64,000 nt of DNA. It comes from Topomyia yanbarensis (Eukaryota > Arthropoda > Insecta > Diptera > Culicidae). The notes beneath the pieces were generated by a model. That model had not been told where the DNA came from and did not search any database. It was given only the letters and a program-made list of their open reading frames with translations. The position numbers and the translations under genes are program-made. The stretch spans positions 73,841,412-73,905,411 of the forward strand of contig NC_080671.1 in assembly GCF_030247195.1 (NCBI RefSeq). Direction: 5' to 3'. Positions 1 to 64,000 of the stretch are shown here, piece after piece; positions within the stretch are counted from its first letter, which is position 1; every line of letters starts with the position of its first letter.

Positions 1-124
1 AAATTCGTAGAACTACAGATAAGTCAGTTTGCCTGGCCACCCTGATTGGTATAAAAAGGTGAAAATTATTTTTTCACAGTTGATTTTCTTGTTACAGGGA
101 TGCTTTAAAAAAGTGTACACGGAT

Positions 125-572
125 GAAGCGAACCAAAGAGAATAGGGAAAGAGACGAATAGTGTGAAGCCAAAAATACCTTATTGAGCAGACCAATCGTG
201 CAATGTAAATAAACATTACTCATGCCTGAGTTGGAGGAGAAAAGTATTGTACTTCTATCAAAAAAGAAATTTGAATTTTCGTCAGAATTTAGTTCAATCG
301 TGATTGTAAGGTGCATTCTAGAGTATATGTATGAGTAAAAATATGCTTTAGAATTATTTCATCTCTTTGTTTCGAAATGCACATCGTTTGATAAACAAAT
401 CCATCGATCGACATACGGTTTGTTTTCAAAATATAATAGGAGTCATTTAAAGTGCTGCCTGTAGAAGCGGTTGCCAAAATTCTAGTATTGAAATCATCAT
501 AAAGGGAGTGTTGCCGTTTTGACTGATTTTCACTCTTCGTCTCTTTCACTATTCTCTTTGAAGCGAACCCTC
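125..572. mobile_element. MITE-like inverted-repeat element
   Basis: The two ends are imperfect inverted repeats. The left arm (about 125-170) contains AAAGAGAATAGGGAAAGAGA, and the right arm (about 525-572) reads almost the same on the other strand. The interior codes for nothing recognisable. This fits a non-autonomous DNA transposon of about 450 bp. The family was not identified and no clear target duplication was seen. Confidence 0.5.
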
Positions 573-1259
573 TAAAGCACTATTTAGACTCTCCGTGAAA
601 ATGAACGTGAACATGTGTTTGTCAAAATGCAATCTGCTATTCAAAGGCGAACGTTCACCGTGAACAGCGATGACATTTATATTTACCACTCCGCATCAAT
701 TTCGCCAATCGTCGCGTTTACACTCCCGGTGAACGAGGGAATTATTCACTGCGAACATAGTTCACCGTGGAATGTTTAAAATGATCGGGGAATATGAATA
801 TTATTGCATTGATTCAATTATATCTAATAATTGTGCATGGATTCGTTTAGTATATTCACTGAGAACTGACATACAAGTAAACTTTTTAACTTGTGTAAGA
901 AAAATAACTGTCGCTTTGAAATGACAACAGCAAGTAGACACTTGCCACTGGTTGGCGCTTCGATCGGCCAGCAATCACTATACGGGACTTGTAAGCAAAC
1001 TTGGATACAATGGTGACTCACGCATGCAAATCTGTATGCGATGGTGATATTCAACGTGTTTTCATTTAAATGTTTACACAGGTTTTTCGGGAAAGTTTGT
1101 TCTAGCTTATATGTCTGTTCTCTGTGGTATATTAATATACTATCGTTTACTTCTATTTTCATCAATTTCTATGCACTAATAAGTGAGATATTGAAAAAAA
1201 AAAAGGTTTGGTGCGCACGTGTTCACGTTCATTTTCACCGAGGGTGTAAATAGGCCTTA
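573..1259. mobile_element. Non-autonomous TIR element, about 690 bp
   Basis: The left end (573-620) and the reverse complement of the right end (1215-1259) share a run of about 45 bases with few mismatches, including GTGAAAATGAACGTGAACA. It abuts the 125-572 element on the left and a short palindromic repeat on the right. The short ORFs inside (for example 824-1165 minus) match nothing and are taken as chance. Confidence 0.55.
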
Positions 1260-1269
1260 AGAACGGAAC

Positions 1270-1384
1270 GGTTGGTTTCAAAATCGTCCAATGAAGGACG
1301 TTCGTTGGACCAATTTGAACAACGTCCAAATAACCGTTCAACAAACGTCCATCGTTGGACCCGTGTTGAACGATTTTGAAACAA
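1270..1384. repeat. 115-bp palindromic repeat, copy A
   Basis: A short element bounded by inverted TTTCAAAATCGT / ACGATTTTGAAA, with internal copies of the word CGTCCAA/TTGGACG. A second copy at 7990-8104 differs at only a few bases, so this is a dispersed mobile repeat. The similarity continues a few bases beyond the palindrome on both sides. Confidence 0.6.
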
Positions 1385-1428
1385 TTTTTTGGATGTCTCA
1401 GTGCGCCAGAGGGATCCACAAAAGCCTA

Positions 1429-2619
1429 CACGCTCATTCAAAACTACTCAAAATTTGAGTTCAGAGCACTCAATTTCAAAAATCTTCTATTTTTCTATTC
1501 AATATGTCAAAAATGAGTTTTAATTTGAGTAGAATTAATTCATCTAGTGAACCACTAAAATTTTTAAGCTTCGAGTGAAAAAAAGTTATCCTCAAGAAAA
1601 AGTGTGTGAAGTTTGAAGTCGAATAAAATTATTATAAAACATCAGACCTCTTTCCTAGTAGTTATACAATCAATGCGGAACATTCAGAAAATTAAAAGGT
1701 AGGTTTCTCTAAGTTTTGTTTCTATTGAAATCTAACTTGCTTTCGTGTTTTTATAGTTTCTGCCAATACTACGAAGTACCGATTGGCATGAAAGAAAGGT
1801 CCAGAAACGTCATGGGTCATCCCTACACACAAACGAAAAACTACCTAAAATTGAGTACTTTTGACTCAATCTCGGGGTATCGTGCAGGAAGGTTAGGTAA
1901 ACCGTGTTGAAGTTTCCATTTAACTACGGCAAAAATCACAGTTCTTGAGTTCAATTTACTTAAATTTAAGTTGAATTTACCTAATTTTGAGAATATACCC
2001 CAAAAAACTCAAAAGTACCTCAACTGAGTCGAATCTCCCGTTTTGTTTTTGACAACACTAAGAAATGCGAAAGCGACCTGTAACTCAAAAGTAAGTTAAA
2101 AGAACTTATTCTTTGGGTTGTTTTATTTGTGCGTGTAGCGTCTGGAGGTACAGGTAAATGATCATGATTTAAGTTCCGATGACATCTTCTATCTTCTTCT
2201 TCTATACATATAAAAGTCAGTGTTTGTATGTATTTGTTTTATAGACTCCCAAACGGCTTAACCGATTTCCGTAAAATTTGTACATAGTAGGTATTTGTTA
2301 TGAAGCGTGTTTGTGTGCTATTGGTTGAGGATTACCTGCCCGCCAGACGGCGCTTCGGAACAAATTGTGTTTTTCTTCTATTTCGTTAACAATCGCAGGA
2401 ACGCACGATCGGTATTGGCTAGTTCTTCATAAAAATATTGAAAATACTGAATGATTTTTTTTTTCGCATTTGCTTTTTGAGTAAAATGCACTCAAATTTG
2501 GCGTTTGCGTCCGAAACTCAAAACTGTGAGAACGAGACAAACTCATGTTTTGACTACGTATACTTTTTTTACAACAGAATGGCCAGCCACTCAAATTTAA
2601 GTTGCTATGAATGAGCGTG
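1429..2619. mobile_element. Possible 1.2-kb TIR element rich in CTCAAATTTGAG words
   Basis: CACGCTCATTCA at 1429-1440 is mirrored by TGAATGAGCGTG at 2608-2619, and similarity continues inward through copies of CTCAAA(A)TTTGAG. Similar words recur inside (about 1510, 1950, 2490, 2590). No transposase is visible. It probably contains the separate repeat at 2200-2420. Moderate confidence, because the inner match is degenerate. Confidence 0.4.
2200..2420 (+). repeat. Insect-type dispersed repeat (ACTCCCAAACGGCTTAACCG motif)
   Basis: Contains the string ACTCCCAAACGGCTTAACCG followed by ATTTCCGTAAAATTTG, after a CTTCTATACATATAAAA lead. I recognise this as a type of sequence dispersed in many insect genomes, often linked to Helitron-like elements, but the class is from memory and only one copy is in the window. 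It codes for nothing. Confidence 0.3.
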
Positions 2620-3013
2620 ATAGTAAACCAGTAGGAAAATGAGATAATTTCCTAGGGGCAGATCACTTGCGATGCATTTCTAAAAATCGACAAAATTTTC
2701 TTGGCATCGTAATAGAAATCCATATCAACTTTCCAAAAAGGCTAATAAAATTTGTATGCTTGCTGATTTCTATAGATTGGCTATAATGTCAACGCAGAAA
2801 ACATGTGGAATTGTCTCTACAAAGGGTGAAGATGTTAATTTACTCGCCGTCTCCACAACTAGCTTGAGAATAATTTTCCCGATAAAAAATATCTAATGTT
2901 GTACTTCTCACCGGAGAAGATGATTATCCGGAGAAGTTATGTTAGTGCCAATAACTTTTCGTGTAAAAATGTGAATTTTTATTGTCGCAGTGGCAAATTA
3001 TCCGGACTTATTT

Positions 3014-3212
3014 ACTCATATGAGTCTGAGACGGGACATGCGGATAGCAAAAAAACAAATGAAACGGCACTTTGAATCAGTGTGAGCCAGAATGAGAAAG
3101 CATGTGAGCAATATGTGAACCAGAATGAGAAAGTATGTGAATAGAATGAGAAACGAAAAATAAAAAATGAAAAAGAATATATTTATCCGCATGTCCCGTC
3201 CCAGATATGAGT
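3014..3212. mobile_element. Small MITE with internal tandem repeat, upstream of clpP
   Basis: Arms of about 30 bases (3014-3046 and 3184-3212) are inverted copies built on GACGGGACATGCGGATA. Between them lie two to three degenerate direct copies of a unit near 36 bp containing CAGAATGAGAAAG. The right end is about 330 bp upstream of the clpP start, so it may sit in or near the promoter. Confidence 0.55.
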
Positions 3213-3540
3213 GATAAATGCAATGCCTGCATCACAGTGATCTGGTCCTAGAGCCGGAAGTCTGGCTGAAGTCTGCCAGAATTTCGACCCATTTTACTGG
3301 ACCAATTTAAAAATATTTTATAGTCCACATCTCGCATTTGAGCCACCCTATCATGATCAACTGTGATTTAAATAGAACTGTCACTCGCTCAAAAGTTCTG
3401 AAACGTCATAAGTCATTTTGATTGCAAAATATTCGTTTACACGAGATTACAAAATATTCGTTTACAATTTCGACGATTTTTCGAATTCTATCCCGGGGAT
3501 TTTGCAGTAGTAACCTTTAAGCATAAATAAAGTTTAAACA

Positions 3541-4269
3541 ATGATGCGAATAAAGACATTGTTCAGCAGTACTCTCCGAGTGGTAAACGATAGAATTTGA
3601 AATTGTTCAATTGATTACGGCGATTTATTTCAGCATCGAGCTCTGCACACCACTACCGAGAGGTTAATTAATCTTGTCCCTATTGTAGTGGAACAAACAG
3701 GCCGCGGTGAGCGATCGTACGACATATTTTCCCGTTTACTCAAGGAACGCATCATTTGCTTGATGGGTCCCGTTAACGATGACCTTACCTCGCTGATAGT
3801 AGCCCAATTACTTTTCCTACAGTCGGAAAATGGCACGAAACCAATTCATATGTATATCAATTCACCGGGTGGAAGTGTAACTGCCGGATTGGCTATTTAT
3901 GATACTATGCAGTACGTAAAGCCTCCAGTTGCCACATGGTGTGTCGGTCAAGCTTGTTCTATGGGATCCTTGCTGCTAGCAGCTGGTGCTCCTGGTATGC
4001 GCCACTCATTGCCGAATTCGCGAATCATGATCCACCAAGTTTCCGGACAAACTCATGGACAGGCAACTGACATTCAGATTCAAGCCGAAGAAATGCTTAG
4101 ACTCAAAGCGAAGATAACTGAAATATATGCTAAGCACTCGAAAACAGCAGTGGAGGTCCTGTATGCTAAGATGGAACGAGACACCTTCCTTAGTCCTGAG
4201 GAAGCACTAGCCCTAGGAATCATAGACGCCGTACTGGAGCATCCTCCTTCGACGGAGGAATCCTCGTGA
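3541..4269 (+). CDS. ClpP: Mitochondrial ATP-dependent Clp protease proteolytic subunit
   Basis: Two coding exons, 3541-3582 and 3634-4269, joined in phase 0 across a 51-nt intron (donor GTAAAC, acceptor TTTATTTCAG). The product is 225 aa. The exon-1 ATG was chosen because it adds an N-terminus rich in Arg, Ser and Thr and almost free of acid ([14 protein letters not shown] then HRALHTTT), typical of a matrix-targeting presequence. The body is a full ClpP fold: substrate-groove segment NSPGGSV, nucleophile S123 in GQACSMGS, H148 in MIHQ, and D197. The spacings of 25 and 49 residues equal those of the bacterial enzyme. With ClpX it forms the matrix protease that degrades unfolded or damaged proteins. 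No break is seen. The gene runs convergently with the next gene; the stops are 97 bp apart, so the 3' UTRs probably overlap. Confidence 0.95.
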
Positions 4270-4366
4270 TTTATCGTTTGAAAAAATCGTATATGTAATA
4301 TAAGATTTTTTAATATGCATATTCTATTCCAACTTAAATCGTAGTAAAAAGTCCACTGGCTTGGTA

Positions 4367-5038
4367 CTAAATCCTTCTTTTTCGTCTCATAGTTACTCGC
4401 GTAGACACGCAATATATTTCCTTCTTGATTCTACCTTGATACAACTTGATAGTTACTTGCCAACGATATCCATACAGCGGAAAATTCGTAAAAAATGTTA
4501 AGTCAATAGTTGAATTAACAAATTTGTATAACCCTGGATTAATTGGGCAATGAAAATCTGGTTCTATGCTCCTGAAAAATGGTACCAATATTCCCTTCTG
4601 ATCATTAAGGTAGGAACAGATGCGCGGAACCACTAATTTGTTGAACGTTTCACAAGTTTTCATATCCATAGTGCATCGATTAGTTTGGATGACAATCTGC
4701 ATAGTAAAGTAGTATCGATTATGTCATTTCGGTAATTTCTCATTCAATACCTCAAATGGTTCCTGAATAGTTTCATTTATGCTGAAATTTCCATAGAAAT
4801 AGGCCTTGCTGCTGTCAAATGTGTAATTTAATCCACCCGGAAAGTGTACTATATAATTATCGGAATTTGGTGCGACACAGGTGGCCACATATTCAGCACT
4901 AAATTCTTTGACAGTCTGCAATGAGATTAAAACAATTAAATGCATAATATAATCTTTCTTCTAGTATACCACACAGAGCCCAGTTTGAGGGTTTAGAAAA
5001 GTTAAAATCATAAAAAAGTCGAAATATTTTGGACACAT
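4367..5038 (-). CDS. Secreted six-cysteine protein, DUF1091 / CheA-CheB-like (paralogue 1)
   Basis: Three exons on the minus strand, 4970-5038, 4751-4915 and 4367-4696, all phase 0, with two 54-nt introns (donors GTATAC and GTATTG, both acceptors CAG). They give 187 aa. Exon 1 encodes exactly 23 residues with a hydrophobic stretch, a likely signal peptide. Mature-part cysteines at 36, 86, 93, 105, 128 and 174 are all conserved in the paralogue at 12969-13655, suggesting three disulfides. NYT, NET and NST are possible N-glycosylation sites. The RICSYL, CPINPGLY and YGYRWQVTIKLY segments resemble DUF1091 proteins of flies (ML lipid-binding superfamily, including CheA/CheB gustatory-bristle proteins). 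Family assignment is from pattern memory; ligand and tissue are unknown. A TATA box lies upstream. The C-terminal RRKRR tail is basic and absent from the paralogue. Confidence 0.75.
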
Positions 5039-5088
5039 TTGTTAGCAGAGGAACTATACAGTCATTCTGGATTATGAATGACCATGCA

Positions 5089-5097
5089 TTTTATATA
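5089..5097 (-). promoter_or_regulatory. TATA box of the DUF1091-like gene at 4367-5038
   Basis: On the minus strand TATATAAAA lies 51-59 nt before the start codon at 5038. This fits a start site some 25-30 nt downstream and a very short 5' UTR. The paralogue has an A-rich TATA-like element in the same relative place (13731-13741). Confidence 0.5.
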
Positions 5098-6339
5098 GCG
5101 ATCTATGGATTGGAAGGTACGGATACGATCACGATAATGAAGCTTCGAATAATGTACCATGTCCACAACTAATTAATGATCCCATCGTATCATGGACCGT
5201 TGGGTATTAGACATGCTTCGTATTAGTCCAGCTACGTTTGTCTTTATGGGTGGACGTTCGGTATGCTTGTGCAGTTCCAAATTTAAACATAGTTGGGTAT
5301 GTCGATTGAATATGAACATGTAGTAAAATAGTGCGATGTCTTCTACACTTTCTTGTAGATTTTCTTATTCGATGAGTTTATTTCTATAGCCATAACTTAG
5401 CTAATGCAACGCTAGTCTGAGCTGAAGATAAAATTTTTACAAAAGGATTGTAGTACCAAGGTTTTGCTGTAAGATCTTTGACGCGTCGGTTTGTAATAGA
5501 TTATATTCGCTGAAGTGTCTGTCTTACGCTTAATATGTTAACCCCTAAATGCGCAACGTGGTTTTAAAAATAACTGCGAAAATGATATTGAAATCATAGT
5601 AACGTATAAAACCTGTAAGTAAAGTTTTGAAAAAATTATGCTTTCAATCGTTTATATTTTAAATCTAGCACCAATAATACATGATAATGTTCTTCTAAAT
5701 CTCACGAGCTCAGTTTGAATATTAAATTTCCTCATGCTTAGAGCCTGCAGCCCCCGTTTCGAACTTAATCATTTATTTTATTTTCTTTACTTGTGTATAA
5801 ACGTATAAACTAATCTAACATACATCCTTATTCTTGTTTACGACGAATGCTGTATTCGTTCCTTAATGATTAAAAACTTAAAGCTCACGAACAACACCAA
5901 TGAATCTACAAATTCATTGAACTGCGATCAAATGAATCGTATCCGTATCCCGATGATATCGCGCCTATATGAACCTGTACCAAAGTGACCAGATGTTTTC
6001 AGAACAAAAGCGGGACGTGCTCAGGAAACCTATTAAAGATTTACGTTTCAAGACTAGTTGCTTAGCTTGTGTAAGACTGGGAAACTTTTCTTGGGGATTT
6101 ATAACCTGGTTCATATTGGAAGTCGAAAATAGCACCGTGACAATCAGAATAGATTGGCTCAGTTTGCACATTCCCCCACTTATATGAATGTTTTTCACAA
6201 TCTGCCATATGGTTATTTTGGAATAAAAATAGGCATTTGAGTGAGACATTTATTACACATGTCATTGTTGGATCATTCATTAGTTTGCAGAACTCACGGG
6301 AAGCACCCAATTAGAGATAATTATAGATAATCAACAAAA
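5098..6339. other. AT-rich intergenic DNA, nothing recognised
   Basis: No ORF with a recognisable domain, no splice-linked exon set, no RNA gene and no clear inverted-repeat element was seen. Short ORFs at 5965-6310 on both strands are mutual shadows. Confidence 0.4.
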
Positions 6340-6660
6340 CAAATAAAATTAAAAAAAATTAAAGTTATCAAATTCATTAAATGGGTAATATGAATCAAAT
6401 CAATAACATAAATAAATTAATTAGTTCAGTTCAAATGAAAACTGAACAATATTAAAAAATTACAAAACTATTAGAATAAATTAAATTATTTCAAACTAAC
6501 AAATTGGATGGAATCAATAAAAAGAATGATTGAAGAAAATTTATAAAATGAAGAGTGCATTAATTATATATGAACTGGAAAAAATAGGAAAATAAAATGG
6601 ATGAAATAAATGAAAATTAATAAAACAACCAAATGAATAATATGAATGAAACTATCTCCA
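6340..6660. repeat. Degenerate ATGAATAAA-rich low-complexity tract
   Basis: A long run of variants of AAATGAATAAAATTAA, almost free of C. It resembles the tract at 8400-9010 and is probably a decayed simple repeat. Confidence 0.6.
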
Positions 6661-6792
6661 CAGACTAACAGACATAACACTATGAGGAAATTCCCTCAAA
6701 AAACATCGATCCGACAATTTTCCCAGAACACTAGCTCCAGCTTTAATTCACGGTCACAAACACTCACTTGCTGGTGGGTTACCCCTCAGATT

Positions 6793-7014
6793 TCTTGAGC
6801 GTTTTTTCAAAACGTCATATCTGCAATGAGTTACTCTCTTTGTTTACTTTCTCTTCTGTTAATAATTCGGTCATTTTAACATTTAACACCGTCTTTCGAT
6901 CTGTACTGTAAAATAAGTGAAAAGTGCTATAGTAGAGCCGTAAAAATCGAAAGAGAAAGTAAACAAAGAGAGTAACTCATTGCAGATATGATGTTTTGAA
7001 AAAACGCTCAAGAT
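6793..7014. mobile_element. MITE with about 62-bp terminal inverted repeats
   Basis: Arms 6793-6855 and 6950-7014 are inverted copies with about one mismatch in the visible run (TCTTGAGCGTTTTTTCAAAA and TGCAATGAGTTACTCTCTTT). The loop is about 95 bp. RNA read from it would fold into a long hairpin. No coding potential and no clear target duplication. Confidence 0.75.
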
Positions 7015-7425
7015 TTGTTCTTATATCAGTGGTGCCATAATTGCAAATGTGGCCACAGTCCCAACTACAACTATATTTGAAATGTCCGTTAACTCGGGCG
7101 AAGCATTGTTTTCGAGTGTTATGTCAGTTAGTCTGTGCTATCTCTTTCATGCCCAACTTTTTTTCCAGTGCATATTTCCAATAACGTTATCCCTTAAAAG
7201 TGTGGGAGTAAAGAAACACGAAAAATCTGTTTTGATTAAGATAGGTGCTTCTCTAGCAGTGCTAGAATCTGCTCAATTTTTACCTTTCAATGTTCAGTAC
7301 CTACACATCTCCTATAAAATTTTTAATAGCTCAATTGGGCAAAAAAGGTAGTCGAAGACAGTTAAAATTGATAAGATTCATCAGTTTTAAAAGATATTTT
7401 AAGACTAGGAAGGTATATCAAAATA

Positions 7426-7864
7426 CAGTAAAGACCCGTTTTTATCAGCTCCTTGCTGAATTTTAGGCTGATAAGACGGGGCCCTTCACAAATTCGGAAC
7501 AAATATGTTTCTTTCTTTTTAATAAACCGAGGCTCTTAACATATTGTTTGGGTCCTAGATATAGCCTCATAACCCTTTCTGATTATTTAGTTTAAATTTT
7601 CCTTAAGGGGATCTGACAGTGCAAAATTCAGAATTAAATTAAAAATTTTAATTTTTGCATATTTCGGATCTCTAAGATAAGAAAAATATGCTCAAGAAAG
7701 GATTTACTCGAATTCAACTTGGTTCGTCTGCTAGAGCTCATTTAACTACTAACAATCAATCATCAATAAGGCTCACAAAATAGGGTCAAAAAGCTAACGA
7801 AAACCGGGATAGACAAAATCGGGGGCTGATAAAATCGAAGGCTGATAAAATCGGGTCTTCACTG
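7426..7864. mobile_element. pogo/Tigger-like MITE with TA target duplication
   Basis: The left end CAGTAAAGACCCGTTTTTAT and the right end, read on the other strand, CAGTGAAGACCCGATTTTAT form a terminal inverted repeat of about 24 bp that continues through CAGC. Both ends are flanked by TA (7424-7425, 7865-7866), the target of Tc1/mariner/pogo elements. At 439 bp with no transposase it is non-autonomous. Near the right end the GCTGATAAAATCG word is repeated twice in tandem. A single related end occurs at about 57118-57145. Confidence 0.8.
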
Positions 7865-7989
7865 TATAATTTTTCACCGATATCTGAAAATTTTTCTGGC
7901 AGCACTGCTCTAGTGGAATTCAATCGGAACAATTTCAATAACTTCAGTTCAAGGGATAATTCTTGTAGTTGTTGCCGCCCTCTAAGAAC

Positions 7990-8104
7990 GGTTGGTTTCA
8001 AAATCGTCCAATGACGGACGTTCGTTGGACCAATTTGGACAACGTCCAAATAACCGTTCAACGAACGTCCATCATTGGACCCGTGTTGAACGATTTTGAA
8101 ACAA
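7990..8104. repeat. 115-bp palindromic repeat, copy B
   Basis: Near-identical to 1270-1384, with inverted TTTCAAAATCGT ends and the same flanking GTCTCAGTG on the right. Few differences suggest recent spread of both copies. Confidence 0.6.
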
Positions 8105-8399
8105 ATTTTTGGACGTCTCAGTGGGCGCTCTAATAATAGTAGCTACAGGAAATGAGGAAATCTTATTGACTAATCTATGTGGAGTGGTGTTAGTGCGAGA
8201 TTGAGGTTAAATCGGGTAGTTTTTTTGCCAAATGAGGTTAAATCAGATGGCGAATTGAAAACATAGCGTTATATGTATGTTGTCTATACACATTGCAACT
8301 GTGTTGGTGTCCTAGACGTCAAATAAGTCAATGCTAACCCCAAAGTTATAGAAAACGTTGATGTGTATAAACAACATGGGCATGTAGAGGTTGATAAAA

Positions 8400-9010
8400 T
8401 CTATGAAATAAATAGAAGAAATAATATAAGCAAAATTAAAAAATGATCAAATGAACAAAAAGAAAAAAAAACAAAAGGTTTAAAATGAAAAAAAATAAAC
8501 GATATTAATAAGGTTATAAAATAAAAAGATTAAAATAAAAAATAAAATAAAAAGATTAAATTGTGTTCAATTAATAATCTGGATGAAATGAATGAAATGA
8601 ATCGCTGGAAAAATTGATCAGATTATTAAAATGAAAGTGAATAAAATGCACCAACAGGAAAAAATGAATAAAATGCATAAGATGAAAACGGCATATAAAA
8701 CAATTCAAATGAATGATACGAATGAAACGCATGAAATGAATAGACTGATCAGAATTAATCCAAAGAGTAAAACGAATTAACAAAATGAAAAAAAATAATG
8801 CTGAATGAAAAAATGATTAAAATGGAATAATCATATATTTCAAATGAGTCAAATATTTAAAATGAATAAAATAAACAAAACAAAATAAAATCCATGAAAT
8901 GAATAAACTGAGAAAAAACTACCTGGAATGAAACTTGGAAAAAAATAAATAAAACGAATTGTACGTATTTGAGAACCATTGTTTCAGAAAGTTGTAAACT
9001 GTTTGTGAAA
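8400..9010. repeat. Degenerate ATGAA/AATAAA low-complexity tract
   Basis: Variants of AAATGAATAAAATGAA over about 600 bp. Minus-strand ORFs here (8571-8783, 8857-9051) read FIHF-like repeats and are artefacts of the simple sequence. Confidence 0.65.
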
Positions 9011-9654
9011 ATCCTTTCATTTGGAAAATAGCTAATTAATACACAATGCACTTTCCATTCTTTTATGTTTTCACCTTTTCTTTTTCGTTCTGCTTTTCTT
9101 GATGGTGTAGTTACAGAGTATTTGGTGTTTCTACTTTACTGATTGGCCTTAATTAGACATCAGGAAACTTGAATTTTCAATTTGTTTTGAAATGTAACCA
9201 AAACGACATCCATGTGTCTTTTTGGTCAAATTTGTGGAAAAAAAGATTTTTATTCAGAATAGAATTTTCAGGTCTAGTATTTAAACGCGTACTTGGGAAT
9301 AGTAAACTGAGATAAGGTCACATGTGCTTTCAAACCTCTCAAACAAAGAGCTACATAGAGAATACGATTCATGTATAGTACTACTTCAAGCAGCCAAAAT
9401 CTCGGATGTTATTAGTGAACTTTCAAGCTGCTTAAGCTTTAATGTAACTTGAAAACTGCTGAAGCCGCTTTTAGAACACGAAACGTATCTTAAAATTACT
9501 TAAAAAGAGAAGCTTATGCATCTCCCTTATACGAACTACTGGTTGCTTGGGACCTGTATATCGTATTCATTTGCATCGAAGTAAATAGAAGAGAGCGTGA
9601 AGTATTTAGGCATTGTTTGCGATTATATTATTGTTGATAGTATAAAAACCTGTT

Positions 9655-10685
9655 TTAATCCACCTAGAGGTGCAATTGTGCCTTTCTCATTTCTCCAAAC
9701 TATGATTTAATAGCTGGTTCGTACAATATAACATTATGGAAATGTCTTTCATTCTTATTGCACTTGGTAAGTATATATAAGAGCACTTTTTTGCATTCAT
9801 CGCGGTATCGGTTTAAATCAGAGTTTTCTATGTGATCGCACTCCCTAACCCGTAACTCCGGAGCTGGAAGTCAGATGGAGATGGAATTTAATATCAATTT
9901 CCGGGGACGCAACACCTTTCATTTGAGACTAAGTTGATCAAATCGGTCTAGCCATTTTCGAGAAACCAATATAACCGTTATTCTGAATTTGGATACTTCA
10001 GGATCCGTCGATGGTGGCCAGTATGGCCAAAGAGACTTTGAATGACTGTTGGGGACCTAGATCAACAAATTCAACAGTTGTGTTTATATTTTGGAAAAAA
10101 ATCACCTCGCCAATTCATCGCAGAATTCGTTAGAATCGGGATTTGCTGCGTGATCGTACGTATCACCCTGTAATTCAGGAACCAGAACTCGGATCCACAC
10201 AAAATTCAACAGCAGCTGATGGACCTTTCACTTAAATTAAGTTTGTCAAAATCGGTTCAGAAAATTCCGAGAGACCGATGTGGACAAATCAACAAATTTT
10301 GTTTTGTAACCATACTCTTCAACTCGTAATCCGGAACAAGATGTCGGTTGAAAATGAAATTCAATAGCAACCTATGGGAATATTATACCTTTCATTTGAA
10401 TCTTAGTTTGTAAAAATCGGTTCAGCCATCTCCGAGAAACCGATGTGTACATTTTGTTAACAAATCCGCACATACACACACATACATACATACATACATA
10501 CATACATACATACATACATACATACATACATACATACATACATACATACATACATACATACACACATACATACACACATATATTTTGCGATCTCGGCGAA
10601 CTGAGTCGAATGTTATATGGCCTCGGTTAAAAAGTCGGTTTTTGGAGCAATTGCATAACCTTTCTATATAAGAAAGGCAAAAGAA
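9655..10685. mobile_element. Repeat element with CCTTTCT...AGAAAGG ends and internal modules
   Basis: The left end reads GTGCAATTGTGCCTTTCTCA and the right end TATATAAGAAAGGCAAAA, which pair as short inverted repeats. Inside, a module of about 120 bp occurs three times (about 9847, 10168 and 10323): GTAACTCCGGA..., then CCTTTCATTTGA..., then AAATCGGTTCAGCCAT.... The right half carries a CATA microsatellite. Non-coding; a non-autonomous DNA element is the best guess. Confidence 0.55.
10480..10580 (+). repeat. (CATA)n microsatellite
   Basis: About 100 bp of nearly perfect CATA tetranucleotides with CACA interruptions at both ends. Long ORFs on both strands (HTYI / YVCM repeats) are artefacts of this array. 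Confidence 0.97.
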
Positions 10686-10954
10686 TAATATTTAATTAGC
10701 TTAATAAGCATGAGTTCAATGTTATCTTCATGTGATTATAATTTGGAAAGGTTGGTGGAATGGGTTTGAACGTGTAGGGAATGGGGGGTTAGTTGAGTGG
10801 GAGTGAAGGATGCGTCAGAAATTCTTCATCTTATTTCGGTATACGGGGTGGATGAAGGAAATGCGGGCGTGAGGGTGGTCCAAGAGGAGAGGAGTGATGA
10901 AGGAGGGAGGTGTAAGGGCAAGGCGGGGGGCGGGGTTGGGGCGGCGACGCAATA

Positions 10955-11840
10955 CTCAACTGCATACTTTGCCTTCCATTTGAGACTTGGTTTGAGAAAA
11001 TCGGTTCAGTCATCACCGATGAACCGATGTGACTTTAATTTTGGAATATGCCCGGAATTCCAGACTTCCGGAATCGTCGATAGTGGACAATATATTCAAA
11101 GAATGTTTGACTGGCAATCAGTGATCTAGATCTGCGATTAGAAGTAATTTGGTGACCATTTCAATAGTTTTTACCCTCTGAGGTATTACGATTGTACCGA
11201 TTTATATGGGAAATTTCAGTGTATCCTTACTAACACCCCTGTAACTCCGGAAGCAAGAGTCAGAACCGAATGAAATTCAGCAGCAGTCAATGGCATTACT
11301 GTATCTTTCATTTGAAATCAAGTTTGTAAAAATCGGTAGAAAATTCGTTGTGGAATGGGTGTGACATTAGCTTAGGAACTTGGCGGGTTCCCCGGGGGCG
11401 TCATGAACCGTCATAGGTGGCCAATGTTCAAAGCTGCTTTGATTGATCATTAGTGCTCCAGACCCGCAAACTAGAGTAATGTTACATCAATTTTAATATG
11501 TTTTACACCATTTGAACATCATGGTGGTACCAGTTTATATGGGAATTTGCTGTGTGACCGCACTCTTCAACCCGTAACTCCGGAAGTCGGATCAACTAAA
11601 AATTCAATAGCAGCTTATGGGAGCGTTATACCTTTCAGATGAAACTAAGTTTGCGAAAATCGGTTCAGCCATCTCTGAGAAAATTGTGTGAGTTTAAATG
11701 ACACACACACATACACACACAGACATTTTCCGATCTCGACGAACTGATCCGAAGGGTGTATGACACTCGGCCCTCGGTTAAAAAGCCGATTTTTACAGTG
11801 ATTGCATCTAGCCTTTCTTTATATGAGAAAGGCAAAACTG
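10955..11840. mobile_element. Second, 5'-incomplete copy of the modular repeat
   Basis: Carries three more copies of the CCGGAAG...CCTTTCATTTGA...AAATCGGTTCAG module (about 10970, 11235 and 11572) and the same 3' end: a short CA-rich run, CGATCTCGACGAACTGA, the CTCGGTTAAAAAG string and a GCCTTTCTTTATATGAGAAAGGC terminus. The matching left end was not found, so this copy is truncated or rearranged. Confidence 0.55.
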
Positions 11841-12968
11841 TGCATTCAGACGATTACAATGTAGTTTCTTTTCAATCATCCTTATAGCTTACGAATCGGA
11901 ATTCTCGTTCCGGAGATGTGGGTTTATGTGCCCATACAAACCAATACAATGACAAACGCATGATTCAAACTATCAGTAAAAGTATTTAAATGCTTCGAAA
12001 AGCAAATGGCCATTGAAAGTGTTCCTGGGCATATAAACTGCTTTTGAGACATGAACGTTCTTGAAATTACAAGTCTTATTTTTTGCAAATTAATCACATT
12101 GATTATGAAAAAGTATTGTATTGTATATTTATTGGTACTTCAACCTGGTTGGTCATTCGCCCTGATCACGAAAAAGGTACCTTGGGGAATTCAGTACAAA
12201 TCAGTGTCATTTGTTGCTACACAATAATGTGTATGGCAAAAATGTAGTCAGATCAACTATCTTTCCAATGCAAAAACTCTGATTGTAATCTTCACTAATT
12301 TAATGTAGAATACGGAGTTGTCGTGGACTATCCGACTATATCACGACAAAAATGGGAGTTAATTAGCTCACGAAACAAATATTGGTACCGAGAGAAATTC
12401 CAATACCAGGGAACTCTCAGTCGGAGTAGAGTTGTTCACCGCCAGATAATATCTGAGTAGATCTCGATAATGCTGGGACCTAAATTCCTCAAGGAAGTGG
12501 GTATCGGTGTCAGGAGAAATTCATAATAAGGCTGGGAGCTGAATGGCTCGTGGAATCAGTAAGCTGAGTAGATCAGTATAAGAGACACGGCCCTCCGGGT
12601 CTCGGAAAGTTTCCAAAATTTGAGCGAATCCTATACGTGTCTTTTGTAGGAAATGTAAAACCAAAAAAGACTAGCCTGAATTGTTCTTGCAATAGGTAAA
12701 GGCTGGGACGGTACTCGCGGATACGAACTGACAGCGGTTTTGGTAGCAATTTGGCTCTGTTTCGGGGTCACGCAAAAATGACATTAAAGGTTTTTGTTTC
12801 TAGCCGGTTTTCCTATTTGAGTAAATGGTAATGCTAGATTTTGGCAGCAGTTTTTATTTGCTATTTTGTGTCATTCTTTACATAAATATATAAGCCTAGT
12901 ACATATTGCCTAATGCTGAATGCAAAGTGTTTATGGTATTTCATTTTCAACACTCGGTCCTGTAATAT
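11841..12968. other. Intergenic DNA with a few decayed internal repeats
   Basis: No gene recognised. Around 12350-12590 phrases built on GCTGGGAGCTGAATGGCTCG and GAGAAATTC recur imperfectly, suggesting an old tandem repeat. Confidence 0.3.
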
Positions 12969-13655
12969 CTAGTTCTTTTTTACCCATATCATAGAAGCTT
13001 GCGCATTCATGCAGTATACTTCCTTATTGATTTTACCTTTTAAAAAGAGCTTGATATTAGCTTGCCAACGATATCCTTCCAGTGGGAAATTTGTAAAAAA
13101 CGTCAAGTCTATAATGGAATTTTTGAAGAAGTACACTCCTGGCTGGATTGGACAGTGAAATTTCGGCTCAAAACTCTTGAAAAAAGATGCAAAAATCCCC
13201 TTATCGTCATTGATGTAGGAACAGATGCGAGTAAGTGTTAATTTATTGAACGTTTCACAGGTTTTCATATCCAAAGTGCACCGATTTGTAGTGAGCACTA
13301 GCTGGAAAATGTAACAACTGAATTTATTTTATATTAATTTGATCTTTTGTGATTCCATACCTCAAGTGGTTCCTGAATTGTCTCTTTGACAGTGAAATTG
13401 CCATAGAAGTAAGCCTTACTTCTGCCGAATGTGTAATTCAATCCACCGGGAAAGTGTATGAGATAAGCATCGGAATTCGGTGCGATGCACGTAGCAGCCT
13501 TTTCAGCATTTAATTGTTTGACGCGCTGGAAATTATATAAACCATCAAGATATTGGTCATGATGCACTATCCCCATAATAGCTTACCGCACATTGTCCGA
13601 TATTTCTGTATAACATAATTAGCATTATGGTGAAGCAAATGGCTTTCCCGGACAT
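12969..13655 (-). CDS. Secreted six-cysteine protein, DUF1091 / CheA-CheB-like (paralogue 2)
   Basis: Exons 13587-13655, 13361-13525 and 12969-13301, all phase 0, with introns of 61 and 59 nt (donors GTAAGC and GTATGG, acceptors CAG). They give 188 aa. The first two exons have the same lengths as in the paralogue at 4367-5038 (23 and 55 codons). The signal peptide has a hydrophobic core (AICFTIMLIMLY) and ends near GQCA. All six cysteines of paralogue 1 are conserved, and TNRCT, DMKTCETFNKL, RICSY, CPI and GYRWQ are shared. NYT and NFT are possible glycosylation sites. The two genes lie about 8 kb apart in the same orientation with TE-derived DNA between, consistent with duplication. Intact, so probably expressed; a function in lipid or semiochemical binding is only inferred from the family. 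Confidence 0.75.
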
Positions 13656-13730
13656 ATTCAATACAAAGTCGCGAGCCCATGAGCTATACGACTAGCCCAC
13701 ATTTTGTGTACGCGCTACCTTTTTTTATAT

Positions 13731-13741
13731 GGATTGAAAGT
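13731..13741 (-). promoter_or_regulatory. TATA-like element of the gene at 12969-13655
   Basis: Minus-strand CATATAAAAAAAGG begins about 80 nt before the start codon. Both paralogues share an AATCCAT string just before their TATA-like element, which supports a conserved promoter. Confidence 0.4.
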
Positions 13742-15060
13742 TGGTGAAGCGATGATGATAATGAAACATTTAAATTAATGCTAGCAGCTTGAACCAGTTA
13801 TCAATTGTATAAAGTCATGGGTTATTAGCTAACATCAAATGGTTGGTGGTGTAATTTCCACAAAACACGCTCGTGGAGATTCCAGGTTTCTTTATAATTG
13901 TTGCGAGCATACTCTTAGTTTCAGGCAATGAATTCTCATTGTCATTCATTGTTTAGTAACGTACTAAAACATTTAGCACTAGTTAAATTTCGATTCAACT
14001 GCGCAAATGACGAAATAGTTATAACTACCACAGATAACAGCCATACATGTTTGAAACAAATAAATATTATATATTTGTAAACATTTGAACTAATACTCGT
14101 TTAAACATTAGTGTCGACATACCATTACATCCCAAACGATGTAGACCAATTTAAAATATCTGTACACATATTTTTTGAAGAACGTGATACTAATAAACTA
14201 GTATTAAAACCTCTGTTTCATTTTGAAGTAGAATAATTCTAACGTTTCAATACAGGGGCCCGTTTCTAAATTATCAGCCGAAATTTTACCCGATTTTTTG
14301 AACGTGAATATCTGTCGTTGTACTGAATGTAAAATTAGTACAACCATTCGTCGTCAAATGAATTGCGACACGGATAAGGCATGGTCCAGAAGAAAAATTC
14401 AACAGCTTGCGTTTTGACACCGTAGCAGCTGAAGCATGACTGTAGTTGTTCGTCAAACGTGGATCGCTCGTTGGTCAGCCAGAGCCGTAAAACAACCTAA
14501 GAAAGTCAATCAAGTATGTGAAGCTACAAATGAATGCCCGGTGTATCCGTTTGAATCATTCGTCGCTGCATGCCAAACCAGCAACATCATGACTATAACG
14601 TTCGAACAGTACAATAAGCGGTTAAACAGTATTAATCGTCTACGAATTTGCAACCGTTTCTTTGTTGTGTGCAAAGTTCGGTTCGTATGATGAAGGCGGG
14701 TAGGGTGGCTTTTGGATTGAGTTTAATACACTGTAGGGTGCGACGTGTGTGCTACTTGTGAGTTTGCCCTGGGAAAATTAATGTATTTTTGTGTTGATGT
14801 GTGCGTGTGGATGGTAATTCTCATATCAAAATGTTTTTGAAAGTGTGTTGGTACCGGAAGTGAAAGGCACACACATTTCATATTTCGGATATGCGTGATA
14901 CGTTCTTATCACTAAGGCATATGACAACATGCTTCTATAGGTATTTCTAAAGCTCGGGCGGATTCAAATGGGTTTGTGCTTACGGGAGGTTGACTTTAGT
15001 TGGAGATTTTGATGGGCTAGAAGATTGAGTTGTGTTAGAGCAGTGACCAAGAGAACGCCC
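13742..15060. other. Intergenic DNA, nothing recognised
   Basis: The 84-codon plus-strand ORF at 14436-14690 has no recognisable motif and no supporting signals. The remainder is ordinary AT-rich sequence. Confidence 0.35.
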
Positions 15061-15111
15061 TGAACGGTTTTTTTTATCACAGATTTGCAGGCATTAATAC
15101 TCACTTACCGT

Positions 15112-16650
15112 TCAGGCTAAAGCCTTGTTGTCTCTTGCTGTATACAGAAGCCGTCTCCACTCCACCTGGTCCATTGCTGCTTGTTGCCAGCCTCGTAGTC
15201 TTCGAAGGGTCCGCAGGTTGTCCTCTATCTGGTCGATCCACCGTGTTCGCTGTGCGCCCCGTCTTCTTGTTCCTGTAGGGTCGCCCTCAAGAACCATCTT
15301 CACCGGGTCGTCGTTCGAAATTTTTACGACGTGTCCAGCCCACCGCAAACGTCCTATTTTTGCGGTATGCGCGATGGATGGTTCTTCCAGCATCTGATGG
15401 AACTCATGGTTCATTCGCCTGCGCCACGTTCCGTCTTCCATCTGCACGCCACCATAGATGGTACGCATCACCTTTCGTTCGAAAACTCCAAGGACGCGTT
15501 GGTCCTAAACGAGCATAGTCCAGGTCTCGTGGCCGTAGAGGACCACCGGTCTAATCAGCGTTTTGTAGATAATCAAGGATAATCTAGGCGGCGAACTTTG
15601 TTCGACCGGAGCGTCGTCCGGAGTCCAAAATAGGCACGGTTTCCCACCAAGTCTCTGAATTTCTCTGCTGGTATCATTGTCGGGGGTTACCAGTGAGCTC
15701 AAAGACACGAATTCGTCGACCATCTTGATTTCGTCTCCGTCAGTCCGAACTCGGGATGGGAGGTTCATATTATCGTCTCTAGAACCTCTTCCTCTCATGT
15801 ATTTTGTCTTCGAAATGTTGATGCCAAGTCCAATCCTGCTGACTTCAGCTTTCAGTCTGTTGTACGTTTCCGACATCGCCTCAAAGTTCCATGCCATTAT
15901 GTCAATGTCGTTGGCAAAGCCAAGAAGCTGGACGGACTTCCTGAAGATCGTGCCACTTTCCGTTCTCCTTATTTCACTTTCTAACGCAACGTTGAACAGC
16001 AGGCACGATAGAACATCACCTTGCGTAACCCTCTTCGAGATTCAAAGGGACTCGAGAGTGTCCCTGATACTCAAACAACGCACATCACCCGATCCATCGT
16101 CGCTTTGACCAATCGTGTTAGCTTATCTGGAAAACCGTACTCGTGCATTATCTGCCATAGCTGATCTCGATCGATTATGTCATACGCCGATTTGAAATCG
16201 ATGAACAAATGATGTGTGGGCACGTTGTATTTGCGGCACTTCTGCAGAACCTGTCGAATCGCGAATATTTGGTCCGTGGTGGCGCGGGAACCCATGAATC
16301 CCGCTTGGTAGTGCCCCACGAAACTCCCTTGCAAATGGTGACAATCGGCGGCAAAGAATTTGGGTAGAGGACCTTGTAGGCGGCGCTAAGTAGTGTGATC
16401 GAGCCGAGCGGTAGTTGCAGCAATCCAACTTGTCACCCTTTTTGTAGTTTGGGTCAAAGAATCTCCTCCTCCCAAATATTGGCGTTTACCCAGTGCAGCG
16501 CTCTGGCCTGTGTTTCACCGCCGCATATTAATAGCTCGCTGGGTAGTTGATCTACACCGGCAGTTTGTTGTTTTTCAGATGATCGATCTCCTCCTTGACT
16601 TCTTGGAGAACAGGGGCCGGCAGCCTATCGTCTTCTGCGCGTGCTCCAAG
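15112..16650 (-). pseudogene. RTE-like non-LTR retrotransposon, RT and C-terminal part (decayed)
   Basis: Minus strand. Read from 16650 downward: a pre-RT segment (EVKEEIDHLKNNK, then AGVDQLPSELL after a frameshift), RT core at 16334-16071 (AGFMGSRATTDQIFAIRQ and LFIDFKSAYD), then after another frameshift the palm/thumb region 15897-15505, and the C-terminal RLRWAGHVVK...GTRRRGAQRTRW segment 15471-15112. The last two lie in one frame split by a single TAG (about 15502-15504) where VLYGHETWTMLV should continue. The C-terminal WAGHV...W.D...L signature is typical of RTE-type polyproteins. With several frameshifts it cannot encode an active enzyme. A plus-strand CR1-like element separates it from its own upstream part at 18795-19075. 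Confidence 0.85.
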
Positions 16651-16659
16651 ATCCAAGAA

Positions 16660-18755
16660 GATGCACCTATCGGCTTGCGGAACGTAGCCTTTGCACGAAC
16701 TGTTCAGCTTCTATTATATTATCACTGGGTACTCTCGACGAGGCTGTGGACAGGTTTTATCGCGAATTGGACTTAATTTTTCAACAACACGTGCCTCTGA
16801 GAAGACGAAAGCGCCGTTGCACAAATAAACGCCCCTGGTGGAACGATGAGCTGCGCAATCTGCGAAATCGGTTAAGGAAGGCTCGTAAACGATTTTTCCG
16901 GAAAAGAGGTGAAGATGATAAATCGTTTGTGCGAGATTTAGAGCGACAATTTCAATCATTGAATGCATCTTGCTTTCGATCATACATTTCACGCCTTGAG
17001 AGTAACATGAAGGACAAGCCGAAGCAATTTTGGGCTTATTTGCGGAACAAAACATCCACCCGTGGTTTTCCTGAAAACGTGAACTACCGTGACAGGACCT
17101 CAACGACACCTGCAGAGTCAGCAAATCTATTCTCGTCTTTCTTTCAAAGTGTGCTAAGTAATAACCCACCACCTTTGTCTGAATCGTACCTGAGTAGTCT
17201 GCCGACGTTCTCCTTGAATTAGCCTGTAACATCTTTCACCGAACGCGAAGTGTACACCAATCTACGTGGTGTTGACGGTTCAAAGGGACCAGGATCGGAC
17301 GGAATACAACCATGTTTCGTCAAGGAATGCTCTTCATCGTTAGCTGTACCGATATCCATGCTTTTCAATCGCTCTCTCAGTGAAAGTATTTTTCCCGCCA
17401 AGTGGAAGGAGGCTTTAATAACACCAATTCATAAAGCCGGTAATGTCCATGACGTCATAAATTACAGAGGAATTTCAATCCTGAGCTGCCTCCCAAAAGT
17501 TTTTGGAAGTATGCTGTTAGATATTCTCTACCCTGCAGTAAAACACATCATCACTACAGATCAGCATGGGTTTGTTAGAAAGCGCTCAACAACGACGAAC
17601 TTAATGAGCTATGTGTCAACGCTGATTGATAAATTAGAGAAACGACAACAAATTGATGCAGTGTATGTAGATTTCTCCAAAGCCTTCGATCGCCTTCCTC
17701 ATCAGCTAGCTGTTGAAAAGTTGAGGCGAATCGGATTTCCGGACTGGCTGACCAATTGGATCTTCTCGTACCTTACAAACCGCAGTGCATCTGTGCGACT
17801 TGGAACTGTACTTTCAGACCCATTCGACATCACATCGGGTGTACCTCAAGGGAGTCACCTTGGACCTCTTCTCTTCGTGCTCTTTGTGAATGACATTTGC
17901 AGCGAATTGATATCGTGTAAGGTGATGTACGCAGATGATCTGAAAATTTATCGCATCATAACAACTCTGGTAGATTGTTGTGCACTTCAGATGGACATAG
18001 ATAGGATCATGAGTTGGTGTGATAGAAACGGAATGACTATAAACATTCAGAAATGCAACATAATCACATTCACACAAATACTCTCGCCAATTACGTTTGA
18101 GTATGCAGTGAGCGCTGCCCCAGTAAATCGAGTTTCATCAATCAAGGACCGTGGTGTTATACTTGACCGTAAGCTACGTTTCATCGAACACTTCAATGCA
18201 GTTACTGCTAAAGCCTTTGCAGTACTAGGACTCATCAAACGAAACACCCAAGATTTCAACGACGTCTACTGCCTGAAGGCACTGTACATCAGTCTGGTAC
18301 GCAGCATTCTAGAGTATGGAGTTATCGTTTGGGCCCCGTATCACACCGTACACATTAATAGCATAGAACGGGTGCAAAAGAGCTTCGTCCGGTATGCCCT
18401 TCGACGGCTTCCCTGGCGAAATCGATTTGAACTACCACCGTATGAGCATCGTTGTGCTCTTATCAACCTGCCTACGCTACGAAACAGGAGAGTTTTTCTG
18501 CAGCGACTTTTTGTGTTCGATCTTCTCGCTGACAACATTGACTGCCCTCTGCTTCTCACTAAGCTGGACTTCAACGTTCCTGGTAGGTCTCTGCGGAGAA
18601 TGGACTTCTTTCGGCGCTCTACTCATCGCACGCAGTATGGCCAGAATAACCCGGTGGATGTTTGCTGTCAGCTCTTCAATAGCGTTTTTTATCATTTCGA
18701 CTTTAACTTAAGTAGAGAAATGTTCAAAGTGAAAATAGGTTTAAGTTAGTATAGT
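16660..18755 (+). pseudogene. CR1/Jockey-type retrotransposon, 5'-truncated, one internal stop
   Basis: One frame from about 16700 to 18749, interrupted only by a TAG at 17220-17222. Before the stop is the linker between endonuclease and RT (GTLDEAVDRFYRELDLIFQQ; PWWNDELRNLRNRLRKARKR). After it is a complete RT: KWKEALITPIHKAG, VDFSKAFDRLPH, GVPQGSHLGPLLF, MYADDLKIY (YADD at 17928-17939), and the C-terminal RRLPWRNRF ... IDCPLLL ... FNLSREMF region typical of CR1-clade elements. The endonuclease and any ORF1 are missing. The near-intact frame shows it is much younger than the surrounding RTE relic. No poly-A or microsatellite tail was seen at the 3' end, so its right boundary near 18755-18785 is uncertain. 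Confidence 0.85.
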
Positions 18756-18794
18756 ATTTCAGTCTGTACGAAAATTTGTTTGTCTGTTCCGTGC

Positions 18795-19075
18795 TTGTTT
18801 GTATCGCTCCACATTTTGTCTCGTTCCGTGCCGCAGCATCCTCGCCCGTGCTGCATTCTTCTCCTCTATTAACTGCTTACATTTGTCATCGAACCAGTCG
18901 TTACCTCGATTCAGAATCGCTGTACCTAGTGCCGCTATAGCAGTACTTCCTATGGCGGAATGGATCTCCCTCCAGCCATCTTCAAGAGTAGCTGCGCCCA
19001 GCTGTTCTTCCGTGGGTAGAGCTGCTTCCAGCCGTTGTGCGTAGTCTTGGGCAACCCCGGCACAGTGGTTCCATT
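18795..19075 (-). pseudogene. RTE-like retrotransposon, linker fragment upstream of the RT
   Basis: Minus strand reads QRLEAALPTEEQLGAATLED, WREIHSAIGSTAIAALG, NRGNDWFDDKCKQLIEEKNA, ARARMLRHGTRQNVERYKQA. This is the segment that precedes the RT in RTE-type polyproteins. Order and strand fit the relic at 15112-16650, so both are parts of one element now split by the CR1-like insertion. Roughly 100 residues expected between the parts are missing, so the insertion came with a deletion or one followed later. Confidence 0.7.
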
Positions 19076-20744
19076 CCCAACTTATTTTTATTGCCCAACT
19101 TATTTTTCACGCGCAACACAAATTGTGTTTTCCGATCGAAGAAAAATTATGTGGTCAATCCAGTAAAAATATTTTTGTACTCAAAGTAGCTGATATAATA
19201 AGGAACAACCAGTGAAAATTTAAGATTGATCGGTTGATCGGTTCCTGAGATATCGTGATCGCCGCGGATGAACTTTTCAACAAAATACAACTCCGAGATA
19301 ATCGAGTTTTACTGTCGGTGCAGCGAGTCGGTCTAGCGTATAAGCCGTGTGGTGTCCGGCGGGCTGAAATCTTTTTGCACTATTTCAACCAAGAATAGAA
19401 CCTCTGGGAACTGCTCCCATGTCGTAAGAGGCGACTAACAACATGCTAGGAGTTCCTAGGCCGACGTTTTGCTCCGTACCGAAGACTTAATCTGGACGGA
19501 CCTTAAGGTTTTCCATATTACCCTCTTTCCAGTCTGTATTTAGTGAATCACTGACATATACTCACCTTTTCTGATTCGCCTTTCTTGATTGTGTACCAAC
19601 GTTTTAAGTTTCTTCTGGCGGTTGTATATTAGCCGTAAATGACGAAATCTAATTCTACACTAAGTAACAGAATATATTAATATACCGGCACTTCCACGCC
19701 AAGGTTTAACTTCCAAAGCTTTGGTTTAAAAACCGTTTTTAAAAAATGGAAACTTTCATGTAGGAAATTTATTGAATTGGCCTAAGATGGAGCTGTCGAA
19801 TTTCACAAAAAGCTTTTTATGTTGCAAGTGATCTGTAGTTGTGTTAAATTAGGTATTTTTCTATTATATTTGGAACCGTCTACTGACAAATCTACATTTA
19901 CGAATACCTCCAAAAGTGACTCCTTGAGGTCTCATGAAGGCCTGACACTAGCTTTATGATACTTTTGCTTTTCTAAACAGTAATAAAAATCTCAACATTC
20001 AAGAACTTCACTTTGTCAGAAAATGTAGGGCCATCGGAAGCTAAAACTTCGTAAAATCGCACTCCTGGTCCTTTTTTCAGTGCAGTACTCTACGTCACTC
20101 GTTCAAATTTGCACCGCTCTTATGGTAGTCGGTATTTGCTAGTATTACTGTTCTCCCATCCATTCTGGTAGTCAAACGGTGGGATAGCAAAATTCTTACA
20201 AGTTTCCTATCTCATGCCTCCACGCGAGTCTAAGTCTATTGATGATATTTGGTCCTTAGACCGCAGAATGAGAGGGTGCGAACAGAATGAGAGGGTGCGA
20301 ACAGATCTAGTCGAGAAAACATTGCCGTAAAAATGAATAGTTGATCGGAAATTAGCCCCAATACGACTAATCTGACTAGTATCTATGAACACGGGTCAAT
20401 ACGTATTGAAAATTCGCCGCGTCTGTTTTTATGAACCTAATTTAAAGCTCCGTTATTGCTAACAAGCCCGTGCATCAGGTTAACAATCCTTTATATTTCC
20501 CTTCAGTGTTCGGTATTATCGCTCGTATACTTGTATTCCACAAACAATCCGATATGGAAAATAAGAAATACTTTCCTTGATTTATAACATCTCTCGCTAT
20601 TTTTGCCTGTATAATGTGTTATCACTCGGTAGTTTTCAAGCCAATAAATATATCGTAGAGAAGAAGTAGCGAATTCTGTCCAAATACTGTTGCAATAAAT
20701 AGTGATCCGGCCCATTACGCGGATAAGATTAGCTTTTCTAGGCA
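19076..20744. other. Intergenic DNA with repeat fragments
   Basis: About 19372-19510 holds GGGAACTGCTCCCATGTCGT and AAGAGGCGACTAACAACATG, a phrase I associate with dispersed insect retroelement sequence. At 20262-20302 GAATGAGAGGGTGCGAACA is repeated twice in tandem. No gene seen. Confidence 0.35.
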
Positions 20745-21320
20745 ATACTCCCACGGTCGGCCGTGTGGAGTTCAAATTGCTTTTGTTTAGGGAACATAGT
20801 ATACTCTCGGTAGCCGGCTGCCCAGAGTTTAAAAATAACCAAAAACTAAACAAGATCATCTCTTTTTCGAGTGATCGTGCACTCGAAGACTAACTAAACA
20901 ACTACCTAATAAAACATGCTTTACAGGTCGCATCGTTTGCTTGGAGCGAATCCTAGACCTGATACCCTTCCAAACCACCAACTCCGCGACACCTATGGAA
21001 GAGTCTGATGAATCGTCGTCCTTCCGTTAAGTAGGTGGAGCATCAACACTTCCCGTCTACCTTATCCTTTATCCTTCCCCGTGAACGATGGAGATGGGGG
21101 CGGCCGGCAATGATGGCTATCATGCTGTTGAGATTTTAATATGGGTCGGATTGGTATGAATTCCTACTTACCACTTCCTAAGCAACTCTTATTAGATAAT
21201 CAGCAGTCAAACATGATGAAGTCAGTGTGCAATCCGCCAAAATCATCGTCACAACGCAACGGTGCAGCGAGTCGGTCTAGCGTATCAAACACTACGCACC
21301 GCCTACGAGTGGTCAATGGG
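20745..21320 (+). repeat. Dispersed repeat of about 550 bp, copy 1
   Basis: Shares long aligned stretches with 39845-40350 in the same orientation: AACTAAACAACTACCTAATA, TCGCATCGTTTGCTTGGAGC, GAAGAGTCTGATGAATCGTC, TTTATCCTTCCCCGTGAACG, GCAACTCTTATTAGATAATC. No long ORF. It could be a SINE-like or solo-LTR-like unit; the class is not clear. Confidence 0.65.
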
Positions 21321-23684
21321 TAGCGGTCTATGAATAGCTGTAACTCAAGTTGTAGTATTCCGATGTTAATGAAACTTTGAGAAAATTTTCCTCAGCGTAT
21401 GTAGTTTCAGAATATCTAATTTACAAAAATTCGATTTTTTTCATCCTAACAAAAATGTGTAACCCCTTAAGGGAAAATTGATTAAAAACAAAACATAACC
21501 ACCGGTTTAACCACCCTAACTTTTCTAAACATATTCTGCAAGAGTATATGAACAATATTAACTCGTTGATAATGTCTGTTCTGCGTTACTAATTGAGTAA
21601 TAGGAGTTATTCTTAGCACCTACTATATATAGTAGGTTGGGCAATAATGGGTTAAGAGAGGCGTTCATAAATATATGCAATGCAAATATCAACAAAACTA
21701 CATTACTTTAATGAATTTTGAGTCGCTGAATCCGATATTCACATTATAAAATTGATTATATCCACCTAACAGTGTGATATAGCCTTTCTTATTACTCTAA
21801 TCATTCACATCTAATTATTATCATTATTTGCCCCAAATTTTTTTAGAAAATCAAACTGTACATGTTTTGATGTGTTTGTAACAAAAATTCATGATTTTTT
21901 ATTGAAAGTTCTCGAAACTGCAGCTTTTGTGCTCGAACACCAATATTTTGATATCGTTAGCAGTGAGCATATCTCATGAACCAACCCACAGACAGAACTT
22001 TAATTTTGGAATGATGTTCATGATTAAAATAGCAAGTTCACGACAAAATTTGAAATTAATTGTAAATTTTCCCTAAAGTTCATGAGTATAAAGTGTTTAC
22101 CCAACAAACAAATAACAATTTTCTCGTAAATAAAAATACCCTCGTTAGGGTACCAATTATTTTAAAAAGAAGCAACAGTTCATGATTTCAAATTTATTTG
22201 TAAATTGGAACTACGGATGTCGTATGAATTGCAACGGGCTTTTAAAAAAATCCATACTCGATAACACCGTTGTTGTACGAAGTGTAGTGAGCCGTTTGCC
22301 TCGTACCTCGAATATTCCCTACCGACATGTGTTTCAAAATGTAGCGTCCAATAAATTAATATAACTTAAGGGGAATTTTTTTATTGAATATTCTAAAACT
22401 ACATATTTTGGAAAATATCTGTGCAAACTTTCATCCGGATCGGAGCACTAGATTTTAAATTACAGTCGTTTGCAGGTTCTTCCACGAATGAAGTTAACAC
22501 AAAACTTTAAACGCAATTATCTAGGGATGAAGTATTTTGAAAAGTACCGTTGCGGTGAACGTTATATCTCAAGAACTATTCATCCGATTTGCCTAAACTT
22601 TGTTTTAAATTGTTTGTATTTACATTCTTGTGTACTTTAACGGTTTCTTTTTTATCAAAAAATTTCGATACTTTGCAATGAATTTTTGTTTAAAATTTTG
22701 AACACTACGAAACTCAATTTTTTGGTCAACATGTTTTATTGGGAAATCGATCCGTTCAAGTACACCACAATACATTTTCCTTCAATAATCTTTTTAGTTT
22801 TTGGATTTCAGTTGAGTGGTTCGGCTTAGAGAGCGTTCACTGTAACACTCTGCCAAAAAAACACTTTTCGGGGGATCGACCATAACTCCGCCAACCTTGA
22901 ATTTTTTTTATTCAACTTGATTTTTTTTCTATCTTCGATAGTGCTACCAACGATCTGTCTTTCGCTTTTTCAAATAAAATTTGCGCAAAACGCTTTAAGA
23001 AATGACGAACTCATTTATATTTTTCGCCACAACTTTGTATATAACCCCTTAAGTTGTAATGATCCAATCGAAAAGAAATTTTGGGAAAATAATAACTAAG
23101 CTATATAATTTCATGATCTGAAGTAATAATAAAATAATATAACTTCAAAATGGGAAATACATTTTTTCGCCTTGTAGTATCTTGTCAAACATGTACAACA
23201 TCTTAGATTCTCTGGGCTATCTGGGCGCAGCTGAAGCCTGGTTTAAGTGAAACTGAATCGTTTAAAGATTATTTTAAAGAATAATTCGCGAGGGAAATCG
23301 AGGGAAAAAGTTAGTTAAAGCCAAGCTCAATATTTTTAGTTAAACTCTTCGAATACGTATACAAACATACTCATTTTTGCACTCCATGTTCACCAATACA
23401 CGATATTTATCGTTCAATATGCAACTAATAGTAACGTTGTCTGATAAAAACACTAATATTGATAAGTACAGTTCGACAGAAAAAAAATTCAGACGAGCAA
23501 TCGATTATCAATAATATTTAACTTATCGGTAAATAACCAACCATCCTATGCATTCTTTTATATACTAAGAAAATCAGTTCAATTTTGCCAAAATCAAATT
23601 TGAAACAATAAAACATACATACATAACCATATAATCGCGAGATAAAAACACGCTTTTGCCGAAATATATTTTTTGTATTATTGA
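21321..23684. other. AT-rich intergenic DNA, no gene recognised
   Basis: At about 21755-21800 CCACCTAACAGTGTGATATAGCCTTTCTTA resembles the left end of the 9655 modular repeat, probably a solo end. Otherwise only short unsupported ORFs. Confidence 0.3.
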
Positions 23685-24440
23685 CCTATGGGGTCTAATA
23701 CGCCCCCCTTAAGCAGAAATCGCTACATTTCAACGTTCGGCACTATTATCTCCACAGCAACTAGTCTAGTTTATTGCTATATTAATAAGAAAATAGCTCC
23801 CACGTATTTTTTGTTGAAAGCATACAAATAAAAATATTATCACACATTTTTCAAAATGACAAAATTTCCAGTTTCTAAGCCCACCAAGGTCAGAATGCCC
23901 CCAGTTTCTGTGTAATATGCCTCACAACAAAAGGATAGTATCACAACAATGGGATTATATGCCCTAACCGAATTATTGAAATTTACTACGAGTATTACTG
24001 TTATTTGAAGCTCATAAATGGCGCAATAGTTACATTGCAGTTGTGTTAATAATGGGGTATACGACCCGGAATATAGTGGGGCGTTTTGCCCTGTGATGAG
24101 CTTCTGTAAAAACATGAATTCTACACGCAAACATAATTTTAAACCATTTTAAAAACTTAGATATGAATATATATATTTTAATAAGTTGTTCGAAAAAGTT
24201 CTACTAAATCCGACTCTTTCAAACTGGTTGAAATGCTTGTAGAAAAATAGTGGGAACTTCCATCGAAAAAGCTCTTTCGAAACTTTTACGTATATTGTTG
24301 TTTTACGAAATATTAAAAATGTCAAACTAACTTAGTGCGTTTATTTCATGAAATTATACTGTTATCAGTCATTTTTACGTTTCAAATAATTCTAGGGTCC
24401 TGGGAATAGAAGTGGGGCGTATTATACCCCTTTACCTTAA
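23685..24440. mobile_element. Non-autonomous element with GGGGT.TAATACGCCCC ends
   Basis: The left GGGGTCTAATACGCCCCCCT (about 23690) is mirrored by the right end, which on the other strand reads GGGGTATAATACGCCCCACT. Length about 750 bp. The minus-strand ORF at 23840-24130 has no known motif. TTAA lies close to both ends but no clean duplication could be defined. Confidence 0.5.
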
Positions 24441-24460
24441 AAGCCTTGGTATAAAGGTAC

Positions 24461-24602
24461 GCAAAGAGTGTGCAGAGAGTGAAGCCAAAAAACGTCTACA
24501 TATCGAGCAAAATTAGAATCCAGCTTTGCTGCAGAGGTATCAGAGATGGATTCCAATTGTGCTCGATAGGTAGACTTTTTTGACTTCACTCTTTGCGCAA
24601 CT
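24461..24602. mobile_element. Short hairpin MITE
   Basis: Left arm (about 24475-24521) and right arm (about 24547-24600) are inverted copies: AGAGTGAAGCCAAAAAACGT, TCTACATATCGAGCAAAATT, AGAATCC against the same with a few changes. The loop is about 25 bp, so a transcript would form a near-complete stem. It abuts the 23685-24440 element. Confidence 0.65.
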
Positions 24603-26029
24603 GTTCTCTATAAACTGTGTCTTACCCTACTTATCTTTATTCAGTACTGGTATTTGGGTCGGTATTTCCGGGATTTTCGGTACCGGTTCTACCGTACTAC
24701 AACTCTAGTTCAAATCTCCTCTAGTTTAGAGCTGTACATAAATTTACTTTTTTAGGAACACCTCAATCGAATGGTGTTAGTCTTCATAAGTCAAATATGA
24801 ACTTGATCAATTGCTTCTGATTTACAGACAAGCATTTCTAAGTGTGTATTTCAGTATAAAATACGAGTATCAAAAAAAAAATCCTCAGATACATAGTTCA
24901 AGGTACATTGATCAACATTGCTGAAAACTGTAAATTGAGCCGATTTTGTAGTAAACAGATATTCATTTTGTCTTCCGAGAAAACACCAAATTTTTGCCGG
25001 TCTAGTTAGTAACCTTGCTTAGTTCATATCCATACATAACTAAAAGTTCGTAATAATAGGAATAACACTGGACGAAGCTGGTATTGTATTCGGAGGGCAG
25101 CAAGACTTTTTGCTGGTGTTGTGGGATTTGCCATGAAAATGACGTTGAGTTTAATTTGAAATTATATTTTTCCGAGCACGTGTGGCCAATTAACTTGATT
25201 CGCTTTGTGGGGAATAAGTTGATTAGATTTCCTCTTTCATCAGGGGCTTCTATTTCATTTTTTTTCGAGTAACTGACTACGCAGCTTCCACCGGGTGCTA
25301 GATTCCCACATTATGATTTAGAGACGTCATCGAGTGGTCACGCCGCACTAGCAGATATATAGTTGGCACTAGAGATCTTTTGGGGTAGGTATGTGGGTGA
25401 TTGAATTTTCTGGTGTGGATTTGCGCCAATATCTCAATCTTTTTATACTAAAAGCGGAGAAATTGAAAATATTAATTTTTTTTTATTTTAGGATCGTTAA
25501 TAACATATCAAAAACTGATAATCCTATAATGATTGTATAATTTGCAATTGTTGCTATGGACAGGTAGCGAATGGCAAAATTTGCAAATCCAAATTTCCCA
25601 TCAAGACACAGTCAGTCAAGTAAGAGTGTTTTTGTGATTATTTATCGGAAGTCAATAGTTCACATCGTAGTTTTTAGGATATAAAAGGCACTCTTGTTAT
25701 TGATGCTTTCGAGACATAATCAGCTGTTTATTAAACTCGTCCGAATTTTCGTCCAACTAATATAAAGAGCGTAATTTTCGCCTTTCGGTATGAGGTAGTG
25801 TTTTTGTGTATTCATCCACAAGGACCAAACATGCCTGGCACCGCGGCAGCGAGGTATATGAAAAAACGAAAACGGGTAAGCCGATATTGTGACAAATTGT
25901 TACTGCAGAGAAGAGTCGAAAATGCGGACATAATGATAATGAAAAAAATATGTTTTATAAAAAAAATAAATAAATTTGAAAAAAAATAACCAGATATATA
26001 AAAAGCTCCTTTACCAACTGTTAAACCGT

Positions 26030-26290
26030 AATTCATCAATACGAACGAAAGATGGGGTTTTCAAGACCATAACGATCCCAAACACCGAAGTAGATTTGCA
26101 GAACTTGTAAGGATCACAATGACGTCGTCAGTTTACAATGATTAGCACTTGACGCAAACCCAATTGAAAAAGTTTGGGCATTCGTCAAGCTTTTGAAAAA
26201 AAAAATTAAATCGTTTTTCACGTCAAATTCGAGCAGTTATAAAAAAAAATTATCGAAAGACCTACTACTACTAGTTTTTCGATCTGTATA
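26030..26290 (+). pseudogene. Tc1/mariner-type transposase, C-terminal relic
   Basis: One frame reads WGFQDHNDPKHRSRFAELV, and another, after a frameshift, LDANPIEKVWAFVKLLKKKI. These are the second catalytic block (usually QQDNDPKH) and third block (NPIE.VW) of DDE transposases. In the second block the usual Asp position is His. The frameshift plus the altered catalytic residue make it inactive. No terminal inverted repeats were identified around it. Confidence 0.65.
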
Positions 26291-28692
26291 TTTCATATTC
26301 TTGCACTCACCTTTGTAGTAGACTCTAAACTCTTTATAACTTTCCCTACTTAGTAATCTCTAACCAATTGAATGTTGTTAAAAAACAAGAGTCTACTGAA
26401 GTCCTCGATGTGATACGGGGAATCAAAAAGTGTCATTTCGGTCGACGTGGTTTAGGAATGGTGACCAAAAGGAAACTGTCTATAGTAGGTAAAGGCGTAA
26501 ACCTCACAAAATTGTTGAACACAAATAGAAAAGAGAGAATAAATACACTATTTTATGTGATTGAATCTTTACAATTTACTGGTATGATTGTTCTTTTTTA
26601 TTTGCTATGATTGTTATTACATATGAATTTCTCATGGTACTGTGCTGCGTCTTTATTGTTGTTTAAAGTTATATTACTTGGTGTCGGGATCAAAGACCGA
26701 TATTCAAATTATTTTATCTTTTTACATATTCATCTATTTAATATTGCTGTTACTGGTGTGACTTCAACTTGCTGTTAATTAGCTGTAGAATTAGAATTCT
26801 GCAAAATGAACACACGATTTGAGGTGCTAATACTAAACAATGATGCTGCGTTTGATTTGTGTTGCAATAACGTTCAATCAGGACATTCCTGTGTATACTT
26901 GTTGCGTGGCCGTTGAACGGCGAATGCTTGTTTGTCATGGAAGAACCGTATATGTATAATCATTAAAATGCATAGCCAGACGCCCTGGAACTACCTATTA
27001 TGTGCCTGAAAATATTTTTGCCGAAGGCAAAGTTCTACGTACATTTAGATGTCTTCGAGTTTTTTTCCTACTTCACGTACATGGCGATAAATTACTAATG
27101 TTTTACTTAAGAAAACAGTTCGTCGAGATAATTTCCTTCATCGATCTAACTAACACTCGAAGCGCTTAGGACTTAAAGAAAGCATAGAAAACTAGTAATG
27201 AATCTACAGTCTAGCTAGAAATCGGTTTTCTCTGATATTTTTCGTCATCTCTGAATAGATTTTACTTTCTTTTCTTTTCACTGCGTATATATTTCTTATT
27301 ACCAACGATAGGAAAGCATCTAAAAGTTTTTCTCGTAAGGCAGGGTGTTATAAAAATGGAAGAAATATTTACTTTCAAAATTCATTTTGCGTTCTCCTTC
27401 CCACGGACAGTAGTGGATGGGATTCAATTTTCGTATTCGTTCACTTTCTACGGGTGTAGGTACAGATAAAATTCCATCTAAAACAACACCGAGCAGTGCA
27501 ATTCTGGGGTTGTCTGAGGATGGACCACGATGACGGTGTGCTTTTGTTGTAATTGTAGTTAAAGCTTGGTGCAGAGAGATACAGCTTTTTTTAGCATAGA
27601 CGTAGAGGTAATCGAGACTTGTCTTTAAGTTTGTGTGACAAATTTATTCACATGCGCTAACATGGATAGTGAGATTACGTGGACCTCTTGCACCTAGACA
27701 TTCTACCTAAGATGGTTCATTTTGTATTCCATTCGTAGTACGGTTTTATTTCTCGTTATTTTTGTAGTAATATAACTACAGCTAGTAATTAGTGTGCATT
27801 TTTTTAAAGGGGTATCCCATAAAATGCTTATTTTCTCATCTAAATGGTTTGTTATCTTATGTTTTATGTGTTTATCGATTTATTCAAGGAGGATTACACA
27901 CGCCAATTGTAAATTTTTCAGATTCTAGTTTCGGTGGACCCATGGTTACCAATGACCATATTGTGCCATAACATTCTATTTGTCTGTGATTAGTTTAATT
28001 AATTTAAAACAAAAGTGATTTGGATTAAAATCACATGTTTAATATAGTTGTTGGTGTTTGTCTAGCTTAATGGTCGGCAGTCTACAATTTTATTAGACAT
28101 AAGGAAAATTTATAAGTTGTAGTGTAACGATTATAAATCATTAACATTTTGACTGAAGGCAAGTAAAATTGTGACATGTCGTCATAATGTGGACAGTGGG
28201 CACGCTAGGTAACTTTGCAATCTAATTCAATGGAACGCCTAATACTTAGATCAACAGTAGTCGCTAACATGAAACGAACCGAACATCGAATGGCAAACTT
28301 GAGCACCTTCAAATCTAATTAAGTATGTTGAAACTATGTGTGGTTTCGCTGAATATATACAATCACTTTCCGATGACGCAAAAACTAGAACTTTAACGTT
28401 GATAATAAATAACTATATTAATAAAATTTTCTTCGTTGCTTTACGCAGGAAACATTCTCGAGTGTAAACATAGTGTTTATACATTTCGGACATTGCAAAC
28501 AGTAACTGGAATATACCTACATACATAAACGCAACAAGTGGTAGTTGTCAACATATCTTCATCTCGGTTACATGTAATGTAAATAGACTGAACGTTGAAT
28601 GTTTGGCTGAACTAGAATACAGTTTTCTTAAAATTGACTAAATTCGAACAGTTCTCTTCCTGGTTTGGTCACCTACTTGTCTAATGGGGGCT
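26291..28692. other. Downstream flank of TMEM65; no gene recognised
   Basis: Contains only short unsupported ORFs. The part nearest 28692 must include the TMEM65 3' UTR, but I could not place its poly-A site. Confidence 0.35.
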
Positions 28693-29439
28693 TCACTTTC
28701 CTTCTCTCGGTTCAACAGTCTTGCTCGCATCTTCCGAGGTTTTGTCGTCGTTTTTCTTTGCATCCTTATCTTCGTCACTTTTGAAGAGCAGTGGGCACAT
28801 CCCCAAAAGACAACCGATGGTAATACCGATGACACGTCCCTAATGTAATATAAGCAAAAAGCGTTTTGTAAACGAACAACTTAAACAATGTTCGCTGAGT
28901 GCACCATGTACTCACCATGTTCGCTGCCTGTCGGCTCGATTTTAGTTCGAGCTGTATCGGCGACAACTTCGGCGGTTTAACGCCACTCATTTCCGCTAGC
29001 TTTTCCACGTAGAAAGCTGATCCGATGCCAATCACGTCGCTAATTGTGTTTCCGAGAGCGGCCGCACCCATAGTTGAAATGCACATGAATAGACCAAGCG
29101 AATGTTCGATGTAATCTCCCTGTGGGTGAAAGAATGAAGCGATGGTTAACATTGGCTTATTTACTACTATATGGAACACAGCCCTCTCAAAAGCATCTCA
29201 ATCAATAACCAGAAATTATTTAACCAACCGTGAATTGATATCTTATGGTGGACATTCTCCAAATAAACGAAAGCTATTCGAGTCTGCTGTGATGTCCTTT
29301 CCACAGAAAAATTCATTCAATTTCATTACACAGCATCAAGTTACGGACATATCAATCATTCAGAAACTTACCGCTATAATCATGGTAAAGTTATCCAAAA
29401 ATCCAAATCCAATGAATGGCAGGGCATTTACCAGTCCCA
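28693..29439 (-). CDS. TMEM65: Transmembrane protein 65 homologue, three 3' exons
   Basis: Minus strand exons 29372-29439, 28916-29119 and 28693-28839 (68, 204 and 147 nt), with donors GTAAGT and GTGAGT and acceptors CAG and TAG. They encode GLVNALPFIGFGFLDNFTMI, then IEHSLGLFMCISTMGAAALG, NTISDVIGIGSAFYVEKLAE and GRVIGITIGCLLGMCPLLF, followed by a charged tail ending at the TGA (28693-28695). NALPFIGFGFLDN, the STM.AAALGN block and the last helix followed by acidic residues match TMEM65, a mitochondrial inner-membrane protein linked in vertebrates to ion handling and respiration. About three hydrophobic segments are visible. Exon 29372-29439 begins in phase 1, so upstream exons must exist; one is found at 59459-59500. 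Confidence 0.9.
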
Positions 29440-30040
29440 CTGAAAAGAAAGACGAAAGAGACAGTGTAAGAAAAACAAACTGTTGCAATTACCGGTGCGC
29501 TTCCATACTGTCTATGTCATATTAGCTGCACTTCAGTGAATATTCTTCACCATCTAAAGCGTATACATCTAACTCTGAGAACGTTTGACGTGGAAATTTT
29601 CTCTAACTCAAAATGGAAATAATATTCAACGAAGATTTAATACCCAACGTCTTATGTTGTCGCAATCAGTGGATTCTGATGGTACCACGTAGATAAATAG
29701 TACCGTAGAACCTCGGATAGCAATTTGCATGATGATTTGTTGAATTTATTCGGTGCCGGAATTGAAGCAGTTTCTCTATTCTCTAGCAATATAAAAGATA
29801 TTCATGAGAAGTTGTATGTCTCTAAATACACAACCTCTTGATTGAAGACAAGTCATGGTATGTGTGGACAGACATTAAACTTTGTACAAACAAAGATACA
29901 TTCCACCGTTAAGGGACAACGTGTACACGCCTGATGCAACTGTTAACACATCTTAGTTTAAAAAATCGTACGATGTTTGCTAAAAAACAACACAACGTTG
30001 ACGTTATGCGTTCGTTGTTTTCTATTCACTCTGAGAGGTT

Positions 30041-30520
30041 ATACAGGGTGCCCCACATTAAATTGCATCACAGAAAAAAATGCATAACCGTGAACCAGTG
30101 GATGTTTTCTGTCGAAAAATTAGGTAGAAATAGTTTAGAGTGCATTGTTTATAGTATTTTTTATCGCCATCAGTTTTTCGAAAATCAGACCAAATGGCGT
30201 CACCCGAAAAGCAACGTCGCGAATTGATTTTACGCAAGCACCTGGAAATATCTTAAACTCTCTCACCGGGATATCCGAAAACAACTCGGAATCGTGCAGT
30301 CAACGGTGAGTCGTGTGATTAAACGTTACTGCCAAACTCTGAGCATCGAGCGGAAAGAGAAATGCGGTCAGAACGGATGTTCCATTAGTGATCAGGACCA
30401 CTAGCGTGTAGTGAAAGCGTTTAAGTGGAATCCCAATGCTTCGGTCAGGTATGTGGCCAAAAAGTTGAAACTGTCCAAGTTTTTCGTTCAGAGAGCCAAC
30501 ACGGAAAACCGATTCATCAA
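30041..30520 (+). pseudogene. Tc1/mariner-superfamily (ITmD37E-like) transposase, N-terminal relic
   Basis: Starts with a TA then ACAGGGTGCCCCACATTAAA, which looks like a terminal inverted repeat. An ATG at 30194 opens MASPEKQRRELILRKHLE, and after a frameshift the frame gives LSHRDIRKQLGIVQSTVSRV and WNPNASVRYVAKKLKLSKFF, two helix-turn-helix DNA-binding units. It also has an internal TAG and no catalytic domain, so it is a truncated dead copy. It lies in the large TMEM65 intron. Confidence 0.6.
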
Positions 30521-30773
30521 AATTTCAACTAAAAAAATAGTTGAGTTTTTGGTCTCGTCTATTTAATATTTGGGCGAATTAAATTTTTGTTGAAAACAAT
30601 AATCCAACGCTGTTGGTTTGATGCTGTCAGTTTCAGTCTGGACACGAACGTTTCAGCCTAGCACAAAACTTTAAAAGCCTACCTGAGATAAAGCTTGAAA
30701 CGCTTGCCTCAGCTTGTAACGCTTGTTTTAGTCCAGACACAATTGCATATGCCGTTACACTACCTTTTCAGCC

Positions 30774-30787
30774 AAGACACAAACGAC
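30774..30787 (+). repeat. Left target-site duplication of the I-clade element
   Basis: AAGACACAAACGAC here is repeated exactly at 36961-36974, straight after the poly-A tail. It defines the insertion precisely. Confidence 0.9.
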
Positions 30788-30820
30788 ATTCGTTGTTCGA
30801 CTTGCGCTCGGATAAGACGT
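30787..30820 (+). promoter_or_regulatory. Internal Inr + DPE promoter of the I-clade element
   Basis: CATTC at the very start of the element fits the arthropod initiator (CA+1KTY), with +1 at 30788. AGACGT at 30815-30820 is exactly +28 to +33 and fits the downstream promoter element consensus RGWYVT at every base. TATA-less Inr/DPE promoters are the known mechanism by which I, Jockey and Doc elements carry their promoter inside the transcript. Confidence 0.75.
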
Positions 30821-31091
30821 GTGCTAGTGCTTTTGCAGTTGCCTTCCCCGGCTCAGTTTTTATTGTGTCCAGTGCTCAGTGCAGTGTCAAAGCCAGTTGT
30901 GATTGCTAGGCCTTTGTTTCGAAAACAAAGTGTGTCGTGCTGGTATTGTCAGCCAGTCCCAGCAAAGGTCATCGGCATCGAAAAGATAAGTACCTGTTTC
31001 CCTTCTACTATTATTTTCTGTTTTGCCCTTGATACATTCCGTTACTGCTCTTTTTATCGTTCTTTGCGCGAAGTGCTGATCTCGCGCTAAA

Positions 31092-32429
31092 ATGTCCCTC
31101 GACGGTCAGCCCACCGATGATAATATGGATGATGAAACATCCCCTGATAAGCCTCCTACCAAACCCCCTCGCCTAAAAGCATACCCAGAGAACTCGACTG
31201 GGCCATTTGTGGTTTACTTCCGGACCACCAATAAATCATTTGATATTTTGAAAATATCACGTGATCTGACAGAGCATTACTCGGCCGTGACCCAGATTAC
31301 AAAGGTTCGCGCGAATAAGTTAAAAATTGTTGTTAGCGACCTCGCACAGGCAAACGGGATTGCTTCCTGTACCCGCTTTACGCAGCATTATAGGGTGTAT
31401 GTACCGTGTGTAGATGTAGAGGTCGACGGGGTCATAACCGAGGCGAGTTTGACATGCGAGGACGTGCTGAAGTATGGGGCTGGCTGTTTTAAAAACCCCC
31501 TACTAAAGCCGGTGAAAATATTAGACTGCAAGAAATTGCACACGCTCGCTGGAGATAAAGAATCCTATATACCATCAGCCTCGCTTCGGGTGACTTTCGC
31601 CGGATCGTCTCTTCCAAATTATGTCCTTCTGGATAGGGTTCGCCTGCCTGTACGCCTGTTTGTACCGCGGGTAATGAACTGCAGCAACTGCAAACAGTTG
31701 GGCCACACAGCCACCTTTTGTGGCAATAAAAAACGATGTGGCAAGTGCGGTGGAGAGCATGAGGATGACTCTTGTGACAAAGACACTGAAAAGTGTGTTT
31801 ACTGCGGGGGCCCTCCGCATGCTCTTAAATCATGCCCTGCGTACAAACAGCGCGGGGATAAAATTAAGCGCTCCCTCAAGGAACGCTCGAAGCGCTCTTA
31901 TGCAGAAATGTTAAAGAATGCTTCGCCATCTGTCCTTTCCGAAAACTCCTTTGCTCTTTTGGCTCCTGTTGAGCAAGAATCTGATAATCCACAAGAGGGA
32001 ACATCTTTTGTTAACCCGGGGGAGTCCAGGAAGCGGAGAAATCCTGCCTCCCCTAGACTGCCCCGTAAGGGTCCCAAGGTGTCCTCCTCTGAGAGTGCGC
32101 CAACCACATCTAATAAATCCAACGGAAGTGCTGCACTAATGCCGAAGCAATCTGCTCCTGGATTTGGAAATTTTAATTCAAACAAGGAGTACCCACCACT
32201 TCCAGGGACACCAGAAACCCCAAGTGTCCCTCTTTTTCAAACAGACACTCAGTCCAGTAATGGACTAATGAAATTTTCTGACATCGTGGACTTAATTTTC
32301 ACAGCTTTCAATGTTACCGATCCTCTTAAAAGCCTTCTGATACGTTTTCTCCCTATAGTGCAAACATTTTTGAAGCAGTTGACTACTAAATGGCCCCTCC
32401 TTGCAGCGATCGTATCCTTCGATGGCTAA
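31092..32429 (+). CDS. I-clade ORF1: gag-like RNA-binding protein
   Basis: 445 aa, intact. The N-terminal 40 residues are acidic and Pro-rich; residues about 45-190 form the domain that precedes the knuckles in I/Jockey-type ORF1 proteins. Three zinc knuckles follow: C197-C200-H205-C210, C216-C219-H223-C228 and C235-C238-H243-C248, with spacings CX2CX4HX4C, CX2CX3HX4C and CX2CX4HX4C. The C-terminal 190 residues are Ser/Pro-rich and basic. In the family this protein coats the element RNA. The start ATG has AAA before it. The stop overlaps the ORF2 start as ATGGCTAA, which suggests termination-reinitiation for ORF2. Confidence 0.92.
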   Translation: MSLDGQPTDDNMDDETSPDKPPTKPPRLKAYPENSTGPFVVYFRTTNKSFDILKISRDLTEHYSAVTQITKVRANKLKIVVSDLAQANGIASCTRFTQHYRVYVPCVDVEVDGVITEASLTCEDVLKYGAGCFKNPLLKPVKILDCKKLHTLAGDKESYIPSASLRVTFAGSSLPNYVLLDRVRLPVRLFVPRVMNCSNCKQLGHTATFCGNKKRCGKCGGEHEDDSCDKDTEKCVYCGGPPHALKSCPAYKQRGDKIKRSLKERSKRSYAEMLKNASPSVLSENSFALLAPVEQESDNPQEGTSFVNPGESRKRRNPASPRLPRKGPKVSSSESAPTTSNKSNGSAALMPKQSAPGFGNFNSNKEYPPLPGTPETPSVPLFQTDTQSSNGLMKFSDIVDLIFTAFNVTDPLKSLLIRFLPIVQTFLKQLTTKWPLLAAIVSFDG

Positions 32430-35400
32430 GTCATCGAACGAGGTCACTGATTCGATCACTGTTCTACAGTGGAACAGCAGAAGTATCCTCCCGAAAATTG
32501 ATTCCTTTAAATTTTTACTAAATAGTTTAAAATGTGATGTTTTCGCATTATGTGAAACTTGGTTAACTTCCGATATAAATCTCAACTTCCACGACTTTAA
32601 TATAATTCGTCTGGATCGAGAAAACCCCTATGGAGGAGTACTTTTGGGGATTAAAAAGTGCTATTCTTTCAACCGAATTAACCTCCCTTCGACACCAGGC
32701 ATTGAAGTTGTCGCTTGTGAAATAAGGATCAAAAGCAAATACCTTAGCATTGCTTCCATCTACATTCCCCCTAGAGCGTCGGTAGGGAACCGAACGCTTT
32801 GTAATATCACGGAATTCCTACCGGCACCGCGGCTAGTTCTAGGAGACTTTAACTCGCACGGTACGGTATGGGGTGGTCTTCACGATGATAACAGATCAAC
32901 ATTAATCCAAGATCTTTGCGACAATTTCAACATGACCATCTTAAACACGGGAGAAATGACACGGATTCCTACACCACCAACACGCGCAAGCGCGTTGGAT
33001 TTATCTCTATGCTCGACTTCGCTACAGTTAGATTGCACGTGGAAGGTGATCCCTGATCCCCACGGTAGCGACCATTTGCCTATCGTAATTTCAATTGCCA
33101 ACGGTTCAAGACCATCAGAAACAATCAATGTCTCATATGACCTCACACGGAACATTGATTGGAAGAGTTACGCGACCGCGATATCCGCTAAAATCGAATC
33201 AATTCAAGAACTTCCTCCGGAGGAAGAGTACAGGTTTTTGGCTGGCTTGATTCTCGACAGTGCGAATCAAGCTCAGACTAAACCAGTACCGGGCGAGAAC
33301 ACCCACGGACGATCTCCCACCCTGTGGTGGGACAAAGAGTGCTCAGAACTGTACGCGGAAAAGTCCACTGCGTATAAAACCTTTCGGGACGACGGGTTAC
33401 CCGATAGCTATCGACAGTACGCGTCGCTAGAAAAGCGAATGAAGTGTTTGATGAAAGCCAAGAAACGCAGTTATTGGCGCCGGTTCGTCGACGGGTTAAC
33501 GAGAGAAACAGCGATGAGCACTCTTTGGGGTACGGCTCGACGTATGCGTAACCGAAATAGTATTAACGAGAACGTGGAATATTCAAACCGCTGGATATTC
33601 GCCTTCGCCAAGAAGATCTGTCCAGACTCTGTCCCGGTACAGAAAACATACCACGCCGCGTCTCCTCACGATACCGCGAACGAAACACCGTTTTCGATGG
33701 TGGAGTTCTCACTTGCCCTCTTATCGTGCAACAATAACGCCCCGGGGTTAGACAGAATCAAATTCAACTTGTTGAAGAATCTGCCTGATTCTGCTAAAAG
33801 GCGTTTGCTGAATTTATTTAACAAGTTCCTTGAGGGTAACATTGTTCCTCACGACTGGAGGCAAGTGAAGGTCATCGCCATCGCAAAACCGGGAAAACCA
33901 GCCTCCGACCACAACTCGTACCGACCGATTGCAATGCTTTCCTGTATCCGGAAGTTGTTCGAGAAAATGATCTTGTTTCGCCTCGACAATTGGGTCGAAG
34001 CAAATGGCTTACTGTCAGATACACAATTTGGCTTCCGCAAAGGCAAAGGGACGAACGATTGCCTTGCGTTGCTTTCTACAGAAATCCAAATGGCCTATGC
34101 TAACAAAGAGCAGATGGCATCAGTCTTCTTGGATATTAAGGGGGCTTTTGACTCAGTTTCTATCAATGTTCTTTCAGAGAAGCTGCATCAGCATGGTCTT
34201 TCGCCGATTTTAAATAACTTTTTGCTAAACCTGTTGTCTGAGAAGCATATGCATTTTTCGCATGGCGACTTAACAACATCGCGATTTAGCTACATGGGTC
34301 TTCCCCAGGGCTCATGTCTAAGTCCCCTACTCTACAATTTTTACGTGAATGACATTGACGATTGTCTTGCCAATTCATGCACGCTAAGGCAACTTGCAGA
34401 CGACGGGGTGGTCACTGTTACAGGGCCCAAAGCTGCCGATTTGCAAGAACCATTACAAGATACTTTGGACAATTTGTCTGCTTGGGCTCTTCAGCTGGGT
34501 ATCGAGTTCTCCACGGAGAAAACTGAGCTGGTCGTCTTTTCTAGGAAGCGTGAGCCGGCGCAACTCCAGCTTCTACTCATGGGTGTAACGATCAATCAGG
34601 TCTTCACATTTAAATATCTCGGGGTCTGGTTCGACTCGAAAGGTACCTGGGGATGTCACATTAGGTATCTGAAACAAAAATGCCAACAAAGGATCAATTT
34701 TCTCCGGACAATAACTGGAACATGGTGGGGTGCCCACCCAGGAGACCTAATTAGGTTGTATCAAACAACGATACTGTCGGTAATGGAATACGGATGCTTC
34801 TGCTTTCGCTCCGCGGCGAACATACATTTCATCAAACTCGAAAGAATTCAGTATCGTTGTTTGCGTATCGCCTTAGGGTGCATGCAGTCGACCCATACGA
34901 TGAGTCTCGAAGTGCTGTCGGGCGTTCTCCCGTTGAAAAATCGATTTTGGGAACTCTCATATCGATTGCTCATTCGATGCGATATCTTGAACCCGTTGGT
35001 GATTGAAAACTTCGAAAGACTCGTCGAGCTTAATTCTCAAACCCCTTTTATGTCCTTGTACTTCGACTACATGGCACAGAGCATCAATCCTTCTTCGTAT
35101 AATCCCAACCATGCCCGTTTTCTAGATACTTCTGATTCTACTGTATTCTTCGACACATCCATGAAGGAAGAGATTCGTGGAATACCGGACCATATACTCC
35201 CTCAAGTGATCCCCAATATATTTTATAATAAATTCCGTGAAGTCGACTGTGACAAAATGTTCTACACTGACGGATCGAATCTCGATGGGTCCACTGGCTT
35301 CGGTATCTTCAATAATACTATCACCGCTTCATTCAAGCTCAATGATCCCGCTTCAGTTTACGTCGCAGAATTAGCTGCTATTCAGTACACCCTTGGGATC

Positions 35401-36108
35401 ATCGACACTCTGCCCACAGATCACTACTTCATCATCTCGGACAGCCTCAGCTCTATCGAGGCTCTTCGTGCGATGAAGCCCAAAAAACAATTCCCGTATT
35501 TTCTGGGGAAGATACGGGAGTCCTTGTATACGTTATCTGAAAAATCTTACCAGATTACCTTTGTTTGGGTCCCCTCTCATTGCTCTATCCCGGGCAATGA
35601 AAAGGCCGACTCATTAGCAAAGGTGGGCGCATTAAATGGTGACATATACGAAAGACCAATCTGCTTCAACGAATTTTTTAGTATTTGTCGTCAGAGGACA
35701 CTCAACAGTTGGCAAACCTCATGGAGCAATGGTGAACTTGGACGATGGCTACATTCCATTATCCCGAAGGTATCAACGAAGCCTTGGTTCAGGGGGATGG
35801 ATGTGGGTCGGGATTTTATTCGTGTAATGTCCCGGCTCATGTCTAACCACTACACGTTGCATGCACATTTGCGGCGTATTGGGCTTGCGGAGAGTAGTCT
35901 GTGCGCTTGTGACGAGGGTTATCACGACATCGACCACGTTGTCTGGGTTTGTGCCGAGTATTGTGACGCCAGGTCTCTGTTAAAGGATTCCCTTCGGGCC
36001 CGAGGTAGACCACCCAATGTCCCAGTCCGGGATATGCTAGCAAATCGCGATCTCCCCTATATGTCCCTTATTTACAATTTCATTAAAACGATAAATATCC
36101 CAATTTAG
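32422..36108 (+). CDS. I-clade ORF2: endonuclease / reverse transcriptase / RNase H
   Basis: 1228 aa from the ATG in ATGGCTAA. APE-type endonuclease about 10-235, with N18, E45, D142-N144 and D217-H218 in place. Reverse transcriptase about 480-760, with FLDIKGAFDS, GLPQGSCLSPLLYNF and the catalytic LADDGV (D660-D661; most relatives have YADD or FADD). RNase H with D950 (YTDGS), E983, D1007 (ISDS) and D1063 (GNEKADSLA), a complete D-E-D-D set. The C-terminus has a Cys/His stretch (CACDEGYHDIDHVVWVC). It makes cDNA at nicked target DNA. No stop or frameshift over 3.7 kb. The Leu before ADD is unusual but the two Asp are intact. The 28-nt upstream extension of the frame lacks an ATG, hence the start chosen. 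Confidence 0.93.
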   Translation: MAKSSNEVTDSITVLQWNSRSILPKIDSFKFLLNSLKCDVFALCETWLTSDINLNFHDFNIIRLDRENPYGGVLLGIKKCYSFNRINLPSTPGIEVVACEIRIKSKYLSIASIYIPPRASVGNRTLCNITEFLPAPRLVLGDFNSHGTVWGGLHDDNRSTLIQDLCDNFNMTILNTGEMTRIPTPPTRASALDLSLCSTSLQLDCTWKVIPDPHGSDHLPIVISIANGSRPSETINVSYDLTRNIDWKSYATAISAKIESIQELPPEEEYRFLAGLILDSANQAQTKPVPGENTHGRSPTLWWDKECSELYAEKSTAYKTFRDDGLPDSYRQYASLEKRMKCLMKAKKRSYWRRFVDGLTRETAMSTLWGTARRMRNRNSINENVEYSNRWIFAFAKKICPDSVPVQKTYHAASPHDTANETPFSMVEFSLALLSCNNNAPGLDRIKFNLLKNLPDSAKRRLLNLFNKFLEGNIVPHDWRQVKVIAIAKPGKPASDHNSYRPIAMLSCIRKLFEKMILFRLDNWVEANGLLSDTQFGFRKGKGTNDCLALLSTEIQMAYANKEQMASVFLDIKGAFDSVSINVLSEKLHQHGLSPILNNFLLNLLSEKHMHFSHGDLTTSRFSYMGLPQGSCLSPLLYNFYVNDIDDCLANSCTLRQLADDGVVTVTGPKAADLQEPLQDTLDNLSAWALQLGIEFSTEKTELVVFSRKREPAQLQLLLMGVTINQVFTFKYLGVWFDSKGTWGCHIRYLKQKCQQRINFLRTITGTWWGAHPGDLIRLYQTTILSVMEYGCFCFRSAANIHFIKLERIQYRCLRIALGCMQSTHTMSLEVLSGVLPLKNRFWELSYRLLIRCDILNPLVIENFERLVELNSQTPFMSLYFDYMAQSINPSSYNPNHARFLDTSDSTVFFDTSMKEEIRGIPDHILPQVIPNIFYNKFREVDCDKMFYTDGSNLDGSTGFGIFNNTITASFKLNDPASVYVAELAAIQYTLGIIDTLPTDHYFIISDSLSSIEALRAMKPKKQFPYFLGKIRESLYTLSEKSYQITFVWVPSHCSIPGNEKADSLAKVGALNGDIYERPICFNEFFSICRQRTLNSWQTSWSNGELGRWLHSIIPKVSTKPWFRGMDVGRDFIRVMSRLMSNHYTLHAHLRRIGLAESSLCACDEGYHDIDHVVWVCAEYCDARSLLKDSLRARGRPPNVPVRDMLANRDLPYMSLIYNFIKTINIPI

Positions 36109-36960
36109 CCCCTCTCTTTTATTTCTTGTTTTTAGAAATTTCCTCTTGCTTGTGGAACCGATCAGCTGCAGAGTGCCACTATGTAACCGCCGTCGCCTTT
36201 ACCACTACGCCTGCATAGAAGGAAACTGAAGCGAGAGCGACACGAGGTCCGATGACTTTTTAAGGATTCCCCGCGGGTCCGAATAATACCATCCGCCAAC
36301 CCGGTACTCGACGACTTACTAGACTGAGGCGCAAATTTGTTTCGCTGATCTCCCGTTTGCGCGATAGTTGCAAGTTTTGCTCTTCTTTCCCTGTCACCAT
36401 ATACGTCTTCTCTCCCCTGTCCTCGACACACCTGCTGCTACACTGATGTGGAAATAGGCCCCCCTCTGAAATATCTTGACCAAGCATAAGTCTTCGTTAA
36501 AAAATCAAATTTGATTTCTGTATTCCTAGTTTTAAGATAGCTGTAATTTTTACTCTTTATTGAAACTCTTGTCCTCCATCTTGTAAATAGAATTGTATCC
36601 CTAGTTTTAAGATATCTGTGAAATTTCTCATAAATATTTGTTCCACCTTTTGTTAGTTTTAAGATAACTGTAAAATATTTCGTAAAATACTATTACTCCC
36701 CCTCTTGTATATCAAACTGAATCCCTTGTTTTAAAATTTTTCATAAAAAAATCTTTTGGCCCTCTCTTGTATATTGAATCTTATTTCTAGTCTTAAGATA
36801 GCTGTAAACTTTTTTTTTTTTTTTCTTGTATAAAAAAAATATTTCAACATTGTAACCTCCTAGTTTTAAGATATCCAAAATGTAAAAACAAAAGAATTTG
36901 GCACCGCCAAGCTAACGCATTTGTGCCTATCAAATAAACGAATTGAATAAAAAAAAAAAA

Positions 36961-36974
36961 AAGACACAAACGAC
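36961..36974 (+). repeat. Right target-site duplication of the I-clade element
   Basis: Exact repeat of 30774-30787, directly after the A-tail; the leading AA could also be counted as tail. Confidence 0.9.
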
Positions 36975-37485
36975 TGGAATTCAACTAATCTCATTGTTGA
37001 ATTAAGCTGCTTCATCGTAAAATACAACATAGGATATTTCAAACGTTTTGTTTCACCGACCGACGGATGAAGGTATGGAATTAAGTTGTTGAAATACTCC
37101 GTATTCCAGTAATTCACACGTAAATATAATATAGAGTTGTGTTTCTCATAATGTTATCTTTTTATAAACTGCACTCTTAAATGAGACGAAATAGCCAAAG
37201 GTATTTAAGGATTGTTGGTAATTGATTGATGATTTCAATTTTAGATGAAAGGTATATTTTTTTCTATTTAGTCAGCCAGCACTACAAAAAAAATCATAAT
37301 TATTCCACATATAGTTTGAAATCTCAAAAGATGAAAAATAATTATCATATTGCATATTAAATTTGTAAATAATTGAAATTTTACTATATAATTGACTAAA
37401 TCCGAAATAGAATGAACGAATACAATTTTCAACAATACTTTCAACTTTCAGTATACATTAGAGTGACAGGAAAAAAATGACCCCT

Positions 37486-38528
37486 ATCGGCCCACCCCTG
37501 ATTCGATTCCTAGTCCCACCAGGAGTTCTTGCACCAAATTTGAAGCATATCGGACAAGTCTAGCTACCGGACCAACGTACCTGAAGTTTGTATGAGATTT
37601 TTCGACAATTTACATGGAGAAAACCCACTAATTCGCATTTTTGCCGCTAGGTGGCACTGTATACATCGTATTATCACTGTAAGTGAAAATAAGAAAGATA
37701 ATTTAAGCTGCTAGTGAATCCGGATTTGTTAAAAGAAGTTATTAAATTTTTAGCGAAGTGATGTCTGAGTCAGTTTTACATGGGGCCTAGCAGTGCATGG
37801 TTATGTATCAGTACTCGATTCGCACGAACTAAACATTTTTGTGAAATAACCGTTAGATTTAGCTCAATAGTATGTTCAGAAGAATTGTAGTAAATAATAG
37901 GAGTCATGTTTCGGTTAAAAAAAAATTGGTTCCGCATTGTACCGCATAGAGGGCGCCAACACTAACTTTTCAACGGAGAGAGATAGAAATTAGGTGTCTT
38001 CCACAAAGTTGTAGAGCAGGCATTTTGCAATAATTCTTCCAAACATCTCGATATTCTATCTCTTTTCTTTGAAAAGTTAGTGTTGGTGCCCTCTATGCGG
38101 TTACATGTGGAACTAAAATTTTCCAACCAAAATATAACTCGTATTATGTGGTATAATTCTCTTGAACATACTATTGAGCTAAATCTAACGGTTATTTCAC
38201 AAAGATGTATAGTTCGTGGGAATCGAGTACTGATACTCAACCATGCATTGCTAGGCCCCATGGAAAACTGACTCAGTAGTAGTCTTCGTACAAAGTTGTA
38301 GACAATTAAATTATCTTTCTTATTTTCACTTACAGTGATAATACGATGCATACAGTGCCATCTAGCGGCAAAAATGCGAGTTAGTGGGTTTTCTCCATGT
38401 AAATTGTCTAAAAATCTCATACAAACTTCAGGCACGTTGGTCCGGTAGCTAGACTTGTCCGATTTGCTTCAAATTTGGTGCAAGAACTCCTGGTGGGACT
38501 AGGAATCGAATCAAGGGTGGGCCGATTG
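37486..38528. mobile_element. Giant fold-back element (arms about 480-500 bp)
   Basis: The left half (37486-37990) and right half (38045-38528) are inverted copies with scattered differences: ATCGGCCCACCC at the ends, CTAGTCCCACCAGGAGTTCT, GGAGAAAACCCACTAATTCG, CCGCATAGAGGGCGCCAACA near the middle. The loop is only about 55 bp. The long minus ORF at 37962-38435 is an artefact of the palindrome. No transposase. It fits a fold-back / long-TIR MITE. It sits in the TMEM65 intron. Confidence 0.85.
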
Positions 38529-39844
38529 AGTTTTCAAAATTTCATTATTTTTCTGGGCAGTCTAGTACACATGTATCGAAAAAAATGTCAATCAAAATCA
38601 TCCCTTTATTGAAATGTTTCAAAGAAAAACTAGGTAAAACCAAAATGAGGTCAGTTTCATTTCTGTTTTTTTTGTGTACGGGTTCAGGTAGTTGCGTCCA
38701 GGCTAAAACAAGCTTTCCAAGCTGAGACAACTACCTACGTGCATAACCGTTATGCCCAGCGTGTATGAACATAGTTGCTGTCGCTACCTTGATGTATTTC
38801 AGTAAGGTGTGCATCTTGGCTACTTTGCTGTCATTTCGTATGATGTGCTTCTTGAATCAAAATCAATAATAATTTTCAATAACTATTATTTGAGAATCTC
38901 GCAAAATTTAGAGAAAATTCAGTTATGTTTTTCATTTTTCTGTTGAAATCAACTAATTAGGAAAACAAGAATTTGTTTTATTTTCTTCATCGAATGGTTT
39001 TCAGTGAAGGACCGGGTGGAACTGCATACGTACAAAGTGCAGAAGGCTCCAATTCGCGACAAACGGCAAAATACGGTGGGAAAATCACGAGCCTTAATTC
39101 TGTACACCCAGATGCTGATGATGTGAAACACCCTTCAATGTTACGACAATAGAGCAAAATATTGATTTTCCTAGCTATACTTCCAAACTTTAAAGCATCA
39201 CTTTGAGGTATTTATTGAACGGTATGTACAGAAAAATACTGTATATATAGATTTTCAAATATTAATGAAAGTTTTTTCAAGACCAGCGCAAACGTTGTAT
39301 TAGTGGATAACGTCAAAATAAACTCAAACGGTAGCACATGAAGTGTTGACCCCTAAAGCGAATGTAATGTTTGTTGAAGTTGAAACAAATTTTTTATGTT
39401 ATCTCTAAAGACACACTGCTTATTATAGTGGCCCTGTACATAAGGAATTGAGTAATTGTGCATGCTGAATTTATTGTTGACAAAAAATATAATATCGCGA
39501 CCCATCACGCTGACGGCGGTTCCATATCGTTCTTCATTCTTTCAAGCTCAGACCTCCACCAGGAGGTTCTCCTAGTCGATTTAACAGTGTGAATCGGACA
39601 AGCTTCTTCGTATGAAACTGCTATGAACGAGTTTGTCTAATTCACGTCATCCGAGTCAACTAGTTGACACGCATCAATGGCCTTATTTTCAGGAATGGAT
39701 GCACGAGACATTTCACGTGGATTAGTAGTGTCTGTCTTGTAAGCAATGAAGGCAGTTTTAAGTTACTTTCCAATAGAAGTTTATGAATGAAATAACGAAA
39801 TTTGTCTAAATACTCAATTATGTAGATAAGCGTTTCAAGGCCAT
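38529..39844. other. Intron DNA of TMEM65, nothing recognised
   Basis: No coding signal or clear repeat structure found apart from short AT-rich runs. Confidence 0.35.
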
Positions 39845-40360
39845 ACTTACACGGCTGGCTGTTTAGAGTTCAAATTGCCTTTGTTTAGAAAACATAGGTT
39901 ACTCACGGTAGCCTGCTGCCCAGAGTTAAAAAACTCAAAAACTAAACAAGATCTTTTCTTTATCGAGTGACCGTGTACTCAGACACTAACTAAACAACTA
40001 CATAATAAACTATGCTTTACCGGTCGCATCGCTTGCTTGGAGCGAATCCTTACCCTTGAACCTTCTAAATCTCCAACTCCGCGACACATTTGGAAGAGTC
40101 TGATGAATCGTCGTTCTTTCGTTACGTAGGTGAAGCATCAACACTTTTCTTCTACCCTATTCTTTATCCTTCCCCGTGAACGATATGGACCGATGGAGGT
40201 GGCTGGCAATGGTGGCTATCATACTAAAACCTTTATAATATTAGTCGGATTTCTACTTACCATTTCCTAAGCAACTCTTATTAGATAATCAGCAGTGAAA
40301 CATGATGAAGTCAGTGTGTAAATCGCCAAAATCATCGTCAAAACACAACGTAATGCATTA
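39845..40360 (+). repeat. Dispersed repeat of about 520 bp, copy 2
   Basis: Counterpart of 20745-21320, same orientation, with many substitutions and short indels; shares AAACATGATGAAGTCAGTGT and AATCATCGTC near the right end. Confidence 0.65.
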
Positions 40361-40794
40361 TAGAAGATTCCTTTATGGAAGTACGGTTCTTGAACTAATG
40401 CTATGGATGCTTTATCTCGCAATCAGCCAGTTGATTTAAGCGTTCGCGCCTGATTGGATTTAGTGTTTAGTGCTAAATTTGGTGCTAATTTGGATTTATC
40501 GTCTAACAAGTTCCAAGTTGGTGCTAGTTACCGAATTCGAAATACAAAATCAAACTTAATCTATTTCCTTCTTAGAACAGAGAGAAGTTAACCTAAACAA
40601 TCTGGCCCTTGCAATGTTCAACAAGGTACACTCAAATATTGATAAAAAATGAGTGCTTTAAGAATCATTTCAAAAAAAAAAAACAACAAAACTGGGTCCT
40701 TTTTAATTATAATTGATAGTGTTCGTTATGATAAGCATGATTTTGTACCAAATACCAAAAATAGAACACAAACATTCTTTTTTCTGTTTTTTCT

Positions 40795-41135
40795 AGGATT
40801 GATACCTCTGTGTCAAAACTATCGAAGTACGCCAACATGATATGACAACGTATACTTCCGATCGGCACCAACCATCATTTCCAAATACGGAGAGGTGGAA
40901 TCCGTTACAAACGATTCTTAGAGAAACTTCTTCCCATATATTTCCGATGAGGCTCGTTTGGTGAAAATGCGTTTGACACATCCTATTCCTTCCTATCTGA
41001 CCACCCCAGACATTGTCCATAATCAGACAATACTGTGCAGCTATCCAGATCAGGTAAATTCATGTTGGATGTTTAATAACCTGGAAATCGCAGCAAATGT
41101 TTTCCCGCGACGAAAAAAGATTTCGAAGTACAGCA
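40795..41135 (+). pseudogene. Gag-like (ORF1) relic of a non-LTR retrotransposon
   Basis: One frame gives YDNVYFRSAPTIISKYGEVE, then after a TAG ISDEARLVKMRLTHPIPSYL and LCSYPDQ. This is the stretch (GEV ... RLV.MRL...IPSYL ... YPGQ) found before the zinc knuckles in some mosquito retrotransposon ORF1 proteins. It has internal stops and no knuckles. Family attribution is from memory and only moderate. Confidence 0.45.
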
Positions 41136-41625
41136 GTAGGTAACGCGTAGAAGATAAGAATAGTCAAAATATTTTTTTTAAATAGTTGTAAATTTATGAC
41201 CACCGCTCGGTCAAGTGAACGCCGTGTCAAATAAACGAGATATATAAAAATAGAAGTATACTGTATCATCTGGAGAAAATGATGGTTTCGATAGATGACG
41301 AAAGCGACCCCAGAATCAAACAATCAAATAATATCACAATACGAATATTATAACACAATCCAATGCCGTTAACAAATTGTGTTATGATGAATGTATCACT
41401 GATAATTAAAGTAACAAAAAATAAAATTTTTCAATGGGTGATATTGATAAAGGATACATTTCCAAGTGAGCATGAATTGGATTCTTCACAAACGAATCCC
41501 AGTTTTTGGAAAAAAATGAGTTACCGATAATTAAAATAAGAAAATACCGACAAACTTTTTATTCCATTTTTCAAACGTCAAGCATCAAAACCAATAAAAA
41601 TCAGCTCAATTTGATCCTAAATAAT

Positions 41626-41951
41626 AGGGTAAACCGAGGTGAGTTGAAACAGTGGAAAGTTCAAACAATGCCTATTGCTAGCAAAACCATACCGTTAGGG
41701 ATTTTGCAACAATTGCTTTTGTTATACTATGTTCACACTACAGAGTTAAAAGATGTTAATAATAATTAGCAGCAAGAAAAATGTCATCAACATAGTGTTA
41801 AAACACATTTTAACTCGTAGTGTGGATGTAGTTTTAAACATACGAAAGATGTAAAACAAAAGTATTTTGGCCGGATCTCCAACGACATGGTTTCGCTAGC
41901 AATGAGCACTGTTTGAACTCAACTCTATATCAACTTTCCTCTGTTTCCCCT
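41626..41951. mobile_element. Possible short TIR element (TAGGGTAAACCGAGG ends)
   Basis: TAGGGTAAACCGAGGTGAGT at the left is mirrored on the right by an end reading TAGGGGAAACAGAGGAAAGT on the other strand, and GTTCAAACA occurs in inverted position inside. Non-coding. Related in style to the elements at 45660 and 57178. Confidence 0.45.
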
Positions 41952-42594
41952 ACTTCCTATTTTTCACTCCATCCTGACGATTCGTTAAAAGAGCATCCAG
42001 TGCTTCGGGATTTTGTTTAAATTCTTGAATAAGTAATAAGATTGGGTTACGAGCGTCCTTCGAGAGTTATTCTTTGTCTTGAAAAAGCTACTCGTTTGGT
42101 TTTTAAAGCGAAGACAGCTAATTGCATCTTTCAGAAAGCTTGCTTTGATTTAGATCCAAAATGGCATTAAAATGTCTGGCTCGTGATTCTTGATGACGAG
42201 ACAGGAAACATATTTAGCCGCTTGAAAAGGGGTACATTTTTCAAATCACTGGAGAAAGCCGCGGCAAAGTCACAGTGAAGAAGATTAGATAGGTTAGATA
42301 AGTGAAAAGTAATAGAAACGCAGGCTTTAGCTAACAGTTTTGTTACGTACAATTACGAATAAGAACCGGACAAGCGAAGATTAATGCGCTAATGAATAAA
42401 CCCACGGTAATTTAAAAATCGCGGTAGTTCTAGAATCTGCGTTAAAAAACCTTGCTCTCGCTGTTGAAGAATAATTGCTTCCGCAAAGTTTTAGTATTGC
42501 TTAAACCACGGAACATTACTTAAGGATTATAAACAAAGGACAACAACTTTTATTTTAATTTTAGAAGCAAACCAGTTTTGTCACAATAGCCATT

Positions 42595-42705
42595 TTTTGT
42601 CACCTATTCCCTGGTTACAATTGAAGTTTTATGGCACTCTTGAACCCCTTTTTAAAATTTAAAATGCACTTGTAGTGTGCTATAAAACCAAAATTGCTAC
42701 TTGGG
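42595..42705. repeat. Inverted repeat (TTACAATTGAAGTTTTAT type), copy 1
   Basis: GGTTACAATTGAAGTTTTAT faces CTATAAAACCAAAATTGCTACTTGGG. A more compact copy lies at 43536-43628. Confidence 0.5.
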
Positions 42706-42734
42706 ATTGTTTCGAAGATATACAAACTTCTAAT

Positions 42735-43005
42735 CATTATGATATATTTCTCCATAAGGGGAAAAGATTGGGTAAACACCAAAATTTCTCCCCAGGGGGA
42801 AATTTTTTTGTGAAACCAATCTTTGTACGTGAAGGGCACAAATCCTAACTTGATACAGTCATAAGTTCATCTCGACTGCGCCTAATCAGAAACAGACACT
42901 AATTTAGCGACGGCTTGACGCTAAATCCCAAAACGGTTCGAATCGAACGACTGGTCAAACGTGATGATCAGCATAAGGCTTCTCGGAGATGTCTGGACTG
43001 AGTTA
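42735..43005. repeat. Diverged single unit of the 50.3-kb palindrome family
   Basis: Holds the same phrases in the same order as one arm of 50279-51413: ACCAAAATTTCTC, GGGCACAAATCC, CAGAAACAGACACTAA, GCGACGGCTTGACGC, AACGACTGGTCAAACGTGAT. It is strongly diverged, so it is an older copy. Confidence 0.6.
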
Positions 43006-43535
43006 AGAAAACTTAGCACTTGGCTAAAATTTGATTCAGATCGGATCCAATTTCGGAAATATGACCACCACCTTTTAATATATTCAAAATTTCATTGAAT
43101 TGCGTATCAAATTGTTTGGATTCGCAGGCTAGATCGTAGGCCATATTGTAAATTTCCCTTGCTGTGGAAACCAGAGATAAGTGGTGAAAATTCAACAAAA
43201 GTGTCACATAAGTTTGCAAAAAAATCCTTTGCAATCAATGGAACAACATGCTTCGATACCTATTGAAATATTCAGTGTCCATACCCAGCTAAAGCCTCGT
43301 CATTTACACTGTTAAATCATGAAGGTCAAACTAAATCTGAGGCTGTAATCACCGGTTCCAACGGCTCTCTATTCCCTATTCATTTGCAACATTAAAGCGC
43401 ATTAGATGCACTGAGCTGAATATTAAAATTCGTGTGTTAGTTTTCTATTCAACAAGATTGCAGATGCACTTACTAAGAAACGACAATCCTACAAAGTACA
43501 AACACAGTTTTTGTAAAGTAAACAAAGCCTTGCCC

Positions 43536-43628
43536 AAGTAACAATTGAAGTTTTATAGCGCGCTACAAGTACAATCTTAGTTTTATGACTAGCTATAAAA
43601 CTATCTTGAAACCTCAATTGTTACTAGG
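43536..43628. repeat. Inverted repeat (TTACAATTGAAGTTTTAT type), copy 2
   Basis: CCCAAGTAACAATTGAAGTTTTATAG faces CTATAAAACTATCTTGAAACCTCAATTGTTACT; a short hairpin element, related to 42595-42705. Confidence 0.55.
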
Positions 43629-44320
43629 GTGGTGGGTGGTACAACAATCTCCTAGCCAATTTTTCAAATTTTGAGTTGACGTTGTACTACAATCCAATAA
43701 TGCCACCATTGTAATAACAATATATTGGGTGAAGCGAACCATGAAATCTTATTGTTAACAAATGAGAAAAGCACAATTTCATCACCAGGTGGAATAAAAC
43801 AGGTTTTATAAGAAGCAGTTTTACACTTTAAAAACTAAACACATTAACGTCATGTGGAAAACTCTTGAATAAATTCAATCCTCAAACGGTAAAATGCACA
43901 CGGTTTCCATTTCACTGTCCAATCGTTTGAGGGAAATATGGTTTCCAAATGGCATTCATACGAACAAGAGAAATACCACTGACTAAAATTTGCAAATGAA
44001 TTACATGGATTTAATTGGTAGGAGGATCGGTAAATCAATTCTTTTACATAAAAAAACATAAAAATACATTTTTTCACGCGAAAGTCACCTGGAAAGTTCA
44101 TACTATATACTATACTATACAATAGCATGGCAACCAACATTCAATGAAAAAAATGTATTCATGTGGAATTTATTTGAATAAAATGTGAAGTACCAAATGA
44201 AATGCGTTTTAAAGGATTTCCATGTGAAATTGAAAGGAAAACCATTTTAAACATGAAAACGCACATGAAAGTGATGTTTAATTTCATAAGGTTTTATCGT
44301 GTGGATTATTATCAGTATAT

Positions 44321-44547
44321 TTTTTTTTATTCATTTCGTTTATTTGATAGGCACAAATGCGTTAGCTTGGCGGTGCCAAATGCTTGTGTTTTTACATTTT
44401 GGATATCTTAAAACTAGGAGGTTACAATGTTGAAATATTTTGTTTACAAAGGAAAAAAAAAAGTTTACAGCTATCTTAAGACTAGAAATAAGATTCAATA
44501 TACAAGAGAGGGCCAAAAGATTTTTTTATGAAAAAATTTAAAACAAG
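44321..44547 (-). mobile_element. Tail-only copy of the I-clade element with 18-bp target duplication
   Basis: Minus-strand copy of the last part of the 3' UTR (corresponding to about 36740-36955) including the poly-A end, seen here as poly-T at 44321. GGATTATTATCAGTATAT flanks it exactly on both sides (44303-44320 and 44548-44565). It is an extreme 5' truncation made by target-primed reverse transcription. Confidence 0.92.
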
Positions 44548-45659
44548 GGATTATTATCAGTATATGATTGAGAGACAATTTTATCACCGCTCATAATGTT
44601 CTTATAGCACATAAATTCAAGTAAAAGACATTAAATGAAAATATTTACCACGCAAACGTACTTTACCTCCGAGCAGAACATTTTGCTTGGAACATCAATG
44701 AATTTTTCCAATATAAACGAATCTGAATAACCCTTTTTACCGGGGGCGATTATGACGACTATATCGTCGGTGTGGGACATAAAGCTTTACGTCACATATA
44801 ATGCAATTGAGCTTCAAACATGCATGCATACCGTCATCATCATCTCGTACAGTTGTTTGGAGTCACTTGGGACTCACAACTCGGCAGAACACCGTATGTA
44901 TTACCTGTAGTCACATGATAGTCTAAAGTGGATATAGAATATCATAGAACATGGTACAAACATACCATTGTGGGCAGCCTACGTTCACGGTGCAGAATAA
45001 AAACGAAGCCGTTTATTGCGGGTCAGTGCCATCGGGCGAAATGCAAAAACCAAACCAAAATTGGAACACCTATTGAATATGTAAAAGAGTGTTGTACGTA
45101 GACCGTACCACAATAGGATGTAGTTTGGGTTTGATTTCGAAGGTGGAAGCAATGCATCACTCAGACTTCGTCCCTGGTGGATTACCGGTTAGACAGTGGC
45201 GTGGCGAAGCGTCGGCTTCACCAGATTTTTCTACCTCTGGATATCCTCCAGTCAAGCCGAGTGCATGTCGAGAAGTCATAAAGGCTCGCTGGCTCCGGTA
45301 TGGGCTTTTTGTGATAGGAGGAAATGCAGTACCTACTCATTTAAGTTGAACGAGCTTTCACAGTTCTCATCCTTCGTGTACATGCTGAGGAAGGGGTCTC
45401 CGATACATAAAAAAGTAAACAATTTCCTTTTCATCGGAACTGGGCACGAGCATTCGATAGGAGCAATGTTAAAATGAAGAATACTTTATTACTTTTTTAT
45501 ACAATTACTTGTTACGCATTTTTTAATGTAATGCGAAAAGGACGTATGTATTATGCATAAAAAATGTTTTTCTTTGAAACTCCAATTCTACGAAGCTACA
45601 TTGGGAGGCTTTTGAGAATTGCAAAAAAATAATGACGCTCTTCATAATTTAAAAATATA

Positions 45660-45976
45660 TATAGGGTTTCATTTTAGCACCTCTATTCATCCCACCCATT
45701 TGAACACATTAGTTAGAGCAGTGTCTGCTGTCTCTATTCAGCGCATTAGCTCAAATGGTAGGATGAATAAGGGTGCGTTGTACTCGACTTTTCGCTTCGC
45801 TCAAACGCAAATATTTTGCATTTTGCAAGCGAGATTTTTTTTATTGATTTGTATCTTAGGAACGAAGCAAAGATGTTGACACCTATTTAAGCACAATCCC
45901 CACTGTAAGCCGAGTTATCAGCGAAATAGTGTGACAACGTGACTAATGAGATGAATAAGGGCTCGTCTACCCTATA
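45660..45976. mobile_element. MITE with AATATAGGGT-type ends
   Basis: The left ATATATAGGGTTTCATTTTA...CTATTCATCCC faces a right end that reads AATATAGGGTAGACGAGCCC...TATTCATCTC on the other strand. GATGAATAAGGG recurs inside. Non-coding. Confidence 0.5.
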
Positions 45977-46129
45977 TTACAGTTTCTATGTCAGATCGTC
46001 TACACACTTAAATTTCATTACCTACCAGTAGGTAGTTTTAATCTGCTATCCTTGTTTCGTACAATGGAACAATAATTGTATTCTTCATTTAATGACTTTT
46101 GTTGAAATACACACTATTTTTTGTATTTT

Positions 46130-46440
46130 GTTTGAGCAAAATATTTTACTGAAACCTTTCCAGCAAAAAGGATTTGCTAAGAGCTCAGCTTTGCCATTTT
46201 TGTGTCGCTGATTTTTAGTAAAGTCTATTATTTTTCCGAAAATCAGCAAATCTATAGAATTTGATTGCTGAAACAAGCATTGAAAAAATGGAAATATTTC
46301 TAGTTTCAGTAAACCAAATTGACAGTTCAGCAAATTTTGACTGCTTTGAATTGCTGAAATTTCAGCGAAATATTTTTTTGCTGGCTGGTAATATTGCTGA
46401 TATTTCAGCTCAACAAAATTCACCAAAATTTTGCCGATAT
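46130..46440. repeat. TTTCAGCAAA-rich inverted-repeat tract
   Basis: Variants of TTTCAGCAA and its complement TTGCTGAAA occur many times on both strands, giving overlapping ORFs on each strand (46085-46528 minus, 46261-46452 plus). Looks like a degenerate non-autonomous element. Confidence 0.45.
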
Positions 46441-46879
46441 TGCATACAGTAAGTCGACCAGTGCACTGTCTATTAAAGCATAAGAGTCCCATTTTGGAAA
46501 ACAGCAAGCAGAGAAAAACGCTGTTCAAGATTTATATTTTCATTAAGCCTTATTATAGGACAACCATAGTTTGGTATTTTTTTCGACATTTTCTAAACAA
46601 ACCTGGTAATCTTATTTGTACATTGTGAAACAGTGGAAAAGCAGAATACAAACCAGCAGATAACTCATTTTCGACAAAAATCAATATGCTTTTATGGGCA
46701 GTGTAGCTGTTGAATTTTCATACAAAAGATTGAGAATTAACGGAGTTAACAGAACATTATTATTATTATATTCATTAAGGTTTTAACCACTAAGGGTCAA
46801 TCGCCTTGAAAAAGGGAGTCATTACATTGCATACGTTACATAGTTATGGGGTTCTTCGCTTAGATATTGCACTCGGTGG

Positions 46880-47290
46880 CGACAGCACGCAGGTAGGGTA
46901 GCGAAAGAACCTCCCCAATACCCGGTCTGGGTGGCCCTTTGATTGATAGTGGTAGATGGGCTGGTAGCTTGTAGTCGATAGAGCCGCGTCAGAACCTCCC
47001 TAGCAGCCAGTCCGGGTGTTGCGGAGGTCCCACTGAGCAATGGTCGTACATGGGTTGGCAGATTGTAGTTGAAAGGGCCGTGGAAGAACCTCCCTAGCAC
47101 CCAGCCCGGGTGTGGCGGAGGGCCCGCTGAACAATGGTGATCGATGAGCTAGCATGTTGTGGCTGATTGGGAGCCACGGGAGAGCCTCCACAGCGTCTAC
47201 TCGGGATGAGACGGACGGACCCCTAAGTGATGGTGGTAGGTATGGTGTTTGAGACCAGTACCGTGAGTCTCGAATTGCAAGTCGGGCACA
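46880..47290. repeat. GC-rich tandem array, about four units of 80-100 bp
   Basis: AGAACCTCCC(T/C)A... recurs near 46908, 46990 and 47088 and as AGAGCCTCCACAGC near 47180, each followed by CCCGGGTGT-, GGCGGAGG- and TGAGCAATGGT-like phrases. It is far richer in G+C than the surroundings. It may be the 5' UTR array of the LOA/I-like relic that follows at 48090, since the Transib-like element between them inserted later. Confidence 0.6.
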
Positions 47291-47313
47291 TTGAAGGGTT
47301 GACGCGGGTGATG

Positions 47314-47968
47314 CACAGTGTTTTAAAACGTCGTTTTCGTGCTCAAAATTAATAGCGTCTAAACCGTTAACTTTAGAAGTCGAAAACGCGTCGACTAACA
47401 ATTGGGCGACTATATAAAAGTAAAAAGTTAGTACTTTCAGTATGTTATGATGTTGTTTGCTCCTTTAGCTCCTTAACGAGTTATTTAAGGTGGAAGTGAC
47501 CCCAAAAATATCGTAAAATTTAGAATATTTTTTTTTAAAATTCAACAGATAAGAAGTAACTATGTTCAAAAATATGTGTTTCGATACCGCAAACAACTTT
47601 GTGGAAGATTCTAAGAAGATAGGAGAATGTCTAAAAAAGTTATCCTGAAAAAAACTAATTCTAAATGGTCTTCCACATAATATGTTCTATAACTTGTAAA
47701 CTATTAAAGATAGATATATGGTGTCTTCAGTAATTTCTTTTGTAGTAATATTTGCTACAACTTTGCCGAAGACACAAAGTCTCTATCTTAATTAGTTCGG
47801 AAAATAAATTTCGTATATCACTTATAGGTGAATTAATCACTGTACGGTATACTTCTGCGGATGTGCAATTATAAGAGAAACAACTTCTCTGAACAAACTA
47901 TACTTCTAAAGTTAACGGTTTAGACGACATTAATTTTGAGCACGAAAACGACGTTTTAAAACACTGTG
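47314..47968. mobile_element. Transib-like non-autonomous element, CACAGTG ends
   Basis: Terminal inverted repeats of about 66 bp with very few mismatches, both beginning CACAGTGTTTTAAAACGTCG. A 5-bp target duplication TGATG flanks the element (47309-47313 and 47969-47973). Five-bp duplications and CACWRTG-type termini are characteristic of Transib transposons, the relatives of RAG1. No transposase ORF in 655 bp, so it would need one in trans. The class call is inference from ends and duplication length. Confidence 0.7.
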
Positions 47969-48089
47969 TGATGGTGTGGGTATGGGTGATCTTTGTGTGT
48001 CCTACCGGTAGGCGCGAGAGTGGTCTTTGTTCCCTACGGTTTTCGCGCTCTGTCCACTTCTCAAGATCTCTTTACCTTCTGAGGGTAGC

Positions 48090-49500
48090 CTCGAACGTTC
48101 CTCCAGTGGACGATGAAGTGCTCGGAGGCTTTCACTTTCACTTATCACTACAGTTGAGCCCTACAGCTAATGCAATTGGTCAACAGTTTGCCCTTCTTTC
48201 TGGGGATTCATATCTCCCACCTACCTTCCTTAGAATGAAGACGACAATAGAAGCCAACCCTACAACATTCAGTCCAGGCGCTAGCCAGGACTACAACAAA
48301 CCTTTCACTGGAGTAGAACTAGCCTCTGCGTTGAGCACTGCAAAGGGCAACTCTGCCGGACTCGATAACGTTGGTTGTAATGGCATTATGGGAATATAAG
48401 AAAGCGGGTCCTTCCCAGACAGCTGGAGAACCGCTCAGACGATTCGCATTCCGAAGAAATGCGAGGGAGCTGGAATCTGTACTACCAGAACGGGATTGAC
48501 AGAATCGAGGCTGTTCAACGCAGGTTCATACGCTTCGCCCTTCGACATCTCCCATGGCGAAACAGATTTCAGCTGCCGAGCTATGAAAACCGTTGCCAGC
48601 TAATACACCTCGATACACTCAGCATTCGGAGGGACTACTCTCGAGCCCTGTTCGTCTCGGACTTACTCTCTGCCAGAGTGGATTGCCCTACAATCCTCGG
48701 GCGTCTGGATCTTCAAGCCCGCGTTCGAGCTCTACGTAATAACTCTCTTCTGCGAGTTCCGTTAGGGAGAACCAACTATGGTTGCCAGAGCGCTGTCCGG
48801 TAACAGCGAATTTTTAACAGTGTGGCGACGGCCTTTGACTTCAACCGGACGCGGAATGCGATAAAAGCGAAAATGTTGGCAATTTTAAAATGTAATTAGT
48901 TTAAGAAACCACCATTGGGGCCAAGGGGCCTGTTGTTGAAGGTAATAAACATAAATTGGGAGCCCAAATGACTTCCGACCCATCAGTCTTCTCCCCTGTA
49001 TTGGGAAAACGATGGAAAGAATGGTAAATAGACGCCTGATGACCCTCCTCGAGGAACAAGATCTTCTCGACCATCGACAGTTCACATTCCGTAAGGGACT
49101 CAGCACAGGCTCATATAAGCTGCATCGGTGAAATATTAAGTGACGCCATAGCCAACGACTTGCATGCAGACATCGTCATCCTAGATCTCGCCAAGGTCTA
49201 CAACACGGTATGGCGTGAAAGAGTACTGCGCCAGCTGCACCAATGGGGTGTTCGCGGAAACCTTGGCTGCTTCCTAAAGCAGTACCTTAGTGACCGAAGT
49301 TTTAAGGGTGGGCATTGGAGGAAAGCAGTCGAACCTGTTTCGGGAAACTAACGGGGTCCCCCAAGGGCCGGCCTCGGCAATCACGTTATTCTTCCGAAAG
49401 GGATATACGTGTTTGTCCGGAAGCTGTCTAAAATTATTGGGGTGGCTATCGACCGTTTATAGGAGTAGAATTCAGCCAGGCGTTTGCTGGGTGCTAATCT
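48090..49500 (+). pseudogene. LOA/I-like retrotransposon RT region, decayed and interrupted
   Basis: Frame pieces give the pre-RT linker (FALLSGDSYLPPTFLRMKTT, TGVELASALSTAKGNSAGLD), then FPDSWRTAQTIRIPKKC. After the nested fragment at 48471-48957 come NDFRPISLLPCIGKTMERMV, LEEQDLLDHRQFTFRKGLST, VILDLAKVYNTVWRERVLRQ, GGKQSNLFRETNGVPQGPAS. It has frameshifts, stops and no complete catalytic core (the Asp-Asp motif is missing), so it is dead. RTs with this NDFRPISLLPCIGK...LDLAKAYN pattern belong to I/LOA-type elements. Confidence 0.8.
48471..48957 (+). mobile_element. 5'-truncated CR1-like fragment nested in the LOA/I-like relic
   Basis: Encodes the CR1 C-terminus WNLYYQNGIDRIEAVQRRFI, LRHLPWRNRFQLPSYENRCQ, RVDCPTILGRLDLQARVRAL and FDFNRTRNAIKAKM, then a 3' UTR ending AATAAACATAAATT. 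GGGAGC flanks it on both sides (48465-48470, 48958-48963) and removal of the insert joins the host RT motif back together (to within a base or two of frame). It is from the same clade as the element at 16660-18755 but clearly a different family. Confidence 0.8.
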
Positions 49501-49732
49501 GAGTGTATTACAAATCTTCACCTTTCAGAGTGCAGGATAATTTTATAGAGATTAGAGCTAAGATTAGAGAGACAGAGGGGATGTATCACCAAAACTGAAC
49601 AAACATTTCTAACAATAGTTTTTGTAACATCATTACTCAAAAATCTGTGTATCTGAATATACATGCAAAAATCGGTTTAAAATTTGTTTTTGCGTAATTT
49701 TCGCCCTAAGCATTATTATAACATGTATTTTA

Positions 49733-50270
49733 CAAAGGATTCCCCGCGGGTCCGAAGAATACCATCCGCCAATCCGACCTACTAGACTGAGGCGCTAATT
49801 GGTTTCGCTGATCTCCTGTTTGTCCGAAAGTTGCAAGTTTTGCTCTTCTCTCCCGGTCACCATCTACGCCTTCTCACCCCTGTCCTTGATACAACTGCTT
49901 CTACACCGATTTTGGAAATAATCCCCCCTCTGAATATCTTGACCAAGCATAAGTCTCCGATAAAAAATCAAATTTGTATTCCGTATTCCTAGTTTTAAGA
50001 TATTTGTAATTTTACCTCTTTGTTAAAACTATTGTCCCCCATCTTGTAAATAGAATTGTATCCCTAGTTTTAAAACATCGGTGAAATTTTTCATAAATAT
50101 TTGTTTCCCCTTTTGTGTACCAAACTATATTGTTAGTTTTAAGATAACTGTAAATATTTCCTAAAAAACTATTACTATTGAATTCCTTGTTTTAAAATTT
50201 TTCATAAAAAATTTTTTTGCCCCCTCTCTTGTATATAGAATCTTATTTCTAGTCTTAAGATAGCTGTAAA
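49733..50270 (+). mobile_element. 3' UTR fragment of an I-clade element
   Basis: Follows 36262-36815 of the full-length element base for base with modest divergence (GGATTCCCCGCGGGTCCGAA, TTGACCAAGCATAAGTC, repeated TAGTTTTAAGATA phrases) and stops before the tail where the palindrome at 50279 begins. Older and both ends lost. Confidence 0.8.
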
Positions 50271-50278
50271 TTTTTTAA

Positions 50279-51413
50279 ATAATCATAGCTATTGCATACT
50301 ATGTTGCGTTTCGGCTTCGCCTCATCAGAAACCGACACTAACACAATGTCGGAATAGATTAGCGCCGGCTTGACGCAAATCCCTTAAAACTAAAACACAC
50401 TATGTGTTTCAATCAAACGACTGATCAAACGTGATGTCCCGTTCGAGCAGAAGTTCTGTTTATGCCGATGAGACACAAGTGAAGCCGAAACTTGTCTTGG
50501 CTTAGCAGGCCTATGCGAAAGCACTATGCTATATTTCACCCTATGGAGGAAAATTTGGTAAAAACCAAAATTTCTCACTAGGGTGAAAATTTGTTGGTAA
50601 AAACCAGTCTTTGTACAGGAGGGCACAAATCCTTATTTCATACTATGTTGCGTTTCGGCTTCGCCTCATCAGAAACCGACACTAACACAATGTCGGAATA
50701 GATTAGCGCCGGCTTGACGCAAATCCCTTAAAACTAAAACACACTATGTGTTTCAATCAAACGACTGATCAAACGTGATGTCCCGTGATGTCGTTTGATT
50801 GAAACACATAGTGTGTTTTAGTTTTAAGGGATTTGCGTCAAGCCGGCGCTAATCTATTCCGACATTGTGTTAGTGTCGGTTTCTGATGAGGCGAAGCCGA
50901 AACGCAACATAGTATGAAATAAGGATTTGTGCCCTCCTGTACAAAGACTGGTTTTTACCAACAAATTTTCACCCTAGTGAGAAATTTTGGTTTTTACCAA
51001 ATTTTCCTCCATAGGGTGAAATATAGCATAGTGCTTTCGCATAGGCCTGCTAAGCCAAGACAAGTTTCGGCTTCACTTGTGTCTCATCGGCATAAACAGA
51101 ACTTCTGCTCGAACGGGACATCACGTTTGATCAGTCGTTTGATTGAAACACATAGTGTGTTTTAGTTTTAAGAGATTTGCGTCAAGCCGGCGCTAATCTA
51201 TTCCGACATTGTGTTAGTGTCGGTTTCTGATGAGGCGAAGCCGAAACGCAACATAGTATGAAATAAGCATTTGTGCCCTCCTGTACAAAGACTGGTTTTT
51301 ACCAACAAATTTTCACCCTAGTGAGAAATTTTGGTTTTTACCAAATTTTCCTCCATAGGGTGAAATATAGCATAGCTATTGCATTTTTTGCAAAATGCAA
51401 TAGCTATGATTAT
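50279..51413. mobile_element. Compound palindromic element with nested inverted and direct copies
   Basis: Ends ATAATCATAGCTATTGCA and its complement. A block of about 145 bp (GTTGCGTTTCGGCTTCGCCT ... AACGTGATGTCCCG) occurs forward at about 50301 and 50644 and inverted at about 50793 and 51123. A second block (ATTTTCCTCCATAGGGTGAA and GGGCACAAATCC) is inverted and partly tripled. The centre is near 50787. Copies are nearly identical, so the rearrangement is young or kept alike by gene conversion. Three identical-looking ORFs (50390-50626 minus, 50929-51165 plus, 51273-51539 plus) are shadows of the repeat. Confidence 0.85.
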
Positions 51414-54400
51414 GCTATGGACCCACTGTGTGTTCAAATCACTCCACACCAGTTAAAAGCCAGTAAAAAGGCATTCGCATATCGAATGTCAGTATTGGAG
51501 CGTCCTATATGGGAAGATGAGGTAAAACGTACTCCCTAGACAAAATGCTTTCTTACTTTTATCAAAATTTCTGGAAAACAGTTGCATCTGAAGGAAGCTC
51601 GTTTTAGTATGTTACATTGCCAAAGTTTCATAATCGTATATCAATCGCAGCCTGGATATAAACAAAACACAATTATGTTCTCTTCCCGTATAATTATTGT
51701 GGCTCGTGTAATACGGATTTTGAATTCAAATAAATGCTGTTTTACCTTACATATCAGTGCATTCCTGTGTTATTTTACCGTTATTCGTTAATCTGACACA
51801 CTGTGTATGAAAATTCTACTGAATAAATAACTTTTTGTTAGATTTATATCTGTACTCCATTGGGGGACAAACACCCTCTTCTTAGTTCTGATTTTATTAC
51901 GGACATCGGGACGAAATCATAAATGGGGACGCTTAACATACGCCTATGATTTATTATTCGACAGGGCTTATATTGCTGAACAGAAGAATAATAAAATTAA
52001 CCATTATGTGTCCGACAGGGTACCCGGGCACCTTTTTAACAAACAGGGTACCCGGGCACCAAGAGTCTAACAAACAAACGAACATAGGAAAAGGTCAGGC
52101 ATCTCTGATTCTTACTTTGTTACTATTGAATTAATTTGCTTCATTGAACATAAGGCACGTACAAGTCCCCAGTGAACAAGCGTAAAACTTCCACGTGTTC
52201 ATACTCCTACAAAAGTCGGATTTGAGTGCCAAACCGTACGAGACACCATACCTCAATCTCAGTTTCGCAGAAAACTGTCAGTGCAAGCAAAAGAAAGTTT
52301 TACATCTCATGATGTTAGTACAGTACACGCTTCAAACAGAGCAAAAGCAGTCAATTTAAATTTATGCCGGGATAATGTGCCTTCTTTATCAACCACAGGA
52401 AGACAAAAGAAAGGGTGTTTGTGATTTGTTGTACAGCAAAAAATACATAGATAAAATATGAAAATTGCCGTTAAAGTCGGCATTATCTTTAAAATGAAAC
52501 CTAACTTATGGTTAGAAAAACTTTCACGGAACAAGTTTTTGTTGCTCATCAGTGCAAACTCAGCAAGTTATAGTCACGACTATGAAAATAATCGGAAACA
52601 TAGAACAGCAAACAATCTCGATTATCACAAGTACCACTTGCTACATCCTGATGCAACAAACTTCGTCCTGCGGCGGTGCTTCAAAGATTGTGTGCGGACG
52701 ACGAAAAATAATGTCACATTTGTTGTTGATGTTTTCGTGTTGCTTTTTATTTGAAAACTTCTGCGATACTGTGGATGTGTCGCACAAATTAGCTTCCATA
52801 AATGCACTAACTCTTTACTCCCCGCTTAAGTGCATTGACCTTAAAAAGGATATTACGTTATCCACTTTTAGACAACAAATTTATTGTTGCATTAAATAGA
52901 GTAAAGAGCCTATTTTGGTACTATTAGGAAGTGCATGCTGAATAATTTCATTATTTACGCTGCCTACAATCGATGAAATGCGTATACATTTGAAATACTC
53001 CTATTTGGACGTTCGTTTGAAAACTTGAATAGAATTTCCCAATTATTGCACTGTAATTTGAGTCATGCGTTGGACAAACATGGCAGATGCTACTCTAACT
53101 AACGGCTTCAAATGGGTAGGATGATAATAGAAGCAAGCTTTGCTCTCCACAGAGTTTTCGCACGAGTACAGTTTAATTTCAAAGCTTCTAAATGGTTCAA
53201 AAATACTTTATTCACGCCCATTATACTTCTGGAAATAATGACTTGGAATGTTATTTATTAATTTAAATCATCTTTATTCATTGCTTAATATCATTAGTTT
53301 TACTCATAAATGTCAAACATATTTAAGAGTTTTTGGTTACACAAGGCAAATACGAAGGTGTACCAGCGCAAATTCGATGTCGGATAAAAATGTTAACAGC
53401 GGTGAATGAATGAATAATCAATACTTACAACTTTACTCGACAGCATAAAAGTTCGGCAGTTCAATAAACCACTTTACAGGTTAACACTCTTCACCCATTT
53501 TCCGATTCTCACTGACATCATCTTAGTAATAATACTCAAATGCAGTAACGATAATCGTCATCCCCGGCATATAACTACTCAATATAGCACGTATATCGTA
53601 CCGCCTTTCATGTGCTATCTTGTTTCAATTGAATTTTAAATTCCAACGCATAAACAACTACAACTACATTAGGTATGGATTGCTCTTTTGTTATTTTTTC
53701 GATGAGTGATTCATACATCAGAAATAAGTATAGAGGAATTGGAATAAACCATAATCAAGACATTGTTTTTTTCTTGATAGAGAAACGTGCCTCTATAAAC
53801 GTGGAATAACTTTAGTTCCTAAAATCATATTGGAAGTTGGCACAAGAAAGCGGTAAAATGACGACCATGCCGTCATCAGTCGTTCATCTCGCCTCGTCAT
53901 CCACTTTAGTATTCCATTTATCGAGATCGGAATTTAATTTTCCTTTTCTCGATAAAACCACGATCTTATGTGCATGTGAATGAATGCTTATGCTCCGTTG
54001 ATTTGGCTGTATGCGAAGGATTATAGAAATTGAAATAATATGAGATGTATGTCGAACGGATACTTCAGCTGCATATTTTCCCATCGTTTAGCACTGGTTT
54101 AAGTCACGAGTTAACATTATACCAGTTTGTAGAGTAAGAAACGCAAATATGTTCCGAGATGGAATATTTGTTTGCATAGCGTTGTTTTCATATTTCATAA
54201 AAGGTGTGTGCGATGGTATGCAGTAGATCGCTGAATGACTCTTAGGCAACACATATGACCAAAATTGCCAATCTATACTGAAAGTTGTCCAACTAGATGC
54301 ACTATCCTGGGTATTTACAAGAGCTCTAGAATTATGCTACGAGGAGACGTAAAAACGGTGTTAAAAACACTATTTGTGTGAAATTACACGAATTTTAACT

Positions 54401-54439
54401 TTATCAAGTTATAGTATTGATATTTACACAATTTTTTTA
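51414..54439. other. Intron DNA of TMEM65, mostly unrecognised
   Basis: At 52014-52061 ACAGGGTACCCGGGCACC is present twice as a direct repeat 12 bp apart. Short ORFs at 52450-52900 overlap on both strands without recognisable motifs. No spliced gene found. Confidence 0.35.
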
Positions 54440-54685
54440 AGAAGAAATATAGCATGGTGCATATCACATTGGTTTGGTAAGCCGAACCAAGTTTCGATTT
54501 CGCTGTATTTCATTGGAATATCAGAACTTTTGCTCTAATAAGACATAGCATTTGACTAATCATTTCCATAAGAATACAAATTTTGTTTCCGTCTTGGGCC
54601 AAGCGTCAATCCGGCGTTAAATTAAATCGGATTCAAGTTAGTGTCGGATTCTGATGAAACGAAGTCGAAATGCAAACCATTACTT
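54440..54685. repeat. Another diverged unit of the 50.3-kb palindrome family
   Basis: AAATATAGCATGGTGCATAT, AAGCCGAACCAAGTTTCGAT, AAGCGTCAATCCGGCGTTAA, TTAGTGTCGGATTCTGATGA, AACGAAGTCGAAATGCAAAC follow the order of one arm of 50279-51413 with many substitutions. Confidence 0.65.
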
Positions 54686-54944
54686 TATTAAGAATAGTCA
54701 AGCTTTATAGGAAGTAATGTAATTGAATAATACTGATTGCATAATCGCATTTTTAACACGCACTTCTGTCATCTCCATTTTCACTAACCCGGCCCGTAAA
54801 AGTAACTTTCCAAAAACTAGAATCACTGTTCGAGTTTGTAAACCGATAATCCCACAGCCCTTTGAAATACACCTATAATCTGATCATCTCTTATAAAGCC
54901 AATCCATTATGCCATTCCACCGTCGTACCCAATGTCTAATAAAT

Positions 54945-55052
54945 CGTTGACCAGCCCGATAATCAAGTTACCTTTCCATTCGACAGTAACAAAATTAAAC
55001 ATTATATTAAATTTTGTTACTACCCAATGGGAAGGTAACCTATTTATCCGGC
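54945..55052. repeat. Hairpin element of about 105 bp
   Basis: GACCAGCCCGATAATCAAGTTACC...AGTAACAAAATT faces AATTTTGTTACT...GGTAACCTATTTATCCGGCTGGT around a loop of about 12 bp. It makes the plus ORF 54932-55198 and the minus ORF 54907-55203 mirror images, so neither is a gene. Confidence 0.7.
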
Positions 55053-55689
55053 TGGTAAAAAGCGATGCTACTTTCGTCGATTTTAGCGATATTCCTGCCA
55101 CCCCAACATTAAATAATAAAACCTTCTCGATTGGTAACATGCTCGATATTTTCATTCCAATTTTAAAGACGATAAAAGTTATTTTCGTGCAATTATAGCT
55201 CAAAACGGTGAAACCTAACCGTGGTATTATTTGTTCGTTTTACGATTTGCACCCCGTAGTGAAGACATGCTTTATAGTTTTCCTCAGTTACAACCAATCA
55301 AATATTTATCAAACTATATTCGCGAGCAGTAATAGGGGAGAATCGCTTAAAAGGTTAGTTGCGGTTGCATCACGAGGTTAAGGGGCTCAACAGTTCGTCA
55401 GCTAAAAAGAAAGACTGGCGAAATTTTATTTTTCCTTTCCATGGTCCTGTCATGAGAAAGTGGAAATCAGCGCAGCAAGCATCCCGGATTATTCGCTATT
55501 TCGCTTACTATTTGGATGATGATGGTCTTTCCATAAGATGAAACTAAGATACTTGCACGGAAAAAAAGTTCCCAAAATCGTGAATAAAGTTCAATAAATT
55601 CTGGAATAATCACGTTCCAGACAGGACCATGCACAAAACTCATGTGTCTTATAACTATGTTCAATTTCAATGTTTCAATTTACGCCTGC

Positions 55690-57105
55690 GTAAAGCTTTT
55701 AATATTAGAGATATCTGTTAATGTTTTATGAATTGCAGCCACGGTTTCCGCCATGTCATTACCAAATTGATTTTCAGTACGTGAACTAGTTCACACCTTT
55801 ATGGACTTTATTCATAAAACCAAAGGTTGACTCACGATTTTATTCATAGATTTAGGAACATTATTCAGAGTCTGATTATATGAATTTGTTCACCAAATCG
55901 AAACATGGTTTCTCGTGAACTATTTCACGGACCTCAGAATATTATTCATGAATCCTTTCAATTTTCGTGAACTGGTTCATGATTTCTAATATATTAGCCA
56001 CGATTCAACATCTGTGCTCGTGAAATGGTCGATAAAATCATAACATATTATTACATGAATTCGTGAACTAGTTCATGATTCCAAGTACATGATACACGAT
56101 CTATCTGGAGGTATCCTTTATCATTTTCAATTTCATGCAATTCTGCACCTGGTCATGCCATTTTCACGTAAACTATTTCACAAAATTTGGATTTTTCATG
56201 AATTATCATAGAGCTATGTATATCCAGCTGCAAACGACTAGTAATAGGAGCGAATAGAAAATATAAGAAAACTATTTTGACCTCGTACATTGTTATTCGT
56301 TTGATGTCCGGACATAAAACTGCACCAAAAACACATTACAGAGCCACAAATCGTGGTCGTTCATAAAACGAGATACCGCGAGCCAGCCACACTTTTATGA
56401 TCCAGTTCTTATCGCCACGTTACTACGAGTAAAAAACCGATAGAAATTAAAAATAGCATATCACAATAAGAGGAAGAGAACCTGCGAATATCGTGATCAA
56501 ACTACTGATACAATAAACGTGGGTTACATGGATGTCAAACTCGAAAATGAGCTCAAGGAGAAAGTATCACGATAACGTGTATACATAAATCACCCTACTC
56601 GTGACCAAAATATCAAAAAATCGTGACTAAGATCCTGAAATAATGAGCATAAATCACGACTTGTGACCAAAATATCACAATAACGTGAATAGAAATTACG
56701 AAAATCGTGACATGAAATCATGAACATAAACTACACTACTGTGTCAGAAAAATTGGACACGAAACTCGTAAATAAAATGTCACGATATAGTGAATACAAA
56801 TTAAGAAAAACGTGACAAAGTTTCTGAAATCATGAGCATCGTTTAACTGTCCATTCTTTAGTTCATATAATTTATACAAACCAGTTTATCCCCAAATTAT
56901 GAACAAGAATCAAAACGAAAACTAAACATGCTCAGAGAACAACCCAGCCAAACATTGAAATGAAACGCTATGTATATTTTTCGCGTTAAGAACACAAATA
57001 GTTTCATGAACACAAGCTTTATTATACATAATTTCAGCAACTTGGCCATGATTTTTGAAAATCGTTCATATATCGATATCGTGATTTTTTCATGAATTTC
57101 TCGGC
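55690..57105. repeat. TCGTGA / TTCATGA-rich degenerate repeat tract
   Basis: The left half repeats words such as CGTGAACTAGTTCATGATTT and TTATTCATGAAT; the right half repeats the complement sense (AAATCGTGA, AAATCACGAC, ATCACGATAACGTGAATA). The tract as a whole is a long degenerate inverted repeat or decayed satellite. No coding signal. Confidence 0.5.
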
Positions 57106-57177
57106 GGTTTTCAAGGGGCTGATAAAAACGGGTTTTCTCTGTAGTGCACTAGGTCATGAAATAAAAAAAATGTTGGG

Positions 57178-57690
57178 GGAGGGGGAGTGGGGCAATTCGG
57201 ACCGCTTACGAATTCGGACCCCCAGCTGTTTCTCAGCTATGGTAATATTATGAAAACCGTATATATCATTTTCATGGCTGTCATGTAGCTGTGTTCTGTC
57301 TTACAAAATATTGCGGTTCTCAGTTTTCGTGTGCGCTAGGAGCGAATGTTACTTCCGGTTAATATCTTTTATTTATATCCTGTTTTGGCCGAGACTATCC
57401 ATTATTACTTGGGCCAAAATAGTAATTCATTTCTATTGCAAGAAATCGAAAAGAAATTGGTGGTCCGAATTGGAACAGGGTTGGGGTAATTCGGACCTTT
57501 CATATACTTTTGCACACAACCGTTCATACACAATACGGTAAAAGATCGGAAAAAGTCGCTTTAGAAAAAAATGTGCTCAATTGATCAGGTTTTTAGGAAA
57601 AAAATATTTATTTGTGATTCGGTTGACACGTTTCAGTTCTATAGCTCATAAACCCTTACTAGGTCTGAATTGGCCCAGTTTCCCCTATTA
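57178..57690. mobile_element. Non-autonomous element with GGGGCAATTCGGACC ends
   Basis: The left GGGGGAGTGGGGCAATTCGG faces a right end reading AATAGGGGAAACTGGGCCAA and TTCAGACC on the other strand. AATTCGGACC is repeated inside (about 57191, 57210 and 57490) with GTCCGAATTGG in between. A pogo-type end (GGGCTGATAAAAACGGGTTT, about 57116-57145) lies just to the left. Confidence 0.5.
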
Positions 57691-59458
57691 TTGATTCGAC
57701 TAAATTTTTTTTTCATTTAAGTGCTATTTGCAGCCATTACGATAAAATCATGATGATGAAATGGACATGAGAAATATTTTTTTTAAATTTTGGATATTAG
57801 TTTTTTTTAATCAAACTTTAAGATTCACATGAGTCTAGTGGCCAAATGGATATCTAAATGAAGGTCCCATTTGAACCTGTTTTTACAGTCTAATTCCCCG
57901 AAAATATGCTACATTTGCATGTAATTCATGCATCTGCGAATTTTTGTAAGAAAAGTGGAATGTTTTTAATAAATCACACTTTACTGATGTGATGGGGAAT
58001 GATTGCAAATCCTACTTGAAGGGAAAACGAATTTCAACCGAATCAATTGTAATTTCTTTATTTCACTATCTAGTGCACCATTCAGATATTCAGAAAACTT
58101 GTTTATGTAAATGTAAAGAATCGTTTCTTAGAACGTTTCAACTCAGTTGAAACTCAAGGGAAAAAATATAAAGTAAAACAATTGTTTTGAATTTTTCCGC
58201 GATAAATTTTTCAATAAAAAAAAGAAGACACTTAGTTTTTTCAGCAAAGTATTTGGAATGATATTTCATAAAACTTTGCCGATCCTGAATGTGAACATAT
58301 TGAAAAAGTAGGTTTTAGATCTCACTAATAAGTGAAATAATTACACCAGTTTCCAAATTTTGGGGTGATTTCATGAAGTTAAGAAAAAAGCTGTTTTAAA
58401 GTCAATCGGTATTTTGAAAACATGGTTTTCATAAAATGGGCTTTAAAGGAAAAAAATCAAATTAAGGAAAACTTACATGCATGAGATGTTAATCGGCTAT
58501 AGTCTGTAATTTTTCTAGAATATTCTCTGATAATTATTCCAGCGATTGAAGCAAAAAAATCGATTCTTTGAAACTGACTGATGAGGACCTCCTTTAGCAA
58601 ACTACTCTAAGATTACTCGATATACAATTTTACTAAAGAAGGTATGGCTCGATCTAGCACGATTTAAAACGTTTATTTTCTGATCTTAGTCTTCCGGCTG
58701 TCACGCTAGTGCACTGAGTGCACGCTGCTTTGAAAATCTAGCGAAATTGTCTTAGGGCACCAGCGGGTGCTCGTCCAGTGAGACATTGGTGCGACTTCCG
58801 GAGGGTTAAAGAAGAAACTCCAAAGAAAATTAAAATTAATATGTTTATTTTAATTAAAAGGTTAAAATTTTTGCTAAATTTGCATTCTGGCCCACAATAT
58901 CATTGCACTCCGAAATCATGGTTTGTGGGTAAAGGAGTTAGATGTTCCCTTATCGGTATCGGGTGATCTGAGAAAGAATTATATGAAGAATATATAAATA
59001 GATATCCAATTTAAAAAAAAAGTATCACCGGAATTTATACATATTCACATTATTGTGATATGTTATGTTAACAGATCAGCACTCCAAATATCATAGAAAT
59101 GGAGCGTAATTTGAAGATTCGATTATGCGAGCCTCGTAGAAAAATGTGTCCTACGTCTAGTTAGTATTTTATTTGATTTTTTTGTATTTTTTCGATAGAC
59201 ATTTTTAGTGTATAATTGCTTATTATATGTAACGTTCCAAGGCAATTCACAACCTAAGAAAACAACGTACAAAATTCAGCCTGCATCGATCGTCTGACAA
59301 ACACTGTTTCGGATTTCCTTAACATATTAAAAATTGCTACTCAAACTCATTACTCATATAAAACACACACAATGTTCCTTCTATACAAGTCAAAAATACA
59401 TAACGGTCACGTTCCAGTTAATTAAATGAACAATCTGTTTTGAGCGTTCAATACTCAC
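57691..59458. other. Intron DNA of TMEM65, nothing recognised
   Basis: AT-rich; no repeat with clear ends and no coding signal seen. Confidence 0.35.
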
Positions 59459-59500
59459 ATTGAAACAAGTCCCTCGGCGGTGGAGTTGGAACGGCTTCCG
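59459..59500 (-). CDS. TMEM65: TMEM65 upstream micro-exon (42 nt)
   Basis: Minus strand, acceptor after a TTTTTTTCC...CCCCC tract and GTGCAG, donor GTGAGT. It encodes EAVPTPPPRDLFQ with 2 nt before and 1 nt after. The trailing T joins the TG that opens exon 29372-29439 to give Leu, making DLFQLGLVNALPFIGFGF. Vertebrate TMEM65 also has a Pro/Thr-rich stretch and a short helix just before its NA-PF-GFGFLDN block, so position, phase and content all fit. The intron between would be 30,019 bp and contains most of the mobile DNA in this window. Confidence 0.8.
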
Positions 59501-59714
59501 CTGCACGATGCGTAGTAGTTGGGGGAAAAAGGAAAAAAATAATGAAAGCAGGATTAGATGATTTTCACATTTCGCACTCACGTTTCACCCGTTTTGTCTT
59601 GATGTTAGGTGGTGGCTGAGTATCGTTTATGCATGCAATTAGCGAGCAATTATTGTTAGTTTTTGAAAGCACAACAAAGTAATTTCATACTGTAGCGATT
59701 AAAGGAGAACATAC

Positions 59715-59752
59715 CTGCGGGATCGGCACAACAACTAATTTCGTGCACAGTT
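59715..59752 (-). CDS. TMEM65: Candidate further TMEM65 micro-exon (38 nt)
   Basis: Minus strand, acceptor ATTTTTTTAG, donor GTATGT. In the frame that fits the next exon it reads TVHEISCCADPA and ends with one nucleotide, which joins the CG of exon 59459-59500 to make Ala. Phase and splice sites agree and the intron would be 214 nt, but the peptide has no clear counterpart I can recall, so this is tentative. Confidence 0.4.
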
Positions 59753-62045
59753 CTAAAAAAATTGAAAACAACAATAAACTTATTGAAGCAAAAGCAATCA
59801 ATCGTGGAAGAAATATGTATATGCTGCTTGTTAAACTTGGGGCGCAGTACATTTCAAGTCACTTTATGTTTACTAAGCTCAGTGGAATTCAAGCATTATG
59901 CAAATATCACAAATCAAGATTCGGCATTTGAAAACGGGATCTTGTCTATATTTTTAAAAGAAAGTTTGGACCTTACTACAGTAGTAGAATACAAATTATA
60001 CAACCACGAAGAAATAATACAAAAACTTGGGAAAATATGTAAAATAGTATGGAAAGCCTATAGAGTGGAGCATCTAGTTGTAAATCTGTATTCGTTTATT
60101 TTCTCCTTTGTTTTTTTACCTGTATGAGGTGTTGCGGTTATGTGACAGAACAGTTTTTAGTGTACTAATTAGAAATCCTCATAATTTCATAGTATAAGCC
60201 AAAAATAATGTGATTCAAACCAGAGAATTTTTTTTGGAAAAATAAATTACCTAGTTTTAAAATCACCATTCGGTCATTACTTCAGTTTGTATAGAGTTAC
60301 ATGCCAAAGTTTTTTCATACCGTCTCTTAGCAGAATTAAACATATTTTGTATACAGCTTCTGACACCGTTTGCGCTTAGAGTATTTTTTGGTTTGTAAGT
60401 ATCACCGAGCGCCTAAAAATATCGGATAGCATCATTATGCGTCTTTGTTTGAAATGATTAATGGAGAGAGTAATTCATTTATCATCGTCTTGGTATCTTA
60501 TCGCAGGTTGAAAAAGGACAAGATAATTTTTTCTAAGCTTTTTTTCTGGTACTTCTGGTCCTAAGAGAATTGATCGCCAGAACAACGATATTTACATCTA
60601 CAATGCTATCCATACGCCAAAAATATCCCCACAGCCTAACAGGAATCATCGTTACTTTTAATGTTGAGGGTAGGAAAATTTTCTGTCGGAATTTCGGACG
60701 ATTTGTTAAAACGGAATGAAATATTGAATGGTACAAGTGGAGTGGCATCATTGAGACAGCTCTGGTCAATACTCGTCGAAAATTTAAATCTTGTTGTAGA
60801 AAGCATACCGCGTTTAAGATAATTGAGCGGTCCATGAGTCTTCGGTTGTAGCTAACAGGAGTGTAGCTACGCAATTATTTAGGGACATTGGTCATAGCAG
60901 AGAAAAAGTGTAGGGAAATTAAATAATGTAACTATGGAAATGTTCAATGATAATAATTGATGGACACCAGTTGCTCTCACTAAAAAATAGAAAACGCTCA
61001 AAACTGAAATTAAGCTGTAGTAACAAAGAGAACGATTTTTCTTGTTAGTAGCGTGTGGTCGTCGAGTAATCGATATATAGACTATTCTTTTCTATACCTA
61101 TCCATCAGCAACGTGCTCACAAGGTTTGTAAAATATAGCTCGATTTTTTGTACACATTTTTTCCTTGATTATACATTGGCTTTTAAGACTAGTATTTGGA
61201 TATAACACTAACAAAGGACAACAACATTTTTTTGCATTATAACGACATTCAATTAGCTAGAGATTACTGGGTAGGGAAAGTTATGAAAATTTAGAGCCAT
61301 AGTACTCAAGTGAGATGTTAAGATGTTAAGTATACAAATCGGAAAACTAGAACTTTAAACTTTAAAACTGCAGTTTGTTTATAAAGCAGAATCGATCTTA
61401 AGACAACCGTTTTTTTTGTGTTTTTCGTGCACAAGTATGACTGTGTCGTTTGTTTTAGCTAACGTCCTTTAACAAGAAATCGCATTTAGATGAAAACAGT
61501 GAAATATTTTATCGCTTTTTAGTAGTAGTTTAATCAATAAACATTTTGTATTTTTTTGGCAGGGCGTTGGAAAAATCATAGGGCTTCAACAGCGCATCCC
61601 GTGATTGTCTGATTTGACACAGATAGCTCTTATTCACTTTGTGCATTGAAATATGACTTATAAACTACTTTTTTATGTAGTGGAGCGTAATCTTCCACCT
61701 GTATTGTCCTTTTTTGAAGTAGTGGACCACCTATGTGGTCCGAAAAAAAATCCTGTCGAATACAATCGGACTTTAGTCGTGATATACTCGGTTTTCCGGT
61801 TTTTAATACGATAACTTTCTTTAGGCAGTAATGGACAATTTCATCTAAATCTAAGGCTAACAACACCAATTTCAGTACTTTATGATCATAAATTCAAACT
61901 ATTTGTAGCTTTCAAGGAATTTTGTGTTATATCAGCGTCGTGATGGTAGAATAACAATTGTATTACACTTTTGTTGTAAAAGGCAATCTTTTCCGCTTGT
62001 TTTTGTACAGTTTAACAAAAAAAAATCAAGAGAAAACAAAAAGTT
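59753..62045. other. Flank or further intron of TMEM65, nothing recognised
   Basis: Any first coding exon of TMEM65 with the mitochondrial presequence should lie here or beyond the window, but I could not identify it. The overlapping ORFs at 59743-60127 lack motifs. Confidence 0.3.
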
Positions 62046-62492
62046 TCACTTGTCTCTGAGTTTCAGTCGTCCAAACACGGTGTCGTCTATTAAACGACAG
62101 ACGAAAACTCGAATCCGCAATTGCGCTACTACTGGGCAGTTGTATATCAGATTATATGAGGTTCCGTTGTCGGATTCACAAAGATCACATGCAAATGACT
62201 CAGCGCGCTGAATAGTTGCCGTGTGATGATTGAGTTTGTATTGACCGGATTTGTTTGACGACACGTTTGTAGGTTTCTCCAATAATTGTGGTGCCCGGCC
62301 GAAGAACGGGACCGGATTTTTTCTCTTATCCAACAAGGCAGGCTCAGGACCAACGAAGTCAATCGTTGCACCTGCCCTAGCTAATTCATCAGCCCATTCA
62401 TTTCTAGTAATAGCAGAATATCCGGACAGCCAGACAAGGTAGATAGTGTTGACAATGCTTAGTTCTTCGATTTGAGTTCGGCACGGGATCAC
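62046..62492 (-). pseudogene. Retrotransposon RNase H C-terminal relic
   Basis: 148 codons open on the minus strand with IYLVWLSGYSAITRNEWADE and LARAGAT, which matches the RNase H block normally written WVPGHSGI.GNE.ADELAR.GA, followed by a Cys/His-type tail (FACDLCESDNGTSYNLIYNC) as in the C-termini of I, R1 and LOA elements. The Pro and His of the WVPGH motif are Ser and Tyr here, and the RT is absent, so it is a dead fragment. Confidence 0.75.
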
Positions 62493-63570
62493 TAGCTTGG
62501 ACCGTGATTTGTACGAGCAAAGGGCATTGATTGCAGCCTGACTCAGAGCTGCTAATTTTCAACAGGTTTGTTTGAGCTTGAAGGAGGAACAAATCTCAAA
62601 TCATGCTCTACTATGTTCAATTTACATTTGTTCGTTTGCAACATTCAATCAAACAGTCGAGTTGCTCTATCATTTTCCATTCATTTTCGATTTCATTGAC
62701 ACTTTGATTATCACTCTACTGGGGTATTGACTAGGCTTTTCAAGCAAAACTAGTCTGAACATACTTCTTATGTAAGCTTGAGAACGTAAAACATATTAAC
62801 ATTTAACGTAAACTGGCCTCTGGAGAGAACATGAAAATTTTGGTTGATGAATGAAAAATAATGAATTTGAAATGAAGAAATACGGTTTGGGGTAAATTGA
62901 ACTGAAAGTTGGCATTTGAAAATGAAAATTCGCATCACTGGCCTGACTACAGAGCAAAAGTTAATAACTTAGCCGGACAAGCTCTGTTGAAGGGCCGATT
63001 AAACCCCGCACATAATCGCAAAAAATTTTTTGCTTGGAATACAGCACAATATATACCTAGCGAGTGAGACTGTTCCAATCTAATTTTACGACAGTATATA
63101 CCAGCACGTCGCGCCATCAGAGAGCCGTGAGTATAACAGGCTACTTGCGATTGTTGTTGTCTCTCCATATAGCCCGACAACCACTCCTCTCTCGAGAGAA
63201 TCTTCACATGGAATGTCCTGCGAGGAAAACTACATGGGAGTGTAATATCGCTGGAAGCAAAAATATATTCACCCAATTTACCATCTATGACCACAGTCGT
63301 GTATGACTGGTAGCAAGTACTTCCAAACACCAGTAACCTGCACATAATTGTGCTTCTTGTTTAAGGTATACGTGTTGTCAAAAGCACTTTCAATTCAGGA
63401 ATACACCCAAGATAGATTGTTTGAGCGAGCAGGTTTTCTCAACATCGTGAAGCAGAGTGATCGTGGGTTGCTATTGCAGTAGATATTCAACTAAACTAAC
63501 GCTTCTAATGATCGATTATTCGCTTTTAGAAGAAAAGAACTGAATCTGATAGGCCTAAAAATCTTGGCTT
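62493..63570. other. Intergenic or intron DNA, nothing recognised
   Basis: The ORFs at 62947-63345 (minus) and 63064-63306 (plus) overlap on opposite strands and neither shows a known motif. Confidence 0.3.
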
Positions 63571-63579
63571 GTTCATGGC

Positions 63580-64000
63580 CTGAGCGCCCCCTTTGGGAAT
63601 AATGTAAGGCTCAATAACGATTTTAAAAAACTGAACAGTTTTTATTTGCCTTCTACAATGTTTTTGAATGGTGAAGCTGGTCATGATTCACAAGCCATAT
63701 GCAAATTGTTTGCCTCTAAATTTGCGAGTGTGTTCGTCAGTGAGACACTGTCCTCGCAGCAGATTGACGTTGCAGCTAGTGGCGTGGCCCAACTCGAACG
63801 GTCAGTTAGTGAGATTCGTGTAGAGCACTCGGATATTGTATCAGCAGCATCCAAGTTTAAAGCATCGTCATCTCCCGGGCCCGATGGTGTCCCTGCTGTG
63901 TTTTTGAAAAAGTGTATATCTGGTTTGGTGGAACCACTCTGTCAACTATTCAAAATGTCACTGACAACCGCGATTTTTCCTCAATTGTGGAAAGCAGCTT
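63580..64000 (+). pseudogene. CR1/Jockey-type retrotransposon, pre-RT and RT start, cut by window end
   Basis: An open frame runs from about 63580 to the window edge: NDFKKLNSFYLPSTMFLNGE, AICKLFASKFASVFVSETLS, SASKFKASSSPGPDGVPAVF and LFKMSLTTAIFPQLWKAA. These are the linker (LPS.M..NG ... LFA..F.SVF) and the first RT motifs (SSPGPDG.P..FLK, FP..WK.A). There is no stop in the visible part, so it may be a fairly young copy; it is 5'-truncated, since no endonuclease lies upstream. Confidence 0.75.

Follow-up and report, generated by a model that had tools for sequence, protein, structure and literature searches.

Does a 42-nt micro-exon belong to TMEM65 when the 3' exons of this gene lie 30 kb away, across an intron that carries transposons, and could the inclusion of such a small exon be regulated? 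We looked into this question in a 64-kb window (the whole stretch of DNA that was analyzed), which is part of a Topomyia yanbarensis contig 470 Mb in length. TMEM65 has six coding exons on the minus strand. Exons 1 and 2 lie beyond the window, so the coding span reaches ~69.7 kb (window numbering throughout):

98382-97962, minus strand: exon 1, outside the window
83224-83096, minus strand: exon 2, a 129-nt cassette, outside the window
59459-59500, minus strand: coding exon 3, 42 nt, phase 1-1, encoding EAVPTPPPRDLFQ with a split codon at either end (matched exactly by P0121, P0150, and P0001)
29440-59458, minus strand: intron 3, 30,019 nt, GT..AG, beginning with GTGAGT and finishing with TTTCAG
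29372-29439, minus strand: coding exon 4, 68 nt (protein-to-genome mapping of the isoforms)
28916-29119, minus strand: coding exon 5, 204 nt (Pfam TMEM65 match and isoform mapping)
28693-28839, minus strand: coding exon 6 with the stop codon, 147 nt (isoform mapping)

The three listed Topomyia isoforms, X1 (P0121), X2 (P0150), and X3 (P0001), were rebuilt exactly from genomic exons, and X1 differs from X2 by exon 2 (129 nt). A first, sequence-only reading of this DNA had assigned the three 3' exons (29439-29372, 29119-28916, and 28839-28693) to TMEM65. The assignment is confirmed by their exact presence in 3/3 isoforms and by Pfam: a genome search with PF10507 returned exon 5 over the cut-off (at least one match, with at least five candidates scored), and the whole proteins P0121 and P0001 scored 148.8 and 150 bits, respectively, for a cut-off of 25. 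The 42-nt exon that it had proposed at 59500-59459, bounded by AG and GT, in phase 1-1, and with a Leu codon split as T+TG, also proved correct, being present in 3/3 isoforms, and the 30-kb intron placed between this exon and exon 4 measures 30,019 nt, as in the public gene models. We take the "X" isoforms, from the naming custom, to be database models built on the same genome, and they therefore bring no independent support; exon positions and phase match the public protein models, and the transcripts presumably exist as modelled. The locus is almost certainly an ordinary nuclear TMEM65 gene, in which the 42-nt exon 3 is joined to exon 4 across a 30-kb, transposon-grown intron. Its structure agrees with the public gene models, and nothing about it looks out of the ordinary for a large mosquito genome.

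We then analyzed the content of intron 3, which contains a LINE and an inverted repeat:

30788-36960, plus strand: non-LTR retrotransposon (LINE), full-length 6,173 bp, antisense to TMEM65, with a poly-A tail
31080-32429 and 32383-36108, plus strand: the two open frames of the LINE
30774-30787, plus strand: 5' target-site duplication of the LINE, 14 bp (12 to 14 bp, as its first two A's could equally belong to the poly-A tail adjoining the 3' copy)
36961-36974, plus strand: 3' copy of the target-site duplication
50290-51265, no strand assigned: inverted repeat with 476-nt arms, 100% complementary, and a 24-nt spacer

The second frame of the LINE contains endonuclease, reverse transcriptase (RT), and RNase H domains (Pfam), and the first frame gave no Pfam match. 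Two open frames, a poly-A tail, and a target-site duplication are likewise found in non-LTR retrotransposons that carry these three domains, and we take the element to be I-group-like from its domain order. With endonuclease and RT in an open second frame, a target-site duplication, and a 3' tail, it has the sequence features of an autonomous LINE, and it is probably young.

The intron had been described as carrying most of the mobile DNA of the window. This holds weakly as a share, with 53.5% of the detectable repeat bases in 46.9% of the length, when repeats are measured against 264 kb of local sequence only, a measure that misses low-copy elements. By the same measure, repeats cover 30.8% of intron 3, 33.0% of intron 2 (23,595 nt), 17.1% of intron 1 (14.7 kb), 23.7% of the downstream sequence, and 29.0% of the upstream sequence. 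A special transposon load of intron 3 was considered and rejected, its density (~31%) being near the local median (27%, from a small sample); the load is unexceptional. Intron 3 would have grown through transposon insertions, the LINE among them, and its length probably follows from a large and repeat-rich genome. Some culicine genomes are described in PMC10809549 as up to fivefold larger through transposons and other repeats. Recursive splicing within intron 3 was considered and rejected: a search for its sites (YAGGTRAG) found 0, against 1.0 on average across 30 Markov samples. As for any intron of this kind, splicing would be expected to depend on long-range exon recognition.

The sequence-only reading had further suggested a 38-nt micro-exon (59752-59715), spliced straight to the 42-nt exon. 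The candidate has a consensus-like acceptor and donor and is open in the required phase, but in that phase it is missing from all three listed Topomyia isoforms (0/3), and X3 takes over its donor only, read in a different frame. Its peptide is also unlike, by eye, the sequence that precedes exon 3 in the listed homologues. A simple consensus scan for exon-like segments of 20 to 60 nt on the minus strand of the window picked up this candidate as one of 11 segments at 6 acceptors (6/11 on one acceptor) but missed the true 42-nt exon; scans of the same type gave 5 segments on the plus strand and a mean of 5.3 in 10 Markov-sampled sequences. We consider such a 38-nt exon highly improbable.

What X3 contains instead follows an exact path, from 59852-59715 to 59615-59582 and then exons 3 to 6, with two pieces of its own:

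59715-59852, minus strand: first coding stretch of X3, containing the 38-nt candidate 59715-59752 (mapping of P0001)
59582-59615, minus strand: 34-nt exon found, among the listed isoforms, in X3 only (the joined pieces reproduce P0001)

This exact mapping and a long hydrophobic stretch in the N-terminus, read by eye, would fit transcription from a second promoter in intron 2, yielding a TMEM65 that lacks the mitochondrial targeting N-terminus and is sent to another membrane. X3 is a database model only, however, and among 12 candidates no protein besides X3 matched its residues 1 to 60 at E ≤ 10, so that we hold this origin to be quite improbable.

We then looked into the protein segment encoded by exon 3. 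Mammalian TMEM65 is reported in PMC13254257 to be a Na+/Ca2+ exchanger of the mitochondrial inner membrane. Exon 3 encodes a Pro-rich linker directly N-terminal to the first conserved membrane segment, and the N-terminal region, the linker, and the membrane core follow one another as they do in most of the 24 sequences aligned with this protein. In the AlphaFold model of P0121 (25 sequences; mean pLDDT, 54.8), a predicted helix from residue 192 begins within the exon 3 segment, and a sequence search for solved TMEM65 structures returned none at E ≤ 0.01. Many of the listed insect forms have an additional, optional 43-aa segment, encoded by exon 2, that is not known from vertebrate TMEM65.

The conservation of the exon 3 segment was evaluated in 230 listed homologues (the best 120 of 776 plus the best 120 of 569 matches, which overlap). 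By alignment, at least 11 of its 13 whole codons were covered in 204/230, 3 to 10 codons in 17/230, and at most 2 in 9/230, 5 of which begin downstream; this rule misfiled a Glossina skip (P0011) as included. An earlier pattern rule, applied to the same 230, counted 193 sequences as carrying the segment, 4 as skips, 6 as other cases, and 27 as lacking the anchor, and misfiled P0073 as included, so both rules are rough. The segment is missing despite an N-terminal region in five of the 230 (three Anopheles, one Glossina, and one Eumeta): P0006, P0011 (Glossina), P0175, and P0183 lack the exon 2 cassette as well (E/V join), and P0073 (Eumeta) keeps it. Support from other species for the exon 3 segment comes from P0122 (276 aa, close to P0151 of Aedes albopictus), which contains it and is encoded on a 940-nt contig, shorter than genomic DNA could be if it held introns of this length. 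Since no Topomyia isoform skips exon 3 (0/3) and the segment is covered in 204/230 homologues, the exon looks mostly constitutive.

Could exons 2 and 3 nevertheless be regulated? In both of their acceptors UGC stands at -5 and a CTAAT (at -57 for exon 3) falls within an AG-free zone, which measures 87 nt for exon 2 and 77 nt for exon 3; the exon 3 donor reads AAT/GTGAGT. On the gene sense strand, 4 of 3,602 AGs have UGC directly before them and an AG gap of at least 75 nt, and 2 of these 4 are the exon 2 and 3 acceptors. This design is missing from the acceptors of exons 4 to 6, whose AG-free zones measure 41, 37, and 41 nt and whose last 15 nt are free of UGC. The acceptor of the 34-nt X3 exon has a 75-nt AG-free zone and CTAAC/CTAAT, with no UGC nearer than -18. 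The contrast among the six acceptors (2/2 versus 0/4) gives a one-sided Fisher value of 0.067, or 0.1 with exons 4 to 6 alone (2/2 versus 0/3), for a pattern chosen after seeing the sites. The shared design of these two 3' splice sites is at most suggestive of microexon-type regulation.

Fly eMIC exons are characterized in PMC8797185 by UGC near the 3' splice site, a long AG exclusion zone, and a CUAAY motif, together with short flanking introns, weak splice sites, and poor conservation across other holometabolous insects. Exon 3 resembles these Drosophila (Srrm234) microexons in the first three features and in being short and frame-keeping, but its flanking introns are very long (23,595 and 30,019 nt), and it is mostly included in the listed proteins, with conservation that spans listed homologues from several insect orders. 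Exons 2 and 3 might be regulated, frame-keeping cassettes of an SRRM/eMIC-type program, with linker length depending on the cell type, possibly in neurons. The common acceptor code, the optional exon 2, and the five proteins without the exon 3 segment speak for this reading. Against it stand the post hoc choice of the pattern, its partial occurrence at the X3 acceptor, the mostly constitutive look of exon 3, and skip models that could be annotation misses, and we judge it possible but rather unlikely. Among the papers searched, none combined TMEM65 and microexons, the titles and abstract beginnings of the listed articles on TMEM65 with Drosophila or with alternative splicing and isoforms contained nothing about insect splicing, and the main text of PMC8797185 does not mention TMEM65.

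In its broadest form, which we put forward as speculative and on balance improbable, the proposal is that the length of the mosquito TMEM65 linker is set by two adjacent frame-keeping cassettes (129 and 42 nt), both with the UGC and long AG-free code, providing cell-type control of mitochondrial calcium efflux. Were the code shared by their splice sites to prove regulatory, microexon splicing would be connected with the export of calcium from mitochondria.

The peptide joined across the 30-kb intron was searched against proteins, and its top match was "transmembrane protein 65 isoform X3 [Topomyia yanbarensis]", with 100% identity over the full query. A further protein search gave isoforms X1 (P0121, 336 aa) and X2 (P0150, 293 aa) of this mosquito, a member of the tribe Sabethini. 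We then mapped the coding exons exactly onto the window extended by 200 kb upstream.

Coding exons of TMEM65 (window coordinates, exact mapping)
98382-97962, minus strand: exon 1, 421 nt
83224-83096, minus strand: exon 2, 129 nt, X1 only (beyond the window, at 73924507-73924635 of C2)
59500-59459, minus strand: exon 3, 42 nt
29439-29372, minus strand: exon 4, 68 nt
29119-28916, minus strand: exon 5, 204 nt
28839-28693, minus strand: exon 6, 147 nt

Translation of the joined exons 1 to 6 gave P0121, X2 corresponds to this set minus exon 2, and joining the X3 pieces reproduced P0001 (isoform X3). Introns 1 to 5 measure 14,737, 23,595, 30,019, 252, and 76 nt, and exons 2 and 3 each preserve the frame (phase 1-1). 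The 43-aa segment encoded by exon 2 (WRSRFGRP..VDPTGSYC..PEDWL) is present in many of the listed insect TMEM65 proteins. The gene structure of TMEM65 is real, ordinary, and consistent with public models.

The sequence-only reading had proposed the 42-nt exon with its phase and split Leu codon, all of which the exactly mapping Topomyia isoforms bear out. Its second micro-exon (38 nt, 59715-59752) was wrong, the rest of its gene structure being correct: X3 uses that donor, but in another frame, to end a longer first coding stretch that is followed by a 34-nt exon. In X3 (59852-59582, minus strand), a hydrophobic stretch replaces the N-terminus, and a protein search with residues 1-60 found no other protein matching this alternative N-terminus at E <= 10 among 12 candidates. 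A simple consensus scan of the window's minus strand returned 11 exon-like segments with 6 acceptors, one of them common to 6 of the 11, compared with a mean of 5.3 segments in 10 Markov samples; the plus strand gave 5. Among the 11 was the 38-nt candidate, and the true 42-nt exon was missed because its pyrimidine tract sits away from the AG. Homology was here a better guide to exons than consensus alone.

We then looked into the conservation of exon 3 in 230 different proteins (the best 120 of 776 and the best 120 of 569 matches from two protein searches) aligned to P0121. At least 11 of its 13 whole codons were covered in 204 of these listed homologues, 3 to 10 in 17, many of which look by eye non-insect or differently started, and at most 2 in 9, five of which simply begin downstream. 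The alignment rule misfiled a Glossina skip (P0011) that a pattern rule caught, and the pattern rule misfiled P0073; skips were called by both rules combined. Five listed proteins (of 230) lacked the exon 3 segment while retaining the N-terminal region. Four also lack the cassette (P0006, Anopheles minimus; P0175, An. merus X3; P0183, An. atroparvus; P0011, Glossina fuscipes X3) and carry an E|V junction, the product expected if exon 1 were spliced to exon 4; P0073, from the moth Eumeta, keeps the cassette. Compared with other listed Anopheles and Glossina sequences, 14 residues (42 nt) are missing. The segment is present in P0122 (276 aa, 940-nt contig), whose most plausible source is a spliced transcript.

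In the acceptors of exons 2 and 3, UGC lies at -5, the AG-free zone spans 87 and 77 nt, respectively, and CTAAT occurs at -64 and -33 for exon 2 and at -57 for exon 3. At exons 4, 5, and 6 the AG-free zones measure 41, 37, and 41 nt, and the final 15 nt contain no UGC. The acceptor of the 34-nt X3 exon combines a 75-nt zone with CTAAC/CTAAT, its nearest UGC being no closer than -18. UGC with an AG gap of at least 75 nt occurs at 4 of 3,602 sense-strand AGs in the gene, two of them the acceptors of exons 2 and 3. The chance overlap of 1.4e-5 makes the association look stronger than it is, because the pattern was chosen after the sites were seen and true acceptors tend toward long AG-free zones. 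The contrast among the six acceptors gives a Fisher value of 0.067 (0.1 against exons 4 to 6 alone). As described in PMC8797185, fly eMIC exons share this acceptor code (UGC, AG-free zone, CTAAT-type motif), which would favor exons 2 and 3 being regulated cassettes; however, the introns flanking those fly exons are described there as short, their splice sites as weak, and their conservation across other holometabolous insects as low, and the TMEM65 intron lengths do not fit. We consider such regulation unlikely, and the alignment recount, which added one skip form, did not change this estimate.

Measured against a small sample (264 kb of local sequence) and therefore as a lower bound, repeats covered 17.1% of intron 1, 33.0% of intron 2, and 30.8% of intron 3, compared with 29.0% of the upstream and 23.7% of the downstream sequence. 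Across overlapping 30-kb stretches the cover ranged from 17.7% to 39.5% (median, 27.3%). The proposal that intron 3 carries most of the window's mobile DNA holds weakly in this comparison, with 53.5% of repeat-covered bases in 46.9% of the length.

Elements in and around intron 3
30788-36960, plus strand (antisense to TMEM65): LINE with two open frames, a poly-A tail, and a 12- to 14-bp target-site duplication
37486-38526: inverted repeat pair, 221-nt arms, 97%
50290-51265, inside intron 3: inverted repeat, 476-nt arms, 100% complementary, 24-nt spacer

The second LINE frame has endonuclease, reverse transcriptase, and RNase H matches in Pfam; the first frame had no Pfam match, nor did six further open frames (four in intron 3, two to its right). 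Both inverted repeats are possibly foldback elements or an assembly effect. Downstream of TMEM65, open frames at 17223-18746 (plus) and 15508-16041 (minus) have reverse transcriptase matches, and a 222-aa frame at 3601-4266 (plus) matches Clp protease (PF00574, E = 1.7e-77) and is presumably mitochondrial ClpP.

In a low-confidence predicted model (mean pLDDT, 54.8), a helix begins at residue 192, inside the exon 3 segment. This segment directly precedes the first conserved membrane segment of TMEM65, a protein reported in PMC13254257 to be a mitochondrial Na+/Ca2+ exchanger.
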